From Corynebacterium fournieri (lineage in GTDB: Bacteria; Actinomycetota; Actinomycetes; Mycobacteriales; Mycobacteriaceae), in NCBI RefSeq assembly GCF_030408775.1, contig NZ_CP047210.1, forward strand, positions 2,294,001 to 2,358,000: a DNA stretch of 64,000 bases, read 5' to 3'. The position numbers were made by a program, and so were the translations under genes. Below the pieces are notes generated by a model that was given only the letters and a program-made list of their open reading frames with translations, ran no database searches and was not told the origin of the DNA. Positions 1 to 64,000 of the stretch are shown piece by piece. Each line of letters opens with the position of its first letter. Position 1 is the first letter of the stretch.

Positions 1-723
1 ACCGTCAACGGCCGCGGCATCGGCGAACGCCGGCACGGCGGCTACACCTCGCACATGCGTATCGACGCTAAAGACATCACCCACGTCCCCTCCCGCTTCA
101 CCGCCTTCGAGGCCGCCGCGATCGGCACCGCCGGCTACACCGCCGCGCTCTCGGTAGCGGGCCTCGAACTCGCCTCGCAGCTGCCTATCGACGGCCCCGT
201 GCTGGTCACCGGCGCCACCGGCGGAGTCGGCTCCATCGCAGTGCAGCTGCTCGCCGCCCGCGGCTACGAAGTGTGGGCGCTGACCGGGCGCGTGGACGAA
301 CACAGCGCCTGGCTGCGCGAACTCGGCGCCGCCGAGGTGCTCGACCGCGCCGAATTCTCCGAGCCCGGCAAACCCCTGCAAAAGGCGCGGCTGGCGGGTG
401 TGGTGGACACCGTCGGCTCGACCGTGCTGGCCAACGCGCTGACCCAGCTCAAGTGGGGCGGGGTGGCCACCGCCTGCGGAATGGCCGCCGGCAACGACCT
501 GCCCGCTAGCGTCCTGCCGTTCATCCTGCGCGGGGTGCAGCTGGTGGGCATCAACTCCGTGGATGCGCCGAACCACATCCGCGACGAGGCGTGGGCACTA
601 CTCGACGAGTCTGTAGACACCAACGCCATCCGCACCGAGGAAGTCGGTTTGGATGGCGTGGTCGAGGTTGGGCGTCGGCTGCTGGAGGGGCGGGGCAGCG
701 GACGCGCCGTGGTTAAGCTGTAG
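1..723 (+). CDS. Zinc-type alcohol dehydrogenase-like/acrylyl-CoA reductase (AcuI/YhdH family), 5'-truncated
   Basis: The reading frame is open from base 1, so the N-terminus lies outside the window; about 240 residues are visible. The visible part has the MDR Rossmann nucleotide-binding core (VTGATGGVGSIAVQLL) preceded by the GTAGYTAALSV helix typical of the YhdH/AcuI branch of medium-chain reductases. These are NADPH-dependent enzymes acting on acrylyl-CoA or quinone-like enones, cytoplasmic, without catalytic zinc. The C-terminus (GRGSGRAVVKL) is normal for the family. The gene converges on a membrane-protein gene, and the two 3' ends overlap by 11 bp. The exact substrate cannot be told from sequence. 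Confidence 0.85.
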   Translation, partial: TVNGRGIGERRHGGYTSHMRIDAKDITHVPSRFTAFEAAAIGTAGYTAALSVAGLELASQLPIDGPVLVTGATGGVGSIAVQLLAARGYEVWALTGRVDEHSAWLRELGAAEVLDRAEFSEPGKPLQKARLAGVVDTVGSTVLANALTQLKWGGVATACGMAAGNDLPASVLPFILRGVQLVGINSVDAPNHIRDEAWALLDESVDTNAIRTEEVGLDGVVEVGRRLLEGRGSGRAVVKL

Positions 724-1777
724 CCACAGCTTCCTTCGGCACCGGGCCGCAGGAGACCTGGCGGTAGGCGTGCGCCACCGCCAAAAACGTCACGGGCAGG
801 GAAACAATGAAGCCGAGGAAGAACAAAATCCCGCCGACGATGTTGAGCAGCACAAGCAGCGCACCGAGGCCCAGAATGGGCAAGTAGTTCGACGCGCCTG
901 CCTTCAGACCCGCACTAAACGCATCGCCGAACGAACCATTGTTGTCCGCCGCGTACCAGGACTGGAACAAGAAGAACGGCCCGACCAGCACAGCCACCAC
1001 AAACGAGACGGTCAACGCACCCAAAATCGGGCGGATGAACTCCCACATCTCCGCAAGATCGGCGTCCGGGGCGTTCGGGTCAGGCACAGTGCTCGGATCC
1101 AGCGTGGAAAGCGCGCCGACCGCCAACACCATCATCAAGATGAACATCGCCACGCCGCCGACAAACCCGAGCAGCGCAGTCATGCCGATCGTCTTGCCGT
1201 ACGCCGGCGCCTTCGCGTCGCTATACGTCACGTGCTTGACCAAGGTCTGCTGCAGCGCAACACCGAGCAGCCACGGCACGAGCAGGAACACCGCAATCGT
1301 GGTCATCAGCGACACCGGCCCCGGGAAGAACTGCGTCAGCACGATCAGCACCGTGAAGGCGATGCCGACCGGGATCCAGAACTTCGCGTTCGCCATCATC
1401 GCCTTCACGGCCCAGCTCAGCGCCTCCATCACCTGGAGCTTGCCGGTGCCCTTCACGTGGTACCAGCCGTTGGAAGCCGGGTCGTTGATCGGGTGCGGGG
1501 AGAAACCGTCGCCCGGCTGGTTGTCCGTGAGCTGCTGGCCGTGGAAGCGCAGCGCTGAGGAACCAGCCATCCACCCCGCCGAATTCACCTCAAAAGCGGC
1601 GTAGCCCTGGTCAGGCTGGTGCTGAGCGCCGTAGTTGGTGGGGTTGTCGGGGTTGGTGCCTGGGTAGTTGCCTGGGTTTGTACCTGGGTGGTAGCTCCCG
1701 GAGCCGTTTTCCGGGTGGCTGCCTTCCGGATGCTCCGGATACGGCTCGAAGCCGCCGCCGTTGTAGGGAGTGGACAT
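713..1777 (-). CDS. Proline/glycine-rich N-terminus, multi-pass membrane protein of unknown function
   Basis: 354 residues. The first ~90 residues are low-complexity, rich in Pro, Gly, Asn and Tyr (repeats such as NPGNYPGTNPDNPTNYG), and probably lie in the cytoplasm. From about residue 135 onward there are roughly five to six hydrophobic segments (for example WIPVGIAFTVLIVLTQF and LLGFVGGVAMFILMMVLAVG). This organisation matches hypothetical membrane proteins common in corynebacteria. The ATG is preceded by GAAGGA at a suitable distance. No enzymatic motif was recognised, so no function is offered. Confidence 0.8.
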   Translation of the reverse strand: MSTPYNGGGFEPYPEHPEGSHPENGSGSYHPGTNPGNYPGTNPDNPTNYGAQHQPDQGYAAFEVNSAGWMAGSSALRFHGQQLTDNQPGDGFSPHPINDPASNGWYHVKGTGKLQVMEALSWAVKAMMANAKFWIPVGIAFTVLIVLTQFFPGPVSLMTTIAVFLLVPWLLGVALQQTLVKHVTYSDAKAPAYGKTIGMTALLGFVGGVAMFILMMVLAVGALSTLDPSTVPDPNAPDADLAEMWEFIRPILGALTVSFVVAVLVGPFFLFQSWYAADNNGSFGDAFSAGLKAGASNYLPILGLGALLVLLNIVGGILFFLGFIVSLPVTFLAVAHAYRQVSCGPVPKEAVATA

Positions 1778-1956
1778 GTACCCATCCTTCGAGGTTGTCG
1801 TTCGCTTTCACTCGAGATGGTAACAGTCACTCCAGCCACAGACCCGGGGGCGGTTTGGGGTCTGCGCGGGTGGCGTCCTGATAGATCCGTTTTGTGTCAA
1901 GTGGTGGGTCTGCGGACTTCCTGTGAACCATCGGTCGTCGGGATCGGAGTTCGAGG

Positions 1957-2643
1957 ATGAGTTATCCGCCGGAGGTACGGCAGCGTGCCGTTGAGCTTTC
2001 GGGGCAGGGGCTTGCTGCTTCGCAGGTTCGTGCGCAGTTGATTCGGGAGGAATGTAGGTCTGTTCCTTCTACCGCTTCAATTTCGGGATGGGCACGCAAC
2101 GCCCGTCATGGCAGCGGGGTCGATAAAGGTTGGCGTTCTGCCGAGTTGATTGCTGAGGTCGTTCGGGCGAATGTGACAACGTCGGCATCCACCCGCGAGA
2201 TTGGATGGCGTTTTCGGGTCGCTGCGAGTTCCGTGGCGGCGTGGACGCACAAGTTCGCTCCGGATGCGGGTTCGCGGCGTGGGATGACACCGCAGGAGAT
2301 AGAACAGGCGACACTGGCGCGTGTGAAAGAACACCACGAAGCCCAAAAACGCAAGCGCAAGAAGGCCGAAACACAACGTCAATCACAACGCGCCCCGCGC
2401 GATGAGAGTGCATATTCACGCAACCATGAGCAGCCAACAGCTCCGTTTGATGAGGCAGCGTTGCCGGATGACGTTGAGACCCTCAAAGACCTGTTGCGTC
2501 AAGAGCGGTTTATGCGTCTGGCGGATAAAGCGCTGTTTGAGGCGGTGATGGAATCTGAGGGAAAAGCGCAAACCCGGAGACGCTCGACAGCGTGGTCGTC
2601 GCTACGGCTGTCAGACGACTCCGGGACGTCGGATACCAAGTAA
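1957..2643 (+). CDS. IS3-family transposase OrfA (HTH and zipper protein)
   Basis: 228 residues. The N-terminus carries two helix-turn-helix-like blocks (MSYPPEVRQRAVELSGQG and the STREIGWRFRVAASSVAAW region). A Leu-zipper-like helix lies near residues 170-200 (LPDDVETLKDLLRQERFM), as expected for the DNA-binding, multimerising OrfA of IS3 elements. The frame overlaps OrfB by 52 bp. An A-AAA-G slippery stretch lies at 2572-2576, in the OrfA codons GGA-AAA-GCG. A -1 slip there would join OrfA directly to the uninterrupted OrfB frame, giving the OrfAB transposase. If slippage is used, the OrfA-only tail downstream is the terminator of the short product. Confidence 0.85.
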   Translation: MSYPPEVRQRAVELSGQGLAASQVRAQLIREECRSVPSTASISGWARNARHGSGVDKGWRSAELIAEVVRANVTTSASTREIGWRFRVAASSVAAWTHKFAPDAGSRRGMTPQEIEQATLARVKEHHEAQKRKRKKAETQRQSQRAPRDESAYSRNHEQPTAPFDEAALPDDVETLKDLLRQERFMRLADKALFEAVMESEGKAQTRRRSTAWSSLRLSDDSGTSDTK

Positions 2644-3635
2644 CGCGTTGCTGCGCCTACTACGGATTGAAGTACAACACCTACAAGTCGGCATGCAAGC
2701 GGTTAAAACACCCTCTAGTCGACCGAAAAGGCCAGGCCAAGGCAATGGTTACCGCCGCCTGTGAGGGCAACCGCATGGTCTACGGCTACCGCCGCGTGAG
2801 TGAAGTGTGCAAAGCGAACGGTCTGTCGCTGGGGGAAAAATCGATTCGCACGATCATGCGCGAAGAACACCTGCAGCCGAAGATGAAACGCACGAAGCGC
2901 TACAGCTCGTACAAGGGCGAAACTGCGCATCGCCCAGCAAATCGATGTCTGGTTGGAGACATCGACACTGTCACCAAAAATGGCACCCACGTCTCGCAAA
3001 GATATCGTTCGCAGGCGCATCGTCGCAGGCAGGCGGGCAGGAAGGATCTGGTACACGATTTCTATGCCGATGCGCCAAATCAAAGACTCGGCACCGACAT
3101 CACCGCGTTTCAATGCGCTGACGGCAAAGTCTTTTTTAGCCCGCTGATCGACTTCCACGACAACATGCCCATCGCGTACACCTGCGCAACGCGACCAGCG
3201 GCGTTGCTGACCAACACGATGCTTGAAGCTGGGCTCGAGCAAATACAACCAGGACAACGCCCCGAACTGCACACCGACCGTGGCTGGCACTACCGCCACA
3301 TCGATTGGGTTGACCGACTGACTGATATCAGTCACGACAGGCAACAATGCACACATTGCACAGAGGAGAACCCGTGCGATAACGCCTGGTTGATGGTGCC
3401 GTCCCTATCCCGGCTCGGCAACAGCGGCGACAACGCCCGAGTAGAAGGGTTCTTCGGCACCATCAAGCGCGAACTTCACGCCAGTGGAATTCGCCCCGAA
3501 AAGCACACAACCGAGGAGTTTATGAAGTATCTTGACGATTATCTGGACTGGTTCGTCTTTGGCAGACTCACCACCGGACCAGACGGGCAATACACAACCC
3601 TGGCTAAACAACGAAACATAGCCAAAACCACCTAG
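2592..3635 (+). CDS. IS3-family transposase OrfB (DDE integrase domain)
   Basis: 347 residues if started at the internal GTG; probably made mainly as a -1 frameshift fusion to OrfA. An HTH_21-like segment (VYGYRRVSEVCKANGLSLGE) precedes the rve-type catalytic core. The acidic triad is visible: Asp in LGTDITAF, Asp in HTDRGWHYRH, and Glu in NARVEGFFGTIKRE. An atypical Cys-containing insert (QQCTHCTEENPCDNAW) lies between the second Asp and the Glu. The enzyme would cut and join the inverted repeats at 1906 and 3684. No internal stop was seen. Confidence 0.87.
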   Translation: MVVATAVRRLRDVGYQVTRCCAYYGLKYNTYKSACKRLKHPLVDRKGQAKAMVTAACEGNRMVYGYRRVSEVCKANGLSLGEKSIRTIMREEHLQPKMKRTKRYSSYKGETAHRPANRCLVGDIDTVTKNGTHVSQRYRSQAHRRRQAGRKDLVHDFYADAPNQRLGTDITAFQCADGKVFFSPLIDFHDNMPIAYTCATRPAALLTNTMLEAGLEQIQPGQRPELHTDRGWHYRHIDWVDRLTDISHDRQQCTHCTEENPCDNAWLMVPSLSRLGNSGDNARVEGFFGTIKRELHASGIRPEKHTTEEFMKYLDDYLDWFVFGRLTTGPDGQYTTLAKQRNIAKTT

Positions 3636-3688
3636 CCAACAACACAACGGCCACCAGTGTGGTTCACAGGAAGTCCGCAGACCCGCCG

Positions 3689-3796
3689 AGTGAACAACTC
3701 CGCATGGGGACTTTTGCGACCTGGGGAAAGTGAATTATCCAACCGTCCAAGGTGGACTAATTCACTGGGAAGACTCGGGCGAGTGAACTATTCCGC
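3689..3796. repeat. Four copies of an AGTGAA-type motif, two forming a palindrome
   Basis: Just outside the right IS end the motif AGTGAA(C/T)(A/T)A-TCC occurs at 3689, 3729 and 3782 on the plus strand and at about 3755-3766 on the minus strand. The second and third copies form a near-perfect hairpin (AGTGAATTA-TCCA ... TGGACTAATTCACT). There is no T-tract, so it is not a simple terminator for leuS. It may be an intergenic REP-like element. The function is unknown. Confidence 0.5.
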
Positions 3797-3879
3797 AGGA
3801 GGGCGGGGCCAGGCGGGGCGGGGACGGGCAGAGCAGGGCACCGGCACGCCGCGCGCTCCGGAACCCCGGCCCCAACCCC

Positions 3880-6702
<2,823 letters not shown>

Positions 6703-6834
6703 GGTTAGACAGTGTAGTTAAGGGCCATTGCTTCTCGACGACCCTCCACGGGCCTCCCGCCATCCACCCGGGCCCGGGCGGGGATTGATGCGCACGGCAA
6801 CCGCCCCTGCCCGGGCACCGCTACAGTCGCGCAC

Positions 6835-7251
6835 ATGCGCCTTTACACCATCGGCTACAGCAAGAAGACGGCGGAGGAGTTCTTCGGCATCCTCCAGGAA
6901 AACGGGATCAAACAGGTCGTCGATATCCGGCGCCACAACTCGAACCAGCTCGCGGGCTTTACCAAGCAGTCCGATCTGCCGTGGTTCCTCGAGACCATCG
7001 CGGGCATCGGCTACACCCACGAACTCGCGCTCGCGCCCAGCGAGGACCTCATGCACGCGTATCGCAAGGAGGGCCTGCCGTTCGACGAGTTTGCAGACAA
7101 GCTCCGTGCCGAGTTCGACGAGCGCGAGATGCCGAAGCTTGCCGACGCCTCCGTGCTCCTCTGCTCAGAACCCGACCCCGACATCTGCCACCGTTCCGTG
7201 GCAGCGGATTACCTCGCCAAGCAAGGCGACATCGAGGTGGTGCACCTTTAG
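6835..7251 (+). CDS. DUF488 family protein
   Basis: 138 residues. It starts MRLYTIGYSKKTAEEF, the standard opening of DUF488 proteins, followed by VVDIRRHNSNQLAGF and a C-terminal LLCSEPDPDICHRSVAADYL block that supplies the conserved Cys-x-x-Glu and Cys-His-Arg residues of the family. The biochemical role of DUF488 proteins is not firmly established. The gene is divergent from leuS and single in its transcription unit, converging on a transporter gene. Confidence 0.9.
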   Translation: MRLYTIGYSKKTAEEFFGILQENGIKQVVDIRRHNSNQLAGFTKQSDLPWFLETIAGIGYTHELALAPSEDLMHAYRKEGLPFDEFADKLRAEFDEREMPKLADASVLLCSEPDPDICHRSVAADYLAKQGDIEVVHL

Positions 7252-7283
7252 GCATTTACTTGGCGACGCCCCCGCTCCCGGAC

Positions 7284-8603
7284 CTACCCCGCGAACATCT
7301 GCCAGATGGCCACGCCCATGATGACAATGCCCAAGACGAACACGATCCAGGTTTCCGGCTTGTTGGCAAATCGGCGGTAGTCCTTGGCGTAGCGGAACAA
7401 CAGCATCGGCACGATGTAGACCAAGAACGTGATGAAGATGCCGCCGACCACGGAGATCAGATCCAGAATGGACGGGTTGATGATGCCCGCGGCCACCGTG
7501 GTGACGAAGATGAACACGTAGATGCCCCAGCGCATCTTTTTCGGGTCCAGGCGCTCGGCGACACCCGGCGCGACAGCGCGCACGAGGTACGTGGTGCCCT
7601 CCTCGGCGCCCATGACGTGGCCGAAGTAGGACGACGCGATGGCGCACAGGGCGACGATCGGGGAGAGCACCGCCAAGAACGGGGTGTGGGTCTCGTTGGC
7701 CAGGTACGACAAGACCGGGATGTTTTGCTCGCGGGCGGCGTCCATGCCGTCGGCGCCCAGTGCCAGGGTGCAGGACCAGACGAAGAACATGGTGAACACC
7801 ACGAGCATGACGGTGGTAATGGCCTCGATGACGGCCACGGCCTTCTTGGTAGCCGGGAGGTCGCCCTTGTACTTCTTCTGCACGTCTAGGGCGAACTGGG
7901 ACATCGCCGGCATGTGGTTGAAGGAGAACACGAACACCGGCAGGATCAGTAGCATCGCCTTCCAAAACGGCGTGTCCGACTCGTAGGAGCGGAAGCTGGC
8001 CAGGTCCCACTGGGGGATGAGGTAGAACGACACCACGGCCAGCGCGATGATCAGCGGGTAGACCAGCAGGTTGGCAAACGCCAGGGTGGCTTTCTTGCCA
8101 AGCGCGTAGGCACCGGTGAGCACGCCGACGCACAAGGTGGCCATGAGCCAGCGGGGCAGCGACGGGCCGCCGAGCTGGCTGACCACGAAGCTGTCCATGG
8201 TGTTGGTGATACTCACGCCGTAGATGAGCACGATGGGGTAGATGGACAGCCAGTACATCAGGCCCGTCATCAGGCCACGGTTGCGGCCGGCGAGCGCGGT
8301 GATCACCTGCAGCACGTCCAGGCCCTTGACGGGGGACGCGGCGACGATGCGCGCGTAGGTGCGGTGGGACATGAACACCATCGGGCCGATGAACAGGGTG
8401 ATCAGCAGCAGCGGCAGGAAGCCGAAGCTGCCGGCGTCGATGGGAAGGAACAGGATGCCGGCACCGACTGCGGTGCCGAACAGGGTGATGGCCCAGGACA
8501 GTGTGCCGCCGTCCGGGACGGTGCCGGACCGGTTTTCCTCCACCTGTCGCATGTCGGCGACGGTGAGATGGTCCATGTTGAACTCTTTGCCCGCTGTGGT
8601 CAA
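7284..8603 (-). CDS. HAAAP-family amino acid permease (copy 1)
   Basis: 439 residues with about eleven hydrophobic segments. TAVGAGILFLPIDAGSFGF at the first membrane helix is the signature of the hydroxy/aromatic amino acid permease (SdaC/TdcC-like) family. These are inner-membrane proton-coupled symporters of serine, threonine or aromatic amino acids. The chosen TTG start has AAAGGAG five bases upstream; an ATG nine codons later is the alternative. The gene is last in a five-gene minus-strand run, after an aminotransferase. It is paralogous to the genes at 9746 and 27203. Confidence 0.88.
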   Translation of the reverse strand: MTTAGKEFNMDHLTVADMRQVEENRSGTVPDGGTLSWAITLFGTAVGAGILFLPIDAGSFGFLPLLLITLFIGPMVFMSHRTYARIVAASPVKGLDVLQVITALAGRNRGLMTGLMYWLSIYPIVLIYGVSITNTMDSFVVSQLGGPSLPRWLMATLCVGVLTGAYALGKKATLAFANLLVYPLIIALAVVSFYLIPQWDLASFRSYESDTPFWKAMLLILPVFVFSFNHMPAMSQFALDVQKKYKGDLPATKKAVAVIEAITTVMLVVFTMFFVWSCTLALGADGMDAAREQNIPVLSYLANETHTPFLAVLSPIVALCAIASSYFGHVMGAEEGTTYLVRAVAPGVAERLDPKKMRWGIYVFIFVTTVAAGIINPSILDLISVVGGIFITFLVYIVPMLLFRYAKDYRRFANKPETWIVFVLGIVIMGVAIWQMFAG

Positions 8604-8694
8604 AGGTACTCCTTTATTACTGAGTGTTATACGCCACAGCGATCATAAAGCACACGAGTTCCCACAGCGAAACGGAGAAAGGCAGCGCGACCCG

Positions 8695-9732
8695 TTAGTT
8701 GGCAGTGGGCAGCCCCGCCCGTCTCCAGGCGGCGAGGAACTGATCCATCTCAGTTGCGTCCGTGATGCTCACTCGCGCTCCAGAGTCCGGGTAGCTGCGG
8801 ATAATCACGCCCTCCGCACTGATTTTCTGCTCCACCTCAGCGCCGTTGTCGCACGGCATCCACACGAAGTTGGCGTAGGAGCGCTGCAGCCCCAGTTCCT
8901 TAGCAACGCGGTCGCGTTGAGTCTGGGTTTCCTTCACGCGCACCATCAGCTCGTCGTGTGCGTCCAGTGAGGCGACGGCTGCGAGCTCGGAAAGCTCTGT
9001 GACGGTCAGCGGCAAGGCGACCAGCCCGAGGGCACGGACGAGCTCCGGGTTGCCGAAGCCGTAGCCGACGCGGAGGCCTGCCAGGCCGTACGCCTTGGAA
9101 AACGTGCGCGCGCCCAGGAGGTTCGGGTACTTCGCAATCTCCTCGACGGCGTCCGGGGTGTCCTCGGCATCGTTGAACTCGTAGTACGCCTCGTCCAGGA
9201 TGACCACGACGTCCTCCGGGACGCGGCGCATGAATTCGGTGAACTCGTCTTTGGTGATGGTCAGCCCCGTCGGGTTATTCGGGTTGCAGATGATGATCAG
9301 GCGGGTGCGCTCCGTGATGGCGTCGGCCACCGCATCCAGGTCGATCGCCTCTCCCTGTCCAAGCGGGACCTGCACCGGAGTCGCTCCGCCGACGCGGGCG
9401 TAGAGCGGGTAGGCCTCGAAGCTGCGCCACGGGAACAGCACCTCGTCGCCCGCAGAGCACGTCATGAATACGGCCTGCTGGATCACCGCCGACGCCCCGG
9501 GGGCCACCGCAACCTGCTCCTCCGTCAGCCCAAGCCGGTCCGCCAACGCCTTGCGCAGCACCGGGGATCCGGAAATGGGGTAGCGGTTGGCGCGAGCAGC
9601 CGCCTCCCGGATGGCGTCCAGGGCGGTGGGCAGCGGCCCAAAGTTCGCCTCATTGGCCGACAGTTTCAGTTTTGTCTCATCCGATTTGCCGGGCTTGTAG
9701 TCCGGGAAGAGGGAGAGGTCTGCGCGAAGCAC
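8695..9732 (-). CDS. pat: Fold-type I aminotransferase, HisC/aromatic aminotransferase-like
   Basis: 345 residues, the length of histidinol-phosphate/aromatic aminotransferases. Visible motifs: KLSANEANFGP near the start, ICNPNNPTG, VVILDEAYYEF, and the Schiff-base lysine in FSKAYGLAGLRVGYG near residue 212, ending with a substrate-binding Arg region (VIIRSYPDSGARVSI). It uses PLP and transfers amino groups with 2-oxoglutarate. In corynebacteria, Pat is the HisC-like aromatic aminotransferase. Here it sits between two HAAAP transporters, suggesting catabolism or salvage of an imported amino acid rather than histidine synthesis. Assignment to pat rather than hisC is an inference. Confidence 0.8.
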   Translation of the reverse strand: MLRADLSLFPDYKPGKSDETKLKLSANEANFGPLPTALDAIREAAARANRYPISGSPVLRKALADRLGLTEEQVAVAPGASAVIQQAVFMTCSAGDEVLFPWRSFEAYPLYARVGGATPVQVPLGQGEAIDLDAVADAITERTRLIIICNPNNPTGLTITKDEFTEFMRRVPEDVVVILDEAYYEFNDAEDTPDAVEEIAKYPNLLGARTFSKAYGLAGLRVGYGFGNPELVRALGLVALPLTVTELSELAAVASLDAHDELMVRVKETQTQRDRVAKELGLQRSYANFVWMPCDNGAEVEQKISAEGVIIRSYPDSGARVSITDATEMDQFLAAWRRAGLPTAN

Positions 9733-9745
9733 AAGCGGTCCTTTC

Positions 9746-11137
9746 TTAGAACATCTGCCAGATGGTCACGCCCATAATGAGCAAGCCCATGATAAGAACG
9801 AAGATCGTGTCGGGCCGGCGCGCGTAATGCTTGAACGCGGTGGCCTTGTTAAACAGCAGGCTGGGGACGATGTAGACGAGGAATGCGACGAAGATGCCGC
9901 CGACGGCGGAAATGAGCGTCAGGATGGACGGGTTGATCACCGCCACCAGCACTGCGGTGACGAAGACGAAGACGTAGATGCACCAGCGCAGCACCTGCGG
10001 GTTGACCTTCTCCGCGAACCCCGGCGCGGCCACGCGGATGAGGTACGAGGTGCCCTCTTCCGTGCCCAGCATGTGGCCGAAGTAGGACGACGCGATGGCG
10101 CAGATGGCAATCACCGGGCTGATCACGGCCATAAACGGGGTGTGGGTGACGTTGGCGAAGTAGGACAGAATCGGGATGTTCTGCTCACGGGCCTCGTCCA
10201 TGCCCTCGGCGCCCAGGGTCAGCGAGCAGGACCAGACGAAGAACATGGTGAACACCACCAGCATGAGCGCCGTGATGAGCTCGATCTTGGACACCTCGCG
10301 CTCGGTGGCGGCGACATCGCCCTTCTTTTTCTTCTGCACATCAAGCGCGAACTGGGACAGGGCGGCCATGTGGCTGAAGGAGAACACCATCACAGGCAAC
10401 AGCAGCAGCAACGACTTCCACAGCGGCGTTCCGGACTCGTACGCCATGAAGCTGGCGATGTCCCACTTCGGAATGAGGTAGATGGACACTGCGGCCAGCG
10501 CGATGATCAGCGGGTAGACGAGGATGTTGGCCAGCCACAAGGTGGCCTTCTTGCCCAGCGCGAACGCGCCCGTCATCACACCGACGCAGATTGTTGCCAG
10601 CAGCACACGGTTCACGTGCGGGCCGCCCATCTGGTTGACGATCATGCTGTCGACGGTGTTGGTGATGGAGATGCCGTAGATCAGAACCGTCGGGTAGATG
10701 GCCAGCCAGTAGAGGATCGCGGTAGCCAGGCCGCGCTTCCGGCCGGTCAGGGCGGTGACTACCTGGAGCACGTCCAAGCCCTTTTCGGGCGACGCGGAAA
10801 CGATGCGGGCGTACGTGCGGTGGGAGAAAAACACCAACGGCAATACGAAGAAGGTGGCGATAAGCAGCGGCCAGAAGCCGAAACTGCCGGCGTCGATGGG
10901 CAGGAACAAAATGCCTGCGCCGACCGCGGTGCCGAACAGGGTGATCGCCCACGACAGGAAGTTGCCGTCCGGGGCGTCTCCAGCGCGGTTTTCCTTGATC
11001 ACCTCCGCATCAGCTGCGGAGAGTTGATCCATGTTGAATTCTGCGCGGGACTGGGCAATATGCTCTTCGCTGTGCAGCTCCGGCAACGGGCCGGATGCGT
11101 CATCGCCGGTTGCTGGCCGGCTAAATGTGGTGGACAT
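9746..11137 (-). CDS. HAAAP-family amino acid permease (copy 2)
   Basis: 463 residues. A ~55-residue hydrophilic N-terminus precedes about eleven membrane helices with the same TAVGAGILFLPIDAGSFGF signature as copy 1. The segments SHRTYARIVSASPEKGLDVLQV and FFVWSCSLTLGAEGMDEARE are also shared with copies 1 and 3. It probably imports the substrate of the neighbouring hydrolases and aminotransferase. The stop lies 13 bp before the aminotransferase start, consistent with an operon. AAAAGGAA precedes the ATG. Confidence 0.88.
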   Translation of the reverse strand: MSTTFSRPATGDDASGPLPELHSEEHIAQSRAEFNMDQLSAADAEVIKENRAGDAPDGNFLSWAITLFGTAVGAGILFLPIDAGSFGFWPLLIATFFVLPLVFFSHRTYARIVSASPEKGLDVLQVVTALTGRKRGLATAILYWLAIYPTVLIYGISITNTVDSMIVNQMGGPHVNRVLLATICVGVMTGAFALGKKATLWLANILVYPLIIALAAVSIYLIPKWDIASFMAYESGTPLWKSLLLLLPVMVFSFSHMAALSQFALDVQKKKKGDVAATEREVSKIELITALMLVVFTMFFVWSCSLTLGAEGMDEAREQNIPILSYFANVTHTPFMAVISPVIAICAIASSYFGHMLGTEEGTSYLIRVAAPGFAEKVNPQVLRWCIYVFVFVTAVLVAVINPSILTLISAVGGIFVAFLVYIVPSLLFNKATAFKHYARRPDTIFVLIMGLLIMGVTIWQMF

Positions 11138-11186
11138 GGCGTAGGTTCCTTTTCATCTGGGGGAAGGTGGGGCTGCCGGTTTCGGC

Positions 11187-12446
11187 TCAGCGCTTATCCG
11201 GCGCGAGCTTGCCTGCGGCGAGTTGCTCGACCACGCGGGTGAGCAGCGCGAGCCCCGCCAGGCAGTCTTCGTCTGTGGTGTATTCGGCTTCGTTGTGCGA
11301 GATGCCCTCCACGCTGGGGACAAACAGCATCACGGTGGGGTAGTGCTCTTTCATGTTGGTGGAGTCGTGCCCGGCCACCGTGTAAATCTCCTGATGGGTC
11401 AGCCCGAGTTCTTGCGCGCATTCGCGGGCGAGTTCCACACCGGCTTCCGGGTAGGGGTTCAGGGCCCACTCGTGGGTGAGTGAAAGTTCGACTTCCACGT
11501 CGGCTTCGGAGGCTGCCGCGGCGACGATCTCGTCGAGCCGTGTGCGCGCCGCGGCCAGCACATCACTGTCCGGGGAGCGCAGATCCACGTTGAACTGCAC
11601 TTCTCTCGCGATCGTGACCGGGGAGTTCGGCTCGAGCGTCAGCTGCGAGACGGAGGCCTGCAGCCGACCCTCCGCGAATTCCTCGGTGAGGCGGCGCACT
11701 GCGGCGATGATCAACGAGGCGCCGAACAGCGCGTCGCGGCGGTCGCGCATCATCGTCGAGCCCGTGTGGCCCTGCTCGCCGCGCACCGTGGCGACGAACT
11801 TCTTCGCGCCCCACGTCGCGGTGACCAAACCGATCTGGTTGCCGTTGTTTTCGAGTCCGCGTCCCTGCTCGACGTGGATTTCGGCGTAGGTGGCGACCTT
11901 TGGTGCGTCGATAAGCGGCGCCCATTTCGCACCGTCGATCGCCTCGCCGACGGTGGTGCCCTGCAAGTCCGTGGCCGCCCGTGCGTCCTGAAGGCTCAAC
12001 GCGGAGGTGAACACTGAGCTGCCCATCATCGACGGCGCGAAGCGTGAACCTTCCTCGTTGAACCAGTTGACCACCGCCACGTTGAAGCGCGGCGCCAGCT
12101 CTCCGCTTTCCACCTTCGCCGCTACGCGGGCCGCGGCGTGGGCGCCGGCGAGCACGCCGTAGGCGCCGTCGAAACGCCCGGCCAGCGGCTGCGAATCCAG
12201 GTGGGACCCAACGGCGACATAGGGCGCGCCGGGCACGAACTCGAACAGCCCGTACTGGTTGCCGATCTTGTCGTAGCCGACCTCGGCGCCGAAGCCTTCG
12301 AGAACGCCGCTGAACCAGCGGCGGTTTAGGATGTCGCCTTCGCTGGCCGCCTGGCGCTCAACGCCGCCGCCCGGTGTGGCACCGTTGGCGCTCATCTGGG
12401 CGAAATCAGCGAGGAACTGCTCGTCTTTGGGTGGTGTCGTGTGCAT
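11187..12446 (-). CDS. M20-family hydantoinase/carbamoylase-type amidase (N-carbamoyl amino acid or allantoate amidohydrolase-like)
   Basis: 419 residues, normal for the family. Metal ligands are visible in order: GSHLDSQPLAG (His and Asp), RFDGAYGVLAG (bridging Asp), WFNEEGSRFAP (catalytic Glu-Glu), HVEQG (His) and AGHDSTNMKEHYP (C-terminal His). The dimerisation segment GHTGSTMMRDRRDALFGAS is the typical lid region. Enzymes of this family hydrolyse N-carbamoyl amino acids, ureidoglycine-type compounds or allantoate, releasing ammonia and CO2. It lies 16 bp after the upstream amidohydrolase gene, suggesting successive steps on one amide substrate. Confidence 0.88.
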   Translation of the reverse strand: MHTTPPKDEQFLADFAQMSANGATPGGGVERQAASEGDILNRRWFSGVLEGFGAEVGYDKIGNQYGLFEFVPGAPYVAVGSHLDSQPLAGRFDGAYGVLAGAHAAARVAAKVESGELAPRFNVAVVNWFNEEGSRFAPSMMGSSVFTSALSLQDARAATDLQGTTVGEAIDGAKWAPLIDAPKVATYAEIHVEQGRGLENNGNQIGLVTATWGAKKFVATVRGEQGHTGSTMMRDRRDALFGASLIIAAVRRLTEEFAEGRLQASVSQLTLEPNSPVTIAREVQFNVDLRSPDSDVLAAARTRLDEIVAAAASEADVEVELSLTHEWALNPYPEAGVELARECAQELGLTHQEIYTVAGHDSTNMKEHYPTVMLFVPSVEGISHNEAEYTTDEDCLAGLALLTRVVEQLAAGKLAPDKR

Positions 12447-12462
12447 ATCTTGAGTCCTTTAC

Positions 12463-14067
12463 TTAGAAATCGCCGTGGACGATCTCCCCGCCGAGCACGG
12501 TGGCGTCGATGGGGATATCGCTGATCTCGTGACTCTCCACTTCCGCGGGGTCGGCGCCGAGCAGCACCAGATCGGCCAACTGGCCCGGCGCGATCTGGCC
12601 TTTCTTTCCCGCCCACCCGGTCGCGGCGGCGGAGCCTGCGGTGTAGGCGTACAGCGCCTCGTCCACGCTGATCCGGTCGGCGGGGCCGTACTCGGCACCC
12701 GAGGCGGTCGTGCGCTCGACGAAGCTCTGCACCACCCGCAGCGGAGTGCCGGTGGCCACGGGCCTGTCCGAGCTGCCCGGCAGCACCACACCGTGGTCCA
12801 GCAGGCGCTTACCGGGGTAGGACAGCGCGGCGCGCTCCGCTCCGAGCACCTGCGCCATGGAGTCGCCAAATTCTGCGATGAACCGCGGCTGCGGCACAAG
12901 CACGATGCCGAGCTGGGCCATGCGCGCGAGTTGGTCGTCGCGCACCACCCCGCCGTGCTCGATGCGGTGCGGGACCGCGCGCTGCCCGTGCTCTGCCACG
13001 GCTTCGCCAATGACATCCAGCGCAAAGTCCACCGCTTTGTCGCCGATGGCGTGCAGTGCCAGCGACCAGCCGCCGGCGGCCGCCCCAAGAGCGTGAGCAC
13101 GCATGGTGTCCGTGTCGCCCTGGAAGTATCCGGCGTGGTGGCAGCACACGTAGTCATCTGTCAGCGCGGCAGTCTTGCCCAGCAGGGAGCCGTCGGTGAA
13201 GATCTTCACCGGCCCGATCTGCAGCAGCTCGTCGCCGAGACCGGTACGGATACCGGCGTCGAGGCCGTGCACCGCCGGGTCGTCCGCGTGGCCGTCCACG
13301 CTGTGCAGGGCGTCGAGGGTGATCATCGCCTGGGTGCGCACGTGCAGCTTCCCGGTGTCACGGGCCCGCTGGTAGAAGCCGAACTCCTGCGGGCTATGGC
13401 CGATCCACCCGCCGGCTACCCCGGCGTCGGTCACTGAGGTGACGCCCTCGGCGAGGTAGCGCTTGCCGGCCCTGTCCAGCGCGTCGGTGATGTCGCTTTC
13501 GCTCTCCGGCTGCAGCACGTCGTTGATGGGGCGCATCGCATTTTCGTCGAGAAGGCCGGTGGCGTGACCGTCGGCGTCGACCACGACCTCGCCGCCTTCG
13601 ATGCGCGGCGGGTGCTCCGGGTCGATGCCTGCGCGGCGCAGCGCTTCGGTGTTGACGGTGTAGGCGTGGCCGGAATTGTGCTTGATCAGCAGCGGCTTTC
13701 CGTTGGCGGCGCGGTCGAGCTCGGCGATGGAAAGCGGCCCGTCTTCCAACAGACTGGGGTTGAACCCGCTGGCCACCACCCATTCGTCGCCGCCTGCGCC
13801 TTGGAGTGCCTCCAGCACGTCGGCCCGCCGGCGGGCGCTGCCGAGGTCGATCTCGCGCAGGGTTTGGCCGAACCACACGCTGTGCGCGTGCACGTCGTTG
13901 AACCCGGGGATGATGGTGCGCCCCCTCGCGTCCAGCACGGTGTCGCCCGGCGCGGGCTCGACGTCGAGCTCTAGGATGCGCCCAGAGCCGATGCGTATCG
14001 ACGTCGCGGTTCCGCCCGCTGCGTCCATGGTCTTTGCACGCGCGTTGATAATGGTGGTTGCGTGCAT
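12463..14067 (-). CDS. Amidohydrolase family protein (YtcJ/N-substituted formamide deformylase-like)
   Basis: 534 residues from the ATG at 14067, which has GGAGGAGG upstream; an open frame extends further but runs into the divergent regulator. N-terminal DARGRTIIPGFNDVHAHSVW carries the first metal-binding His-x-His of the amidohydrolase superfamily. KIFTDGSLLGKTAALTDDY and ALHAIGDKAVDFALDV supply later motifs, and HRIEHGGVVRDDQL follows. The YtcJ branch is metal dependent and acts on amide or formamide bonds, mostly with unknown natural substrates. First gene of the five-gene catabolic run. Confidence 0.87.
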   Translation of the reverse strand: MHATTIINARAKTMDAAGGTATSIRIGSGRILELDVEPAPGDTVLDARGRTIIPGFNDVHAHSVWFGQTLREIDLGSARRRADVLEALQGAGGDEWVVASGFNPSLLEDGPLSIAELDRAANGKPLLIKHNSGHAYTVNTEALRRAGIDPEHPPRIEGGEVVVDADGHATGLLDENAMRPINDVLQPESESDITDALDRAGKRYLAEGVTSVTDAGVAGGWIGHSPQEFGFYQRARDTGKLHVRTQAMITLDALHSVDGHADDPAVHGLDAGIRTGLGDELLQIGPVKIFTDGSLLGKTAALTDDYVCCHHAGYFQGDTDTMRAHALGAAAGGWSLALHAIGDKAVDFALDVIGEAVAEHGQRAVPHRIEHGGVVRDDQLARMAQLGIVLVPQPRFIAEFGDSMAQVLGAERAALSYPGKRLLDHGVVLPGSSDRPVATGTPLRVVQSFVERTTASGAEYGPADRISVDEALYAYTAGSAAATGWAGKKGQIAPGQLADLVLLGADPAEVESHEISDIPIDATVLGGEIVHGDF

Positions 14068-14190
14068 GCGTCCGCCTCCTCCAGCTCGCTGACAAATGTG
14101 TTCCCTGACACTATTGCGCCACGAGCGTGACGGGAACCTCTTTCGCGGTTGCTGGCCCAACTCATAATCCGCGGTTGTATCTTTGTGCAC

Positions 14191-15372
14191 ATGCACACCC
14201 ATACCGACGAGCAGTGGAGCGGCCTCGTGCAGCAGGTCCGCGACGACCTGGACGAAGTAGTGGATGACTTCCTCGTTCTCTTCCACGAATCCGGCTACTA
14301 CCGCGAGGATGTGGTGGACAATGCCGAGCTGCGGGCGACGGCCTCGAGCATCCTGGGACTGTTTCTTGTCCAGCTCGAGTTCGGCATCGACGAGGACGTG
14401 CTCGCCGCTCACGCGCGGCAGCTGGGCACGAAGCGCGCTCACCAGGGGGTGCGCCTGTCCGCGCTCGTGGATGCGATCCAGATCGATTTCACCGTCCTAT
14501 GGGACCGCTTCCGCCGAAACGTTGCGCCGGAACAGCTGCCCATGCTGGTGGACCACGTCGACGACATTCAAAAACTGGTGTCGCGCTACACGGTGTACAT
14601 CCGCGGCGCGTACGCCGCCGAGCAAGCGCGCGCCCGCCACGACGCGCGCTTCGCACACGCCAGGCACATCGAGCGGCTCTTTTCCGCGGAACGTTTAGGC
14701 CCGCAGGCCGTGGGGGCTATTTCGCGTGCGCTGGGCATCAGCGACAGCACCGCCATCGACTTAACCGTCTACCACCCCAACGCGTGGGCCCCGGCCCAGA
14801 CGGCGCTGGAGCCTCTGGCGGCTAAAGGGGAGATCTTCGGCCACGGCTACCGGGGGCTGTACGCGGCATTTTCCCCGGCTGCCGAGGGCAGCAGCGACCA
14901 GGCCATCATCCGCAGCCACACGGACAATCTCGGCGGAGTGACCTTCGATAGGCTGCCTGGCCTGGCGGCGGTGCGCAGCGCGGTGCGCGGCTGCGTCGCA
15001 ATGTTCGACGCAGCGGAAAACCCGGGCCAGCTGATCCCCGTCGGCGACGCAGCCTGGGCGCTTGCCGCGCAGCACTTGCACCCCTTGCTGCCGGGGGAGC
15101 TGCAGCGCGCCCATGCAGCCGTGGCGCAGATGCGCGCGGACGCGCCGGATGTACTCGAAACCGTGGCCGCGTACCTGCAAAGCGGCTCCACGAAAGACGT
15201 GGCCGACGCCCTGCACTGCCACAGAAACACCGTGGTCAACCGGCTGCAGGCCTTCAAAACCCAGGCCGGTTTGGACATCACCGTCCCCGCGCAGGCAGCG
15301 GTTGCGCTTTCGGCTCTGCCCTGGCGCGGGCCTACTCCGGCAGCCCCAGCTCCTGCGCCACAATCACATTGA
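14191..15372 (+). CDS. PucR/CdaR-type transcriptional regulator
   Basis: About 393 residues from the ATG at 14191; a TTG 14 codons upstream is possible. The N-terminal part is a helical ligand-sensing region (RATASSILGLFLVQLEFGIDED). The C-terminus has the HTH_30 domain of PucR regulators (VAAYLQSGSTKDVADALHCHRNTVVNRLQ, quoted across residues ~335-365; key part DVADALHCHRNTVVNRL). It is divergent from the amidohydrolase operon at 14067, across a 123-bp gap, so it is the likely regulator of that operon. Its 3' end overlaps the convergent ThDP-enzyme gene by 41 bp. Confidence 0.85.
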   Translation: MHTHTDEQWSGLVQQVRDDLDEVVDDFLVLFHESGYYREDVVDNAELRATASSILGLFLVQLEFGIDEDVLAAHARQLGTKRAHQGVRLSALVDAIQIDFTVLWDRFRRNVAPEQLPMLVDHVDDIQKLVSRYTVYIRGAYAAEQARARHDARFAHARHIERLFSAERLGPQAVGAISRALGISDSTAIDLTVYHPNAWAPAQTALEPLAAKGEIFGHGYRGLYAAFSPAAEGSSDQAIIRSHTDNLGGVTFDRLPGLAAVRSAVRGCVAMFDAAENPGQLIPVGDAAWALAAQHLHPLLPGELQRAHAAVAQMRADAPDVLETVAAYLQSGSTKDVADALHCHRNTVVNRLQAFKTQAGLDITVPAQAAVALSALPWRGPTPAAPAPAPQSH

Positions 15373-16969
15373 CAATGGCGGGCACGCGCTCCTCGCGCAC
15401 CTTCTGCAGCGCCCGCGCGATCGCGCCGGCGGCCTGCTCATCGGAGGTGACAAGCTCGCCGTAGCCGCCGAACGCTTTGGCCACCTCGGCGAAGTCCGGG
15501 TTGACCATCTGGGTTCCGCTCACGCGCCCGGGGAAGTGCTTCTCCTGGTGCCCGCGGATGGTGGAGTACTGCCCGTTGGTCACCGTCACCGCCAAAAACG
15601 CGGTGCCTTCCTGCACTGCGGTGGCCAGTTCCTGGCCGTTCATCAGGTATTCGCCGTCGCCGGCAATGGTGACCACGGTCCGCTGGGGAAACTCCAGCGA
15701 GGCAGCGATCGCGGCCGGCACGGAGTAGCCCATGGAGCCGTTGCGCATGCTCAGCTGCGAGGGGAATTGCTCCGTGCGCAGGAACCGTTGCGCCCAGATG
15801 CAGTGGTCGCCTGCGCCGAAGGTGTAGATGCCGTCGTCGCCGAGCTGTTCCTGCAGCTGCCGGAACACCTCTTCCAGGTGGGCGGTGCCCTCCGGCGCGT
15901 CGCGCCACGTTTCCGGCCCGGCAATGGCGGCGTAGTCCAGGTGCGCTTGGTGCGCGGCGGTGAAGCGCTGCTCGTCCGCCACCGGAACCTCGAGCTGCGC
16001 GAGCGCGTCCACGAATGCTTTAGGCGAGGCCACAATGTGTTCGGTCACGGCGCCGGAATGACCGCGCAGCGAGGTGTCCATCGTGGCGACGATGTTGACG
16101 GCATCTGGGCTCTGGCGCAGGGTGTAGCCGTCCGTAGGGACGTCGCTAAGCACGGCCCCGACCTGCAGCAGCACATCCGCTTCCTCGAGCAGCTGCGCCA
16201 CCGCATCGTCGCGCCCGTAGCCCAGCCAGCCGGCGTTGGCGGCCGCGGAGAAGGCGATGCGGTCGGATGCGCGCCAGTCGTGCACCACCGGAATATTGTG
16301 CTCGTGCGCAAACTGCGCCAGCTTGTCCGAGGTCTCGCCGTCCCAGCCCGGGCCGCCCGCGTAGATCAGCGGTGTTTCCGCCTGAGACAGATGCTTGGCG
16401 ACGGCGTCCCGTTGCCCCGGCGAAACCCCTCCGCCCGAGACCGGACGCGGCGGGTAGACGGTGCCTTCAAACTGCTGGTACAGGACGTCTTCCGGCAGCC
16501 CGATCACCACCGGCCCCGGCCTGCCGGTAGAGGCCTGGAAGAACGCGTCGGCGACGACTCGCGACGCCGAAGCTGGATCATCCAGCACAAACACCTGCTT
16601 GGCTTGGGTGCCGAACCAGGCTTTCGGGTCGAACTCCTGGAAGGACTCGCGGTCCCGGTCCGCAAACGGGATCAAGCCGACGAACAGCACCATCGGCGTG
16701 CAGTCCTGCCACGCCGCGTGCACCGCCACAAACGCGTTGGACGCGCCCGGGCCGCGCGTGACCATGGCCACGCCCGGTTTACCCGTGGCCTTGCCGTGCG
16801 CCTCCGCCATGTAGGCGGCGCCGCCCTCCTGGCGGCACACCACTGTGTCTATGTCCGAATCGTGCAGACCGTCCAGCACCGGAAGGAAGCTCTCCCCGGG
16901 GACGATGAACGTGCGCTCGACGCTGTGCGCCTCAAGCGCGTTCACGATTGCCTTGCCAACGTGGACCAT
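15332..16969 (-). CDS. Thiamine-diphosphate-dependent enzyme (acetolactate synthase-like)
   Basis: 545 residues in three domains typical of ThDP enzymes. The N-terminal Pyr domain has the catalytic Glu in VVCRQEGGAAYMAEAHG, and the G-P-G run TRGPGASNAF follows. The C-terminal PP domain has GDGEYLMNGQELATA, the Mg/ThDP-binding GDG...N motif. Related proteins include acetolactate synthase, benzoylformate decarboxylase and glyoxylate carboligase; the sequence does not decide which. It follows two aldehyde dehydrogenases after a 165-bp gap, so a role as a 2-oxo acid decarboxylase feeding aldehyde to them is plausible (inference). Confidence 0.82.
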   Translation of the reverse strand: MVHVGKAIVNALEAHSVERTFIVPGESFLPVLDGLHDSDIDTVVCRQEGGAAYMAEAHGKATGKPGVAMVTRGPGASNAFVAVHAAWQDCTPMVLFVGLIPFADRDRESFQEFDPKAWFGTQAKQVFVLDDPASASRVVADAFFQASTGRPGPVVIGLPEDVLYQQFEGTVYPPRPVSGGGVSPGQRDAVAKHLSQAETPLIYAGGPGWDGETSDKLAQFAHEHNIPVVHDWRASDRIAFSAAANAGWLGYGRDDAVAQLLEEADVLLQVGAVLSDVPTDGYTLRQSPDAVNIVATMDTSLRGHSGAVTEHIVASPKAFVDALAQLEVPVADEQRFTAAHQAHLDYAAIAGPETWRDAPEGTAHLEEVFRQLQEQLGDDGIYTFGAGDHCIWAQRFLRTEQFPSQLSMRNGSMGYSVPAAIAASLEFPQRTVVTIAGDGEYLMNGQELATAVQEGTAFLAVTVTNGQYSTIRGHQEKHFPGRVSGTQMVNPDFAEVAKAFGGYGELVTSDEQAAGAIARALQKVREERVPAIVNVIVAQELGLPE

Positions 16970-17134
16970 GCAGGTGCCGCCTTTCTTTCACGGAGTGTTT
17001 TCACGGGAGGGGAGTCATTCCCCAAAAACGTATGCGAGCGCGTTCGCGCCGGGACCGGGTTGCGCATTTGGCGTGCGAAACGTCAACGCCCGCACGGGGC
17101 CGATATGCAAATGCACACCCGGGAGGCCGCCGCC

Positions 17135-18505
17135 TTAGTCGGCGACGAAGTAGAGCTGCTTGTTCACGAACTCGTCCATGCCCACCGGGCCGAGCTCGCG
17201 GCCGTAGCCGGACTGCTTCACGCCGCCGAAGGGCAGCTCAACCCCCTCGCCGGCGGGAGTGTTCACGTTGGCCATGCCGACCTCCAGCCGGTCCGCCACC
17301 GCCTTCGCCCTGCCTTCGTCGGTGGAGAACACCGCGCCGCCGAGACCGTAGAGCGAGTCGTTGGCGAGTTCGACGGCTTCCTCGTCGGAGGCGACCTTGT
17401 ACACCTCTGCCACCGGGCCGAAGAACTCCGCGTAGTACGAGTCGGACCCGCGGGGGATGTCCGTGATCACCGCGGGCGAAACGTACGCGCCGGTATCTGC
17501 GAGCTCGCCCCCGGTGCGCAGGTTCGCCCCCGCCGCGACTGCCTGCTCGAGCTGGCTGCGCAGGTTCTCCGCCGCGCCGCGCGACGACAGGGGGCAGTAC
17601 GTGGCCTCGGCGTACGCGTCCCACGTCGTCGATGTCATGGCCTCCGCCAACTTCACCAGCTCCGCAACGAACTCGTCGTAGATGTCCTCCATGACGATGA
17701 TTCGCTTGTTGGAGTTGCAAGCTTGACCGGTGTTGACCATCCGCGTCTCCCACGCCAGCTGCGCCGCTGCGGCAACGTCGTCCGTGTCCAGCACGACATA
17801 CGGGTCGGTGCCGCCGAGCTCGAGCACCACCTTCTTCAGCTTCTCTCCGGCCTGGGCCGCAACGGCCGCGCCGGCGCGCTCGGAACCGGTCAGCGAGATG
17901 CCCTGGATGCGCCGGTCCGCGATGATGTCCGAGATCTGCTCGTGCGTGGCAAACACGTTGGTGTACACGCCTGCCGGGATGCCCGCCTCGCGGGTGAGCT
18001 CCTCGAAGCGCAGTGCACTTCTGGGGCAGATCTCCGCGTGCTTCAAGATGATGGTGTTGCCCAGCATCAGGTTCGGCCCGGCAAAGCGCGCCACCTGGTA
18101 GTAGGGGAAGTTCCACGGCATGATGCCCAGCAGCGGCCCGATGGGGAGGCGGCGAAGTACCGCGGTCCCGTCCGCGCTCGGAATTGCCTGCTCGGCCGCG
18201 AAGGTCTCCCCGTTGTCGGCGTAGTACTCGATGATGTCGGCGGAAAACTCCACCTCCTCCACCATCTCCGGCAAAGGCTTGCCCATCTCGACGCACGACA
18301 CTTCGGCGAGTTCGCGGCTGCGCTCGCGCAGCAGCTGCGCCAACTTCTTCAGCCGCTCGGCGCGGTAGCCGTACGGCTGCGCCGACCACTGCGCGAAAGC
18401 GCGCTTGCTGGCGGCAATCGCGTCCTGGATCTGCTGGTCTGTGGCGCCGTCGAAGGTTTCCACCACTTCACCGGTCGCCGGGTTGGTTACTGCGTATTGG
18501 GACAT
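17135..18505 (-). CDS. NAD(P)-dependent aldehyde dehydrogenase (succinate-semialdehyde dehydrogenase-like)
   Basis: 456 residues. NAD-binding LGIMPWNFPYYQVAR, catalytic Glu in LELGGTDPYVVLD near residue 230 and catalytic Cys in NTGQACNSNKR near residue 260 are present, and the C-terminal LPFGGVKQSGYGRELG block is intact. The sequence is closest in style to the GabD2/SSADH branch of ALDHs. It oxidises an aldehyde to an acid in the cytoplasm. Its start lies 20 bp after the stop of the neighbouring SSADH, so it is co-transcribed with gabT and gabD. Confidence 0.87.
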   Translation of the reverse strand: MSQYAVTNPATGEVVETFDGATDQQIQDAIAASKRAFAQWSAQPYGYRAERLKKLAQLLRERSRELAEVSCVEMGKPLPEMVEEVEFSADIIEYYADNGETFAAEQAIPSADGTAVLRRLPIGPLLGIMPWNFPYYQVARFAGPNLMLGNTIILKHAEICPRSALRFEELTREAGIPAGVYTNVFATHEQISDIIADRRIQGISLTGSERAGAAVAAQAGEKLKKVVLELGGTDPYVVLDTDDVAAAAQLAWETRMVNTGQACNSNKRIIVMEDIYDEFVAELVKLAEAMTSTTWDAYAEATYCPLSSRGAAENLRSQLEQAVAAGANLRTGGELADTGAYVSPAVITDIPRGSDSYYAEFFGPVAEVYKVASDEEAVELANDSLYGLGGAVFSTDEGRAKAVADRLEVGMANVNTPAGEGVELPFGGVKQSGYGRELGPVGMDEFVNKQLYFVAD

Positions 18506-18525
18506 GGTTCATGCGCTCCTTTCGG

Positions 18526-19914
18526 CTACAACGCCAGGTATTTCACGTCCAGGTACTCTTCGATGCCCTCGGCGCCGCCTTCGCGGCCGAAGCCGGACTG
18601 CTTGATGCCGCCGAAGGGGGCGGCCGCATCCGAGATCGCGCCACGGTTGATGCCGACCATGCCAGCGGTGAGCTCTTCCGCTAGACGACGGCACGTGTGC
18701 ACGTTCTCGCTGAACCCGTACGCCGCCAGGCCGAACTGGGTGCCGTTGGCGGCCGCGATGCCCTCCTCGAGGGTGGAAAACGTGGTCACGGTGGCCACCG
18801 GGCCGAAGATCTCTTCGTGCAGGATGCGGGCATCCGAGGGAACGCGACTAAGCACAGTAGCCGGGTAGAAGTAGCCCTTCCCCTCGGGCACCTCGCCGCC
18901 GCAGCGCACGGTGGCGCCGGCGGCGACCGCGTCGTCTACCAGCGCCGCGATGCCGTCGCGCTGCTTCGCGGTGATCATGGGGCCGAGCGTGACACCGTCG
19001 TCCATGCCGTTGCCCATTGTCACCTCCGCCATGCGCCGGGTGAGGCGAGCGGTGAACTCCTCTGCGAGGGATTCGTGCACGATGAAGCGGTTCGCGGCGA
19101 TGCAGGCCTCGCCGCCGTTGCGCATCTTCGCCTGCATGGCGCAGTCCAGCACCAGGTCCAGGTCCGCGTCCTCGCACACGAGGAACGGGGCGTTGCCGCC
19201 GAGCTCCATCGAGGTGCGCAACAGGTTGTCCGCGGACTGCTTGACCAGGATCTTGCCCACGTTGGTGGAGCCGGTGAAGGTGATCTTGCGCAGGCGCTCA
19301 TCCGCCATCAGGGTCTGCGACAACCCGGCGGAATCCGTGGTGGTGAGGATCTGCACCAGGTCGCGCGGGCCGCCGGCTGCGGTGACCGCCTCGGCGATGA
19401 CCTCAGCGACAAGCAGCATGGTCAGCGGTGTCTCCGCAGCGGGCTTGACCACAATCGGGCAGCCGGCGGCCATCGCCGGGGCGATCTTGCGCGTGGCCAT
19501 AGCCAGTGGGAAGTTCCACGGCGTGATGGCCAGCACGGGGCCGACGGGGGTGCGGGTGACCAGGATGTCGCCGTTGCCGGCCGGGGCGCGCCCGATGCGG
19601 CCCGGGATGCGCACCGCCTCCTCCGCGAACCAGCGGAAGTACTCGGCACCGTAGGCCACCTCGCCCTTCGCCTCTGCAAAGGGCTTGCCCATCTCTGCGG
19701 TCATGGTGCGGGCGAACTCGTCGGTGCGCTCGGTGATCTTCTCGTAGACGGCGCGCAGCACCTCCGCGCGCTGGCGCGGGGCGAACTCGCCCCACGCTTG
19801 CTGCGCCTGGACCGCGCGGCCGAGCGCTGCGAGCCACTCGTCCTTGCCGGTGTCTGCGACTCGGCCGATGACTTCCTCGGTGGCCGGGTTGACCACTTCA
19901 AACTGTGCTGACAT
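18526..19914 (-). CDS. gabD: Succinate-semialdehyde dehydrogenase
   Basis: 462 residues from the ATG at 19914, which shares its A with the gabT stop (TAATG), implying translational coupling. Motifs: AITPWNFPLAMATRKIAPA, catalytic Glu in MELGGNAPFLV near residue 236 and Cys in NGGEACIAANRF near residue 268, plus PFGGIKQSGFGREGG at the end. With GabT it would convert GABA to succinate through succinate semialdehyde. Linkage to gabT is the main reason for choosing this copy as gabD over the ALDH next to it. Confidence 0.9.
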   Translation of the reverse strand: MSAQFEVVNPATEEVIGRVADTGKDEWLAALGRAVQAQQAWGEFAPRQRAEVLRAVYEKITERTDEFARTMTAEMGKPFAEAKGEVAYGAEYFRWFAEEAVRIPGRIGRAPAGNGDILVTRTPVGPVLAITPWNFPLAMATRKIAPAMAAGCPIVVKPAAETPLTMLLVAEVIAEAVTAAGGPRDLVQILTTTDSAGLSQTLMADERLRKITFTGSTNVGKILVKQSADNLLRTSMELGGNAPFLVCEDADLDLVLDCAMQAKMRNGGEACIAANRFIVHESLAEEFTARLTRRMAEVTMGNGMDDGVTLGPMITAKQRDGIAALVDDAVAAGATVRCGGEVPEGKGYFYPATVLSRVPSDARILHEEIFGPVATVTTFSTLEEGIAAANGTQFGLAAYGFSENVHTCRRLAEELTAGMVGINRGAISDAAAPFGGIKQSGFGREGGAEGIEEYLDVKYLAL

Positions 19915-21227
19915 TACGCGAGACGCTCCTTTACTGCGCCGGCGAGAACCTCCAGGCCCTCCACCAGCAGGTTTTCCGGGATTACCAGCGGCGGCAACAG
20001 GCGGATGACGTTGCCGTCCATGCCGCAGGTCAAGATCAGCACGCCCTGGTCCTTGCACGCGGCGGCGATGTCGGCGGTGGCGGCGCCGTCTTCCAGCTCG
20101 AGCGCGATCATCGCGCCGCGCCCGCGCAGCTCACGCACGCCGTCTAGCGCGATCAAGGGCTCCAGGTGGGTGCGCACGAGCGCTTCAATCTCTCGCGCAC
20201 GCGCCGGCAGGTCGTGCGTTTCCATCTCCTCAATGGCCGCGAGCGCTGCGGCGCAGGCGACCGGGTTGCCGCCGTAGGTGCCGCCGAGCGCGCCGGGGAT
20301 GGGGGCGTCGATAATTTCCGCGCGGCCGGTGACACCGGACAGCGGCAGCCCGCCTGCGATGCCCTTCGCGGTGGTGATCACGTCCGGGACGACACCTTCG
20401 TGGTTAACGGAGAACCACTCGCCGGTGCGGGCAAACCCCGCCTGGATCTCGTCTGCGACGAAGACGACGTCGTTGTCGCGGCACCACTGCGCGATGGCCG
20501 GCAGGAAGCCTTCGGCGGGGACGATGAAGCCGCCTTCGCCCTGGATCGGCTCGATCACCACACAGGCGAGGTTTTCTGCGCCGACTTCCTGCTCGATGGT
20601 TGTGATTGCGCGGGCGGCGGCTTCTTCGCCCGTCAGGCCGTCGTGAAGCGGGTAGGAGCCCGGTACCCGGTGCACGTCGGAGGCAAACGGGCCGAACTTG
20701 GTCTTGTACGGCTTGTTCTTTGCCGTCATGGCCATGGTGAGGTTGGTGCGGCCGTGGTAGCCGCGGTCGAAGACTACCACGGCGGGCTTGCCGGTGTAGG
20801 AGCGCGCGACCTTCACGGCGTTTTCCACCGCCTCCGCGCCGGAGTTGAGCAGGAAGGACTTCTTGGCAAAATCGCCCGGGGTCAGCTCGTTGAGCTTCTC
20901 GCACACCGCGACGTAAGACTCGTACGGCGAGACCATGAACGAGGTGTGGGTGAACTTCGACGCGGCGTCTGCAGCGGCTGCGGCGACCTTTTCGTTGGAC
21001 GCGCCCACGGAGGTCACGGCGATGCCGGAAGCGAAATCAATAAACGAGTTGCCGTCCGCATCCGCGAGCACACCGCCGTCGCCTGCAACGACGTAGCCCG
21101 GCAGGCCGGGCGACAGTGCGCGGGCCACGGCGGTCTGCCGGCGGGCGTCGAGTTCTTTGCTCGTCGGCCCCATCCCGTCGGTGACCACTCGTCGCTCTTG
21201 CGGGAGGTGGTAGTTCAAATCCTGCAT
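19914..21227 (-). CDS. gabT: 4-aminobutyrate aminotransferase
   Basis: 437 residues. Class III PLP aminotransferase motifs are all visible: FLLNSGAEAVENAVKVAR, FDRGYHGRTNLTMAMT, VIEPIQGEGGF, VFVADEIQAGFARTG, and the Schiff-base lysine in VITTAKGIAGGLPLSG near residue 289, then GGTYGGNPVACAAALA. It transfers the amino group of GABA to 2-oxoglutarate, giving succinate semialdehyde. It is the first gene of the cluster and is divergent from a PucR-type regulator. Confidence 0.95.
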   Translation of the reverse strand: MQDLNYHLPQERRVVTDGMGPTSKELDARRQTAVARALSPGLPGYVVAGDGGVLADADGNSFIDFASGIAVTSVGASNEKVAAAAADAASKFTHTSFMVSPYESYVAVCEKLNELTPGDFAKKSFLLNSGAEAVENAVKVARSYTGKPAVVVFDRGYHGRTNLTMAMTAKNKPYKTKFGPFASDVHRVPGSYPLHDGLTGEEAAARAITTIEQEVGAENLACVVIEPIQGEGGFIVPAEGFLPAIAQWCRDNDVVFVADEIQAGFARTGEWFSVNHEGVVPDVITTAKGIAGGLPLSGVTGRAEIIDAPIPGALGGTYGGNPVACAAALAAIEEMETHDLPARAREIEALVRTHLEPLIALDGVRELRGRGAMIALELEDGAATADIAAACKDQGVLILTCGMDGNVIRLLPPLVIPENLLVEGLEVLAGAVKERLA

Positions 21228-21343
21228 CCCTGCTCCTTACTTTCGGTTTCTGCGTGTTGCAGGACAGTATGAGCGCTGTGTGTGAGCGCCGCCATGTACA
21301 GTGTGGCGATATTCTTGGCCCCGGTTGTACTAGGTGGAGCATC

Positions 21344-22783
21344 ATGGACCTGACCTTTGCGTGGCTGCTGCACAAACAAGAACTCGCACTGCGCGAGCTT
21401 GTCGCGCCGTCTACCAAGCACTTTTCACTGGCGCAGACCAACGAGCTGGAAGACGCCACGGAGTTCATCCAGCCCGAATCGCTCGTGCTCACCGTCGGTA
21501 TCGCGTTCAAGAACCACCCCGCGGACCTCGGGCGCTACATCGACCACCTGGCGGACGCGGGCGCGGTAGCGGTCGGCTTCGGCACCGGCCTGACCTTCGA
21601 CGCGGTCCCGGAGCAGGTGCTCGACGCCGCGCGGCGGCGCGGCATCGGCGTGTTTGAGGTGCCGCGGCGCATCCCATTCATCTCCATCGTCACCGCCATC
21701 CACCAGGAGCAGCGCCGCCGGACGCAGGTGGAGCAGCAGCAGCTTATCGACGCCCAGGAGCACCTCACCCGGTCTGCCATCCCCGGGTCCTTGGACATGC
21801 TCGCCTCAGCGGCCGCCGAGCTGCTCGACGCCAGCGTCCGCATCACCGGACCCGGCGCGGCACCGGTCGCCGTCGCCGAATCTGCAGGCTACAGCGCCGC
21901 CGTGGAGCGGGGAGAGCGGATGCGCTCGTCCACGCAGCGCCTGGTTTCGGGCCCGCAGCGCCCCTATTCGCTGCAGATCCGGTCGCACCGGCGCCCGCCC
22001 GCCGCGCTGGTGCGCCACTGCGCCGGTCTTGCGGACATGCTGCTGGCGCGCCCGGCCGAACTTCGCACCGCGCGCAACGAGCTCAACGCCTTCGCCCTGT
22101 CCGCCCGCTTCGGGCTGGGCGATTCCACAGCACTGCTGCCCCGTGGCTTTGACACGCCTATCGACGACTCCGGCCTCACCCGCCCCGTCGTCATCACCGC
22201 CGACCGGCCCCGCGCGCTCTCGCAGGCCCGCTCCGCGCTGGACCGCGCAGCCGAGGCGCACGGGCACTTCCTGTACGCCACCGCGCTCGACCCCGTGAGC
22301 ATGGTGGTGCTGGTCCACCCCGAGCACAGCGGTGCGGACCTGCTGGACTCGCTCGGCCCCGCGGCGCAGCGGGTGCGCGTGGCAGTTGGCCGCCCGGTGC
22401 CCGCCGCGGAGCTGGCCGAGCCGCACATCCGCGCGCTCAAAGCTAGGTGCGCGGTCTTAGCGCTGGGAGGAAACGCGCTTCCGGGCTCCTCGCGGGCCAG
22501 CTGGCTGACCGAGCCGGCCGTGGCCGAGGCCCTTGTAGCCCAGCGCAGGGAGCTGTTCGGCGTGCTCGAGGCGGAAGATGCCGCGCGCAACACCGACTAC
22601 GCCAGGACGTTGAGCGTGTTCCTGCAGCACGGCGGGCAGCTGGCGCACACCGCCGACGCGTTGGGCGTGCACCGGCACACCGTCCGCTCCCGGATGGCGC
22701 GCATCCAAAAGCTGTGCGGCATCGACTTATCCGATCCGGCCACCTTCGCGGAGGCCTTCTTCGCCGCGACGGCCGAGGTGTAG
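21344..22783 (+). CDS. PucR-family transcriptional regulator, probable regulator of the gab cluster
   Basis: 479 residues from the ATG at 21344 (GGTGGAGC upstream). The N-terminal ~120 residues form the purine-catabolism-regulator-like domain (FIQPESLVLTVGIAF; VAVGFGTGLTFDAVPEQVL). The C-terminus carries the HTH_30 domain (QLAHTADALGVHRHTVRSRM). It is divergent from gabT with a 116-bp shared promoter region. In Corynebacterium glutamicum a PucR-type activator named GabR has been described beside the gabTDP operon; position and family fit that role here, but this is inference. Its 3' end is 5 bp from a convergent gene. Confidence 0.87.
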   Translation: MDLTFAWLLHKQELALRELVAPSTKHFSLAQTNELEDATEFIQPESLVLTVGIAFKNHPADLGRYIDHLADAGAVAVGFGTGLTFDAVPEQVLDAARRRGIGVFEVPRRIPFISIVTAIHQEQRRRTQVEQQQLIDAQEHLTRSAIPGSLDMLASAAAELLDASVRITGPGAAPVAVAESAGYSAAVERGERMRSSTQRLVSGPQRPYSLQIRSHRRPPAALVRHCAGLADMLLARPAELRTARNELNAFALSARFGLGDSTALLPRGFDTPIDDSGLTRPVVITADRPRALSQARSALDRAAEAHGHFLYATALDPVSMVVLVHPEHSGADLLDSLGPAAQRVRVAVGRPVPAAELAEPHIRALKARCAVLALGGNALPGSSRASWLTEPAVAEALVAQRRELFGVLEAEDAARNTDYARTLSVFLQHGGQLAHTADALGVHRHTVRSRMARIQKLCGIDLSDPATFAEAFFAATAEV

Positions 22784-22788
22784 CGAAC

Positions 22789-24987
22789 CTACATCTGAGG
22801 CAGGTACGGGCGCACCTGGTCCACAATCCACTGGAGCGTGCCGCCCGCGCCGGCGAGCAGCGCTGCGAGCAGGCCGAGCGCGCCAACGAGTACACCGCCG
22901 GCGAACGCGCCCGCGATGCTGCCCGCGTTGGAGGAGCCGCCCTCAGACTCGGCCTCCGGCGCAGTGGTCGTCGGTGCCGTTGTCTTCGGTGCCGGGGCCT
23001 CGCCGCGCGCGGTGAGCCACTGGTCGGGGCCGATCGGGTGGTCCACCATGCGGATCTCGCCGATGTTGCCGAACCAGCCGTCCACCTTGTCGTTGTCCCA
23101 GGCGGAGGTGCCCAGCAGCCACTTGTCGCCGTTGCCGCCCATGCCCACCGGGCCGTAGCCGTCGCGCAGGATGGGCGAGCCGTCCACGTACATGGTCACG
23201 GACTTGTCCGCCGGATCGTTGACCACCGCGATGTGCATCCACTTGCCCTTGGGCACTTCGTGGGTCCAGTTGGAAAAGCCCTCGCCGTTGTCGCCGTAGG
23301 AGTACCAACGCAGCTCGCGCAGGCTGGACACGCCCAGCATCTGGATCGGGTCGCCGTCCTCGTTGTCGGGGTGGGTGATGGTGCCGGAGGCGTCGCGGAT
23401 CAGGGCGTTGGACCACTTGTTGTTGTCAGCATTCCAGTCCTCGTCGAGTTTGAGGAAGGCCTCCATGGTGTAGCCGTTTTCAAAGTTCATGGAGTTGATG
23501 TCCGCGCCGGTGGCGGTTTCGAACCAGGCGGTGGAGTGCTTGTGCTGCGGGTCCTTCCACTCCAGCGAGCCGCGGTCGGAGGACAGCGGGTGCTTGTCGT
23601 CGCTAAAGGTCACCGCATCTGCGCCTGCGCCGACGCGGTGGCGCACGCGGGTCATGTCGTCGCCGTGTTCGACGTCTGGGATGACGGCACCGGCGGGGGC
23701 GGAATCGCCGTCGTTAAGCAGCTTGCCCTCCACCTTGGTCTGGCCCGGGCGCCAGTGCACGACGGTGCCGTCCACGTACGCGTAGTCCTGCTCGTTTTTC
23801 GGCTGGTCCTTCTCGGTGACCTGGTAGGGCGTGTAGCCCTGCGTGATGGTCTGCTTCAGGGCCTCGTTGTAGTCCGGGTCGTTGGCGTCGCCAGCCGCGA
23901 AGTCCGGGGCGAAGGCCTTGAAGCGCTCGGCGAAGTTGAAGTCGATGGTGTAGGAGTCGCCCTTACCCTCCATGATCAGGTGGTCGAAGGAGGTCAGCTT
24001 GTCGTGCTTCTTGTCCTTCACCCACGGCGAGTAGGCGAGCATCTGCAGCTGGTTGTGGGTCAGGTCGAACTGCAGCTGGCCCATCAGGCCGTTGCCGCCC
24101 AGGTAGGCCATCTGGTAGTCCTGCAGGATGTTGATCACGTCGTGGCCTGCGTCGTTCTTTTCCACGTGGTAGCCCGCGCCGTGGTGGTGGCCGGCGATGG
24201 TGAGGAAGATCTGGTCGTTTTTGCGGATCAGCGTGTCCCACAGGTGCTGGCCGTACTCCTCGGTGAAGTAGGTGGAGCCGTCACCGTTGATGCCGGAAAT
24301 CTCGTGCGCAGTGAGGATCACCGGCAGGTCGGGGTGGGCGTCGATGACACCCTGGGCCCAGTTGAGGGTGTCGTCGTTGGCGCGGAAGCCCAGCGCCAGC
24401 ACCAGGTACTTCTGGCCCTCGGCCTCGAAGATGTGGTACTCGGATTCCACCTTCTGGCCGGGGAAGCTGTACTTGTCGCCGGTGCCTCGCTCGTAGATGC
24501 CGGTGGAGGTCGTGCGGCCCATGTAGGTGGAGTTCTTCTTCGCGCGCTCTTCCGGGAAGTACTGGTTGAACGCGGAATTATCGCCGAACATGGTCAGGTC
24601 GTGGTTGCCCGGCAGCACGGAGTAGTTCACTCCGGCGTCTTCCAGCTTTTTCATCGCGCGGTCTGCGATGTCCCAACTGGCACGGTCTTCCGGCTGGTCC
24701 ACCACGTCGCCGAGGTGGGTGACAAACTGCGTGCCCAGCTTCTTGTGGTTTTGGGCGAGGAACTCGGTCTGCGCGTCGTAGGGGTTTAAGCCGTAGCGGT
24801 CGCCGAAGATGTCGCCTGCGGCTTCGGTGCCGTAGCGGGAGTAGAACTGGGTGTCCGGCATGACGCCGAGGGTGAAGCGGGAGGCCAGGTCTTCTGCGTG
24901 GTCCTCTGCGTGCGCGGTGGGCAGGGCGAGCTGGGTCAGCGGTGTGAGCAGGGCGAGGGCGGCGGCTGCGGCGACGTGTTTGCGCAT
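22789..24987 (-). CDS. Secreted metallophosphoesterase with LamG-like domain and C-terminal membrane anchor
   Basis: 732 residues. An N-terminal signal peptide ends near AHAEDHAED. The calcineurin-type phosphoesterase metal motifs follow: GVMPDTQFYS, HLGDVVDQ, LPGNHD, and GHHHGAGYH. A concanavalin/LamG-like region (GYTMEAFLKLDEDW ... WMHIAVVNDP) lies at about 490-650. A Thr-Pro linker leads to a C-terminal hydrophobic helix (GVLVGALGLLAALLAGAGG). It is probably exported and retained on the envelope, releasing phosphate from esters or cleaving nucleotides (inference). A direct repeat that could be a phosphate-regulator box lies upstream at 25055. Confidence 0.85.
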   Translation of the reverse strand: MRKHVAAAAALALLTPLTQLALPTAHAEDHAEDLASRFTLGVMPDTQFYSRYGTEAAGDIFGDRYGLNPYDAQTEFLAQNHKKLGTQFVTHLGDVVDQPEDRASWDIADRAMKKLEDAGVNYSVLPGNHDLTMFGDNSAFNQYFPEERAKKNSTYMGRTTSTGIYERGTGDKYSFPGQKVESEYHIFEAEGQKYLVLALGFRANDDTLNWAQGVIDAHPDLPVILTAHEISGINGDGSTYFTEEYGQHLWDTLIRKNDQIFLTIAGHHHGAGYHVEKNDAGHDVINILQDYQMAYLGGNGLMGQLQFDLTHNQLQMLAYSPWVKDKKHDKLTSFDHLIMEGKGDSYTIDFNFAERFKAFAPDFAAGDANDPDYNEALKQTITQGYTPYQVTEKDQPKNEQDYAYVDGTVVHWRPGQTKVEGKLLNDGDSAPAGAVIPDVEHGDDMTRVRHRVGAGADAVTFSDDKHPLSSDRGSLEWKDPQHKHSTAWFETATGADINSMNFENGYTMEAFLKLDEDWNADNNKWSNALIRDASGTITHPDNEDGDPIQMLGVSSLRELRWYSYGDNGEGFSNWTHEVPKGKWMHIAVVNDPADKSVTMYVDGSPILRDGYGPVGMGGNGDKWLLGTSAWDNDKVDGWFGNIGEIRMVDHPIGPDQWLTARGEAPAPKTTAPTTTAPEAESEGGSSNAGSIAGAFAGGVLVGALGLLAALLAGAGGTLQWIVDQVRPYLPQM

Positions 24988-25054
24988 GGGGGTCCTTCGT
25001 TTCAGGCAGTTGCGGGTAAGCAGTTGGAAATGTAGTTCCCCCAGGTTTCGCCAT

Positions 25055-25073
25055 GGTGAAATTCAGGTGAAAT
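25055..25073 (-). promoter_or_regulatory. Direct repeat, possible PhoP/PhoR-type box upstream of the phosphoesterase gene
   Basis: On the minus strand the octamer ATTTCACC occurs twice with 11-bp spacing (plus-strand GGTGAAAT at 25055-25062 and 25066-25073), about 70 bp upstream of the ATG at 24987. Tandem half-sites at one helical turn are the usual form of OmpR/PhoP-type response regulator boxes. Assignment to phosphate control rests on the product type and the nearby pitA, and is inference. Confidence 0.35.
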
Positions 25074-25114
25074 TTATGCTTTGCGACGTCAACTTCGCCT
25101 CCTCGCCCTCAACG

Positions 25115-25156
25115 GCAAAAACCCGCCGCCTCCGGATGTGCCGGGGGCGGCGGGTT
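25115..25156 (-). terminator. Rho-independent terminator after the 38-codon gene
   Basis: On the minus strand a perfect 10-bp GC-rich stem (ACCCGCCGCC / GGCGGCGGGT, plus-strand 25121-25130 with 25146-25155) is followed by TTTTTG. It lies 18 bp past the stop at 25174. Confidence 0.85.
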
Positions 25157-25173
25157 GGGCGCGTCCTAGGGAA

Positions 25174-25290
25174 CTAGGAGCGTGCGTCGACGTGCGGGAG
25201 CACGGCGAGCGGCGAGAGGTCGTTCAGCGACGCGATGCCACGCTCCTCGTCGCGGAACCATGCGCGGACCGAGTTGATGAAGCCCTTCAT
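25174..25290 (-). CDS. Small protein of 38 residues, self-contained transcription unit
   Basis: The frame reads MKGFINSVRAWFRDEERG for its first 18 residues and ends HVDARS. It has an ideal ribosome site (AGGAGGTG, 5 bp before the ATG), a textbook promoter upstream (TTGACA, 17 bp, TAGGGT) and a strong terminator downstream. The N-terminus is amphipathic (FINSVRAWF), followed by a charged DEERG turn; there is no signal peptide. No family was recognised. The signals make real translation very likely despite the size. It lies between the phosphoesterase and pitA genes, all on the minus strand, but has its own promoter and terminator. Confidence 0.7.
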   Translation of the reverse strand: MKGFINSVRAWFRDEERGIASLNDLSPLAVLPHVDARS

Positions 25291-25347
25291 GGCTCACCTC
25301 CTTTCATAGCCAGGGAAGGGAGTTAACCTTCCGTTCATTTCCGGGTA

Positions 25348-25376
25348 ACCCTAGGTTCGAGTAAATAGTTTGTCAA
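25348..25376 (-). promoter_or_regulatory. Sigma-A type promoter for the 38-codon gene
   Basis: On the minus strand TTGACA (plus 25371-25376) is separated by exactly 17 bp from TAGGGT (plus 25348-25353), giving a start site near 25341 and a leader of about 50 nt before the ATG at 25290. Confidence 0.7.
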
Positions 25377-25418
25377 CACCAACGATTGGACGAAGTCCAT
25401 TATTCCTGCGCACGCACG

Positions 25419-25448
25419 AAAAACGGGCCCTGGGAAAACCAGGGCCCG
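25419..25448 (-). terminator. Rho-independent terminator of the pitA unit
   Basis: A perfect 10-bp stem CGGGCCCTGG / CCAGGGCCCG (25424-25433 and 25439-25448) is followed on the minus strand by TTTTTCG. It lies 18 bp past the stop of the 85-residue membrane protein gene. Confidence 0.85.
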
Positions 25449-25465
25449 GCGGTCGGATGAAACGG

Positions 25466-25723
25466 TTAGAGGAAGGGGTACGGATCCCATCCGGTGAGGT
25501 ACTCGATGCGCTCGCGCGCGATGAGCAGGAGGGCAGCGACGACCGCCACCATCACGATGGCCAGGAAGATCCAGCCCAGCACGCGGCGCGCGCCCGCCGG
25601 GGAGGAGCCGTCGCTTCCGGGGGAGAGGAAGTGGATGCTCATGGCGTACAGCGCCGGCAGGCCAGCGCCGAGCAGGATACCCACAGCGACGACCGCGAAC
25701 AGAGATTTCAGCAGTTCAAGCAC
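25466..25723 (-). CDS. Small two-helix membrane protein downstream of pitA
   Basis: 85 residues from a GTG with AAAGGAC upstream. Two hydrophobic helices (LFAVVAVGILLGAGLPALYAM and WIFLAIVMVAVVAALLLIA) are joined by a Gly/Ser/Pro-rich loop. The start is 18 bp after the pitA stop and a terminator follows, so it is co-transcribed with pitA. An accessory role for the phosphate transporter is possible but only from context. Confidence 0.8.
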   Translation of the reverse strand: MLELLKSLFAVVAVGILLGAGLPALYAMSIHFLSPGSDGSSPAGARRVLGWIFLAIVMVAVVAALLLIARERIEYLTGWDPYPFL

Positions 25724-25741
25724 GGTAATTGTCCTTTCCGG

Positions 25742-27052
25742 CTAGCGGTGCGGGTGGTGGTCGGTGGTGACGGTGGTCGAACCCGACGTGTTGAGGCCGA
25801 CGGAGGTGTCCACGAAGTCCGCGGGCTCGCCGGAATCGACGTGGCCGGTTTCGGAGCGCTGCGCGTCGCCGGTGGTGTGGGCCGGGGACTTGGAGTTGCC
25901 GTCCCAGTCGTCGTTGACGTTGTCCTTGTGCACCGGCTTCCGGGAGGCCTGCCAGAACATGTAGCCGCCGCCGAGCAGGATGATCAGGGCCAGGGCAATG
26001 CCGCCCCAGACCAGGTCGCCGCCGAGCTCAGCTGCCCAGTGGCCGACCCACCAGGTGACGAAGGACACCAGCGCGGCGATGGGCAGGGTGGTAATCCAGG
26101 CCAGGGCCATGCGGCCGGCCACGCCCCAGCGGACCTCGCCCTTCGGGCCGGTCAGGCCGGAACCGAGGATGGAGCCGGTAGCCACGTGGGTGGTGGACAG
26201 GGCCATGCCCAGGTGGGAGGAGGTGAGGATGATGGCGGCGGAGGAGGTCTCAGCAGCCATGCCCTGCGGCGGGTGGATCTCCACCAGGCCCTTGCCCAGG
26301 GTACGGATCACGCGGAAGCCGCCGGAGTAGGTGCCGATGGCGATTGCCAGCGCGCAGGCCAGCTGGATCCAAAACGGCATCGGGTGGTCGGAGCCGAACT
26401 GGCCGGCAGCCACCATTGCCAGGAAGATCACGCCCATAGTCTTCTGCGCGTCGGAGGTGCCGTGCGCGAGCGCCACCAGGGAGGCGGTGCCGATCTGGCC
26501 CCAGCGGAAGTAATTGTCGCGGTGCTCCTTTTCAGAGCTGGCGGTGATCTTGTACACCAGCCAGGTGCCGACGGCGGCGATGAGGCCAGCGACGAACGGG
26601 GCGAACAGGGCCGGGACGATGATCTTGTCCAGCACGCCCTGCCACACCACGCCGTCGAAGCCGATGGCGGCGATTGCCGCGCCGATCAGGCCGCCGAACA
26701 GCGCGTGGGAGGACGACGACGGGATGCCGAACAGCCAGGTAAACAAGTTCCACATGATGCCGCCGGCCAGGCCGGCGAACACCACGAGGAGGAGGCGCTC
26801 GGAATCTACGGTGTCGTTCAAGTCGAACAGATCGAGCTTGACGATGCCGCCCGCAACCGTCTTTGCCACGGCGACGGACAAGAATGCACCGATCAGGTTG
26901 AGTACACCGGCGAGCGCGACCGCCACTTTGGGCTTGAGCGCGCCGGTGGCGATGGACGTAGCCATCGCGTTGGCAGTGTCGTGGAAACCATTAGTGAAGT
27001 CGAAGAACAAAGCAACGACGATGATGAGTATCAGGAGAATTGTAATGCTCAC
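25742..27052 (-). CDS. pitA: PiT-family low-affinity inorganic phosphate transporter
   Basis: 436 residues with about ten membrane helices. The duplicated PiT signature is present: FFDFTNGFHDTANAMATSIATGAL near the N-terminus (key part FTNGFHDTANAMAT) and a second copy including LGMALSTTHVATGSILG. The protein imports phosphate, probably with H+ or metal-phosphate complexes, across the cytoplasmic membrane. The C-terminal ~60 residues are hydrophilic. A GTG start is used. Upstream, CCCCTA and TAGGGG form a 6-bp inverted repeat around the likely promoter, followed by CATAAT. Confidence 0.93.
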   Translation of the reverse strand: MSITILLILIIVVALFFDFTNGFHDTANAMATSIATGALKPKVAVALAGVLNLIGAFLSVAVAKTVAGGIVKLDLFDLNDTVDSERLLLVVFAGLAGGIMWNLFTWLFGIPSSSSHALFGGLIGAAIAAIGFDGVVWQGVLDKIIVPALFAPFVAGLIAAVGTWLVYKITASSEKEHRDNYFRWGQIGTASLVALAHGTSDAQKTMGVIFLAMVAAGQFGSDHPMPFWIQLACALAIAIGTYSGGFRVIRTLGKGLVEIHPPQGMAAETSSAAIILTSSHLGMALSTTHVATGSILGSGLTGPKGEVRWGVAGRMALAWITTLPIAALVSFVTWWVGHWAAELGGDLVWGGIALALIILLGGGYMFWQASRKPVHKDNVNDDWDGNSKSPAHTTGDAQRSETGHVDSGEPADFVDTSVGLNTSGSTTVTTDHHPHR

Positions 27053-27202
27053 GTGGGATGATTATGCGCCCCTATTAGCACATCTGACTAGGGGAAACGG
27101 TAAAATTCATCCACTCGTAAACAGGCGCATTCCGCCACCTTGGTGCCAACCTGCACAATCACGGATCGGCTTACCTAAAATTCACCTCATGGCAACCTGA
27201 GG

Positions 27203-28564
27203 TTAGCCAGCAACCATGTCCCACACCGTCACGGCCATGATGACAAGCCCCGCCACCAGCACAAAGATGGTGTCCGGGCGGCGCGCGTAGTGCTTAAACG
27301 CCGTGGCCTTGTGGAACAGCAGCGCCGGCATAATGTAGACCAAAAAGGCCACGAAGATGCCGCCGACCACAGAGATCATGTCCAGCACCGACGGGTTGGC
27401 CACCGCGGCGATCACCGCTGTGACGAAGACGAAGATGTTGACGCCCCACCGCAGCGCGTTCGCGGAAAAGCGGGCCGCGAAGTTTGGCGCCACACTGCGC
27501 AGCAGGTACGCCGTTCCCTCCTCCGTGCCGAGCAGGTGGCCGAAGAAGGAGGTGATAATCGCCGCGATCGCGATGATCGGGCTGATCCACGCCATAAACG
27601 GCGTGTGCGTCTGGTTGGCCAGATACGACAGCACCGGCACGTTCTGCTCGCGTGCGGCGTCCATGCCCTCCGCACCCAGGGACAGCGCGCAGGACCAGAC
27701 GAAAAACATGGTGAAGGCAACCAGCATGATCGCCGTGACCAGCTCCACCTTGGACACTTCGCGCTCCGTCGCCGCGACGTCGCCGTCCTGCTTCTTCTGC
27801 GTGTCCAGCGCGAACTGGCTCAGCGCCGCCATGTGGCTGAAGGAAAACACCAGCACCGGCAGGATCAGAAGCAGCCCCTGCCAGACGGGGTAGGAGGACT
27901 CGTAGCTGCGGAAGCTGGCGAAGTCCCACTTCGGGATCAGGTAGATCGACACCGCCGCCAGCGCGATGATCAGCGGGTACACCAGCACATTGGCCAGCCA
28001 CAGGGTGAGCTTCTTGCCCACGGCGTACGCGCCTGTCATGATGCCCACCGCCGAAACCGCCAGCACCCAGCGGCTCACCTGGGCGCCGCCCAGCTGGTTA
28101 ACGATGAAGCTGTCCAGCGTGTTGGTGATGGAAATGGCGTAGATCAGCACCACCGGGTAGATGCCCAGCCAGTACATCAGCGCGGAAGCGAACCCGCGCT
28201 TGCGGCCGGTTAGCGCCGTGATCACCTGAAGCACGTCCAGCCCCTTCACCGGGGAGGCGGACACGATGCGCGCGTAGGTGCGGTGGGAGAAAAACACCAT
28301 CGGGCCGATCAGCAGCGTGGCAAACACCAGCGGCCAAAACCCGAAGCTGCCTGCGTTGATGGGCAGAAACAGGATGCCGGCGCCGACGCCGGTGCCGAAC
28401 AGTGTGATCACCCAGCGCATGAACGAGCCGTCTGGCTCATCGCCGGCGCGCTGCTCCTTGATCTGCTCGATGTCCGCGTCCGAGAGGTTGTCGCGGTCGA
28501 ACTCCGCGCGGGAGAGCTCGAGGTGTTCTTCGCTGTGTTGCTCAGGTAGCTGAGGGTCAGTCAT
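27203..28564 (-). CDS. HAAAP-family amino acid permease (copy 3)
   Basis: 453 residues and about eleven membrane helices. It shares long stretches with the copies at 7284 and 9746, including GAGILFLPINAGSFGFWPL and ARIVSASPVKGLDVLQVITA. An Asn replaces Asp in the first signature (LPINAGS rather than LPIDAGS), a possible specificity difference. The gene stands alone here. The specific amino acid is unknown; serine, threonine, tryptophan or tyrosine are the family's usual substrates. Confidence 0.88.
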   Translation of the reverse strand: MTDPQLPEQHSEEHLELSRAEFDRDNLSDADIEQIKEQRAGDEPDGSFMRWVITLFGTGVGAGILFLPINAGSFGFWPLVFATLLIGPMVFFSHRTYARIVSASPVKGLDVLQVITALTGRKRGFASALMYWLGIYPVVLIYAISITNTLDSFIVNQLGGAQVSRWVLAVSAVGIMTGAYAVGKKLTLWLANVLVYPLIIALAAVSIYLIPKWDFASFRSYESSYPVWQGLLLILPVLVFSFSHMAALSQFALDTQKKQDGDVAATEREVSKVELVTAIMLVAFTMFFVWSCALSLGAEGMDAAREQNVPVLSYLANQTHTPFMAWISPIIAIAAIITSFFGHLLGTEEGTAYLLRSVAPNFAARFSANALRWGVNIFVFVTAVIAAVANPSVLDMISVVGGIFVAFLVYIMPALLFHKATAFKHYARRPDTIFVLVAGLVIMAVTVWDMVAG

Positions 28565-28626
28565 GGTGACCCACGTTACAGGTGGGGCGGGTGGGGCCTT
28601 TGCTTTGCGACGTCCCTCCGGCGCCC

Positions 28627-29544
28627 TCAGCGATCAAGGGCCTTCGCCAACGCCTGCGCGACGGCGAGGTCCTCCCACGGCATGCCGACCGTCTTGAACA
28701 CCACTCGCCGGCCCGGGTCGAGTGCGACCTCGCCGCGCACGACGTCAGACATGGACACCACGTCGTCCCACGCCAGCACGCCCTTCTCCACCGCGATGGA
28801 GACGTCGCCTGCCTCACGCTGGGCGGCGTCGACGTCTTCGACGACGACGTGGGCGCCTGACAGGATGGCGTGGTCAAGCTCGCGAGTGTCCGTGGTGTGC
28901 GCACCCACAGCGAGGATGATCGCGTCGTCGCGCAGGTGGTCCACGGAAAGGATCGGCTCGGGCGAGGAGGTCGCCGTGACCACCAGCCCCGCCTTCGACA
29001 CCGCCGCATCCGCCGCGGCGCTGCCGGACTCAGCCCACTCATAAGGGAAAGTTTCGGGCCGGTGCCGGGAGATGAAGGTAAACGAGACCTCCCGCACTCC
29101 GTCGAGCACATCCGCGATAGTCGCCGCGTGCCCGCGTCCCTGCGCGCCGGTGCCGAAAATCGCCACCTCCAGCGGCTCCGACATCGCCCGGAGCAACTCG
29201 ACCACGCCGGCCACAGCAACGGCTGGGGTGCGAAGGGTGGTCAACGCTGCGGCGTCGATAAGCATCTGCGGCGAAAGCGTCCGCCCACCCATGAGCAGGT
29301 AGGACCCCTGCACCAGCGGCACATCCACGTCCGAGCCCGCGGGCTGAATGCCCAGCACTTTCACGCCCACCGCGCCACCTAGCGCCGAGGGCAGCAAGTG
29401 CATCTCACCGTGGGGGAGGGCGACCTTCTCGCGGTGCGGGTCGCTCGCAGGATCAAAGCCGGCGAGCAACGGTGTGCGGATGGCCTCCACCGCCGCCGCG
29501 GGCGACAGCGTAGCCATGGCCTCGTTGTAATCCACGTAGCGCAT
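28627..29544 (-). CDS. Ornithine cyclodeaminase/mu-crystallin family protein
   Basis: 305 residues from the ATG at 29544 (MRYVDYNEAMATLSP). The family's NAD-binding Rossmann motif is clear (VAIFGTGAQGRGHAATIADV), as are the N-terminal HLLPSALGG and GVKVLGIQPAG segments and the C-terminal SDVVRGEVALDPGR block. Members are NAD(P)-dependent cyclodeaminases, ketimine reductases or alanine dehydrogenases; this sequence is somewhat shorter than ornithine cyclodeaminase. The upstream gene boundary is also the edge of the accessory region. The substrate cannot be fixed. Confidence 0.85.
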   Translation of the reverse strand: MRYVDYNEAMATLSPAAAVEAIRTPLLAGFDPASDPHREKVALPHGEMHLLPSALGGAVGVKVLGIQPAGSDVDVPLVQGSYLLMGGRTLSPQMLIDAAALTTLRTPAVAVAGVVELLRAMSEPLEVAIFGTGAQGRGHAATIADVLDGVREVSFTFISRHRPETFPYEWAESGSAAADAAVSKAGLVVTATSSPEPILSVDHLRDDAIILAVGAHTTDTRELDHAILSGAHVVVEDVDAAQREAGDVSIAVEKGVLAWDDVVSMSDVVRGEVALDPGRRVVFKTVGMPWEDLAVAQALAKALDR

Positions 29545-29575
29545 GCGCGCCAGTCTACGGCGGAGCGGGATGCTT

Positions 29576-29660
29576 GACGACGGGCCAAAGGTTGCCAAAC
29601 CCAAACAGTTGGCGCACACCCACTTGTCCGCAATACGGAGTCCGCAAGGAGTGACGCATC
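29576..29660 (+). repeat. Dispersed repeat, copy R1
   Basis: First of five related intergenic copies. It runs from CCAAAGGTTGCCAAA through ACAGTTGGCGCACACC to CTTGTCCGCAATACGGAGTC and ends GTGACGCATC. It sits directly before the decayed GIY-YIG gene. Confidence 0.65.
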
Positions 29661-30437
29661 ATGGTGCTGTCAAGCAGGAGACGATCCAACTTTTTCTCAT
29701 CGACGGCACCGCCGACGGCCCCGTTAAAGCGTCCATCCTGGGCTGGCTAGGCAAGGGCTCATCGGCCTCGAAAACCGCGCCTGGTTCAACCGCGCGATCT
29801 ACCTCGCCACCAGCGACAACTCCTGGGGTCCGACCGAACTGAACTACCTTGAGAATGCCTTCTACAACCTGGCCAAGGAAGTGGATACATACAAGGTGGG
29901 CAACAGGAGCGAGCCTCCCGCTGGCAACGTTGCGGAGGAGCACGTCCCGGCACTCGAGGACCTCACCACGAACACGCGGCTCATTTTGAAGTCGCTAGGT
30001 ATCGACGCCTTCGAGGCCCCACTCGGCGGCCACACCACGTCGACTAAGCAACCGAACGCATTGTCTGTAGTTGCAGAATACGACCCGGTCTTCGAGATCG
30101 GCGGGCCAAACACCTTCCATGGCGTAGCTCGTCGTACAGCGGATAAGCTCGTCGTGCTCAAAGGGGCGGCGCTCAGCGAAAGCGTCTCCCGCAGCGCTCC
30201 CGCGAGTGCGATCCGCGCCCGCGACTTCCACGCGAATGCGATCGAGGGCAACCGGCTGACAAAAGAAATCCCGTTTTCGAGCCCCTCCGCAGCCGCGGCA
30301 TTTCTCAGCGGTTACGCCATCAGCGACCCCCAGGCTTGGAGAGTGCAAGGGGCGAACATGACGCTGACTCTGCGGACCTGCCCCAGGTCGCGGAAGAGGC
30401 CGCCGAAGTTGTGGACGCAACGGTTTCTGCCGAATAG
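29660..30437 (+). pseudogene. Decayed GIY-YIG nuclease/DUF4357 gene (copy a)
   Basis: The remains are spread over several frames. The N-terminal block (QETIQLFLIDGTADGPVKAS then ILGWLGK) is in one frame; after a jump near 29750 the sequence resumes in another frame with WFNRAIYLATSDNSWGPTEL and NYLENAFYNLA. Compared with the paralogue at 33948, about 65-80 codons are missing, including the whole GIY...YIG catalytic core. A second shift near 30350 separates the DUF4357 part (FSSPSAAAAFLSGY) from an acidic tail that ends at TAG 30435-30437. The intact parent was probably a single-strand or duplex nuclease of the defence-associated GIY-YIG group. It is clearly non-functional. Confidence 0.75.
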
Positions 30438-30448
30438 ACACTGGCTAA

Positions 30449-30520
30449 TCGACAGACCAAAGGTTGACCTCACAAATCGTTGGTGACTCCCCAGTTGTCC
30501 GCAATGCGGAGCCCGCAAGC
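30449..30520 (+). repeat. Dispersed repeat, copy R2
   Basis: Matches R1 in order and spacing: GACCAAAGGTTGACCTC, TCGTTGGTGACTCCC, AGTTGTCCGCAATGCGGAGC. It begins 12 bp after the end of the decayed GIY-YIG gene, so that gene is flanked by R1 and R2. Confidence 0.65.
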
Positions 30521-30686
30521 GCTTAAGGCAGATCCTGGGGAGAAAACGGAAGCCCTCGGACAGGTGGCGGATTTCTATAAAAGAGTTGTTACAAGAGCTG
30601 CCTAAATCACAGAACGTATCTGTTTCGCTGCAGGTGAGAGAGCCGTTATAGTTTCGTGCGCAAATCCAATAGCAGGGAGGTGTTAG

Positions 30687-31352
30687 GTGGCTCTTAGCGC
30701 CCTATTGACCCTTATGGGCGTGTGGTTCGCGGCGATGGCCTCGCCGGGTCCAGACGTAATGCAAATCATTCGCTTAGGTGCACGCTCTACGCGCGCAGCC
30801 GTATGGGCGGCGCTGGGTAGTACCACCGGCCTTACCATCTGGACCGTGGCCTCCTTGGCGGGGCTGTCCGCATTGATTTCTGCGCACCCTGGCATCCTCG
30901 TGGCCCTGCAGGTTGTTGGTGGCTGTTACCTGCTGTGGATGGCCTATACCGCCATTACCGGTGGCATCAAGGAGCGCCGCACGCCCGCAACTGTAGTGGG
31001 GACCGAAACCCGCGCCCCGCAGCCGCGCGGGTTTACACCGGACGGCATCATCAAGGCGGCCACCGCTTTTCGCATGGGATTTATCTGCAATCTTTCGAAT
31101 CCCAAGGTGGTCATTTTCTTCGGTGCCATCTTTGCCAATTTCATCGATCCCGGCATGGGCATCGGTGCCAATCTCATGGTGGGTGCCGTATTGATTCTAG
31201 AAAGCCTCGTGCTCTTAGTGGGTGTGGCTTTGGCTACCCGCGCGGTTGCGAAGTGGATGGCTAAGAACTCCGCCTGGGTGGATATTGTCAGCGGTGTGGT
31301 CTTCCTTCTGCTGGGTGTGATTATCCTTTTTGAGGGCTTACGTTCTCTTTGA
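30687..31352 (+). CDS. LysE/RhtB-family amino acid exporter
   Basis: 221 residues from a GTG with GGGAGG upstream. LysE-type signatures are visible: MASPGPDVMQIIRLGARSTR near the N-terminus and FICNLSNPKVVIFFGAIFANF around residue 130-150, with about six hydrophobic helices. Family members export lysine, homoserine, threonine or similar amino acids. The base composition is a little lower in GC than the core genes around it. It stands alone between the decayed nuclease and a stretch of gene debris, with no adjacent LysG-type regulator. Confidence 0.87.
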   Translation: MALSALLTLMGVWFAAMASPGPDVMQIIRLGARSTRAAVWAALGSTTGLTIWTVASLAGLSALISAHPGILVALQVVGGCYLLWMAYTAITGGIKERRTPATVVGTETRAPQPRGFTPDGIIKAATAFRMGFICNLSNPKVVIFFGAIFANFIDPGMGIGANLMVGAVLILESLVLLVGVALATRAVAKWMAKNSAWVDIVSGVVFLLLGVIILFEGLRSL

Positions 31353-31353
31353 G

Positions 31354-31563
31354 GGCTTTGACCAACACGATCGGGCCGAGGAAATATGACTCCTCCGCCC
31401 GCCACGCTGCCGTCCCGGCCGGAGGCCTCGGCGAACTCGTCGAGCAACGCGAGAACGTCGGGGTAGCGCTACCCACGATGGCGTTTATCCAACTGCGCGG
31501 AAGTGACGAGTCCGTCGTCTTCCAGCCTGTCCAGAGCATTTCGGGCAGTGCATACGAGGGCAT
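31354..31563 (-). pseudogene. Gene debris: Fic-like C-terminus joined to a DUF262 fragment
   Basis: On the minus strand, one frame from about 31562 reads ARNALDRLEDDGLVTSAQLD and, after an in-frame TAG, RYPDVLALLDEFAEASGR, which is how the C-terminal winged helix of Fic proteins ends. Immediately after it, plus-strand 31354-31403 encodes AEESYFLGPIVLVKAL, nearly identical in DNA to codons in the DUF262 gene at 34929 (EEPYFLGSIVLVKA). Neither piece belongs to an intact gene. Confidence 0.55.
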
Positions 31564-31648
31564 CTACCAAACTTATACAGTTATCTTCGGTGGTTGCTCA
31601 CGAACACCAAGCTTATCCGCGGCTAAAGCGGTGCCCGACACCCACCCC

Positions 31649-32455
31649 TCACGCAGGCCGCACGCGCGCCCGCCCCAGCCGGTGCGCCTGCACAACCTCC
31701 TCCACGGAATACACCATGTCCCGAAGGGCACCGTACCCAGCGAGCTTCGTCTCGAGGTCCACGATCACCTGCAGGCCATCGACCCACATCTCCATAACCA
31801 CGCGCGGTTCCGCCGTCCCCGGCGCAAACAACGGCAGCGGGAAGTACGCTGAGCCGGAGTCTTTACCGATCTCGCAGCCATCGACCGTGCTGCATTTGTA
31901 GCCCAGGCCCATCTCCGCCAGGCCGTCGCCAGCCAAATCAGCGCTAGGTTCCGGGAACTCAACCTCCCGGATTTTCACTCGCATCGCGCGATCCGCCTCG
32001 CCCGCGCTGGAGAGAGGTTTCGGCAACACGCTTGAGATGGTGTCGCAAAACGGCCCCATCATGTCCAGACGGCCGGCATCGGCGCTTTCCCGCGCGGTAA
32101 TCGCGAGCCCGTATACGCCAGCAAACCGCGGTTCGTGCGCAAGCGCCTCCCCGCTGAGCTCCACCATCAACCTGGCCGCTGAGCCCGCTGATTCGACGGT
32201 TGTCGCCTGTCGCATCAGCAGCAGCGGCATACCAGCCATCAGGACAACGCCTGCGAGGTTTTCAACTACCTCACCCGTTTCCGGCTGCTTCATACTTACC
32301 GGCCGAGACTTTCTGGCTGCCCGATTCAGTTCGGCAACAATTGCATGCCCAAGCTCACGCCCAGAGGCACCTACCTCACCAAAACGATTTCCAACAATGA
32401 CCCGGCCCCCAACGTGCGTTCCCGCCGCCTTGGCCCCAATTTTCCAAGTTTTCAT
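31649..32455 (-). CDS. Hypothetical protein
   Basis: About 268 residues from the ATG at 32455 (MKTWKIGAKAAGTHVGGRVI); an ATG two codons earlier and a longer frame to 32494 are alternatives and none has a clear ribosome site. No family was recognised. The protein looks soluble, with one hydrophobic patch (LAGVVLMAGMPLLLMRQA) and a C-terminal section ending AHRLGRARVRPA. Repeat R3 lies just upstream. It may be a cargo gene of the accessory region. Confidence 0.5.
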   Translation of the reverse strand: MKTWKIGAKAAGTHVGGRVIVGNRFGEVGASGRELGHAIVAELNRAARKSRPVSMKQPETGEVVENLAGVVLMAGMPLLLMRQATTVESAGSAARLMVELSGEALAHEPRFAGVYGLAITARESADAGRLDMMGPFCDTISSVLPKPLSSAGEADRAMRVKIREVEFPEPSADLAGDGLAEMGLGYKCSTVDGCEIGKDSGSAYFPLPLFAPGTAEPRVVMEMWVDGLQVIVDLETKLAGYGALRDMVYSVEEVVQAHRLGRARVRPA

Positions 32456-32530
32456 CCCCATGCCCGGCAGCCTACGTCGCCCCCGCGCGAGCACAGCCCC
32501 TCACGTGCTCATTTCAGTGGACATCCGCCT

Positions 32531-32597
32531 ATCGACGCACCAAAGGTTTCCCCCAGAAACAGTTGGTGCGCACCCAATTGTCCGCAATGCGGAGTTG
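32531..32597 (+). repeat. Dispersed repeat, copy R3
   Basis: Best-preserved copy of the left half: CGCACCA and TGGTGCG form a perfect 7-bp inverted repeat around AAGGTTTCCCCCAGAAACAGT, in which TTTC and GAAA can also pair. It is followed by CAATTGTCCGCAATGCGGAG, whose CCGCA-A-TGCGG is a second small hairpin. Confidence 0.7.
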
Positions 32598-32837
32598 TTA
32601 GAGCCAGTCTGCGCCCTCGTCATCGAGATCGACCAATGGCGGCCCACCGCAGTCGTACGCTGGTAGCTCATCTGCAGCATTTGACCCCGCCGATTCCCCA
32701 GACCGCCCCAGCGCCTGACGAAGGTCGCTCTTTACAGCCGCCACCTTGGCTGCCTCGAGAATGTTCGAGAAGAGATTGATGGAGGTGCTCATGCCGAAGA
32801 GACCATTAAGCGTCAACGCTTCAGGCAATAGCTCCAT
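32598..32837 (-). CDS. Small hypothetical protein between repeats R3 and R4
   Basis: 79 residues from the ATG at 32837 (MELLPEALTLNGLFGMSTSI), or 84 from a TTG at 32852. No good ribosome site and no recognised family; the C-terminus is acidic (PPLVDLDDEGADWL). It lies downstream of the XRE regulator, in the position a toxin partner would take, but no toxin motif was seen. It may be a fragment. Confidence 0.3.
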   Translation of the reverse strand: MELLPEALTLNGLFGMSTSINLFSNILEAAKVAAVKSDLRQALGRSGESAGSNAADELPAYDCGGPPLVDLDDEGADWL

Positions 32838-32870
32838 GTCCGGCAGTTTCAAAACTTGGCGGCCTCAAAC

Positions 32871-32921
32871 AGTTGCTGCGTACCCACTTGTCCGCAATGT
32901 GGAGTCCGCAAGGGGCGACGC
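32871..32921 (+). repeat. Dispersed repeat, copy R4
   Basis: Contains TCAAACAGTTGCTGCGTACC then CACTTGTCCGCAATGTGGAG and GTCCGCAAGGGGCGACGC. The right half matches R1 closely; the left hairpin half is degraded. Confidence 0.6.
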
Positions 32922-33146
32922 TCAAAATCGCCCCAGCTCGTCAGCTCTATGCACGACGGGTTCAAGGTCGTGCCCGAGCACGGCAAGAACGTCGATCACC
33001 TTGCCAATCTCGGCCGTCGGCTTACCGTGCTCCAGCTCCCGAAGGAACCGGTCCGACACGTCGGCAAGCTCGGCGACCTCCAGTTGGGTCAGCCTCCGCT
33101 CCTTACGCTGGGCGCGCACAAAGCTGCCGAGTGCCTCTATGTCCAC
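32922..33146 (-). CDS. XRE-family (HipB-like) DNA-binding protein
   Basis: 74 residues from a GTG with GAGGAG upstream. A single Cro/CI helix-turn-helix fills the protein: VRAQRKERRLTQLEVAELAD then VSDRFLRELEHGKPTAEIGK. The layout and the C-terminal VLAVLGHDLEPV match HipB-type antitoxins that repress their own operon. No HipA kinase follows; downstream are repeat R4 and a small ORF. Three GTTCGC-CCGAAT-type boxes upstream are candidate operators. It may be an orphan repressor left by loss of its toxin. Confidence 0.8.
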   Translation of the reverse strand: MDIEALGSFVRAQRKERRLTQLEVAELADVSDRFLRELEHGKPTAEIGKVIDVLAVLGHDLEPVVHRADELGRF

Positions 33147-33185
33147 GTGTCTCGTCTCCTCGCTGACCGTATGCTGTTACGGAAC

Positions 33186-33305
33186 GTTCGCACCGAATCT
33201 GTTCCTATAGGCCGTGAGGTTAGCTCAAAACAGCGTATTTCGGTGTGTTCGCTCCGAATTGGAGGCACGCGCCCTCAATTTCAGATCGGCACGTTCGTTC
33301 CGCCG
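33186..33305 (-). promoter_or_regulatory. Operator-like repeats upstream of the XRE gene
   Basis: GTTCGCACCGAAT (33186-33198) and GTTCGCTCCGAAT (33247-33259) are the same 13-mer with one change; a weaker third copy, GTTCGTTCCGCCG, lies at 33293-33305. They sit 40-160 bp upstream of the GTG start at 33146. Confidence 0.5.
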
Positions 33306-33369
33306 AGGGCAAGCTGGCAGGGTGGTCTCGGCCGCATACACGCAGCGATCTGCCTATCTACGCACCGGC

Positions 33370-33756
33370 TTAGCCCAGCGGCGCGTAGCCAAAGTCACCG
33401 CGCTGCACCTGACTGCGGGCATTCGGGTCGAAGGTTGCGCACAGGGCTGCCGCCACGTAGCGCACACCGCCTGCCGGCGAGGAGGAGCCGACGCGCTCGG
33501 CGCAGTTCTCCAAGGCTGGCAGGCCGATACTCTCCCCGGGCGAAGTCATGGAGAAGAAGGACGCGGCCATCATGGTGTTGCCATCGGCGCGCACGTATTC
33601 CGAAGAGCCCTTAATAGCTTGCCAAGCAATCGCCCCGACGGGATCGGTGCGGAACTGGTCCCGCTCAGTTGGGGTCATCTCGGCGTTAGCAGCAGGCACG
33701 GACAGTGTTGTGATGAGTAGTGCTGCTGTTGCAGCAAGGAGACGAAACTTTTTCAT
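33370..33756 (-). CDS. Small secreted protein
   Basis: 128 residues. A classical signal peptide (MKKFRLLAATAALLITTLSV, cleavage near ANA-EM) is followed by a ~100-residue mature domain with two Cys (ENCAERV and ALCATFD) that could form a disulphide. The ORF is intact. No family was recognised, though small secreted proteins with this Sec signal are common in corynebacteria. The ribosome site is weak. Confidence 0.7.
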   Translation of the reverse strand: MKKFRLLAATAALLITTLSVPAANAEMTPTERDQFRTDPVGAIAWQAIKGSSEYVRADGNTMMAASFFSMTSPGESIGLPALENCAERVGSSSPAGGVRYVAAALCATFDPNARSQVQRGDFGYAPLG

Positions 33757-33850
33757 AGGAACACTCTATCTCCCGCGCCACCGTTTTCCTCGGCATTGCC
33801 GACCCCGGCTTAACTGATGGCGCTGCGCAACTGTCGAATCTCGGCAGGCC

Positions 33851-33893
33851 CCACACGGCGCAATGCGGAGTCAGCACGGGATGACGCATCGAC
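33851..33893 (+). repeat. Dispersed repeat, partial copy R5
   Basis: Only the right half is present: GGCGCAATGCGGAGTCAGCA and GGGATGACGCATCGAC. As with R1, it lies just before a GIY-YIG/DUF4357 gene. Confidence 0.45.
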
Positions 33894-33947
33894 AACCTCC
33901 ACCACCTCAAGCTGAGTCAGCCTGAGTTTCGGATTACGCTCAACCGT

Positions 33948-34925
33948 ATGGGTTCCCCGAAAACGCTGCAGCTTTTCATGATGGACGGCACTGCCGCCGG
34001 GCCGATCAAGGCCTCGATTAGAAATTGGGTCGGCCGGGTCTATTCAATCCCGCGCACCGAGCTCAATTCTGAAGAACTCCGAGGGCGTCCGGAGCTGAAC
34101 CACCCCGCGGTGTAATTCCTGGTTGGCACGAACCCGGAGACGGACAAGCCGCGCATTTACATCGGCCAAACCGCGCCCCGCCAGAACGGCGTCGCTTTTG
34201 CCAGGGCCGCCGAGCATTCACGCAGCGCGGACAAAGACTTTTTCAACCGCATCATCTACGTAGTTGTGGTTGACGATTCCTGGGGCGCCACCGAAATCAC
34301 CTTCCTGGAAAACGCGTTCCACCAGCGCGCTATTAAAGCGGACCGTTACGAGGTCGCCAACGGCAACACCCCGTCAGCTGGCAGTGTCAGCGAAGAGACC
34401 CAAGCGGAGTTGGACGAGTTTATCGAGAACACCAACCTCATCATCAGCGCTCTGGGCGTTTCCGCTTTCCAACCGAAAGCAACTTCGTCGAAGGCTCGCA
34501 CCTCGACCAACACGGCTGCAGCCCCGGCGCGCCCGAGCGATGACGAGGAACCGGTCTTCGAGCTCACTGTTCTCAGCCAAGGTGTTCAGGGCCTGGGCCA
34601 GCGCACCACTTCCGGCTTCCTTGTCCTCGAAGGATCTACGTTGCGCCCGGAGCTGCGACCCAGCGCCCCACGAGGGGTCCACGCCACGCGGGAGCGCTAC
34701 GCGGACCAGATCCAGGACAACACACTGACCTCAGACTTGGAGTTCACCAGCCCGTCCGCCGCAGCGGCATTCCTGGTGGGCGGAGCCGCAAATGGCAGAA
34801 CGATGTGGCACCTGCAGGATGAACCGTCCACCACGCTCGCAGCCTGGGAAGACCGCGAAGGCGACGAAGCCGACCAGCAGGCAGCGCCAATCGGCCTGCT
34901 CACCCCACCGACCGAAGCGCCCTAA
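33948..34925 (+). pseudogene. GIY-YIG nuclease with DUF4357, interrupted by a nonsense codon (copy b)
   Basis: From ATG 33948 the frame reads MGSPKTLQLFMMDGTAAGPI and is open for 55 codons, then meets TAA at 34113-34115. The same frame continues without another stop to 34925. The stop falls inside the first catalytic motif (PAV-stop-FLVG, expected PAVYFLVG), so the missing residue is the GIY tyrosine itself. The second motif IYIGQT is intact, followed by LENAF and a C-terminal DUF4357 domain (LEFTSPSAAAAFLVGGA). A TAC/TAT to TAA change would have this effect. The rest is well preserved, so inactivation is recent or selected. Confidence 0.75.
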
Positions 34926-34928
34926 GCC

Positions 34929-36623
34929 TTAGGACAAATCCCACTCCCGCGCCAGAGTCCCCACCAGATATTTCTGACGGTCGGCTATAACTTCAGGTGT
35001 CCACACGGGTTCCTTCAGCACTTGCGTGGTGAGCGCGAATACCGCCACTCCCTGATCAGAGGTGAAGTATTTGTCCTTCTTCACGGCGAAGTCGTAGTTT
35101 TGTGCTCGAGAATTGGAACGGCGGTTAAGCAGCAGCAAGTTGCCTAAGCGGTGCGTCCACTGCTCCGCGTCCTCCTCGGAGAAGTCTCGCGTCCATTGAC
35201 TCTCCTGCGGAGGGGTCTGGGGGAGTACATGCTCGACAGTGATGATGCGGTGGTCGTATGACGCGCCTGGGTCCTGGGCGAGTACCGAATCGAGTCGCAG
35301 CAAAACATACTTGCGCACGCGGGTTGCCAGGTAAAGCTCACCGTCGATGCGGTCGAGCGTCTCTCTTCGCTCGGCATCGGTGAGCTCGAATGCGTCCGCT
35401 TGGAGGCCGTCACCCTCGACGAGCTGTTTCAGCAGCTCCATGTAGCGCTGCTGGCGTGGAGTGGCATAGACCCGCCGCAGCAGCATACTTGCCGCCAATC
35501 GTTCGAGTTTGGCCATGAATTGCACCAGGAATTCGACGTCTTCGCCGTGCTCTTTGAGTGCCCACAAGGCTGGCGGGCGCCAGTCGTCGTTATCAAGCTG
35601 GTCCAACCGCTTCAGCCAGTTGTTCAATTCCTCCCACCGCGGGTCGTCACCGTGAAAGTCTTGTGCGAGCATGCGGATATCCGCTTTCGCGTACGGCTCG
35701 AGCACCTCGCGGATGAAGCCTTTCCCATTGTCGGGCAAGTATGCATTGAGCACTTGGTCCGGAAACTCTTGCAGCAGCCCCTTTACGGCGCGAGTACGGG
35801 ACTTTATGGCGCGGATGTACAAGATCAGGTCACCGAACTCCTTGCGCCCGAGTTCCTCTTCGAGGTTCTCCCACACCTCAGCATGCTGCTGCTTCTCATG
35901 TTCAGCAATCGCGCCCACCACCTGGGATTTGAAGATGTCCTGGGGAGAGAGCGGCAGGCCCCTGGCATTCATCACTGAGAAGATCCGGTACGCGCTATTC
36001 AGGTCCGGTGTTGACACCGTCACGAGGTACGCGCGACCTCCAATGAGTTTGAACAGCTGAGTCAACTGCTCTTGATCCCACCCGGTAAGTTCCTCATGCA
36101 GAGCCCGTGCGTTGTTGCGGATTTTCTTTTGGGAATCGGTCTCAGGAGCGTTGTCGCTCAGACCGATGAGCTCCTGAGTTGCACCAGCCGTTTGCACATA
36201 ATCATGAAAGAACCGTGTGTCTCGGGGTCTAATGCGCAGACGCGGTTTAGATGGGACGTTGTCCCATTCCAACGCTTCGGTCTCAATGAGCTTATGGATT
36301 GACTGCTGCAAGCTCTGGTTGTCGACGAGATCACGCAATAGCGCCAGAAGAATCGTCAACGTTGTGAGTCGTTGCTGCCCGTCAATGACCTCAGAGCGTG
36401 GATTACCTGGGGCTTTGACCAACACAATCGAGCCGAGGAAGTACGGCTCCTCCGTGTCACGCTCCAGTGCACCAGACAAATCAGACAACAGCTGGAGAGA
36501 TTCCTCGACGCCCCAGGCGTATGGGCGCTGGTACTCCGGAATCTCGAATTCGTGATCGCCGGAATGAAAGAGCTTGCCTACGCTGATCTCTTTCGCTTCG
36601 ATCCGGTTGAGTTCACCCGACAC
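34929..36623 (-). CDS. DUF262/DUF1524 protein (GmrSD-like restriction nuclease)
   Basis: 564 residues from the GTG at 36623, which has AGAGGAG seven bases upstream. The N-terminal DUF262 domain shows PEYQRPYAWG, YFLGSIVLVKA and VIDGQQRLTTLTILLALL, the DGQQR motif of this NTPase/nuclease family. The C-terminal DUF1524 has the HNH-type EHVLPQTP near residue 464, then HRLGNLLLLNRRSNSRAQN. Such fused proteins include the type IV, modification-dependent GmrSD that cuts DNA with glucosylated hydroxymethylcytosine. It lies at the downstream end of the defence locus, 70 bp after the UvrD-type helicase, on the same strand. Confidence 0.88.
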   Translation of the reverse strand: MSGELNRIEAKEISVGKLFHSGDHEFEIPEYQRPYAWGVEESLQLLSDLSGALERDTEEPYFLGSIVLVKAPGNPRSEVIDGQQRLTTLTILLALLRDLVDNQSLQQSIHKLIETEALEWDNVPSKPRLRIRPRDTRFFHDYVQTAGATQELIGLSDNAPETDSQKKIRNNARALHEELTGWDQEQLTQLFKLIGGRAYLVTVSTPDLNSAYRIFSVMNARGLPLSPQDIFKSQVVGAIAEHEKQQHAEVWENLEEELGRKEFGDLILYIRAIKSRTRAVKGLLQEFPDQVLNAYLPDNGKGFIREVLEPYAKADIRMLAQDFHGDDPRWEELNNWLKRLDQLDNDDWRPPALWALKEHGEDVEFLVQFMAKLERLAASMLLRRVYATPRQQRYMELLKQLVEGDGLQADAFELTDAERRETLDRIDGELYLATRVRKYVLLRLDSVLAQDPGASYDHRIITVEHVLPQTPPQESQWTRDFSEEDAEQWTHRLGNLLLLNRRSNSRAQNYDFAVKKDKYFTSDQGVAVFALTTQVLKEPVWTPEVIADRQKYLVGTLAREWDLS

Positions 36624-36693
36624 GCTGCCGCTCCTCTGCAATCCGTCAAGGCTCTGAACACCTACCGGCAATTGTATTAGCGCCCGAAACCCC

Positions 36694-39045
36694 CTAACCC
36701 TCCGGCAGCAGCTCCGACCGCTCGCCGACTGTGGTCACCACCAGCGCGTCGCGGGCGCGCGAGGCCGCCACGTACAGCAGCGAGCGCTCGCGTTGGAGGG
36801 CGGCGCGGGCGTCCTCCTCGGAGAGGTTCTTCAGGCGGAAGCGCAGCGGCATGATCTCTTTGCCCACGCCCATGAGGATCACGTGGGTGAATTCCATACC
36901 TTTGGCGCCGTGCATGGTCATCACGCTGACCTGCTCGTGGGAGGCGAGTTCGGCGTTTTTGGTCTGGACAGCGTCGATGCCGTGGTCGGCAAGACCAGAA
37001 ACCACGCGGGAGAGCTGCCCGCGGGTGCGGCACATCACGCCGACGCGCACTTCCTTGTTCACCCCCTCCGCGGCCTCACGCTCGGCCTCCTCCAGCCAGC
37101 CATTAATCAACGCAGCCGCAACAGAGAATTCCTCGTCCTCGGACTCGGCGGTCACGATCAGCGGCGCCGGACCGGTGCGCGCGGAGCGGTACCCGCCCAC
37201 CGAGTCGACCTCGCCCTCGCCGTCCAAGAACTCCATGTCCCCGCCGACCAGGATGCGCAGGGCGTAGTCCAGGTTCTCTTTCGTGGTGCGGTAGTTGAGC
37301 GTCAAACGCCGCGACGCACGGCCACGGGTTGAAATGCCGAAGTGCGACAGAGTCAGCGGGTTGCCGTAGATCCGCTGGTGCGAGTCCTCGGCGATGAAAA
37401 TGTCGTTCGCCCCCTTAGCAACGCACGCGCGCAAAAACCGCCAGTGCCCAGCGTTGAAGTCCTGCGCCTCATCCACAACCACGTGGTGGAACAAGGACCC
37501 GCCACCGCGCTCCACACGCACGTTGAGCATCTCCGCACCCACGGCGGACATGGTGGGCCAGAACAGCTGGCCGTCGATGGCCTGGGTTTGCATCAGCGAT
37601 TCCAGCACAGCCCACACCTGCTTGCGCTGCCTGCGGTTCAGCGGCGTGCCGCGGCCGGTGCGCGCGACCTTCAGGTACTCCGCCAGCGTGGTGATGCCGC
37701 CCGCCAGCACCACGGTTTCGTACTCGGCCTGCAAGAACGCTTCGTTGGCAATCTCGCGGGGCATGGACTCGTCGGTAGCCTCCAGCGCACCTTCCCACAC
37801 CTGGCGCGCATCCAGGTCGTTGTACGGGCGCACGCGCGGTGCGGCCACGCCAAGGACTCGCCGGGTTGCCTCCGAAATCTCCTCGGCGGTGCCGGAGGCG
37901 ACCACCTTGCGCACTACGGCGTCGATGTTGTCTATCCACACGCCGTCTTTGCCCGGCGCTTCCGCTTCCGGGTATGACGGGTTTAGCGCGTTGAGCTGGG
38001 ACTTCAATCCTTGCGCGAGACCCTTGGTAAACGTGGTCAGCAGCACGCGCGGTTTCGCCCCAGCCACGCGCCCGGTAGCCAGGTTGTTCGCCCGGTGCAC
38101 CGCCACCACCGTCTTGCCGGTGCCCGCGCCGCCGAACACGCGCGCGGAGCGTTTGTACGACGCCTCCGCCATGCGGCGCTGCTCCGGGTGGATGTACACG
38201 CGCCATTGGTCGAAGTTGCCGGACTCGATCACGCTGCGCAGCGACTCGGTCTCCACGTCGTCCACGTACGCGAACTCCAGCTCGGCCGCGGCCTGGCGCA
38301 GACCGGCGAGCAGCCGCGCGTCCTCGGGCTCCGCGGCCTCCGCAGCAGACACCTTGCGCAGCCCCAGCGAGTCGCGCGTCTCCGCCACCGAATACCCCGC
38401 CACCAGCGACAGCATCGCCTCGTGCTCCCACTTCGGCCGCGGCGTCAACAGCGCATCCAGCCCGTCCTCGGACTCGAGTGCCATCACCTGCTCGGTCAGC
38501 GCCGGGTCAATGCCCAGCTCCTCCCACAGCTTCTCGGGCGTCAGCTCACCCAGCACCTCGCGCGGTGCTGGCGATTGCTTCTCGGCGAGCTCCGCTTCCA
38601 CCCCCTTCTCTTTCGCAACCGCCTTCGCCTGCTGGGCCGCCAATTCGTGCGCGGCACGCGCGGCCGCCTCGGCCTTGGCGCGCGAATCAACATCCCCCGC
38701 AGCAGGCTCGTCCCTGATCAGCGTCGTAATACCGTTGATCGGGTTCACGTCCAAGCGCAGCCGCGCCGGGTCCAACCGTTCCGCCTTGAGGTTGCCCTCG
38801 TCGTGCGAGTCCACGTCCACAAGCACGAAGTGGTGCGTGTCCTGGTCGCGGATTTCAAAGAGCACCGCGCGGAACTGGTCGTTGATGCGCCCGGTGCGCA
38901 CGCGCTTGTCCACGGCGTTCGATAGCGTCTTGATCTTCAGCGACGGGTTCGTCGGGTCCGCAGAGAGCTTCTGCAGGAAGTTCATCGTCGGCTTCATCAG
39001 TGCGCCGTCGAGGTCCAACCCGCTGTACAGGCTAAACGTCACCAT
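36694..39045 (-). CDS. UvrD/Rep-type superfamily I helicase with RelE-like N-terminal domain
   Basis: 783 residues from the ATG at 39045; AAGGAG precedes it and only 4 bp separate it from the giant helicase stop. Walker A is GGAGTGKTVVAVHRANNL near residue 308; the DEAQ box is VVDEAQDFNAGHW near 520; MTMHGAKGMEFTHVILMGVG near 713 and LLYVAASRARDALVV are late SF1 motifs. Residues ~35-90 (RTGRINDQFRAVLFEIRDQD, then HHFVLVDVDSHDE) resemble the ParE/RelE fold that sits in front of some UvrD-like proteins. Role in the locus: unwinding or processing foreign DNA with the DruE-like partner (inference). Confidence 0.88.
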   Translation of the reverse strand: MVTFSLYSGLDLDGALMKPTMNFLQKLSADPTNPSLKIKTLSNAVDKRVRTGRINDQFRAVLFEIRDQDTHHFVLVDVDSHDEGNLKAERLDPARLRLDVNPINGITTLIRDEPAAGDVDSRAKAEAAARAAHELAAQQAKAVAKEKGVEAELAEKQSPAPREVLGELTPEKLWEELGIDPALTEQVMALESEDGLDALLTPRPKWEHEAMLSLVAGYSVAETRDSLGLRKVSAAEAAEPEDARLLAGLRQAAAELEFAYVDDVETESLRSVIESGNFDQWRVYIHPEQRRMAEASYKRSARVFGGAGTGKTVVAVHRANNLATGRVAGAKPRVLLTTFTKGLAQGLKSQLNALNPSYPEAEAPGKDGVWIDNIDAVVRKVVASGTAEEISEATRRVLGVAAPRVRPYNDLDARQVWEGALEATDESMPREIANEAFLQAEYETVVLAGGITTLAEYLKVARTGRGTPLNRRQRKQVWAVLESLMQTQAIDGQLFWPTMSAVGAEMLNVRVERGGGSLFHHVVVDEAQDFNAGHWRFLRACVAKGANDIFIAEDSHQRIYGNPLTLSHFGISTRGRASRRLTLNYRTTKENLDYALRILVGGDMEFLDGEGEVDSVGGYRSARTGPAPLIVTAESEDEEFSVAAALINGWLEEAEREAAEGVNKEVRVGVMCRTRGQLSRVVSGLADHGIDAVQTKNAELASHEQVSVMTMHGAKGMEFTHVILMGVGKEIMPLRFRLKNLSEEDARAALQRERSLLYVAASRARDALVVTTVGERSELLPEG

Positions 39046-39049
39046 GGTG

Positions 39050-42000
39050 TTACTCCTTACCCAGCAGCGCGGCCGGGATCGTCTCAGCCGAGAGTGTATC
39101 GGGGTACAGCAGCGTCCAGCCTTGCTCGCGAAGCTTGGCTTCGGCACCCGCGTAGGAGGCGTCCTGCTCGATCAACAGCGCGATGCGCAGCTCGGTCCAG
39201 GACACGGCGGTGGGGATGGATCCGACTTCTTCGCCAATTTCTTTGGTGGGTGCTGCGCCGGCGTGGACAAGAGTGCGCAGCGCCGCCAGCACCTCGGATT
39301 CGTCCTCGAACTCCTCGATCGCCTCGGCCCACAGCCCACTCACCGCGGTCTCCACGGCACTTTGCTTCGCGACGTCCTCCGGTTCCTCACCGGAGACCCT
39401 TTCCCCGTCACCAACGTCGACCGTGACGGTGTTGTTTGCCAGCCACATGATGTTGGCAAAGCGCAGGAAGTCGCGCCAGTTGTCGTCGGTGATGGAACCG
39501 GGCGAAAGCGCGTTGACGCACAGCCGCTGCGGAACCAACTCGTTGTTGATGGCTGCGGCCTCCAAGTGGATCTCGTTGCGGAACGTCAACCGAGCGCCAC
39601 CGGGGATACGCGAGGGCACCACGGAGGTGCTGAGCATGTTCAACAGGGCTTTATCCATGAGCGCGTACGAGGACCGTTCCGGCTCCGCCAGGTAGGTCAG
39701 CAGCTGCGTGATGGGGGAGGCTTTCAAAAACTCGATCTCGTTGTTACCGATGCCCTCCATGGCGCGCGTGCGCTTCTCCGCTTTCTCGCTGACCCACGCC
39801 GGCTGGGCTTCACCGAATTGCATCTCCTTGGCAAACCAGTCCAGGCCGGCGTCGGTGACGTTCCACGGCAACACCTGTTTCTCGGCGAAGTGCAAGCTGT
39901 TGCGCTTGCGTATGTCGCTGGGGAAGCGGTAGTGCTGCGCACTGAAGTGGAACGCGGCACCGTCGGTGTAGACCGCCACCGGGCGCAGCGGACTGCCGCG
40001 GTGCTGGAACAGGAAGTCCGGGCGCGTGTAGCCGTAGTCCACCTGCTCGCGCATGGACCACTCCTCGCCGGAGGCGAACGTGATGTGCCACTCCACACCG
40101 CCACTGTTGGGGATGTCCTTGACCGTGGCATTGCGGGCCTCGAGCGCGTCACGCACCATCTCGCGGAAGCGCACCTCCAGGTTGGAGGCGTGGTCCAGCT
40201 TCGGGGCTTCCGTCTTCCACTCCCACTGCACCGCCAGCGGATCCAGGTCTGGTGCGGGGTGATCCTGGTCGCTCAGGATGGCACGCAGCGCGCGCTCGGC
40301 GGCGGCGCGGGAGGTGACCTCGATGTGCGGGGTAAGGGTGTACGGCAGCAGGCAGTCGGGGCACGCGAGGCGCTCATCGGCTGCGCAGTCGCAGTCCCGG
40401 ACCTTGATAAAGGCGCGCTCGAGGAGCTTGCGCACGTCTTCAGGTTCGGCGAACTGCGAGAGATACCCGGTGCCGCCCGGAACATTGTCGTGCATGAGCA
40501 GTGCTTCCACCGTCTTGCCGGTGGCGTCCGGCACGCGCACGGTAACCACGTTGAGGTGGTCCGGGTCGCCACCAAGGACTTCCTTGAATCCCAGCTTGAT
40601 CGCGGCAGTCAGGCTCGGGATGGTGGCGTTGTCGCCGGCGGTCAGCTGCACCGGCACGTGCAGCAGCACACCCTGGGTTTGCAGCGTGCGGTTCAGCGCC
40701 ACCGTGACAGATTCTTCCTCGCGGGCGTTGCGCTTTGGACACCACGGCCGGTGGTCCCACTTGGAGTTCGCGCCCGCCTGCGAGTCCAGGTGGCCGCAGT
40801 AGTTGCACACGGTGAACAGGGGAGCGTCCACCTCTTTGCCCGCCAGCATCTTCTTCGTAGCGGGGCCGCGGCCCAGGTTGAACCAGCTGAGGTTCACGTA
40901 CCGCAAATACTTTGCGCCGAAGCCGTGGGAGAGGAACCATTCCCCGCCATGGCCAACCTCCGGCACGGCGAAGCTCAATGCGGTGTGGAAGAACATGGTG
41001 AAGCGGTCTTCGTGTGAGCCGTCGATGGTTGCGCGCGCACGGTCCACCTCTGCGGAGACGCGGCGCATGCGCACCGTTTCCAGGATCTGGCCTTTGTCCG
41101 CGAACGCGCCCGCGCCGCACTCCGGGCACGCACGCGGTACAACACCGGCCTCGATCTTTTCGCCGTAGGAGCACTCCGGGCACAGACGCCACTGCTCCAC
41201 ATCCGCACCACCCGCGCCGAGCTCAACGGCGTCCACCTTGGCTGCGATGCCGCGGGCGTAGAACGTGTTGCCCGGCGCGAGTTCCGTCAGCGCCGACGAC
41301 ACGCCGCGGGAGAGCTCGAAGGTCTCCGGGTCGATCTGCATGGACGACGGGTTGAGTTGGGAAACCACCACCGCCAGCTCCACGGAGTCATCCAACAGCG
41401 TGAAGTTGGGCAGCAGCCCGTAGCGCTCCATGGAGCTGATCCAGAACTCGTCGAGCAGGATGTCGTTGTAGTCGCGCCCGACGCGCCGCCATGCCGCTTT
41501 GGTGCTGCGCTTTTCCCGCTCCAGCTCCGGGTCGGCGTCCTCGGTGCCCGCGTTGGGGTCCACCTTGGCCTCGAGTTCTTTCACCCGGTCGGCGAGTGTG
41601 TCCCACCGTGTCTTCAGCTCGGATTTTTCGGCCTCCCATAATTGGCGGGTGCGCTCGAGCTCGCCGCGCAGCGAGTCCGTGCCTTGGCCGCAGGCCCACT
41701 CGCGCACGCCTTCGACGGTGGCGGCGTCGACGTGCCCGCCTGCCACCGTGGCCAAGAACGCGTCCACGCGCTCATCCACCCCGGCCGCGATCTCTTCGCC
41801 GAGCACCTCCACCAGCGACCGCTTGCGGCTGCTAAACACGTCTTGCGCGTGCGCCACCTCCAGCCCGTTCGCGGCAAACGCCATGGTGTCCACCAGGTAC
41901 GCGGTGGTCTGCCTGCGCAGGATCTCGGTGGCGGAGAGGAACACCGCCGGCGGCGTCACCGCCCCCGCGATCACGGACAGCGGTTGGTTCAGCTTCGGCA

Positions 42001-45000
42001 GCATCGTGCCGCGGCCTTGCACGAACGCGAGCACCAGCGAGTTGCCGGTCAGGCGCCCGGCGCGGCCCACGCGCTGCACGTACGAGGACACAGACGTAGG
42101 CAGCGAAGCGAGCATGACGGTGGACAGGTCGCCGATGTCGATGCCCATCTCCAGCGTCGGCGTTGCCACCAGCACGTTCGGCGCGTTCGGCGCTTCGTCG
42201 CCGGTACCGCGGAACGCCCGCTCGAGCGCCAGCCGCTCCTCCTTGGGGATCAGGCCGGTGTGCTCGCGCGCCACCACCGCGCGTGGGGTGGTGGAGGTGT
42301 ACAGCCGCGAGTAGTAGTTCTGCTCAATGCTTTCCGTCTCAAGCTCGCCGAGGCAGCCGGGCGTCGGGCACGGCAGCCCGGTGAGCAGGGAGCGGGTTTG
42401 CTTGTCGACGCCCAGGGGTCCCCGGCACACCCCACAGTGCACCATTGCTGCGTCGTCCTCGTGGCGGACAACCACGCTCTCCGGCGCAAGCGCGTAGATG
42501 GTGCCGCCGGAATTGGTGGACACCGCTTGGATCGCCCCTTCGCGGGCGAGCACCTTGAACACGGTGGTGAGCACGTTGGTGGCGTCGTGGGTGGAGATCC
42601 CCAGCACTTTCGACGTCCACCGCGCGTACCTACCGCGCGGGCTGCCCAGGGGAGTGATCCCACGGTCCTTGTCGTCCAACGCGGCGCCTGAGCGCGGGAA
42701 CTCCGGCGCTCCGCCCTTGGGAAAGCTGGGCATGCCGTGGGACTTGGCGTAGCGGTTGTGCAGGCGCCAGGAGTTCGCGTCGTGTTGCAGGTAGGTCTTC
42801 AACATCGGCGAGTACACGCCACCGCGGTCGCGCACCTGCTCCAACAGACCCCGCAGCCAACGCAGCCGCAGCGCCGGCGAACCGGCGTCGGCGACCTCGA
42901 ACAGGGCCTCATCCACATGCTGCAGCGCCTCCTCGGCCGCTGCCAACAGGACCGCATCATCCACCTGCACCGACGGCACCAGCGTGCCAGTGGAGACCAG
43001 CGAGCGCGGCAGGTGCGCACGCTGCCCGAACTCGAGCGCCGCATCCAGCTCCAGGCGGTGCAGCGCAGCAGTGGTGGCCTCTCGACGGGCTGCGGTATCA
43101 GCGTCCTTCGCCCAAAACGGCGTGAACGTGGTGGTCTCCGCCACCTCCGGCGGCAGCAACTCGAAGCGCGCACGCGCCGGGTCCGCGGCCTCATCCGCGC
43201 GCGCGAGGATCCGCAGCGGCATCTGGGCAAGCGACACCTCGTCGTCGCCGACGACGCTGCGCATGAGCGTACGGATGCCGAACGCGCGCGCCCTGGACTG
43301 CACGAAGCCAGCGCGGTGCGCCGCGTCCTGCACGGAGTCCGCGAACACCAGCGTCTTCTTCTCGTTCTGTTCCAGCGACGGCATGCCGAACAGGTTGGAC
43401 AGGCCCACCGACAACAACGTGGCCACGCGCGAGCCGATGTAGCGGATGGCATCCGCCTCGCCGCACGACGGGCACGTCTGCTCGCGCGCGTACTCCTCGG
43501 CGTTGAGCCCCGTGTACGTGAGCACCGGCACGGAGCGGCCCTCGGCGAGGTCTTCCTCGGTGGGCTCGGGGCGCGACAGCATGCTGGATTCCGGGTGGAA
43601 CCACATCAGGGCGCGCTGGCCGTCTTCGTCGCCGAGCTGGGTCAGTTCCAGGTGGTTTTTTACTGCTTCGCGGTGTTCGGCTGTGGCGTCGATAAGCGGG
43701 CGCACAAGCTCCGGCTTTTCAATGCTCGCGCGGCGAATCTCCGAGCCATTGAGCACCACCGCATCCGTGCCGGGCTCGAGTGCCGTCATCCACCCGGCGC
43801 GACCGCATGAGCGGCAGTACGTGGCCGGCAGCCACACCCCGGCATCGTCGCCGCCGAGCTGGCCGTCGTCCGCGAACCGGAACACCTCGCCGTCCTCGGT
43901 GGGTGTCACGGCACGTTCGATGCGGGAGACCTCTCGCACCCACAAGTGCGTTTCCACACCCGGCAGGCGCTTGCCGCCGAAGCCGTACGCCTTGCCCGCA
44001 AGCGCACGCAGCTGCGCCACGGCGGTGAGCAGGTGGGTGACGAACTCGCGCGTGGTGGTTTCTCCAAGACTGCGCACCACAATCGGGTCGAACATGGCCT
44101 CCGGCAGCGACTTGTCACCCTCGGCCTCACGCCGGATCAAGGACTTCGCCGGGTTGGCCTGCTCCAGCAGCTTCTCAGTCAGCGGGTGCACCGCGTACGC
44201 GGCGATGGTGGTCTTCAGGTCCGCGCCGGCGTCCACGCCCCACAGTTGCGTGCGGAACACGTCCAGCACCACATCGGCGTGGTCGCGACCGGAGTCGTCG
44301 CTGGCAATCGCGTCCACGATGCCGCGCAACTGATCAATGTCGGGGGAGAGGGCAGCGGTGTGCGCGCCGAACGTCTGCGCGATCTCGTCGGTCCACTCCG
44401 TATACGTCAACGTCTTTTCGCCCACCAGCGCTTCCGGCGTGAACGTCTCGCCGAAGATGGTCTGGGCGAAGTCGAGCACCTTCTGCGTGTCGTTCTTGCC
44501 GCCGAGCGTTGCCGAGGTCGCCACCGGCGTGACCCGCCCCAGCGGGTTCGAGGCGAACTCGCCGGCGAAGCCTTCCGGTTGGTGCTGCTTGAGCATGAGC
44601 CCTAATCGACGCAGCAGCAACGCCACGTCCGTACCCTGCGCGCCGTCGTAGGTGTGGAACTCATCCAACACCAGGTACTGCAACGAGGTTGCCGAGCGCT
44701 TCCAGATCTCCCGGTTATCCTCACGCAGCAACAGCTGGTCCAGCATCTTGTAGTTGGTGAGCAGGATGTCCGGCGGGTCCTGGCGGATCTGGTCACGGTC
44801 ATTGATCAACGAATCCTTGGTGACCTTCTTCACGCTCCCCGTCGCCTCACCCGTGAAGATCCCGGCAGTGACACCGGCGAGCGCAGGCTCGTTGGTAATC
44901 AGCTTGGCCAGACGGTCCGCCTGGTCATTCGCCAGCGCGTTCATCGGGTACAGCAGCAGCGCCTTGGTGCCGCGCTGCCCCTCAGCGCGAGCCCGCGCGG

Positions 45001-45373
45001 CATGGTCCAGCACCGGGTACAGGAAGGACTCCGTCTTACCGGAGCCGGTACCCGTGATCACCAGCGTCGGCTCCGGACGCCGCGCCCCCTGCTCATCCCT
45101 GCTGCGCAGCCTGCGGAACGCTTCCGCCTGGTGGTGGTACGGCGTGAACCAGTCGGGCATCCAGTCCAGGATCTCGTCCCACCCGATCGCCCGCGCGTAC
45201 GGCAACCGCGTGCGCACGTACGGCCCGTGGAACATACCCCGTTCCGTGTCCTCCAAAAACGCCTTCAGCGCGTTGGTCGTCTCCGGGTTCGCGAGCGAAA
45301 ACGCAGTGGCCAAATACTCGGAGACACCGCCGAGGACGTGCTCCGATGCGTGGACGGGGATGAGGGTAGACAT
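39050..45373 (-). CDS. Giant DEAD/DEAH helicase with DUF1998 and nuclease-like C-terminus (DruE-like)
   Basis: 2107 residues from the ATG at 45373 (a TTG 16 codons upstream is possible). Walker A is ITGTGSGKTESFLYPVL near residue 107 and the box II is LVLDEFHTYDGAQGTD near 228. Helicase C motifs are VATPTLEMGIDIGDL and YVQRVGRAGR near 1090-1130. A DUF1998/MZB-type four-Cys cluster, CDCAADERLACPDCLLPYT, lies near 1668, and another zinc ribbon (CPECSYG ... CPECGAG) precedes it. Near 1788 the stretch YTRPDFLFQHRG then PVAVYTDGAAFHF looks like a Vsr/PD-(D/E)XK nuclease core. The length and the helicase-DUF1998 order match DruE of Druantia and the COG1205 family; DISARM DrmA plus DrmB fused is the alternative reading. 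Confidence 0.87.
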   Translation of the reverse strand: MSTLIPVHASEHVLGGVSEYLATAFSLANPETTNALKAFLEDTERGMFHGPYVRTRLPYARAIGWDEILDWMPDWFTPYHHQAEAFRRLRSRDEQGARRPEPTLVITGTGSGKTESFLYPVLDHAARARAEGQRGTKALLLYPMNALANDQADRLAKLITNEPALAGVTAGIFTGEATGSVKKVTKDSLINDRDQIRQDPPDILLTNYKMLDQLLLREDNREIWKRSATSLQYLVLDEFHTYDGAQGTDVALLLRRLGLMLKQHQPEGFAGEFASNPLGRVTPVATSATLGGKNDTQKVLDFAQTIFGETFTPEALVGEKTLTYTEWTDEIAQTFGAHTAALSPDIDQLRGIVDAIASDDSGRDHADVVLDVFRTQLWGVDAGADLKTTIAAYAVHPLTEKLLEQANPAKSLIRREAEGDKSLPEAMFDPIVVRSLGETTTREFVTHLLTAVAQLRALAGKAYGFGGKRLPGVETHLWVREVSRIERAVTPTEDGEVFRFADDGQLGGDDAGVWLPATYCRSCGRAGWMTALEPGTDAVVLNGSEIRRASIEKPELVRPLIDATAEHREAVKNHLELTQLGDEDGQRALMWFHPESSMLSRPEPTEEDLAEGRSVPVLTYTGLNAEEYAREQTCPSCGEADAIRYIGSRVATLLSVGLSNLFGMPSLEQNEKKTLVFADSVQDAAHRAGFVQSRARAFGIRTLMRSVVGDDEVSLAQMPLRILARADEAADPARARFELLPPEVAETTTFTPFWAKDADTAARREATTAALHRLELDAALEFGQRAHLPRSLVSTGTLVPSVQVDDAVLLAAAEEALQHVDEALFEVADAGSPALRLRWLRGLLEQVRDRGGVYSPMLKTYLQHDANSWRLHNRYAKSHGMPSFPKGGAPEFPRSGAALDDKDRGITPLGSPRGRYARWTSKVLGISTHDATNVLTTVFKVLAREGAIQAVSTNSGGTIYALAPESVVVRHEDDAAMVHCGVCRGPLGVDKQTRSLLTGLPCPTPGCLGELETESIEQNYYSRLYTSTTPRAVVAREHTGLIPKEERLALERAFRGTGDEAPNAPNVLVATPTLEMGIDIGDLSTVMLASLPTSVSSYVQRVGRAGRLTGNSLVLAFVQGRGTMLPKLNQPLSVIAGAVTPPAVFLSATEILRRQTTAYLVDTMAFAANGLEVAHAQDVFSSRKRSLVEVLGEEIAAGVDERVDAFLATVAGGHVDAATVEGVREWACGQGTDSLRGELERTRQLWEAEKSELKTRWDTLADRVKELEAKVDPNAGTEDADPELEREKRSTKAAWRRVGRDYNDILLDEFWISSMERYGLLPNFTLLDDSVELAVVVSQLNPSSMQIDPETFELSRGVSSALTELAPGNTFYARGIAAKVDAVELGAGGADVEQWRLCPECSYGEKIEAGVVPRACPECGAGAFADKGQILETVRMRRVSAEVDRARATIDGSHEDRFTMFFHTALSFAVPEVGHGGEWFLSHGFGAKYLRYVNLSWFNLGRGPATKKMLAGKEVDAPLFTVCNYCGHLDSQAGANSKWDHRPWCPKRNAREEESVTVALNRTLQTQGVLLHVPVQLTAGDNATIPSLTAAIKLGFKEVLGGDPDHLNVVTVRVPDATGKTVEALLMHDNVPGGTGYLSQFAEPEDVRKLLERAFIKVRDCDCAADERLACPDCLLPYTLTPHIEVTSRAAAERALRAILSDQDHPAPDLDPLAVQWEWKTEAPKLDHASNLEVRFREMVRDALEARNATVKDIPNSGGVEWHITFASGEEWSMREQVDYGYTRPDFLFQHRGSPLRPVAVYTDGAAFHFSAQHYRFPSDIRKRNSLHFAEKQVLPWNVTDAGLDWFAKEMQFGEAQPAWVSEKAEKRTRAMEGIGNNEIEFLKASPITQLLTYLAEPERSSYALMDKALLNMLSTSVVPSRIPGGARLTFRNEIHLEAAAINNELVPQRLCVNALSPGSITDDNWRDFLRFANIMWLANNTVTVDVGDGERVSGEEPEDVAKQSAVETAVSGLWAEAIEEFEDESEVLAALRTLVHAGAAPTKEIGEEVGSIPTAVSWTELRIALLIEQDASYAGAEAKLREQGWTLLYPDTLSAETIPAALLGKE

Positions 45374-45503
45374 GGGGGTAACTTTATCTGGGTTCAGACA
45401 AGCGTAGACAGCGATGCGCAACCTTAACTTTTGTCTTTACAGTCGGGCTACGCCGTGGAAGACGCGTAAATCCTCAAAAGAATATCGACGCGTCGTAACA
45501 GAA

Positions 45504-46469
45504 CTAGTTGCTGTCGTTTTCTCTAACTGCACTCGTATCTATACGTCGGGAAACGTTCGTCTCTCCAAAAATGTGGTTCTTGAAGCCGTCATGTACGTAA
45601 CGGATGATGTTTTGCGGTTCCGGAAACAAAGTGGAGAAGTTGATGTTAAGTCGGTCAAGCTGCCGTAATATCCTAGACTTGGATTCACCAGTCACAATGA
45701 TGCGCGGTTCATGAATCTGCAATGTCGTATCTCGCCCAGTGTCCTCGCCGATGCAACCACGATGAGGCCTAACAAACAAGTTTTGTTCTGCGCGCCTGTC
45801 TATCTCCAGCCCAGCGATTAGGAAGGCACCGCTCTGCGCTTTTAATCGCTCGTTCGTGTGCATGGGCCTGACAGCTGTGAAGCGTTGCGTCAAGGCTTCA
45901 AGAGGTTCCGAATGTTCAATGAGAGCGCTTCGATTCTTAGTGGAATCATACCCCACTGCTTGCATCAGCGAACCCTCTGAGGTTGGACCCCAGGTGCCGT
46001 TTATGGCCCATCGCGAGAGCCATTCGACCTGCGCAGAGTCCTCCCTGTACACCGATTGATTCGGGAAAACTACCACTTCCCCATCAACTTCCTCGGACCC
46101 ACCGCAGGCGAAAAATAGCGCAACCAAAGGATTCGTTGTCACATCCAGTAACCGTGTGGGTAGACCATAGTGCTGCAATTTTGCAAGGATTTGAAACGCA
46201 CTCAGCCGTTCGAACTCCGTCGGCATCAGGCGTATGACTTCCTGAATCATCAGCTGTTCATTGGTATAGAAAACTGATTCGCCCTCAAAGTCCCGATATA
46301 TTGCAGGTTCGGGTTGATATAGCTCGTCATTGTGCCCTCGGAACAAACTCCAGCGACTCACGCTGGGATCCCGCAACTCAGGCCCGTAGATAGCCTCTAG
46401 TTCGTCGATAACCCGAATGAAACTCTGCACGCTGTCAATCCAGTTGTATGGCAATATTTTTGTAATCAA
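45504..46469 (-). CDS. FRG-domain protein
   Basis: 321 residues from a TTG with GAGGAG upstream. The FRG domain is clear: WSLFRGHNDELYQPEPAIYR, then FQILAKLQHYGLPTRLLDV followed by TTNPLVALFFAC, which gives the family its Phe-Arg-Gly name. FRG proteins are of unknown biochemistry but recur in phage-defence and toxin contexts. The gene has markedly lower GC than the helicases on either side, pointing to separate acquisition. It lies 130 bp before the giant helicase and 15 bp after the coiled-coil gene. Confidence 0.87.
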   Translation of the reverse strand: MITKILPYNWIDSVQSFIRVIDELEAIYGPELRDPSVSRWSLFRGHNDELYQPEPAIYRDFEGESVFYTNEQLMIQEVIRLMPTEFERLSAFQILAKLQHYGLPTRLLDVTTNPLVALFFACGGSEEVDGEVVVFPNQSVYREDSAQVEWLSRWAINGTWGPTSEGSLMQAVGYDSTKNRSALIEHSEPLEALTQRFTAVRPMHTNERLKAQSGAFLIAGLEIDRRAEQNLFVRPHRGCIGEDTGRDTTLQIHEPRIIVTGESKSRILRQLDRLNINFSTLFPEPQNIIRYVHDGFKNHIFGETNVSRRIDTSAVRENDSN

Positions 46470-46484
46470 CGAGTCGGCACTCCT

Positions 46485-46832
46485 CTATTCGGCCAAGTGA
46501 TCGTAAATGATCCGCGGATCTGGTTCTCTTCCGTATTCCTTTTGAAAGAGAGTGACGCTCTCGCGGTAGGATTTACGGGCCTTCTTCAAAGCAACATTCG
46601 CGCTCCGATACGAGGCCTCCGCTATTGAGCGTTCTTGCCGAGCTTTCTCGATGTGAGCTAAGTCAACCAACGTGGCGTCGTCGCCAAGGAAGTAAAAGTC
46701 TTCGGCCACGCGAAGGGCGCGGTCAGCAGCGTGATTTCTAGCTCGCGCTTGGTAAAGTGTCCGCTCCGCATCTCGAACTGATTTCCACGCATTCGCAATT
46801 GTCAGCTCGGTTTCCCGTTCAGCAAGAGTCAC
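46485..46832 (-). CDS. Small helical (coiled-coil) protein
   Basis: 115 residues from a GTG with AAGGAGAAAG upstream. Almost entirely helical and charged: ERETELTIANAWKSVRDAER, IEKARQERSIAEASYRSANV, ALKKARKSYRESVTLFQKEY. No enzymatic motif or family recognised. Spacing of 15 bp to the FRG gene suggests co-translation and a shared role, for instance as an FRG partner or inhibitor (inference). Low GC like its neighbours. Confidence 0.65.
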   Translation of the reverse strand: MTLAERETELTIANAWKSVRDAERTLYQARARNHAADRALRVAEDFYFLGDDATLVDLAHIEKARQERSIAEASYRSANVALKKARKSYRESVTLFQKEYGREPDPRIIYDHLAE

Positions 46833-47083
46833 GCTTGTTCTTTCTCCTTAAACAGGCTTCCATCAGGGAGTAGAGAGCTTACAAGGACACGATTCGATCG
46901 TGGGGATTTTTCGGGTATCAGGTCTTCGAGGGCAGCTTAATTCTCCCAATTCGAATGGTGGAATCCCAGTCCACGAGGTAAGCGCTTTTTGTTTACAAAC
47001 TTCCTTCCCAGTCACACCATTTCTTTGGGGCACTGTAGAGGGTCGTTGATTTGACGACGATAGAACAATGGCAAACCCCATCT

Positions 47084-47983
47084 TTAATCATTTCCGTATT
47101 CAGGAAAGGCGACAGGATCCTCATCTGAAAACGTCCCGAACGACTTATTCAACCCTGCAAGCTCGATCAAGTCGTAATCGTCTAATATCAAGTAGCATTC
47201 GTCGCAAAAGAATCGGTCCGGCAAAAAGCTAACCTCTATCGCGGGGAACTCCGGATCGTCCAGATTTAAGCTTTTACTCTCAGCCTCATCGGAGCCGACA
47301 ATTCCGTATCGCTCACACGCCGGGCATTGCGCTTCGGTCTCATAGTACGAACGGGAAACCCATCTCCTGTTGGCCTCCCACCGAGCATTCTCTCCAACAG
47401 AGGCCATTCCACTTTGGCGTCGTTGGTACCGAGACTGAGCAGAAGCAAGAAGTGCTTCGTAATGAACTTCAAGATTTCGTTTGTTAGCCGCAAGCAGCGA
47501 TTCAATCTTGTTTGCCATTGCCGAACCAACGAAATCATCAAATGTTCGTTGACCGGACAGCAGGAGAACATTAAAAAGAGACCAGATCCTAGGCCACCAA
47601 ATCTGATTGGGCAGAAGGAGTATGTCTACGCCGGCCCCGTGCAGATAGTCATTTCTAGCCTCTGCGATTTTCAATGCTTCCTCACGGTTGAATGGACGCA
47701 ATGCGCTTCCACACCTAGTGAAGATTGTAGAGGCCTGCGCAGTTACTGCTTTGTTTGATTCTTTGAGTTCTAGGGCTTGAAGCAATTGAGATCCACCATC
47801 TCTTTGGGGATCGACCACCAGTGCAGGGGAGATCTCTGCTAGAGCCCACTTTGCGGCTTGCTCAAGAGAGAGCGCTGCCCAGAACCGCCGTTCATCCTCG
47901 CTTCTTCCTTCGCCTGGTTCAGTGGCACGGTTAATGAATAGAATGGCTTTATTCCAGAAGCCCTCGGCGGCAAAGGGATTCAC
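47084..47983 (-). CDS. HEPN-like protein with C-terminal zinc ribbon
   Basis: 299 residues from the GTG at 47983, which overlaps the upstream stop as GTGA and has AAGGAAG nine bases before it; a GTG three codons upstream is an alternative. The N-terminal half is helical (RRFWAALSLEQAAKWALAEI) and contains ARNDYLHGAG near residue 115, which fits the R-x(4-6)-H active site of HEPN ribonucleases. The C-terminal region has two Cys pairs (QCPACERYG and FFCDECY) that could bind zinc. HEPN toxins cleave RNA in abortive infection. The overlap with the dioxygenase-like gene implies joint expression. Confidence 0.6.
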   Translation of the reverse strand: MNPFAAEGFWNKAILFINRATEPGEGRSEDERRFWAALSLEQAAKWALAEISPALVVDPQRDGGSQLLQALELKESNKAVTAQASTIFTRCGSALRPFNREEALKIAEARNDYLHGAGVDILLLPNQIWWPRIWSLFNVLLLSGQRTFDDFVGSAMANKIESLLAANKRNLEVHYEALLASAQSRYQRRQSGMASVGENARWEANRRWVSRSYYETEAQCPACERYGIVGSDEAESKSLNLDDPEFPAIEVSFLPDRFFCDECYLILDDYDLIELAGLNKSFGTFSDEDPVAFPEYGND

Positions 47984-48648
47984 CGTTGACACTTCCTTAA
48001 CATGACCCGTTGTATTTCTCTCGATGATTGATCATCTGTTACGTGTGATCTTCCATGAAGGATCATCCGGTTGCGAAGTAGCAGCACTAGATTGGGCCGG
48101 TCCCAGCGGAACTCTGTGACCTCTTCAGGTGGGGGAGCCGAGAAACGCTGTACAAGCTTCGTCGCGAAATGGTCCACTGGGCTCATGCAACTCGGATCAA
48201 AGCGCAGACGACCATCGAGGCCATAGGCGGAAGCAAGCCACACTTCTCTTCCACTCCGGACCGCAAACATACCGCGCGCTTCATCGAAAGGTACTGTCCG
48301 CGGTCGCCACATTCTTGTAGGCACTGAGCTCGGATTTTTTGACCAAAGCAGTACTATATCTGGAACGTTTCGAAGGTGGGCGCCGTCCGTATGGAGCGGC
48401 TGTTCCCCGTATCCAAATCTGGAACTAATAGAGTTCGAAGGAGCTTCGTGCTGGAGCATCGGTCTTAGGGTATCCACCTTCCCTTGTCCCACGCGATTGG
48501 CAACCAACTCGAAGTCACTATGTTGAGCTAAATAACTACTTAGCCCGCTCAATCGAATCGAACTCGCCTGCCCCACGCTCCACCCCTTTTCAGCAGATTC
48601 GCTGAGCATGCGCCCGAAGTTGAAAGACTCGCATGTACCCAAATTCAC
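47980..48648 (-). CDS. TauD-like Fe(II)/2-oxoglutarate dioxygenase fold protein
   Basis: About 222 residues. The frame extends to a GTG at 48687 without ribosome site, whereas AGGAGG at 48653-48658 favours a GTG at 48648 or a TTG at 48642. The metal facial triad is recognisable: His and Asp in EQPLHTDGAHLRNVPDI, and a distal His in RMILHGRSHVTDD, followed by the 2-oxoglutarate-binding Arg in SREIQRVMLRK. This matches the TauD/TfdA-like jelly-roll layout. Substrate unknown. Its presence between a DNA methyltransferase and a HEPN-like gene is unusual for phage-defence loci. Low GC. Confidence 0.6.
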   Translation of the reverse strand: MNLGTCESFNFGRMLSESAEKGWSVGQASSIRLSGLSSYLAQHSDFELVANRVGQGKVDTLRPMLQHEAPSNSISSRFGYGEQPLHTDGAHLRNVPDIVLLWSKNPSSVPTRMWRPRTVPFDEARGMFAVRSGREVWLASAYGLDGRLRFDPSCMSPVDHFATKLVQRFSAPPPEEVTEFRWDRPNLVLLLRNRMILHGRSHVTDDQSSREIQRVMLRKCQR

Positions 48649-48773
48649 CACGCCTCCTGAAATGAAATGTCGCGAGCCATACACCACATTTGCTGGTTCT
48701 ACTCACCCTCGGCAGAAGTATGTTATCCGTTGTAATCGGTACTTTCTCAAACTCGATTTGGAATTCGATCCCA

Positions 48774-49025
48774 TCAACCTCTCAAACTCTTGTACGCCTC
48801 CCGCATATCCGCCTCCCGGTCCAGCTGCCTAAACGGGTACTCGTACACGTACTCCACACCCGACTGCGGATGCGTCCACGTCCGATCCGCCACCGACAAC
48901 TCCGCGCCGTACTTCAACTTCGCGTCCGCCTTCACAATCTCCTTCGGCACCTTCCGACCATTCGCATCAAACCGATCCTCCTGGTCATAACGCCGCATCA
49001 CCGGAAACTGCGTCCGGTAAATCAC
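48774..49025 (-). pseudogene. Leftover 3' end of a second DNA methyltransferase allele
   Basis: The 83 residues align end to end with the last 83 residues of the adjacent methyltransferase, roughly half of them identical: RTQFPV, DANGRKVP, GAELSVADRTWTHPQSG and YPFR match ETQFPV, DANGRQVP, GAELSSSDRTWVHPQSG and LPFR. It starts just past the stop of the intact gene and has no ribosome site of its own. Its GC is high, like the methyltransferase N-terminal half, unlike the low-GC C-terminal half of the present gene. It is therefore best read as the old gene end, left behind when the C-terminal part was replaced. Confidence 0.75.
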
Positions 49026-49044
49026 GCACGGCTAAAAGGTCTGC

Positions 49045-52000
49045 TTACGCTTCTGCAAATTTCCACCACGCTTTTTCCAGGTCTTCGCTTCGATTCATTA
49101 CTCGGAATGGCAACTCGAATACGTAAGTAGTGCCCGACTGAGGATGAACCCAGGTTCTGTCAGATGAACTTAATTCGGCCCCAGTGATAGATCCGCTCCG
49201 CTTCAATACCTCTGGCGGCACTTGCCTGCCATTAGCATCCAACACGATTCTGTTGTCAGCTCTCTTTTGGACGGGAAACTGAGTTTCATAGAGCGCAACA
49301 AGATCAGAACTTGTCAACCCCAGTTTATGCGCCATGATGGCATCAATTTCATTCTGAGCCCTGTACCTATCGCTGGCCTTTCGAAATGGAGTGTCATATT
49401 GCCACTCTTCCCCCGTCATTTGAAGCCACAACGGAGCGTAAGCGTCTGTGAGTGCGTTTAGCCGCAAGAATAGGCCACCCATGATCTTGTCGAGCTTTGC
49501 ATCTTGAACGAATGGGAGTGACAAGACGGAGGAAGGGTAGAGGTTTGAATACCCAGCTGAGCGAACGATGAAATCCATTGCCAAAGTGCTCAGATTAGCT
49601 GCAGCCACTAGGTCTTCATAACGCCGTACCGGGCCGACGCTTTGAATCCCATTAATGTGGGCAGCATCAGGCGGCAGGATAGCTACAAATAGTGACCTTG
49701 CATTCTTAACCTGGGCCATTAATCGCCAAGAAATTCGGTAGCAATCGAGAACTGGAATTGTCGAACCAGAAGCGGCGTCTTTCCAACTTCCATAACTCTC
49801 CCGCGTCACGTCTAATGAACGCGCATATTCCGAGTTCGGAACGGCGTTATGTTCAAGAGCCTCGAGATCAATATCGACATATTTCGCGGCACCGCTAACC
49901 GCCACGCACTCTTGCGCCATTGGCAGTCCGATTCTGATTTGCCGCCCTTTCATGACCACCTGATTCCAAGCGTCCGCCTTACCGCTCCTTCGATAGTCGA
50001 AGACGCCTTTGCGCCTGTCGACGGATTCATCCCATCCTCGCGATGACTGAAGACCCAACGTGGTCATAGAAGGAAAACCCGTATAAGCGGAGAGCAATTC
50101 TTGCGAAAGCTTGTTTACTGAATAGACGATGCGAGCCTCACGAGGTGTCGACTCTTCGTCCTGCCAGAACGAATTCCAGGCTTCCAACACTTTGAGGTCA
50201 ACCGTATTGATCCTCGACCGATGGGGCGAGAGGTCCCATTCGCCGTCATCTGTCTTAAAGCCAGGCTGGGGTCCACTTCCATCATGGGAGAGTGAGGCCA
50301 GTGCGGTACGCGGATGATACAGAGACGATGCATTTAGAAAATTAGGGCTATCTTGCATTTGCGCCGAAACATTGACGCTAAAAGTCTGCTTACTGTCCGG
50401 CCCCTCGAACAACGGAAGACGGTTCTCGAACTGCCAGTGGCGCCTCAGACGTAAGTATGCTGCGCGCCGTAGCGACGCAGCCTTCTTTTCAGTGAAGTGG
50501 GATTCGGGATGGATCAGGGAGGTGACCCCGCGCACCCTTTCGTTACGCCAGGTCCGCTCTATAAACCCGCGGTACAAATCCGGCTGTTGCCCGATGAGGT
50601 GCGGATACCGGGTCACATCGGTAAGCACCGCAGATGTCGCTACTGACTCGCCGAGGCCTCGATAGACCACCTCACGCGTCTGTTCATCCTCGTTCCATCT
50701 CTCCCGACGCGCCTTCTTCTCCGCCTGCGTCGGCTTGTGAGCGAGGGAGAACCAGGGATCGGCCTCTGAGTACAACGCGTCTAGATCGGTTCGAGGCCGC
50801 ACCCACGGCGGGTTGCCCACCTGCAGGTCAAAGCCGCCGCGAGCGAAGACGGCCGCGAAGTCCAAGTCCCAGTGGAAGAAACCCTGGTCGGCGGCGACGG
50901 ACTGCACCACGCGCAGCCACCGGTGGTTCTCCAGCACGGTCTCGATCTTGCGGGCACCGGAAAGGCCAATCTCGGTGCGCTCAAGCTCGACCAGTTCGTC
51001 CCAGGTGTTGGCGCTGGCAAGGCGGATCTGGCTAGTGTCGCGGGCTTGGGTATCCACGCCAAGGACGTCGGTAAGCGTGGCGAGCCACTCATCGAGGTCG
51101 GGGAGGGCATCCACCTCGGTAAGCGGCCAGAAGGTCAGGGCGTTCCAGGCGTCCATGATGAGACGCAGTCTGAGGTAGGCGCCCTCGACGTCGTGAAGCA
51201 GCTCACGCTCGACCTGCTCGCGGCGCACATTCTTCGAGTTTCGCTCCGGGATTAAACCCCACAGGTCGATGTCGCGGAGAATCTGGTCTTCGGCAATGCG
51301 CATTTTGGACAGGGTGATGGTCCAGAGCGTCTCCACGCGAGTGGCGAGGTTGGTTAGCTTCTTCGCCTGCTCCTTTGTGGGTGCCTTGCCGGTGACGGAT
51401 TTCTTCCACGCCTTCATGGCCTTGACCTCGTCGGCGGCCAGCTTCTTCAGGTCCTTGGCGTCCGCTGCCGCACCCCAGGTGGCGGATGGCAGGAGGAACT
51501 GGTGGATGCGGCCAGCGGCGTAGGTGTCACGGGTCTCGCCGGCATCGATGGCAGCTGCGAGGTTTTGCACCGGCTCGCGGCGGGGGACCGCGGAAAGCCA
51601 CTCGCGTTTCTTCAACTGCGCAACTGCGTAGGTGGAACGCAGCGCACCGATGAGCGAGTTGCCGCGACGCAGGTGCAGGCCGAACCACGGGGCCTTGAGC
51701 TGCGGGGTCATAGTGTCCAGCCACAGGGAGATCTCCGCGAGCTCCACGGCGGTAGGGTTCAAGTCCACGCCGTAAACCTGGTGCAGGGCGATGTGCGCTT
51801 TGATCCTTTGTAGCTCCACCGCGCGTTTCTCCGGGTCCACCTGCGTGTCCAGCTCGTCCTCACGCAGCTTGAGGTAGAGCTCCGCGAGCTGGCGCACAGC
51901 CTCCACAGCGAAGGCGCCGGAGCCCATGGCGGGCTCGCAGATGGTCAAGCTGAGCACGTCCTCGGCAGCTTCGATGCGGCCTTCCTCCTGCAGGACCTCG

Positions 52001-53598
52001 ATGGCCTGGCCGACGGTGAACTCCGTGAGCACCTGCGGGGTGTAAAAGGACGCGGAACGCTCCCGGTCGCGGCTGGACTGGCGGAACACAAACGAGCCAG
52101 CCGGGTGGAGGCGGCGCGTCTTGGCGGTGCCGCCTTCCTCCATCTGCTTGGTCTCCATGACAAAGCTGTCCTGCGGGACCGTGTCCGCGGCACCTGTGGG
52201 CAGGACCCAGGAGCCCTTGGAGGCATCGCCCTTCGGCGCGACCTCGTACAGGTCTTCCTGGGCGATGAAGCCGTGGTAGGACATCAAGCCCTCGTAGACC
52301 TGGCCCAGCTCCGTTACACCAAGGGTGGCGTAGGAGATGAAGCCGCGGTCCTTGCCGGCGGAGACCTTGGACAGCAGCAGGTTCTGCAGCACGTTGGTCA
52401 GGGCGGCGTTGGAGAGCCTGACTTCGTCGATAAGCCAGGTGGCTTCGCGCTTGAACAGGTCGGCCTCCAGGTTGCGGAAGGTCAGGCCCTGGTTCTGCGC
52501 GTCCTCGTCGGCGTCTGCGGTCTCCAGCGGGTCGTGGCCGTCGTTGACCTGGGTGAACAGCAGCTGCAGCGAGTCATACAGGTGGGTACCCCGGCGCGCC
52601 TGGTCCGTCACTGGGGGAGTGAGGATGTGATCGCGCAGGCGGTCCAGACCGTAGCCAGCCACGTACTCGGGTGTGCCGGTGGGCAGGATGGCCAGTTCCG
52701 GGGAGGCTTCTGCGAACAGCAGGAAGAGGATGCGGTAGAGGTAGCGCAGGGACTGGTGCGCCAGCTCGTTGCCATCGACTCCGTCGATGGGGAGGTGCTG
52801 CTCCCGGCGGCGGTTAAGCACGTCGTTGCCGATGATCTCGATGGATTCGCGCACCGCGTCGCGCAGGTCGCCGGAGACTTTCACCGCGTGCTGCTGGGAT
52901 TCCTCGCGGGTGTCCGCCCACCAGGTGGTGCCGTCAGCGGCGCGCTCCAGGTTCTCGCGTGCGAGGATGACGGCCACGCGCTCGAGCTCGCCGGCCTTCT
53001 TCGTGTCATTACGCTCCACCGCCAACTGCAGGTTCACGGCCAGGTAGCGGCCCAGCGGCCAGGATTCGCGCTCCGCAAGCAGCGCCCACGGGCCCGCGAG
53101 GACCACGATGAACTCCGGCGGCTCGGCGGCGAGGAAGAGGTCTCCCACCAGCTTGGACACCTTGGCTTTCTCCGGGTCCTTGCCTTCTGCGGCGACGCCG
53201 CCGACAACGGGCAGGGAGGTCAGGTCCTCCTCAGTGGTGTCCTCGCTCGGCTCGGCGCTGATGACCACCAGGGTGCCCGCGTTGCCCACACAGCCCTGGT
53301 AGGTGAACGTGTCCCCGGCGCGGGTGTAGCGCTGCTCCGCCGGTGTGCCGTAGCTGAACGCGGTGCGCACCAGGGCGTCGGTTTCATTTTGCGTCGCAAA
53401 GCCCTTTTGCAACTCGCCGCGCTCGGCTTGGAACCGCTTGACGGGGGAGAGGGTTCCCGTTTCCTCCTCCAGCTGCGCCCATTCCTTCGTGCGGGCCTTC
53501 ACGCGTTTGGTAAAGGACTCGCCTTTGGTCTCGTCGGTGGTGAAGTAGTGGTCGCTGATCCACTCGTCGACGTTGATGATTGAGTCGTAGCTAGCCAT
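49045..53598 (-). CDS. Large N6-adenine DNA methyltransferase (DISARM DrmMI/Eco57I-type)
   Basis: 1517 residues from ATG 53598, four bases after the SNF2 stop with AAGGAG upstream. SAM-binding motif I is CEPAMGSGAFAVEAV near residue 559, and motif IV is VGNPPWV near 928, defining an amino-methyltransferase. The N-terminal ~500 residues are a family-specific extension (SLRYLYRILFLLFAEASPEL), and the C-terminal ~585 residues should hold the target recognition domain. The base composition drops sharply from about 50.8 kb downward, close to the NPPW motif, indicating a mosaic gene. In the locus it would mark self DNA. Confidence 0.88.
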   Translation of the reverse strand: MASYDSIINVDEWISDHYFTTDETKGESFTKRVKARTKEWAQLEEETGTLSPVKRFQAERGELQKGFATQNETDALVRTAFSYGTPAEQRYTRAGDTFTYQGCVGNAGTLVVISAEPSEDTTEEDLTSLPVVGGVAAEGKDPEKAKVSKLVGDLFLAAEPPEFIVVLAGPWALLAERESWPLGRYLAVNLQLAVERNDTKKAGELERVAVILARENLERAADGTTWWADTREESQQHAVKVSGDLRDAVRESIEIIGNDVLNRRREQHLPIDGVDGNELAHQSLRYLYRILFLLFAEASPELAILPTGTPEYVAGYGLDRLRDHILTPPVTDQARRGTHLYDSLQLLFTQVNDGHDPLETADADEDAQNQGLTFRNLEADLFKREATWLIDEVRLSNAALTNVLQNLLLSKVSAGKDRGFISYATLGVTELGQVYEGLMSYHGFIAQEDLYEVAPKGDASKGSWVLPTGAADTVPQDSFVMETKQMEEGGTAKTRRLHPAGSFVFRQSSRDRERSASFYTPQVLTEFTVGQAIEVLQEEGRIEAAEDVLSLTICEPAMGSGAFAVEAVRQLAELYLKLREDELDTQVDPEKRAVELQRIKAHIALHQVYGVDLNPTAVELAEISLWLDTMTPQLKAPWFGLHLRRGNSLIGALRSTYAVAQLKKREWLSAVPRREPVQNLAAAIDAGETRDTYAAGRIHQFLLPSATWGAAADAKDLKKLAADEVKAMKAWKKSVTGKAPTKEQAKKLTNLATRVETLWTITLSKMRIAEDQILRDIDLWGLIPERNSKNVRREQVERELLHDVEGAYLRLRLIMDAWNALTFWPLTEVDALPDLDEWLATLTDVLGVDTQARDTSQIRLASANTWDELVELERTEIGLSGARKIETVLENHRWLRVVQSVAADQGFFHWDLDFAAVFARGGFDLQVGNPPWVRPRTDLDALYSEADPWFSLAHKPTQAEKKARRERWNEDEQTREVVYRGLGESVATSAVLTDVTRYPHLIGQQPDLYRGFIERTWRNERVRGVTSLIHPESHFTEKKAASLRRAAYLRLRRHWQFENRLPLFEGPDSKQTFSVNVSAQMQDSPNFLNASSLYHPRTALASLSHDGSGPQPGFKTDDGEWDLSPHRSRINTVDLKVLEAWNSFWQDEESTPREARIVYSVNKLSQELLSAYTGFPSMTTLGLQSSRGWDESVDRRKGVFDYRRSGKADAWNQVVMKGRQIRIGLPMAQECVAVSGAAKYVDIDLEALEHNAVPNSEYARSLDVTRESYGSWKDAASGSTIPVLDCYRISWRLMAQVKNARSLFVAILPPDAAHINGIQSVGPVRRYEDLVAAANLSTLAMDFIVRSAGYSNLYPSSVLSLPFVQDAKLDKIMGGLFLRLNALTDAYAPLWLQMTGEEWQYDTPFRKASDRYRAQNEIDAIMAHKLGLTSSDLVALYETQFPVQKRADNRIVLDANGRQVPPEVLKRSGSITGAELSSSDRTWVHPQSGTTYVFELPFRVMNRSEDLEKAWWKFAEA

Positions 53599-53602
53599 TG
53601 AT

Positions 53603-56458
53603 CTACTGCTCCTTCGGCAGGACGAGTACGAGGGGGCGGATAAGTTCACGGTCCGGTTCAAGCGAGGCGATCAGCGCGCGTTCCTCCGCAATGAGGTTTT
53701 CAGACCGGCCCACGCGCAGCATGGTCTGGCTGTCGTCCTTGGCGTGCTGCCAGCGGTCCGCGCGGTCGATCCAGTACTCGATGCGGCTGGTGGCGTGATT
53801 GCGGGCGGCGGCCATCATCGGCTGCAGCTGGTTGCCCGCCACCTCAACGGAGGAGGCCACGAGCTCCTGGGCGTTGTCCGGCAGGGTCAGTGTCTCCGGG
53901 TTGATGGCGTGCTCCGTCAGACCGATGCCGCGCAGCCACGCCACCGGGTCCTCGATGGTCTTGGGCAGCATGCCGCCGGCGACGGTGACAAAGGCGCGGG
54001 AGACCACCTGGCCGCGCTTGTTGGTCAGCGTGGCCATGAGCAGCACGGTGGGCATGTCCACCTCGCCCGCGATGGCGGTGATCTGGCCGGCGGAAAGGGA
54101 GGCGAGTGCGCGATCCGTCGCCCAATCCGTCACCGGGTGCAACGGGCCGAGGAAGTGCGCCTTCGGCCACGTGGAGCCGTCCTGGCCGGTGCGCGCGTTG
54201 CGCAGGACGGTGTTGCCCACGGCGGTGTTGGTAGCCAGGAGGAAATTCTCCCGCACCTTGCGGTCCGCTAGGTAGTCCTGCGGCAGGATGTCCAGGCGGC
54301 GGCGCAGGTCTTCCGGGGGAGCGAGCTCCGCCACGCCGTTGTTGCCCAGCTCGTAGGCCACACCGCCCGCGCTTAAGGGCCTTTCCGGGGCGCCGTAGAA
54401 GGCCTCCTTCAGCGCGTCTTCCAGGTAGCTGATCTCCGAGGGGTACAGGCTGGTCGTGTGCGGTTGGGCTGCGCCCGGTGCCGGTTCTTCCGCAGCATCG
54501 AGCTCAAACCCGTAGCCCGCCAAGAGCGCGTCGATGAGGTCCTCCTCCGATTGCGCTTCGGTGGTGGCAACCTGCTCCGGGGTCTTCACCACATCATCGA
54601 AGCCGGCCTGGTTCTGGATAACCTTGCGGATCTCATCCTCCTCACCGCTGACGGTGTGCTTGCCAATGAGCGAGCCGACGTCGCCAAGCAACGCATGCGC
54701 CTCGTTTTCGCGGTTGATCAGCTTGGTTAGCACGTGCAGCTCGCCGACGTAACCGCCCTGCTTCGTATCCAGCAGGAGTGCAGCGATCTGCGGCGACTCC
54801 ATCTGCCCGTAGCGGTCCACGCGGCCGTTGCGCTGCTGGATGCGGATCAGCGACCACGGGATGTCGTAGTGGATCAGGTTGTGGCACAGGGTGTGCAGGT
54901 TCACGCCTTCAGACGCCACGTCGCCGGTGATCAGGATGCGCAGCTTGGAGTCTTCGCGCTTGAATTCGTCTACAAGCCGCATCTGCTCCTCGTCCGAGAG
55001 GCCGCCGTGCATGACCTCCACCGCACCGGCCGGCATCTTCAGGTCCTTGGTCAGGTTCTCTTTGAGCCAGTGCAGCGTAGCGACGCGTTCCGAGAACACC
55101 ACTGCACGCGTTTTCTTGCCCTTGCCCACGCCGATCTCCTGGAGGTAGTTCACCAGCGCGGCGTATTTGTTGGAGTTCTGGCGGGTGACCTTGGCGTTGA
55201 GCTGCGCCAGGCGCCCCAAGGCCTGGCGCTGTTTCGTGTCCGCGGCCGGGACGCGCTTGAGCCGGTTCTCGACGGTCTCGCCGAGCGCGGCGGGGGAGGA
55301 GAGGAAGGCCTTGACCAACGTCCACGGGAACAGGCGGTCCTGCGCCGGGTTGGCGTTGGTGTGGATCCAGGTCTGCTCCAGCTCGGCGGCCGCGGCGTTT
55401 TCTTCTGCGGACGCCTCCACCGGGATGTTGATCGGGTCCTTGCGCTCCGCCCACTGCTCGCCGACCACACTGGCCACCTCGTCGGAGTGGCGGTGGCGGC
55501 GGATGAGCAGGCGGGACACCGCATCCTTGTCGATGGTGCCGTCCGGCAGCACCGCCGTCGGATCCAAAAGGCGCAGAATCTCCTTGAAGCTTTCCGGGTC
55601 GCCGTTGTGTGGGGTGGCGGAGGCGAGAAGCAGCGCCTCCGTGGTGGGGGCGAGGGTGCGGGCGAGCTCGTTGTTCTGGGTGCCCACGTTGGTGGCGTTG
55701 TGGATCTCATCAATCACCACCGCGTCCCAGCGCACCTTCTCCAGCTGCGCGCGGTACTTCGGGCTCTTCAGCGTGTCCATGGACACGATCACGCGGGGGA
55801 AATACGTAAACGGGTTGCGGCTGGCCGGCAGCATCTGGCGCACGCGCTGGATGCCGGTGGAGTCCAGGCGCACCAGCGGGATGGCAAAGCGCGACCACAT
55901 CTCCTGCTGGAACTGCTCCATGATGTGCTTCGGGGTCACCACCAGGATGCGCTCGCCGCGGCCGCGGCGGATCAGCTCTGACAGGATCATGCCGATCTCG
56001 AGAGTTTTGCCCAGGCCGACAGCATCGGCGATGAGGACGCGGGGCCGAAGGTTGGCGTCGCTAAGCGCCTTGCGCACGGCGGTGAGCTGGTAATCCAGCG
56101 GATCCATGAGCATCTGATCCGCCACCGACAGCTCCTCCTGGTAGAGGGGCACCGGGATTTGGCGCAGGGTGGTCTCCAGCCACAGGCGCGTGGTGCGGTA
56201 GCCGGGGGAGCGGTCCGGCACGACCTCCACCTTGGCCGGGTCGAAGACCTCCACGTTGTCGAGCGCGGTGTAGAAGCTCGCGGTGGTGTCGCGCACATAG
56301 TCCGACAGGCCGCGGACCTTGAGCAGGTAGCCGTCGACGGACTGCGTAACGCTGGTGATCAGCCACAGCTCGTCGCGGACCTTGACCATCAGGCCCGGGG
56401 CGTAGGCGGTGGAGGTGTTCGGCGCTTGCTGTGGCGCATCCTGCGTGAGCGAAGACAT
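53603..56458 (-). CDS. SNF2-family helicase (DISARM DrmD-like)
   Basis: 951 residues. SNF2 motifs: Walker A ADAVGLGKTLEIGMILSEL near residue 146, box II VVIDEIHNATN near 250, GDVASEGVNLHTLCHNLIHY near 516 and IQQRNGRVDRYGQ near 545. The length, the N-terminal segment (VKVRDELWLITSVTQ) and direct coupling to an adenine methyltransferase match DrmD of class 1 DISARM. It would translocate on double-stranded DNA. It is the first gene of the defence transcription unit; a parS site lies 80 bp upstream. Confidence 0.88.
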   Translation of the reverse strand: MSSLTQDAPQQAPNTSTAYAPGLMVKVRDELWLITSVTQSVDGYLLKVRGLSDYVRDTTASFYTALDNVEVFDPAKVEVVPDRSPGYRTTRLWLETTLRQIPVPLYQEELSVADQMLMDPLDYQLTAVRKALSDANLRPRVLIADAVGLGKTLEIGMILSELIRRGRGERILVVTPKHIMEQFQQEMWSRFAIPLVRLDSTGIQRVRQMLPASRNPFTYFPRVIVSMDTLKSPKYRAQLEKVRWDAVVIDEIHNATNVGTQNNELARTLAPTTEALLLASATPHNGDPESFKEILRLLDPTAVLPDGTIDKDAVSRLLIRRHRHSDEVASVVGEQWAERKDPINIPVEASAEENAAAAELEQTWIHTNANPAQDRLFPWTLVKAFLSSPAALGETVENRLKRVPAADTKQRQALGRLAQLNAKVTRQNSNKYAALVNYLQEIGVGKGKKTRAVVFSERVATLHWLKENLTKDLKMPAGAVEVMHGGLSDEEQMRLVDEFKREDSKLRILITGDVASEGVNLHTLCHNLIHYDIPWSLIRIQQRNGRVDRYGQMESPQIAALLLDTKQGGYVGELHVLTKLINRENEAHALLGDVGSLIGKHTVSGEEDEIRKVIQNQAGFDDVVKTPEQVATTEAQSEEDLIDALLAGYGFELDAAEEPAPGAAQPHTTSLYPSEISYLEDALKEAFYGAPERPLSAGGVAYELGNNGVAELAPPEDLRRRLDILPQDYLADRKVRENFLLATNTAVGNTVLRNARTGQDGSTWPKAHFLGPLHPVTDWATDRALASLSAGQITAIAGEVDMPTVLLMATLTNKRGQVVSRAFVTVAGGMLPKTIEDPVAWLRGIGLTEHAINPETLTLPDNAQELVASSVEVAGNQLQPMMAAARNHATSRIEYWIDRADRWQHAKDDSQTMLRVGRSENLIAEERALIASLEPDRELIRPLVLVLPKEQ

Positions 56459-56538
56459 AGTAGGCAGATTAATGGTCTGCGCCGACGCGGGGGAGCCTTA
56501 CACCGTACGGGTGTTTGAGAGAAGATTTTCGGCGGGAT

Positions 56539-56552
56539 GTTTCACGTGAAAC
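56539..56552. other. parS-type ParB binding site 1
   Basis: Perfect 14-bp palindrome GTTTCACGTGAAAC preceded by T. This is the core of the widely conserved bacterial parS sequence bound by ParB, which clusters near oriC. Confidence 0.8.
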
Positions 56553-56560
56553 GGCAGGGT

Positions 56561-57112
56561 TCACTCCTGGCCGACAGGACGGTGGCGGTAGCCGCCCTCG
56601 GGGGTGTAGGTCCACTGCTCATTGAAGTGGTCGACAAAGCTGATCCGGTTCACGCGCCACTTGGCTGCGTAGACCATCGGGGTGAATCGCTCGTTGTCGC
56701 TGATGGTGACCAAGTCGCCCCACCCGTACTTAGTTTGGGTGTGCTCGATGAAGAATTCGCCAGCGGGAAGCACGACGAGTTTGCGGGATTCCCTGCAAAG
56801 TGCCCCCTTTTCAGCGAATTGAACCTCAACCTCAAAGTTATTTACAACCGACGAACGGGGGCCGCTGTTGGTGAGCACGACACCCCACTTGCCGTCGCTG
56901 CGCTTCGCCCAGTAGGCGTACACGCTCATCGCCACAGCGTTGCGACGTTCCTCTTCGTCCTTCTCCCGCTCCTCTTCCTGGAACCTCTTGTTGTCCTCGC
57001 TGCTTTCGCTCGCAAGCTTGTTTGCCCGCTGCGAAATGACCAACGCCATAGCGCCAAACGCTGCCGCCGCCACTGCGGCAAGTGCGTCAACTAACCCAAT
57101 GAAAGTGTCCAT
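56561..57112 (-). CDS. Hypothetical membrane-anchored coiled-coil protein
   Basis: 183 residues from ATG 57112. One N-terminal membrane helix (LVDALAAVAAAAFGAMALVI) is followed by a charged coiled coil (EDNKRFQEEEREKDEEERR) and a C-terminal beta-rich domain (GKWGVVLTNSGPRSSVVNNF; YTPEGGYRHRPVGQE). Proteins with this plan are usually uncharacterised. The gene is separated from the SNF2 gene by ~100 bp holding a parS site, so it is probably not part of the defence operon. Confidence 0.65.
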   Translation of the reverse strand: MDTFIGLVDALAAVAAAAFGAMALVISQRANKLASESSEDNKRFQEEEREKDEEERRNAVAMSVYAYWAKRSDGKWGVVLTNSGPRSSVVNNFEVEVQFAEKGALCRESRKLVVLPAGEFFIEHTQTKYGWGDLVTISDNERFTPMVYAAKWRVNRISFVDHFNEQWTYTPEGGYRHRPVGQE

Positions 57113-57211
57113 AGCCAGGACAGTAGGGCAGATGCCGGTAGTTCGCTGGCGAAGGAAACGCGCTGGCAGACGGGGCAAAAGGCAAGCCAAAAAATATTTT
57201 CGCGTTATCCC

Positions 57212-57240
57212 TAGACACATCTCCGGTGATGGTCTATATT
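57212..57240 (+). promoter_or_regulatory. Promoter of the 6C RNA
   Basis: TAGACA at 57212-57217, 17-bp spacer, TATATT at 57235-57240. The predicted start is near 57247, three bases before the outer stem of the RNA. Confidence 0.65.
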
Positions 57241-57246
57241 CATTGC

Positions 57247-57345
57247 TGCGAACCCTTTCGCCCACGGTCCACCCCCCGAGACCGGATGAGTACTCACCCA
57301 CCCCCCCATTTAGAGTACGAGCAGGCGAAAGGGTTCTGCCTTATG
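57247..57345 (+). ncRNA. 6C RNA
   Basis: The fold matches the actinobacterial 6C RNA. A perfect 13-bp outer stem (GAACCCTTTCGCC at 57250-57262 with GGCGAAAGGGTTC at 57324-57336) encloses two small hairpins, each with a run of at least six C in its loop: CGGTC-CACCCCCCGA-GACCG, and GTACTC with GAGTAC around a loop holding CCCCCCC. In Corynebacterium glutamicum the 6C RNA has been linked to the SOS response. No protein-coding frame is credible here. Confidence 0.85.
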
Positions 57346-57376
57346 TTTCTCTCAGGCGCACTTATGCAATAGAGAA

Positions 57377-57408
57377 GGCCCGCCACCTCGTGTTCTAGGT
57401 GGCGGGCC
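57377..57408 (+). terminator. Strong hairpin after the 6C RNA
   Basis: A perfect 12-bp stem GGCCCGCCACCT / AGGTGGCGGGCC with an 8-base loop. The following tract on the plus strand is only moderately T-rich, so efficiency as an intrinsic terminator is uncertain. It may serve the 6C RNA or transcripts from the convergent side. Confidence 0.5.
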
Positions 57409-57540
57409 GCGCTTCGAATTTCTCCAATCACAAGTATAAACACGGATTGATGAAAAGGAAGTTAAAATCAGAAAAGTGACCCATTTCACACCTAACCGGT
57501 GTAACGGGGGTCACCCACAGCACAGATCAGCTCACCCGGC

Positions 57541-58983
57541 TTAGAAGCTGGAGCTGCCGCCGCCGGCGCTAAAGCCGGAGGAAGACACGCTGCCGCCGCC
57601 GCTCGAGCTCGCCGCCTGTGCCGCCTGAACATTGGACTCGTGCCAGGAGTGCATATGCACATACGGCACGTACCCGCCGTACCAGAACCCGGAGTCGTAC
57701 ACCGCCGGCGCCTCCAGTTTCTCGTGCTCCTTCACGTCGCTGAACTGCTTCTTCTTCACCTGGTCCAGGATCACGCGGTAATCGCCGAGCACGCGGATGA
57801 AGTCGTCGAGGTAGGTGGGGGAGTCCGGGTTGGCGTCGAGCGCCTCGATGCGCTGCATCAAAAGGTCCAGCTCGTTACGCAGCCCGGAGTCCTTCACGTC
57901 GCTGCGGGCGCGCAGCACGTCCTCGCGGATGGTGCTCAAATCCGCGCGGCGGGTAGCGGGGTCGCCGTGCTCAACGCCGAAGAGGCGGTCGATGTTGTCC
58001 TCGGCGTTGGAGACGTGGTCCACGCTCTCCGCGGCGTCCGCAAGCTGCTTGCGGTGCTTGTACACGTCCTTGTCGTCGCCCATGTTGATCGCGCTGAGCC
58101 CCTGCGCGCCGTGCACCAGCTCGTTCATGCCCAGGAAGCGGTCGCGCACCTCGGCCCACTGGCGGCGCAGCGTCTCATCCGCGAACGCCGACGACAGCGA
58201 GTTCGCCCGCACATCCACCTCGTCCAAGCGGCCAGCCAACCGGGTGTACTCGCTGGTGACAAGCTCGTAGTCCTCCCGGGCCTTCGCAATTGCCTTACGA
58301 CGGTTATTGCGCACCGCTACGACACCCGACCCGATCGCCGTGGACACACCGAACCCGCCCATGCCCAGGCCAATCATTGCGCCCTCACGGTCGCTCTCCG
58401 CATCGGATACCCGGCGATCGGTCAAGCCGTCCGCATCCATGGCCAGATTCGCCGTGCGGAACAGGCCCGAAGGAATGTTGCCGTCATTCACGCCCGGTTT
58501 CATGGCATCGAGGAGTTCTTCGCGGTACGAATCGTCGTTAAGCATGAGCTCGTCGGTGACATCGTCGCCGCCGTAGATGAACGCCTGGCGCGGGTCCATG
58601 CCCACGCCCACGATGAGCACGCCGTCGGCCATGTGGCCGTTTTCGCCCTTGGACTGGTCGATCATCTCCGGGTACTGGCTGCGCAACACCTCCTCCACGT
58701 CGTCCAGGATGTTTTCGTGGTTGGTCTCGAAGACCATGTAGTGGAAGTTCTTGACCACCTCGGGCGCGTTGATGTTGGCGGTGTCGCGCTGGAGGCGCTG
58801 CTCGTCCTCGGGGGAGAGGACATCCTGGGGGTCGTCGATAACCGCGCTCGGCGCGCCGACCGCCTGCACTGCAACCTGGTCGCGCTCCGGAATCTCCACC
58901 GAGGTGTACGCCGCGGCAGCGCCGCCCAACCCCACAAGCGCGGAGATTCCCAATACAGCTGCGATTTCGCTCGTCATTCCCAT
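57541..58983 (-). CDS. DUF5129-like membrane protein with TPM-like domain
   Basis: 480 residues from ATG 58983; an ATG two codons later is possible. The N-terminal hydrophobic helix (AVLGISALVGLGGAAAAYTS) is followed by a TPM-type extracytoplasmic domain (LSPEDEQRLQRDTANI; ADGVLIVGVGMDPRQAFIYG). A second membrane helix (GLGMGGFGVSTAIGSGVVAV) leads to a long helical region, and the protein ends in a Gly/Ser-rich tail (SGFSAGGGSSSF). This plan matches uncharacterised corynebacterial DUF5129 proteins. It is divergent from the secreted-protein trio. Confidence 0.75.
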   Translation of the reverse strand: MGMTSEIAAVLGISALVGLGGAAAAYTSVEIPERDQVAVQAVGAPSAVIDDPQDVLSPEDEQRLQRDTANINAPEVVKNFHYMVFETNHENILDDVEEVLRSQYPEMIDQSKGENGHMADGVLIVGVGMDPRQAFIYGGDDVTDELMLNDDSYREELLDAMKPGVNDGNIPSGLFRTANLAMDADGLTDRRVSDAESDREGAMIGLGMGGFGVSTAIGSGVVAVRNNRRKAIAKAREDYELVTSEYTRLAGRLDEVDVRANSLSSAFADETLRRQWAEVRDRFLGMNELVHGAQGLSAINMGDDKDVYKHRKQLADAAESVDHVSNAEDNIDRLFGVEHGDPATRRADLSTIREDVLRARSDVKDSGLRNELDLLMQRIEALDANPDSPTYLDDFIRVLGDYRVILDQVKKKQFSDVKEHEKLEAPAVYDSGFWYGGYVPYVHMHSWHESNVQAAQAASSSGGGSVSSSGFSAGGGSSSF

Positions 58984-59101
58984 ACCCCCAGGATAAACTA
59001 CGTGTGATGTGCCATGTAACACCATGTGGTGTGAGCGCGATAACCTGATTACACGCGTCAGATAACTGGCAGGTTTCATCGAATTCATCAAGGAGATTGC
59101 C

Positions 59102-59536
59102 ATGAAGCGCATCGCCACCGCTGCTGTCGCAGCAACCCTGTCCCTGTCCGCAGTTGCTGCCCCGGCGCTCGCCGCCGACGCAGGCGCTCCGAAGGTCGAG
59201 AATACTGGGTCCTCCGAGTACTACACGCAGTGCAAAACCATTAATGAGAAGAACTTCGCCGAATTCGAAGCAAGGAAGGCAGCGGCGAAGACCGACGAAG
59301 AGAAGGCCAAGATCGAAAAGGAACAGGCTGAAAACTTCGGCAATTACAACAGCTCCACCCTGTCCGGTGTTTGCATCAAGGGCCTGATGGACGAGCGCAA
59401 CGGGCACCGCTCCTCCATCCTGGGCCTCCTTATCGGCGTTCCGGTTGCTCTCGTTGCACTTCTCGGCGCAGCAGCAGCATTCTCCGGCGCTATCCCGGGC
59501 TTCTCCCTCCCGGCGCTGCCGGGCCTGCCGATGTAA
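59102..59536 (+). CDS. Small secreted protein, paralogue 1 of 3
   Basis: 144 residues, AAGGAG before the ATG. The signal peptide MKRIATAAVAATLSLSAVAA is cleaved near ALA-AD. The mature part has two conserved Cys (YYTQCKTI and SGVCIKGL), a charged Lys/Glu/Ala helix between them, and a C-terminal hydrophobic segment (LGLLIGVPVALVALLGAAAA) ending GAIPGFSLPALPGLPM. The C-terminus probably sits in the membrane, leaving the Cys domain outside. The three tandem copies have separate terminators. Function unknown. Confidence 0.8.
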   Translation: MKRIATAAVAATLSLSAVAAPALAADAGAPKVENTGSSEYYTQCKTINEKNFAEFEARKAAAKTDEEKAKIEKEQAENFGNYNSSTLSGVCIKGLMDERNGHRSSILGLLIGVPVALVALLGAAAAFSGAIPGFSLPALPGLPM

Positions 59537-59559
59537 TTCGGCTCCCCTGAGCTACTTCC

Positions 59560-59597
59560 GGCCCGTTCCCCTGCAGCAGGGGAACGGGCCGTTTTTG
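59560..59597 (+). terminator. Terminator after paralogue 1
   Basis: A perfect 15-bp stem (GGCCCGTTCCCCTGC at 59560 with its complement ending 59590) is followed by GTTTTTG. Confidence 0.9.
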
Positions 59598-59692
59598 TCT
59601 CATTTTGGAAAACTTCCACGAATTTTGCCCGGGCACTGTTGGACACCTGTTAACGTCATGTCAGGCAGTCCACCTAACACAAGGAGATAGTT

Positions 59693-60058
59693 ATGAAGCG
59701 CATCACGACTGCATCCATCGCTGCAGCCACCGCACTGACCATCGTTGCCACCCCGGCTATGGCGGCCGAGGGTGAGAACACCAAAGTCGGCTCTTCGGAG
59801 ATCTACCAGACATGCAAGAAGCTTGTCGGAGCAGCGAGCGAGGAGGAGCGAGCCAAGATGACAGAAGCTAAGGGTTCCTCCACGCCGGAAGGAATCTGCA
59901 TCAACGGCATGGTCCGCAACCCGGAAACCCGTGGCGGCGTCATCGCTTTGCTCACCCTGGTCCCCCTCGGCCTGATTGGCCTGCTCGGCGCTGCCGCTGC
60001 AGCGACAGGCGCTATCCCGGGCGTTTCCCTCCCAGCCATGCCAGCTCTTCCCATGTAA
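59693..60058 (+). CDS. Small secreted protein, paralogue 2 of 3
   Basis: 121 residues, AAGGAG before the ATG. The signal peptide MKRITTASIAAATALTIVAT ends near AMA-AE. The same Cys pair (IYQTCKKL and EGICINGM) and the C-terminal block GLIGLLGAAAAATGAIPGVS then LPAMPALPM are present. The central charged helix is shorter than in copy 1. It has its own ribosome site and terminator. Confidence 0.8.
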   Translation: MKRITTASIAAATALTIVATPAMAAEGENTKVGSSEIYQTCKKLVGAASEEERAKMTEAKGSSTPEGICINGMVRNPETRGGVIALLTLVPLGLIGLLGAAAAATGAIPGVSLPAMPALPM

Positions 60059-60077
60059 CACCCGCGCAAACACCCGA

Positions 60078-60117
60078 AGCGGCCTGTTCTCTCCAGCGGG
60101 GGACAGGCTGCTTTTTA
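60078..60117 (+). terminator. Terminator after paralogue 2
   Basis: An interrupted stem pairing AGC and CCTGT with ACAGG and GCT (60078-60112) is followed by TTTTTA. Confidence 0.65.
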
Positions 60118-60217
60118 TAGCGCTTTCAGAAAATTCCGCAGAGAATCTCACCTCGCGCCAGCTTTGCATCTGTACCTTGGCGCCCACGCTGAAGCCGACT
60201 ATCAAAGGAGAATTGCT

Positions 60218-60613
60218 ATGAAGCGTATTGCAACCGCCGCAGCTGCAGCGACCCTGTCCCTGTCCGCCGTCGCCGCCCCGGCCTTCGCCGCTGATGCCGA
60301 CACCGACGCTCCAAAGGACGAGACGGTCGGCTCCTCCCAGGTGTACGAGCAGTGCAAGACCCGCGAGGAGGAAAAGGCCAAGACCGCAGACAAGACCGCA
60401 GACAAGGCCGGCGAGACCGAGAACACTGGTTCTTCCAGCTCCACCGGCACCTGCGTGCAGGAGCTAATTGACAACCCCGACACCAAGGGCGGCATCCTCG
60501 GTCTGCTCATCGGCGTCCCGGCTGCACTGGTCGCTCTGCTCGGCGTAGCCGCAGCCGCGACCGGCGCCATCCCGGGCGTTTCCCTCCCGGAGCTGCCGGG
60601 CCTGCCGCAGTAG
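60218..60613 (+). CDS. Small secreted protein, paralogue 3 of 3
   Basis: 131 residues from ATG 60218 with AAAGGAG upstream. The signal peptide MKRIATAAAAATLSLSAVAA ends near AFA-AD. Two Cys (YEQCKTRE and TGTCVQEL) bracket a lysine-rich segment with the repeat KTADKTADKAGE. The C-terminus has LLIGVPAALVALLGVAAAAT then GAIPGVSLPELPGLPQ. The signal peptide and the C-terminal block are nearly identical to copy 1, so copies 1 and 3 may exchange sequence. Confidence 0.8.
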   Translation: MKRIATAAAAATLSLSAVAAPAFAADADTDAPKDETVGSSQVYEQCKTREEEKAKTADKTADKAGETENTGSSSSTGTCVQELIDNPDTKGGILGLLIGVPAALVALLGVAAAATGAIPGVSLPELPGLPQ

Positions 60614-60629
60614 CTTCCACGCCCTTTGG

Positions 60630-60668
60630 CCCCGTTTCCCCTGGTGGAGACGGGGTCATTGTTTTGCC
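60630..60668 (+). terminator. Terminator after paralogue 3
   Basis: CCCCGT at 60630 pairs with ACGGGG ending 60655, followed by TCATTGTTTTG. Confidence 0.6.
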
Positions 60669-60785
60669 ACAGGCCAGTACGACGATTCTTGGTTGGTTCC
60701 AAGTACTCGTTCAGAACCCGCCCGTACAACGTATTCAACCGGGTTCAGCGCCCGGCTCAATTCCGAACACGAGAAGGAGAAGACC

Positions 60786-61265
60786 TTGTCTGCAATTACT
60801 CGTATTGCCGCATCGGCTACCGCACTCGTGCTGGCTGGCGCCGGCCTCACCGCTTGCAACGACAGCGAAGACAGCGGCGACAGCACCTCCAGCGAAGTGA
60901 AGACCTCCTCCGCGGGCTCTAGCGGTTCCAAGAGCTCCAGCGGCTCGAGCGGGTCCGCGGGCTCTGCTGGTTCGGCTGGCTCCAGCGGTTCGAGCGGCTC
61001 CGCGGGCTCCGCGGGCTCCGCGGGCTCCGCCGGTTCGGCTGGCTCCGCCGGTTCCATGGGCTCGAGTGGCTCCGCTGGTTCGGCCGGCTCCGCTGGTTCG
61101 GCCGGCTCCATGGGCTCGGCCGACTCCGCAGGTTCGGCCGGCTCGGCCGGCTCCGGCGCGTCCGCCAACGATCCCCTGGGCGGCGCCGAGATGACCGACG
61201 CCCCGCTGGGTGGCGCGCAGGGTGGCGCTGAGGGCGACGCGCTGAGCCCGCAGATCACGCCGTAG
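60786..61265 (+). CDS. Lipoprotein with a long Gly-Ser-Ala repeat
   Basis: 159 residues from a TTG with AAGGAG six bases before it. The lipobox ALVLAGAGLTAC predicts acylation of the Cys and anchoring to the outer face of the cytoplasmic membrane. From about residue 40 to 125 the protein is a repeat of Gly-Ser-(Ala/Ser), interrupted by Met and Asp (for example GSAGSMGSSGSAGSAG). The tail has the repeated DPLGGAEMTDAPLGGAQGGA. The repeat behaves as a flexible spacer. The DNA is a run of imperfect 9-bp units, so copy number may vary between strains. Confidence 0.75.
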   Translation: MSAITRIAASATALVLAGAGLTACNDSEDSGDSTSSEVKTSSAGSSGSKSSSGSSGSAGSAGSAGSSGSSGSAGSAGSAGSAGSAGSAGSMGSSGSAGSAGSAGSAGSMGSADSAGSAGSAGSGASANDPLGGAEMTDAPLGGAQGGAEGDALSPQITP

Positions 61266-61973
61266 TTAGAACGGCTCCCGCACTGCACGGCTGATCACCA
61301 CAGCGTCTGGTTCGATCCGCTCGTGCAAGTGCCTTTCCACATCATCGTGTCCGTCCGACGTCAACACCCACCCCGCCCAGGCATCCTTGCCGGGGGAGAA
61401 GCGGCCGTCGCCCTTACCGATGATGTTTAGCGTGGCATCGCGCATCCATAGTGGGCCCACCAGCGCCGCGTGTTCTGTCCCTTCGAGCGGCGCGAGGTTG
61501 GGCTGGTAGGCGACGACGTTGAGGTCGGCGACTGTAGCGTCGAAAAGCTGCTGTGCCACAGGCATGTGCTCAGACATGCCCAAGTAGACCACGGTGGTGA
61601 GGGAGAGCTCGCCGGCGGGGTCGTCGCGAAGTGTGAGCTCCGTCAGGCCCCCAAGGCTGGCGGGTAAAAACGTCGGCGCGTCGTGGTCCTCAAAGAAGAA
61701 TTTTTCGATGGCGTTGTCGCGGTTGGTAGTGGTGAAGTCCACGAGCGCGTTGAGCTCGTACAGCCGCATCTGATCCGGGGCGGGCAGGTTGTCGTAGGCC
61801 GCTTGGCAGCGCAGGTCCCAGAGGGTGAACTCGTCATCAATGGGGCGGGGGCGAGGTGAGACCGCCGAAACGACAGCGTCGCTCGTCTCAATGCGCTGAC
61901 GGTAGAGCGCGTACGCCTCCTCGAGGTCGTCTTCGTGGGCCACGAAATGGGTGGTGACGATTTCGAAGGACAT
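61266..61973 (-). CDS. Hypothetical protein
   Basis: 235 residues from ATG 61973. No family was recognised. The sequence looks soluble, mixed alpha/beta, acidic (FFFEDHDAPTFLPASLGG; TSDGHDDVERHLHERIEPD), without signal peptide or membrane segment. Its stop directly abuts the end of the convergent lipoprotein gene. The ribosome site is weak. It is followed upstream by a parS site, 55 bp before the start. Confidence 0.65.
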   Translation of the reverse strand: MSFEIVTTHFVAHEDDLEEAYALYRQRIETSDAVVSAVSPRPRPIDDEFTLWDLRCQAAYDNLPAPDQMRLYELNALVDFTTTNRDNAIEKFFFEDHDAPTFLPASLGGLTELTLRDDPAGELSLTTVVYLGMSEHMPVAQQLFDATVADLNVVAYQPNLAPLEGTEHAALVGPLWMRDATLNIIGKGDGRFSPGKDAWAGWVLTSDGHDDVERHLHERIEPDAVVISRAVREPF

Positions 61974-62027
61974 GGGGAAGAGGGTAGTCGATTGCGCTGG
62001 GCGCGGGGTCGTCCGGAGATCGACGAT

Positions 62028-62041
62028 GTTTCACGTGAAAC
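62028..62041. other. parS-type ParB binding site 2
   Basis: The palindrome GTTTCACGTGAAAC, preceded by T, directly touching the stop codon of the ATP-binding regulator gene at 62042. Confidence 0.8.
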
Positions 62042-63748
62042 CTACTCGGGGAGGCGATACTTTCGCTTCCTGCTCGTCGGTGGTGCAGTTGGGATAATTT
62101 CATTTGCGTCCACCAGATTTCGGAGTCTGGGGCGCAAGGAATTCACACTCACTTTGAGACGGTCCGCGATCTCGCGCGCTCCAGCTTCTCCAACTTCCAT
62201 CAGGTAGGAAATCAGCTCTCGGTCGACTTCATCGACGTCAGGTTCTCCGACTGCAAGGACAAAAGTGTCGCTGGAGCGCCCCTCCCTGAGCAACTTACGA
62301 TCGGTCAAATCACCCAGAAGCTCACGCGCATGGTCGCTGTCGAGCCCTAGGCGTTCCCGCAGCTCCTTAACCGACACAGCACCGAGCCCTTGAGCAATTG
62401 CGAGCGCAATCTGTTCCTCTCGCGTACTTCCCGGCGCCACGGAGGCCAACCACTGCGCAACCTCCGGATTGAGAATTCCAAAGCGGTACAAGATAACCGT
62501 GAACTCACCAATCCTTGCATCGAAATGGGGCTGAGGCAGACCGTAGCGTTCCATGCCCTTGCGCATTCGTTGGATGCCGCTTCCTTGATTCTCTGCCACA
62601 CGCATCGATCCTGAAGGAGCGGGCAGATTGCTAAGCAGATTAGCGAGGGAGGGATTACGGCTGACCGAACGATTTTCATCAATGTTGTCCACCGTCCGGT
62701 CGCTCCACAAGCCACCCGGGCTGTTCACTTCCACTCGATCCGGATAGACATCGACCTGCACCTGTCGGCCTTGAACCTGGGGGCTGTAGTCCCGGTGCAT
62801 TACCGCGTTCACAATTGCTTCACGCAATGCGATTTCCGGGATCTCTGGTTCATCGACCATCGACGAACCGACTTCTACGGAGCGAGTTCGCAGATTGCGC
62901 ATTACCGCCTTAATTGCGTCTTCCACCGCGAGCGGCAAGGGCCCGTCGCAATGGGCACGATCCACAAACCTGGTACCCGAGACGGATTTCTCGGGCGCAG
63001 GATGCACAGCCACGTCGATGAACAGCTGCGGGAAAAACTGTTGGGGGTAGCGTCCGAGAGCCAGAGCACCAGCCAGAGTTGGGAGGCCTTCGCCGTCAAG
63101 CACGTGAAGGCGCTCCAAGACTTCAGCGTCACTGGTCGTCCCGAGACGGATCCGCGAACCCCGCTTCTCTAGCGATTCGATTAGGCCCCTCCATGCCTGC
63201 TCGTCCAAATCGTTCACGCCAGCCTCACTAACGGATGCAAGTTCCGAAAGGTCCGGCGTGTATAGCGTCGTGAGCTGAAATACCTCGTAGCTCGACAGTC
63301 TCTGGTCCCCGTCCAAAACCCTCTTGTACGCGCCATCCCGCAGGCCTTGTGCTGTGACATAGCAGGGCATTTGCTGGCCCAATCGTGCGTCACCCCGCAT
63401 CGGATGGATCCACACCAGGATCACCGGGAAACCATCAAACTCGTCAGTTTCAATGTAGAAATGGGGAATGGGGGTCACAGGAGGCTTCTCTTGCCCTTGA
63501 CGCAGCGCACTTATGAGTTTGTCGTTCATGCTGGCCGGATCAAACCCCGGTGCCGGGCTGAAGCCACCGTCACGCTGATCCTCCTGGATACCGAGGAGGA
63601 TCACTCCGCCCTTGGTGTTCGCGAAAGAGCTCACCGCTTTCCAGAACGCGGTATCGAGCTTCCCCGTTCCAGACTTCGCCTCAATACAGTGATCGTCATT
63701 CCGTTGCCGTCGCAACCGGGCCATGATGTCATTCATGCGCTGACTCAT
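62042..63748 (-). CDS. AlbA/Schlafen-type ATP-binding regulator (COG2865-like)
   Basis: 568 residues. The N-terminal AlbA_2 (Schlafen AAA_4) domain spans about residues 10-130 (CIEAKSGTGKLDTAFWKAVS; SFANTKGGVILLGIQED). A GHKL-type ATPase segment follows near 300-400 (LREAIVNAVMHRDYSPQVQG; VEVNSPGGLW; NQGSGIQRMRKGM). Two winged-helix parts lie at the end (LRERLGLDSDHARELLGDL; AREIADRLKVSVNSLRPRL). Such proteins are predicted DNA-binding regulators or helicase-related. The upstream region carries six TACAGTGA-type boxes, one overlapping the start, which suggests autoregulation. Confidence 0.87.
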   Translation of the reverse strand: MSQRMNDIMARLRRQRNDDHCIEAKSGTGKLDTAFWKAVSSFANTKGGVILLGIQEDQRDGGFSPAPGFDPASMNDKLISALRQGQEKPPVTPIPHFYIETDEFDGFPVILVWIHPMRGDARLGQQMPCYVTAQGLRDGAYKRVLDGDQRLSSYEVFQLTTLYTPDLSELASVSEAGVNDLDEQAWRGLIESLEKRGSRIRLGTTSDAEVLERLHVLDGEGLPTLAGALALGRYPQQFFPQLFIDVAVHPAPEKSVSGTRFVDRAHCDGPLPLAVEDAIKAVMRNLRTRSVEVGSSMVDEPEIPEIALREAIVNAVMHRDYSPQVQGRQVQVDVYPDRVEVNSPGGLWSDRTVDNIDENRSVSRNPSLANLLSNLPAPSGSMRVAENQGSGIQRMRKGMERYGLPQPHFDARIGEFTVILYRFGILNPEVAQWLASVAPGSTREEQIALAIAQGLGAVSVKELRERLGLDSDHARELLGDLTDRKLLREGRSSDTFVLAVGEPDVDEVDRELISYLMEVGEAGAREIADRLKVSVNSLRPRLRNLVDANEIIPTAPPTSRKRKYRLPE

Positions 63749-63752
63749 ACCC

Positions 63753-63882
63753 TCACTGTAGCCAGTTGCTTACAGTGAAGGCGTATTTTCCCATCACTTT
63801 TTACAGTGACAGTCTTATTTCATACAGTGAGAGCGTGTTTTCCCATCACTTTTTACAGTGTGGAGCGCCATCACTACAGTGA
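63753..63882 (-). promoter_or_regulatory. Cluster of six TACAGTGA boxes
   Basis: TACAGTGA or its complement occurs at 63753-63760 (as TCACTGTA), 63771-63778, 63802-63809, 63823-63830, 63854-63860 (last base changed) and 63875-63882. Two of them lie in a repeated block of about 28 bp (TCCCATCACTTTTTACAGTG at 63789 and 63841), where ATCACT adds an inverted half-site. Confidence 0.75.
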
Positions 63883-63891
63883 CGATCGTTA

Positions 63892-63905
63892 GTTTCACGT
63901 GAAAC
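63892..63905. other. parS-type ParB binding site 3
   Basis: The palindrome GTTTCACGTGAAAC followed by A, 144 bp upstream of the ATP-binding regulator start. Confidence 0.8.
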
Positions 63906-63910
63906 ATGGC

Positions 63911-63939
63911 CAAAAGAAAACCGCCCCGGAGGGCGGTTC
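63911..63939 (-). terminator. Terminator of the partial gene at the window end
   Basis: AACCGCCC / GGGCGGTT with a four-base loop (63919-63938), followed on the minus strand by TTTTCTTTT. Confidence 0.85.
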
Positions 63940-63954
63940 TTCACGTGGCGGAGG

Positions 63955-64000
63955 CTACTGCACGGCGGTGGAGCCGGCGGCGGGGGCGGCCGAAGGTTCG
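63955..64000 (-). CDS. C-terminal end of an unidentified gene, cut by the window end
   Basis: Fifteen codons are visible on the minus strand, reading EPSAAPAAGSTAVQ then TAG, followed by a clear terminator. The Ala/Pro-rich tail does not identify the protein. Confidence 0.5.
   Translation of the reverse strand, partial: EPSAAPAAGSTAVQ

Follow-up and report, generated by a model that had tools for sequence, protein, structure and literature searches.

The window examined here, i.e., the whole stretch of 64,000 nucleotides that was analysed, covers positions 2294001-2358000 of the single-contig genome of Corynebacterium fournieri (2389603 bases). Ten of its minus-strand ORFs were translated and scanned for domains with PADLOC, Pfam and NCBIfam models, and the genes that a first-pass annotation had listed all proved to be real, each being a long minus-strand ORF with the expected domains. 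The features of the locus are as follows, L072 denoting the reference relative, whose ArmA is the most similar to that of the window:

53603..56458, minus strand: armA, SNF2/RapA/BrxHII-like helicase of 951 aa (Pfam SNF2-rel_dom and Helicase_C; RapA structures matched)
49045..53598, minus strand: armB, PglX-like N6-adenine methyltransferase (Eco57I/MmeI-type) of 1517 aa (PADLOC REase_MTase_IIG, PDLC03611, 1797 bits; Eco57I)
49045..50429, minus strand: exchanged 3′ part of armB, running from about codon 1056 to the stop and probably encoding the recognition half (DNA comparison with L072)
48774..49028, minus strand: former armB 3′ end, a remnant behind the new stop (248 bp, 96% identical in DNA to the L072 armB end)
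47980..48687, minus strand: cargo, predicted TauD-like Fe(II)/2-oxoglutarate dioxygenase of 235 aa (Pfam TauD 29.4 bits, cut-off 27)
47084..47992, minus strand: cargo, 302-aa protein recognised by its motifs, a HEPN-type RNxxLH (RNDYLH in the window) and a zinc ribbon (CxxC pairs)
46485..46832, minus strand: cargo, 115-aa ORF without a family (ORF only)
45504..46469, minus strand: cargo, FRG-domain protein of 321 aa (Pfam FRG 68 bits; PADLOC candidate PDC-S15 191 bits)
39050..45373, minus strand: armC, YprA-like DEAD-helicase with MZB (DUF1998), 2107 aa (PADLOC, Pfam; ArmC clade)
39902..40177, minus strand: conserved PD-(D/E)xK/Vsr-like motif region of the ArmC C-terminus (conserved columns in 14 rows)
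36694..39045, minus strand: armD, UvrD/GajB-like helicase with an N-terminal extension (UvrD domains; PADLOC GajB 78.8 bits)
34929..36671, minus strand: neighbouring GmrSD-type (DUF262/DUF1524) gene (GmrSD_N 127 bits and GmrSD_C 100 bits, both above the Pfam cut-offs)

With the starts that give an ArmB of 1517 aa, an ArmC of 2107 aa and an ArmD beginning at 39045, the gaps between armA and armB and between armC and armD are 4 bp each, and the insert between armB and armC measures 3.6 kb, with a GC content of 0.51 vs. 0.65 in the arm genes. Within it, the genes for the 302-aa protein and the dioxygenase share 13 bp. The GmrSD-type gene, whose product carries the DGQQR motif, begins 22 bp behind armD and is an operon neighbour, not a conserved part of the core system. 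No RNA families were found at 34-58 kb of the window and no tRNA genes in the window as a whole, and the three tyrosine integrases (PF00589) of the genome all lie more than 800 kb from it in contig coordinates. The surroundings include a gene for a 246-aa protein upstream of armA (56561-57301, the tenth of the translated ORFs), which in L072 has a homologue of 62% identity in the equivalent position, a plus-strand DUF4357-domain gene adjoining the GmrSD gene (34266-34925), and a Schlafen AlbA_2/HATPase_c_4 gene (62042-63748), a kind listed among the BREX auxiliary effectors in PMC12839542.

Based on gene families and order, the four core genes, i.e., the SNF2, PglX-like, YprA/DUF1998 and UvrD genes, point to ARMADA type II, a system reported in a preprint by Bell et al. 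(September 2025, PMC12458937). Its main text describes ArmA-ArmB-ArmC-ArmD in strict order, with ArmA a BrxHII/RapA-like helicase, ArmB a PglX-like methyltransferase, ArmC a YprA-like helicase with a C-terminal Vsr-type nuclease, and ArmD a GajB-like helicase with a RelE-like N-terminus, and presents ARMADA as a link between DISARM and Druantia. Further features of ArmC in ARMADA type II are a BrxA-like insert, zinc modules and a coiled-coil finger. The window proteins have 37% (ArmA), 32% (ArmB), 29% (ArmC) and 30% (ArmD) identity to those of E. coli ATCC 8739, whose locus the preprint describes, in the same order, and this order is kept despite the insert between armB and armC. In a 46-row tree, built by a quick method from rows of which many are partial, the window ArmC and 17 other ArmC rows formed one clade with support 100; two of these rows are from E. 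coli, one is from a cyanobacterial plasmid and one from an alphaproteobacterial plasmid, and the clade stands apart from other YprA-like rows and from E. coli DruE of Druantia III, itself a long branch. ArmC matches at E 1e-20 were present in 35 of 396 genomes of the phylum, the window genome included, and the seven other genomes among them with an ArmC above 400 bits also held the strongest ArmB matches, with the order A-B-C-D in all seven. The order recurred on the cyanobacterial and alphaproteobacterial plasmids, and the closest relatives of the window ArmB, among the matches listed, came from Corynebacterium. The assignment to type II is based on gene order and on nearness to E. coli ArmC, type I of ARMADA not having been knowingly sampled.

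The first-pass annotation had seen a composite of DISARM-1 and Druantia-like parts that matched no named system as a unit. Neither canonical system does fit, but order, families and phylogeny agree with a single named one, and the core is best read as an ordinary member of ARMADA type II, a kind already in print, with the remaining genes as cargo or neighbours. The FRG, HEPN-like and dioxygenase genes are variable cargo inside the ARMADA operon and not part of its core. In favour of naming the SNF2 helicase and the methyltransferase as the DrmD-DrmMI pair, the models of both match window proteins, and ARMADA, according to the main text of PMC12458937, shares its SNF2-helicase and methyltransferase families with DISARM. 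However, the DrmD model reached 336.9 bits against a cut-off of 610, and DrmMI scored at most 173.7 bits on a protein that another model matched with 1797. Separate DrmA, DrmB and DrmC genes, whose absence had been noted correctly, were found in none of the ten ORFs scanned by profile, and homologues of ArmC and ArmD follow in ARMADA order instead. A variant of class 1 DISARM, in which the giant helicase takes the place of DrmA and DrmB, is consequently very unlikely, and DISARM membership was rejected on the model scores and the missing partners.

DruE models were the best PADLOC matches of the 2107-aa protein (259.7 bits), because the matches listed included no ArmC model under that name, and the tree places the protein in the ArmC clade, apart from the long branch of E. 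coli DruE III even with some rows partial. In addition, the PADLOC matches listed for the scanned ORFs revealed no DruH-like gene. We therefore rejected Druantia membership on the tree and the missing partner, and a Druantia variant built on DruE has hardly any probability left. A third alternative, that unrelated defence genes merely came to lie side by side in an island, draws on the island-like surroundings, with GmrSD, the Schlafen-type gene and the low-GC cargo; it describes the GmrSD gene and the cargo well, but for the four core genes it is refuted by their conserved order. The co-occurrence that the first-pass annotation had proposed to look for was indeed found, the same four genes recurring in the order A-B-C-D in Actinomycetota, Cyanobacteriota and Pseudomonadota, and as an account of the whole locus a chance assembly is extremely improbable.

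The catalytic parts of the ARMADA proteins are in place, as all four arm ORFs of the window are full length and carry their motifs: Walker motifs in ArmA, ArmC and ArmD, and CEPAMGSGAF and NPPW in ArmB, the latter invariant across 10 ArmB rows. These are the residues that matter in E. coli, where, according to the main text of PMC12458937, mutating NPPW, the Walker motifs of ArmA or ArmC, or Walker A of ArmD abolished protection, two other mutations had partial effects, and defence was non-abortive and needed all four genes. The ArmC C-terminus has a mostly conserved pattern (LExxF...Q...PDF...YTDGxxFH...D..KR, 14 rows), and profile matches to it were weak, i.e., Vsr at 0.007 in 1 of 14 rows and MTES_1575 at 5e-4 in 2 of 14, with none to the window protein and no nuclease match in a PDB search. 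Likewise, the ArmD N-terminus can be aligned with that of E. coli ArmD and gave weak matches to HigB-like (4e-4 in 1 of 12 rows) and ParE_like (0.011 in 2 of 12) profiles, again none of them to the window protein. The putative Vsr-like domain of ArmC and RelE-like domain of ArmD are based on conserved columns and on weak matches in relatives.

Comparison of the window with L072 revealed that armB has changed its 3′ end. DNA identity between the two loci is 86% over armA and over armB as far as about codon 1056, beyond which similarity is absent for 1.4 kb, and behind the armB stop of the window the sequence resembles L072 again: in translation, this remnant has 93% identity to the L072 ArmB end and 52% to the end of the window ArmB. 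Based on the break in identity and the 248 bp of L072-like sequence behind the stop, the 3′ end of the window armB was replaced, with about 250 bp of the former end left in place. Window and L072 ArmB are 88% identical over residues 200-1000 and 39% over residues 1060-1430, and the latter region was the more divergent one across 3655 locus pairs; in the 87 pairs with an ArmA identity of 0.8-0.9, the means were 0.57 for residues 1060-1430 and 0.81 for residues 200-1000. In an E. coli pair (L057/L060), the identities were 1.00 for ArmA, 0.99 for the ArmB core, 0.64 for residues 1060-1430 and 0.96 for the C-terminal end. As PMC11341690 describes the target-recognition domain of PglX as lying within its C-terminal domain, variation of ArmB residues 1060-1430 probably represents an exchange of DNA specificity. 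Copies of the ArmB end were found in 4 of 91 loci, all of them insert-bearing (the window, L072, L076 and the viral contig L155), and copies of the ArmC start in the slots of L071, L072, L104, L114 and L130, so that 8 of 35 slots carry an armB-end or armC-start scar.

These scars lie where the insert lies, and the position of the insert is itself recurrent. An ArmB alignment, used as a profile on genome contigs, confirmed at least 570 relatives, of which the best 80 were kept (L071-L150, by their titles nearly all Actinomycetota), and six further loci were taken from viral contigs (L151-L156). After a duplicate (L078) was dropped, 79 genome loci were scored for junction gaps. Among these best 80 of at least 570 relatives, inserts of 0.9 kb or more occurred between armB and armC in 27 of the 74 judged loci (L077, L080, L103, L141 and L150 being left out), between armA and armB in 1 of 78 (L096), and between armC and armD in 0 of 50, with 29 unjudgeable. 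The armA-armB gap was nominally 0.9 kb or more in 3 of the 78, and L103 and L122 were discounted, their gaps consisting of pieces of broken arm genes. Fisher tests of the slot counts against the other junctions, with shared ancestry not removed from the counts, gave 4e-9 and 9e-8. The armB-armC distance was 0.9 kb or more inside the fetched locus in 19 loci and below 0.9 kb in 47 (43 below 0.3 kb, four of 0.5-0.7 kb). In 13 loci armC went unscored in the fetched stretch, and eight of these have it 9.5-29.5 kb off on the same contig. For L072, which is among the 19, the scored gap ended at a fragment of armC, whereas the true gene lies at a distance of 14.8 kb. GC content was lower than in the arm genes, by a mean of 6 points, in all 35 slots (27 long, four short, three viral and the window).

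The armB-armC junction is thus a cargo slot in Actinobacteria. It is not a general one, since among 5426 E. coli genomes 518 matched the junction, and the 40 rows listed from these, at even steps, were uninterrupted. In seven Nocardia loci (L112, L116, L118, L119, L120, L126 and L133), armAB and armCD are separated by 8.7-29.5 kb that contain mixed genes. Five IMG/VR contigs classed as viral (L151-L155) have ARMADA II genes in the order A-B-C, three of them with an armB-armC distance of 0.9 kb or more. The slot of L072 (G408 contig 22) has a stacked-insertion look, cargo units alternating with armB-end and armC-start fragments, and contains an apparent IS21-type transposase pair.

The contents of the slots were surveyed with a simple gene caller, which yielded 299 ORFs in the 35 slots; 125 of at least 150 aa were scanned, those of the window and L118 being left out. 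The top Pfam matches were GmrSD_N, AAA_15 and AAA_21 (six each, in sets that may overlap), the top PADLOC matches AbiLi (seven) and AriA models (six), and DarT, Macro, ApeA_NTD1 and Schlafen AlbA_2 had two matches each. Genes that do not look like defence, such as DUF3558 (three) and a symporter, were found as well, mostly in the long Nocardia inserts, and part of the cargo is common to several slots, chiefly within Nocardia. The regions upstream of 30 loci served as a control: for 125 proteins encoded there, GmrSD_N and AAA_15 were absent from the 25 families listed, i.e., had at most two matches each. The flanks are also defence-rich, through other families, so only the kinds of cargo and not its richness differ. 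A precedent is provided by BREX: PMC11341690 reports BrxU in 15.98% and PARIS in 2.21% of about 2000 pglX-pglZ intervals with a known system, and PMC12839542 counts GmrSD, HEPN and Schlafen proteins and OLD-type ATPases among the auxiliary effectors of BREX loci.

It could be argued that the insert is a passenger that splits armAB from armCD and cripples the system, inserts in the slot generally being a form of decay. There are indeed broken arm genes among the relatives, i.e., ArmA in L108 and L122, ArmB in L103, and an armC in two ORFs on the Tsukamurella tyrosinosolvens plasmid L058, and the long Nocardia inserts include genes that are not obviously defence genes. The intact, motif-bearing arm ORFs of the window argue against it, however, as do the many slots with defence-type cargo of sorts also seen repeatedly in BREX loci, and we consider decay improbable, if less so than the alternatives above.

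Two of the four cargo genes of the window form a pair. The 235-aa protein is predicted to be a TauD-like 2-oxoglutarate dioxygenase: its metal ligands are HxD in seven of eight members and HxE in one, the distal His and the 2-oxoglutarate-binding Arg are present in 8/8, and the profile matches clavaminate synthase-like structures in the PDB. In the 302-aa family, RNxxLH and two CxxC pairs are invariant in 9/9 aligned members, and the motif suggests a HEPN-type protein. At E 0.01, the window member could be assigned to no family of PADLOC, NCBIfam, Pfam or PHROGs, no HEPN profile appeared at E 0.1 in the Pfam matches of the nine members and no PDB match was found; other matches of the relatives were weak and differed by member, one relative matching a PHROGs head-scaffold at 0.0018. 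All 26 plasmid records matched by the 302-aa protein, a redundant set with, e.g., four records each from P. aeruginosa and Ketogulonicigenium, have a dioxygenase match next to it, and in all eight fetched examples the dioxygenase gene precedes that of the 302-aa protein, with an overlap or almost no gap between them (the dioxygenase gene of Bradyrhizobium quebecense was unannotated and was recovered by profile). The pair is spread over plasmids of Actinomycetota and Alpha-, Beta- and Gammaproteobacteria, with AbiV, AbiH and VapBC genes as neighbours on one plasmid and TrlF on two. In the reverse test, the Shinella dioxygenase matched 44 plasmid records, of which 24 also matched the 302-aa protein; the other 20 are from Rhizobium sp. 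007 and, in 19 cases, from one or few lineages of A. tumefaciens.

Among 296 genomes searched, the 302-aa protein had four matches outside the window genome, of which the strongest had a dioxygenase neighbour by profile and the three weaker ones had none. In L212 (3266-5021), a distant relative lies behind a gene that looks by eye like an HNH nuclease, where a dioxygenase gene would be expected, and other partners are therefore conceivable for the family. The pair gave no profile match at E 1e-3 in the ARMADA loci L062-L195, the 302-aa protein had no match in phage records, and no description of a TauD/HEPN toxin-antitoxin pair was found among the open-licence PMC papers listed. The other two cargo genes do not make a demonstrable pair, since FRG is common on plasmids (288 records) and the 115-aa ORF, which has no family in PADLOC, Pfam, NCBIfam or PHROGs, has no plasmid match.

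HEPN/MNT and other type VII toxin-antitoxin pairs likewise consist of two genes, and in them a HEPN-type toxin may be under the chemical control of an enzyme. Here the partner is a 2-oxoglutarate dioxygenase, and from layout and precedent one might guess that the dioxygenase controls the 302-aa protein. The pair is compact and is a candidate defence or toxin-antitoxin module.

Taken together, the locus is with high probability an ARMADA type II anti-phage system with a cargo slot between armB and armC, a reading that builds on gene order, families, ArmC phylogeny, catalytic motifs, the position of the slot, and the recognition-half exchange with its remnant. Points against it are that, of the PADLOC models, one for a type IIG enzyme matches ArmB best, and that the window proteins themselves gave no match for the Vsr-like and RelE-like assignments. 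The mechanism we propose is as follows. The C-terminal half of ArmB would recognise a DNA motif, and ArmB would mark the host DNA by N6-adenine methylation. Unmarked incoming DNA would be blocked or degraded, without killing of the cell, by ArmA as a RapA-type translocase, ArmC as a YprA helicase with a Vsr-like nuclease, and ArmD as a UvrD helicase with a RelE-like domain, a division of labour that presumably operates in C. fournieri as well. The slot would gather back-up effectors, here the dioxygenase/HEPN-type pair and the FRG protein, as does the pglX-pglZ interval of BREX, and both cargo and recognition half may turn over by recombination around the 3′ end of armB. A bolder reading, tentative and rather doubtful, makes ARMADA II a platform whose ArmB recognition module is exchanged and whose slot gathers back-up effectors, and adds that the dioxygenase checks a HEPN-type RNase by oxidation, with infection releasing the RNase by disturbing the dioxygenase; its two-gene effector would be a new kind of system.

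The slot, the armB exchange with its remnant, and the dioxygenase/HEPN-type pair are new relative to the main text of PMC12458937. With the recognition half of ArmB exchanged, the self/non-self rule of ARMADA becomes testable by comparing methylomes between naturally occurring alleles, e.g., those of the E. coli pair whose ArmA is identical and whose recognition segments have 64% identity.

Some relatives carry further genes upstream of armA. On the Tsukamurella plasmid (L058), where 1507-6416 and 13980-20239 cover these genes and the armC in two ORFs, helicase-related and DUF1998 annotations directly upstream of armA form a putative DrmA/DrmB-like layout. Six loci (L102, L106, L127, L129, L131 and L134) have a second YprA/DruE-like gene upstream of armA, which recalls the E. 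coli Druantia-ARMADA array; five of the six were placed in the tree, where they fall in a non-ArmC group. L106 also has a second armD-like gene there (4674-6929).

Among known systems, class 1 DISARM has a SNF2-like helicase and a PglX-like methyltransferase in common with the window, which, however, has no DrmA/DrmB pair and no DrmC, and a DrmD score below the cut-off. Druantia type III also has a YprA-like giant helicase, but that of the window belongs to another clade and has no DruH-like gene among the scanned ORFs. ARMADA type II as described in PMC12458937 is alike in its four core genes, their order and families, and the ArmC clade, and the window differs by the armB-armC cargo and the exchanged armB 3′ end, neither of which is mentioned in the main text of the preprint. 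BREX type 1, in loci that have BrxU or PARIS in the pglX-pglZ interval (PMC11341690, PMC12839542), resembles the window locus in having accessory defence genes behind a PglX-type gene, and GmrSD and AriA-like ATPases recur as cargo in both BREX and the ARMADA slot; unlike BREX, the window locus has no PglZ, BrxC or BrxL, and the gene after its slot is a YprA helicase. The picture of nested auxiliary effectors drawn for BREX thereby extends to ARMADA, which suggests a common logic: back-up defences land behind the gene for a PglX-type methyltransferase.
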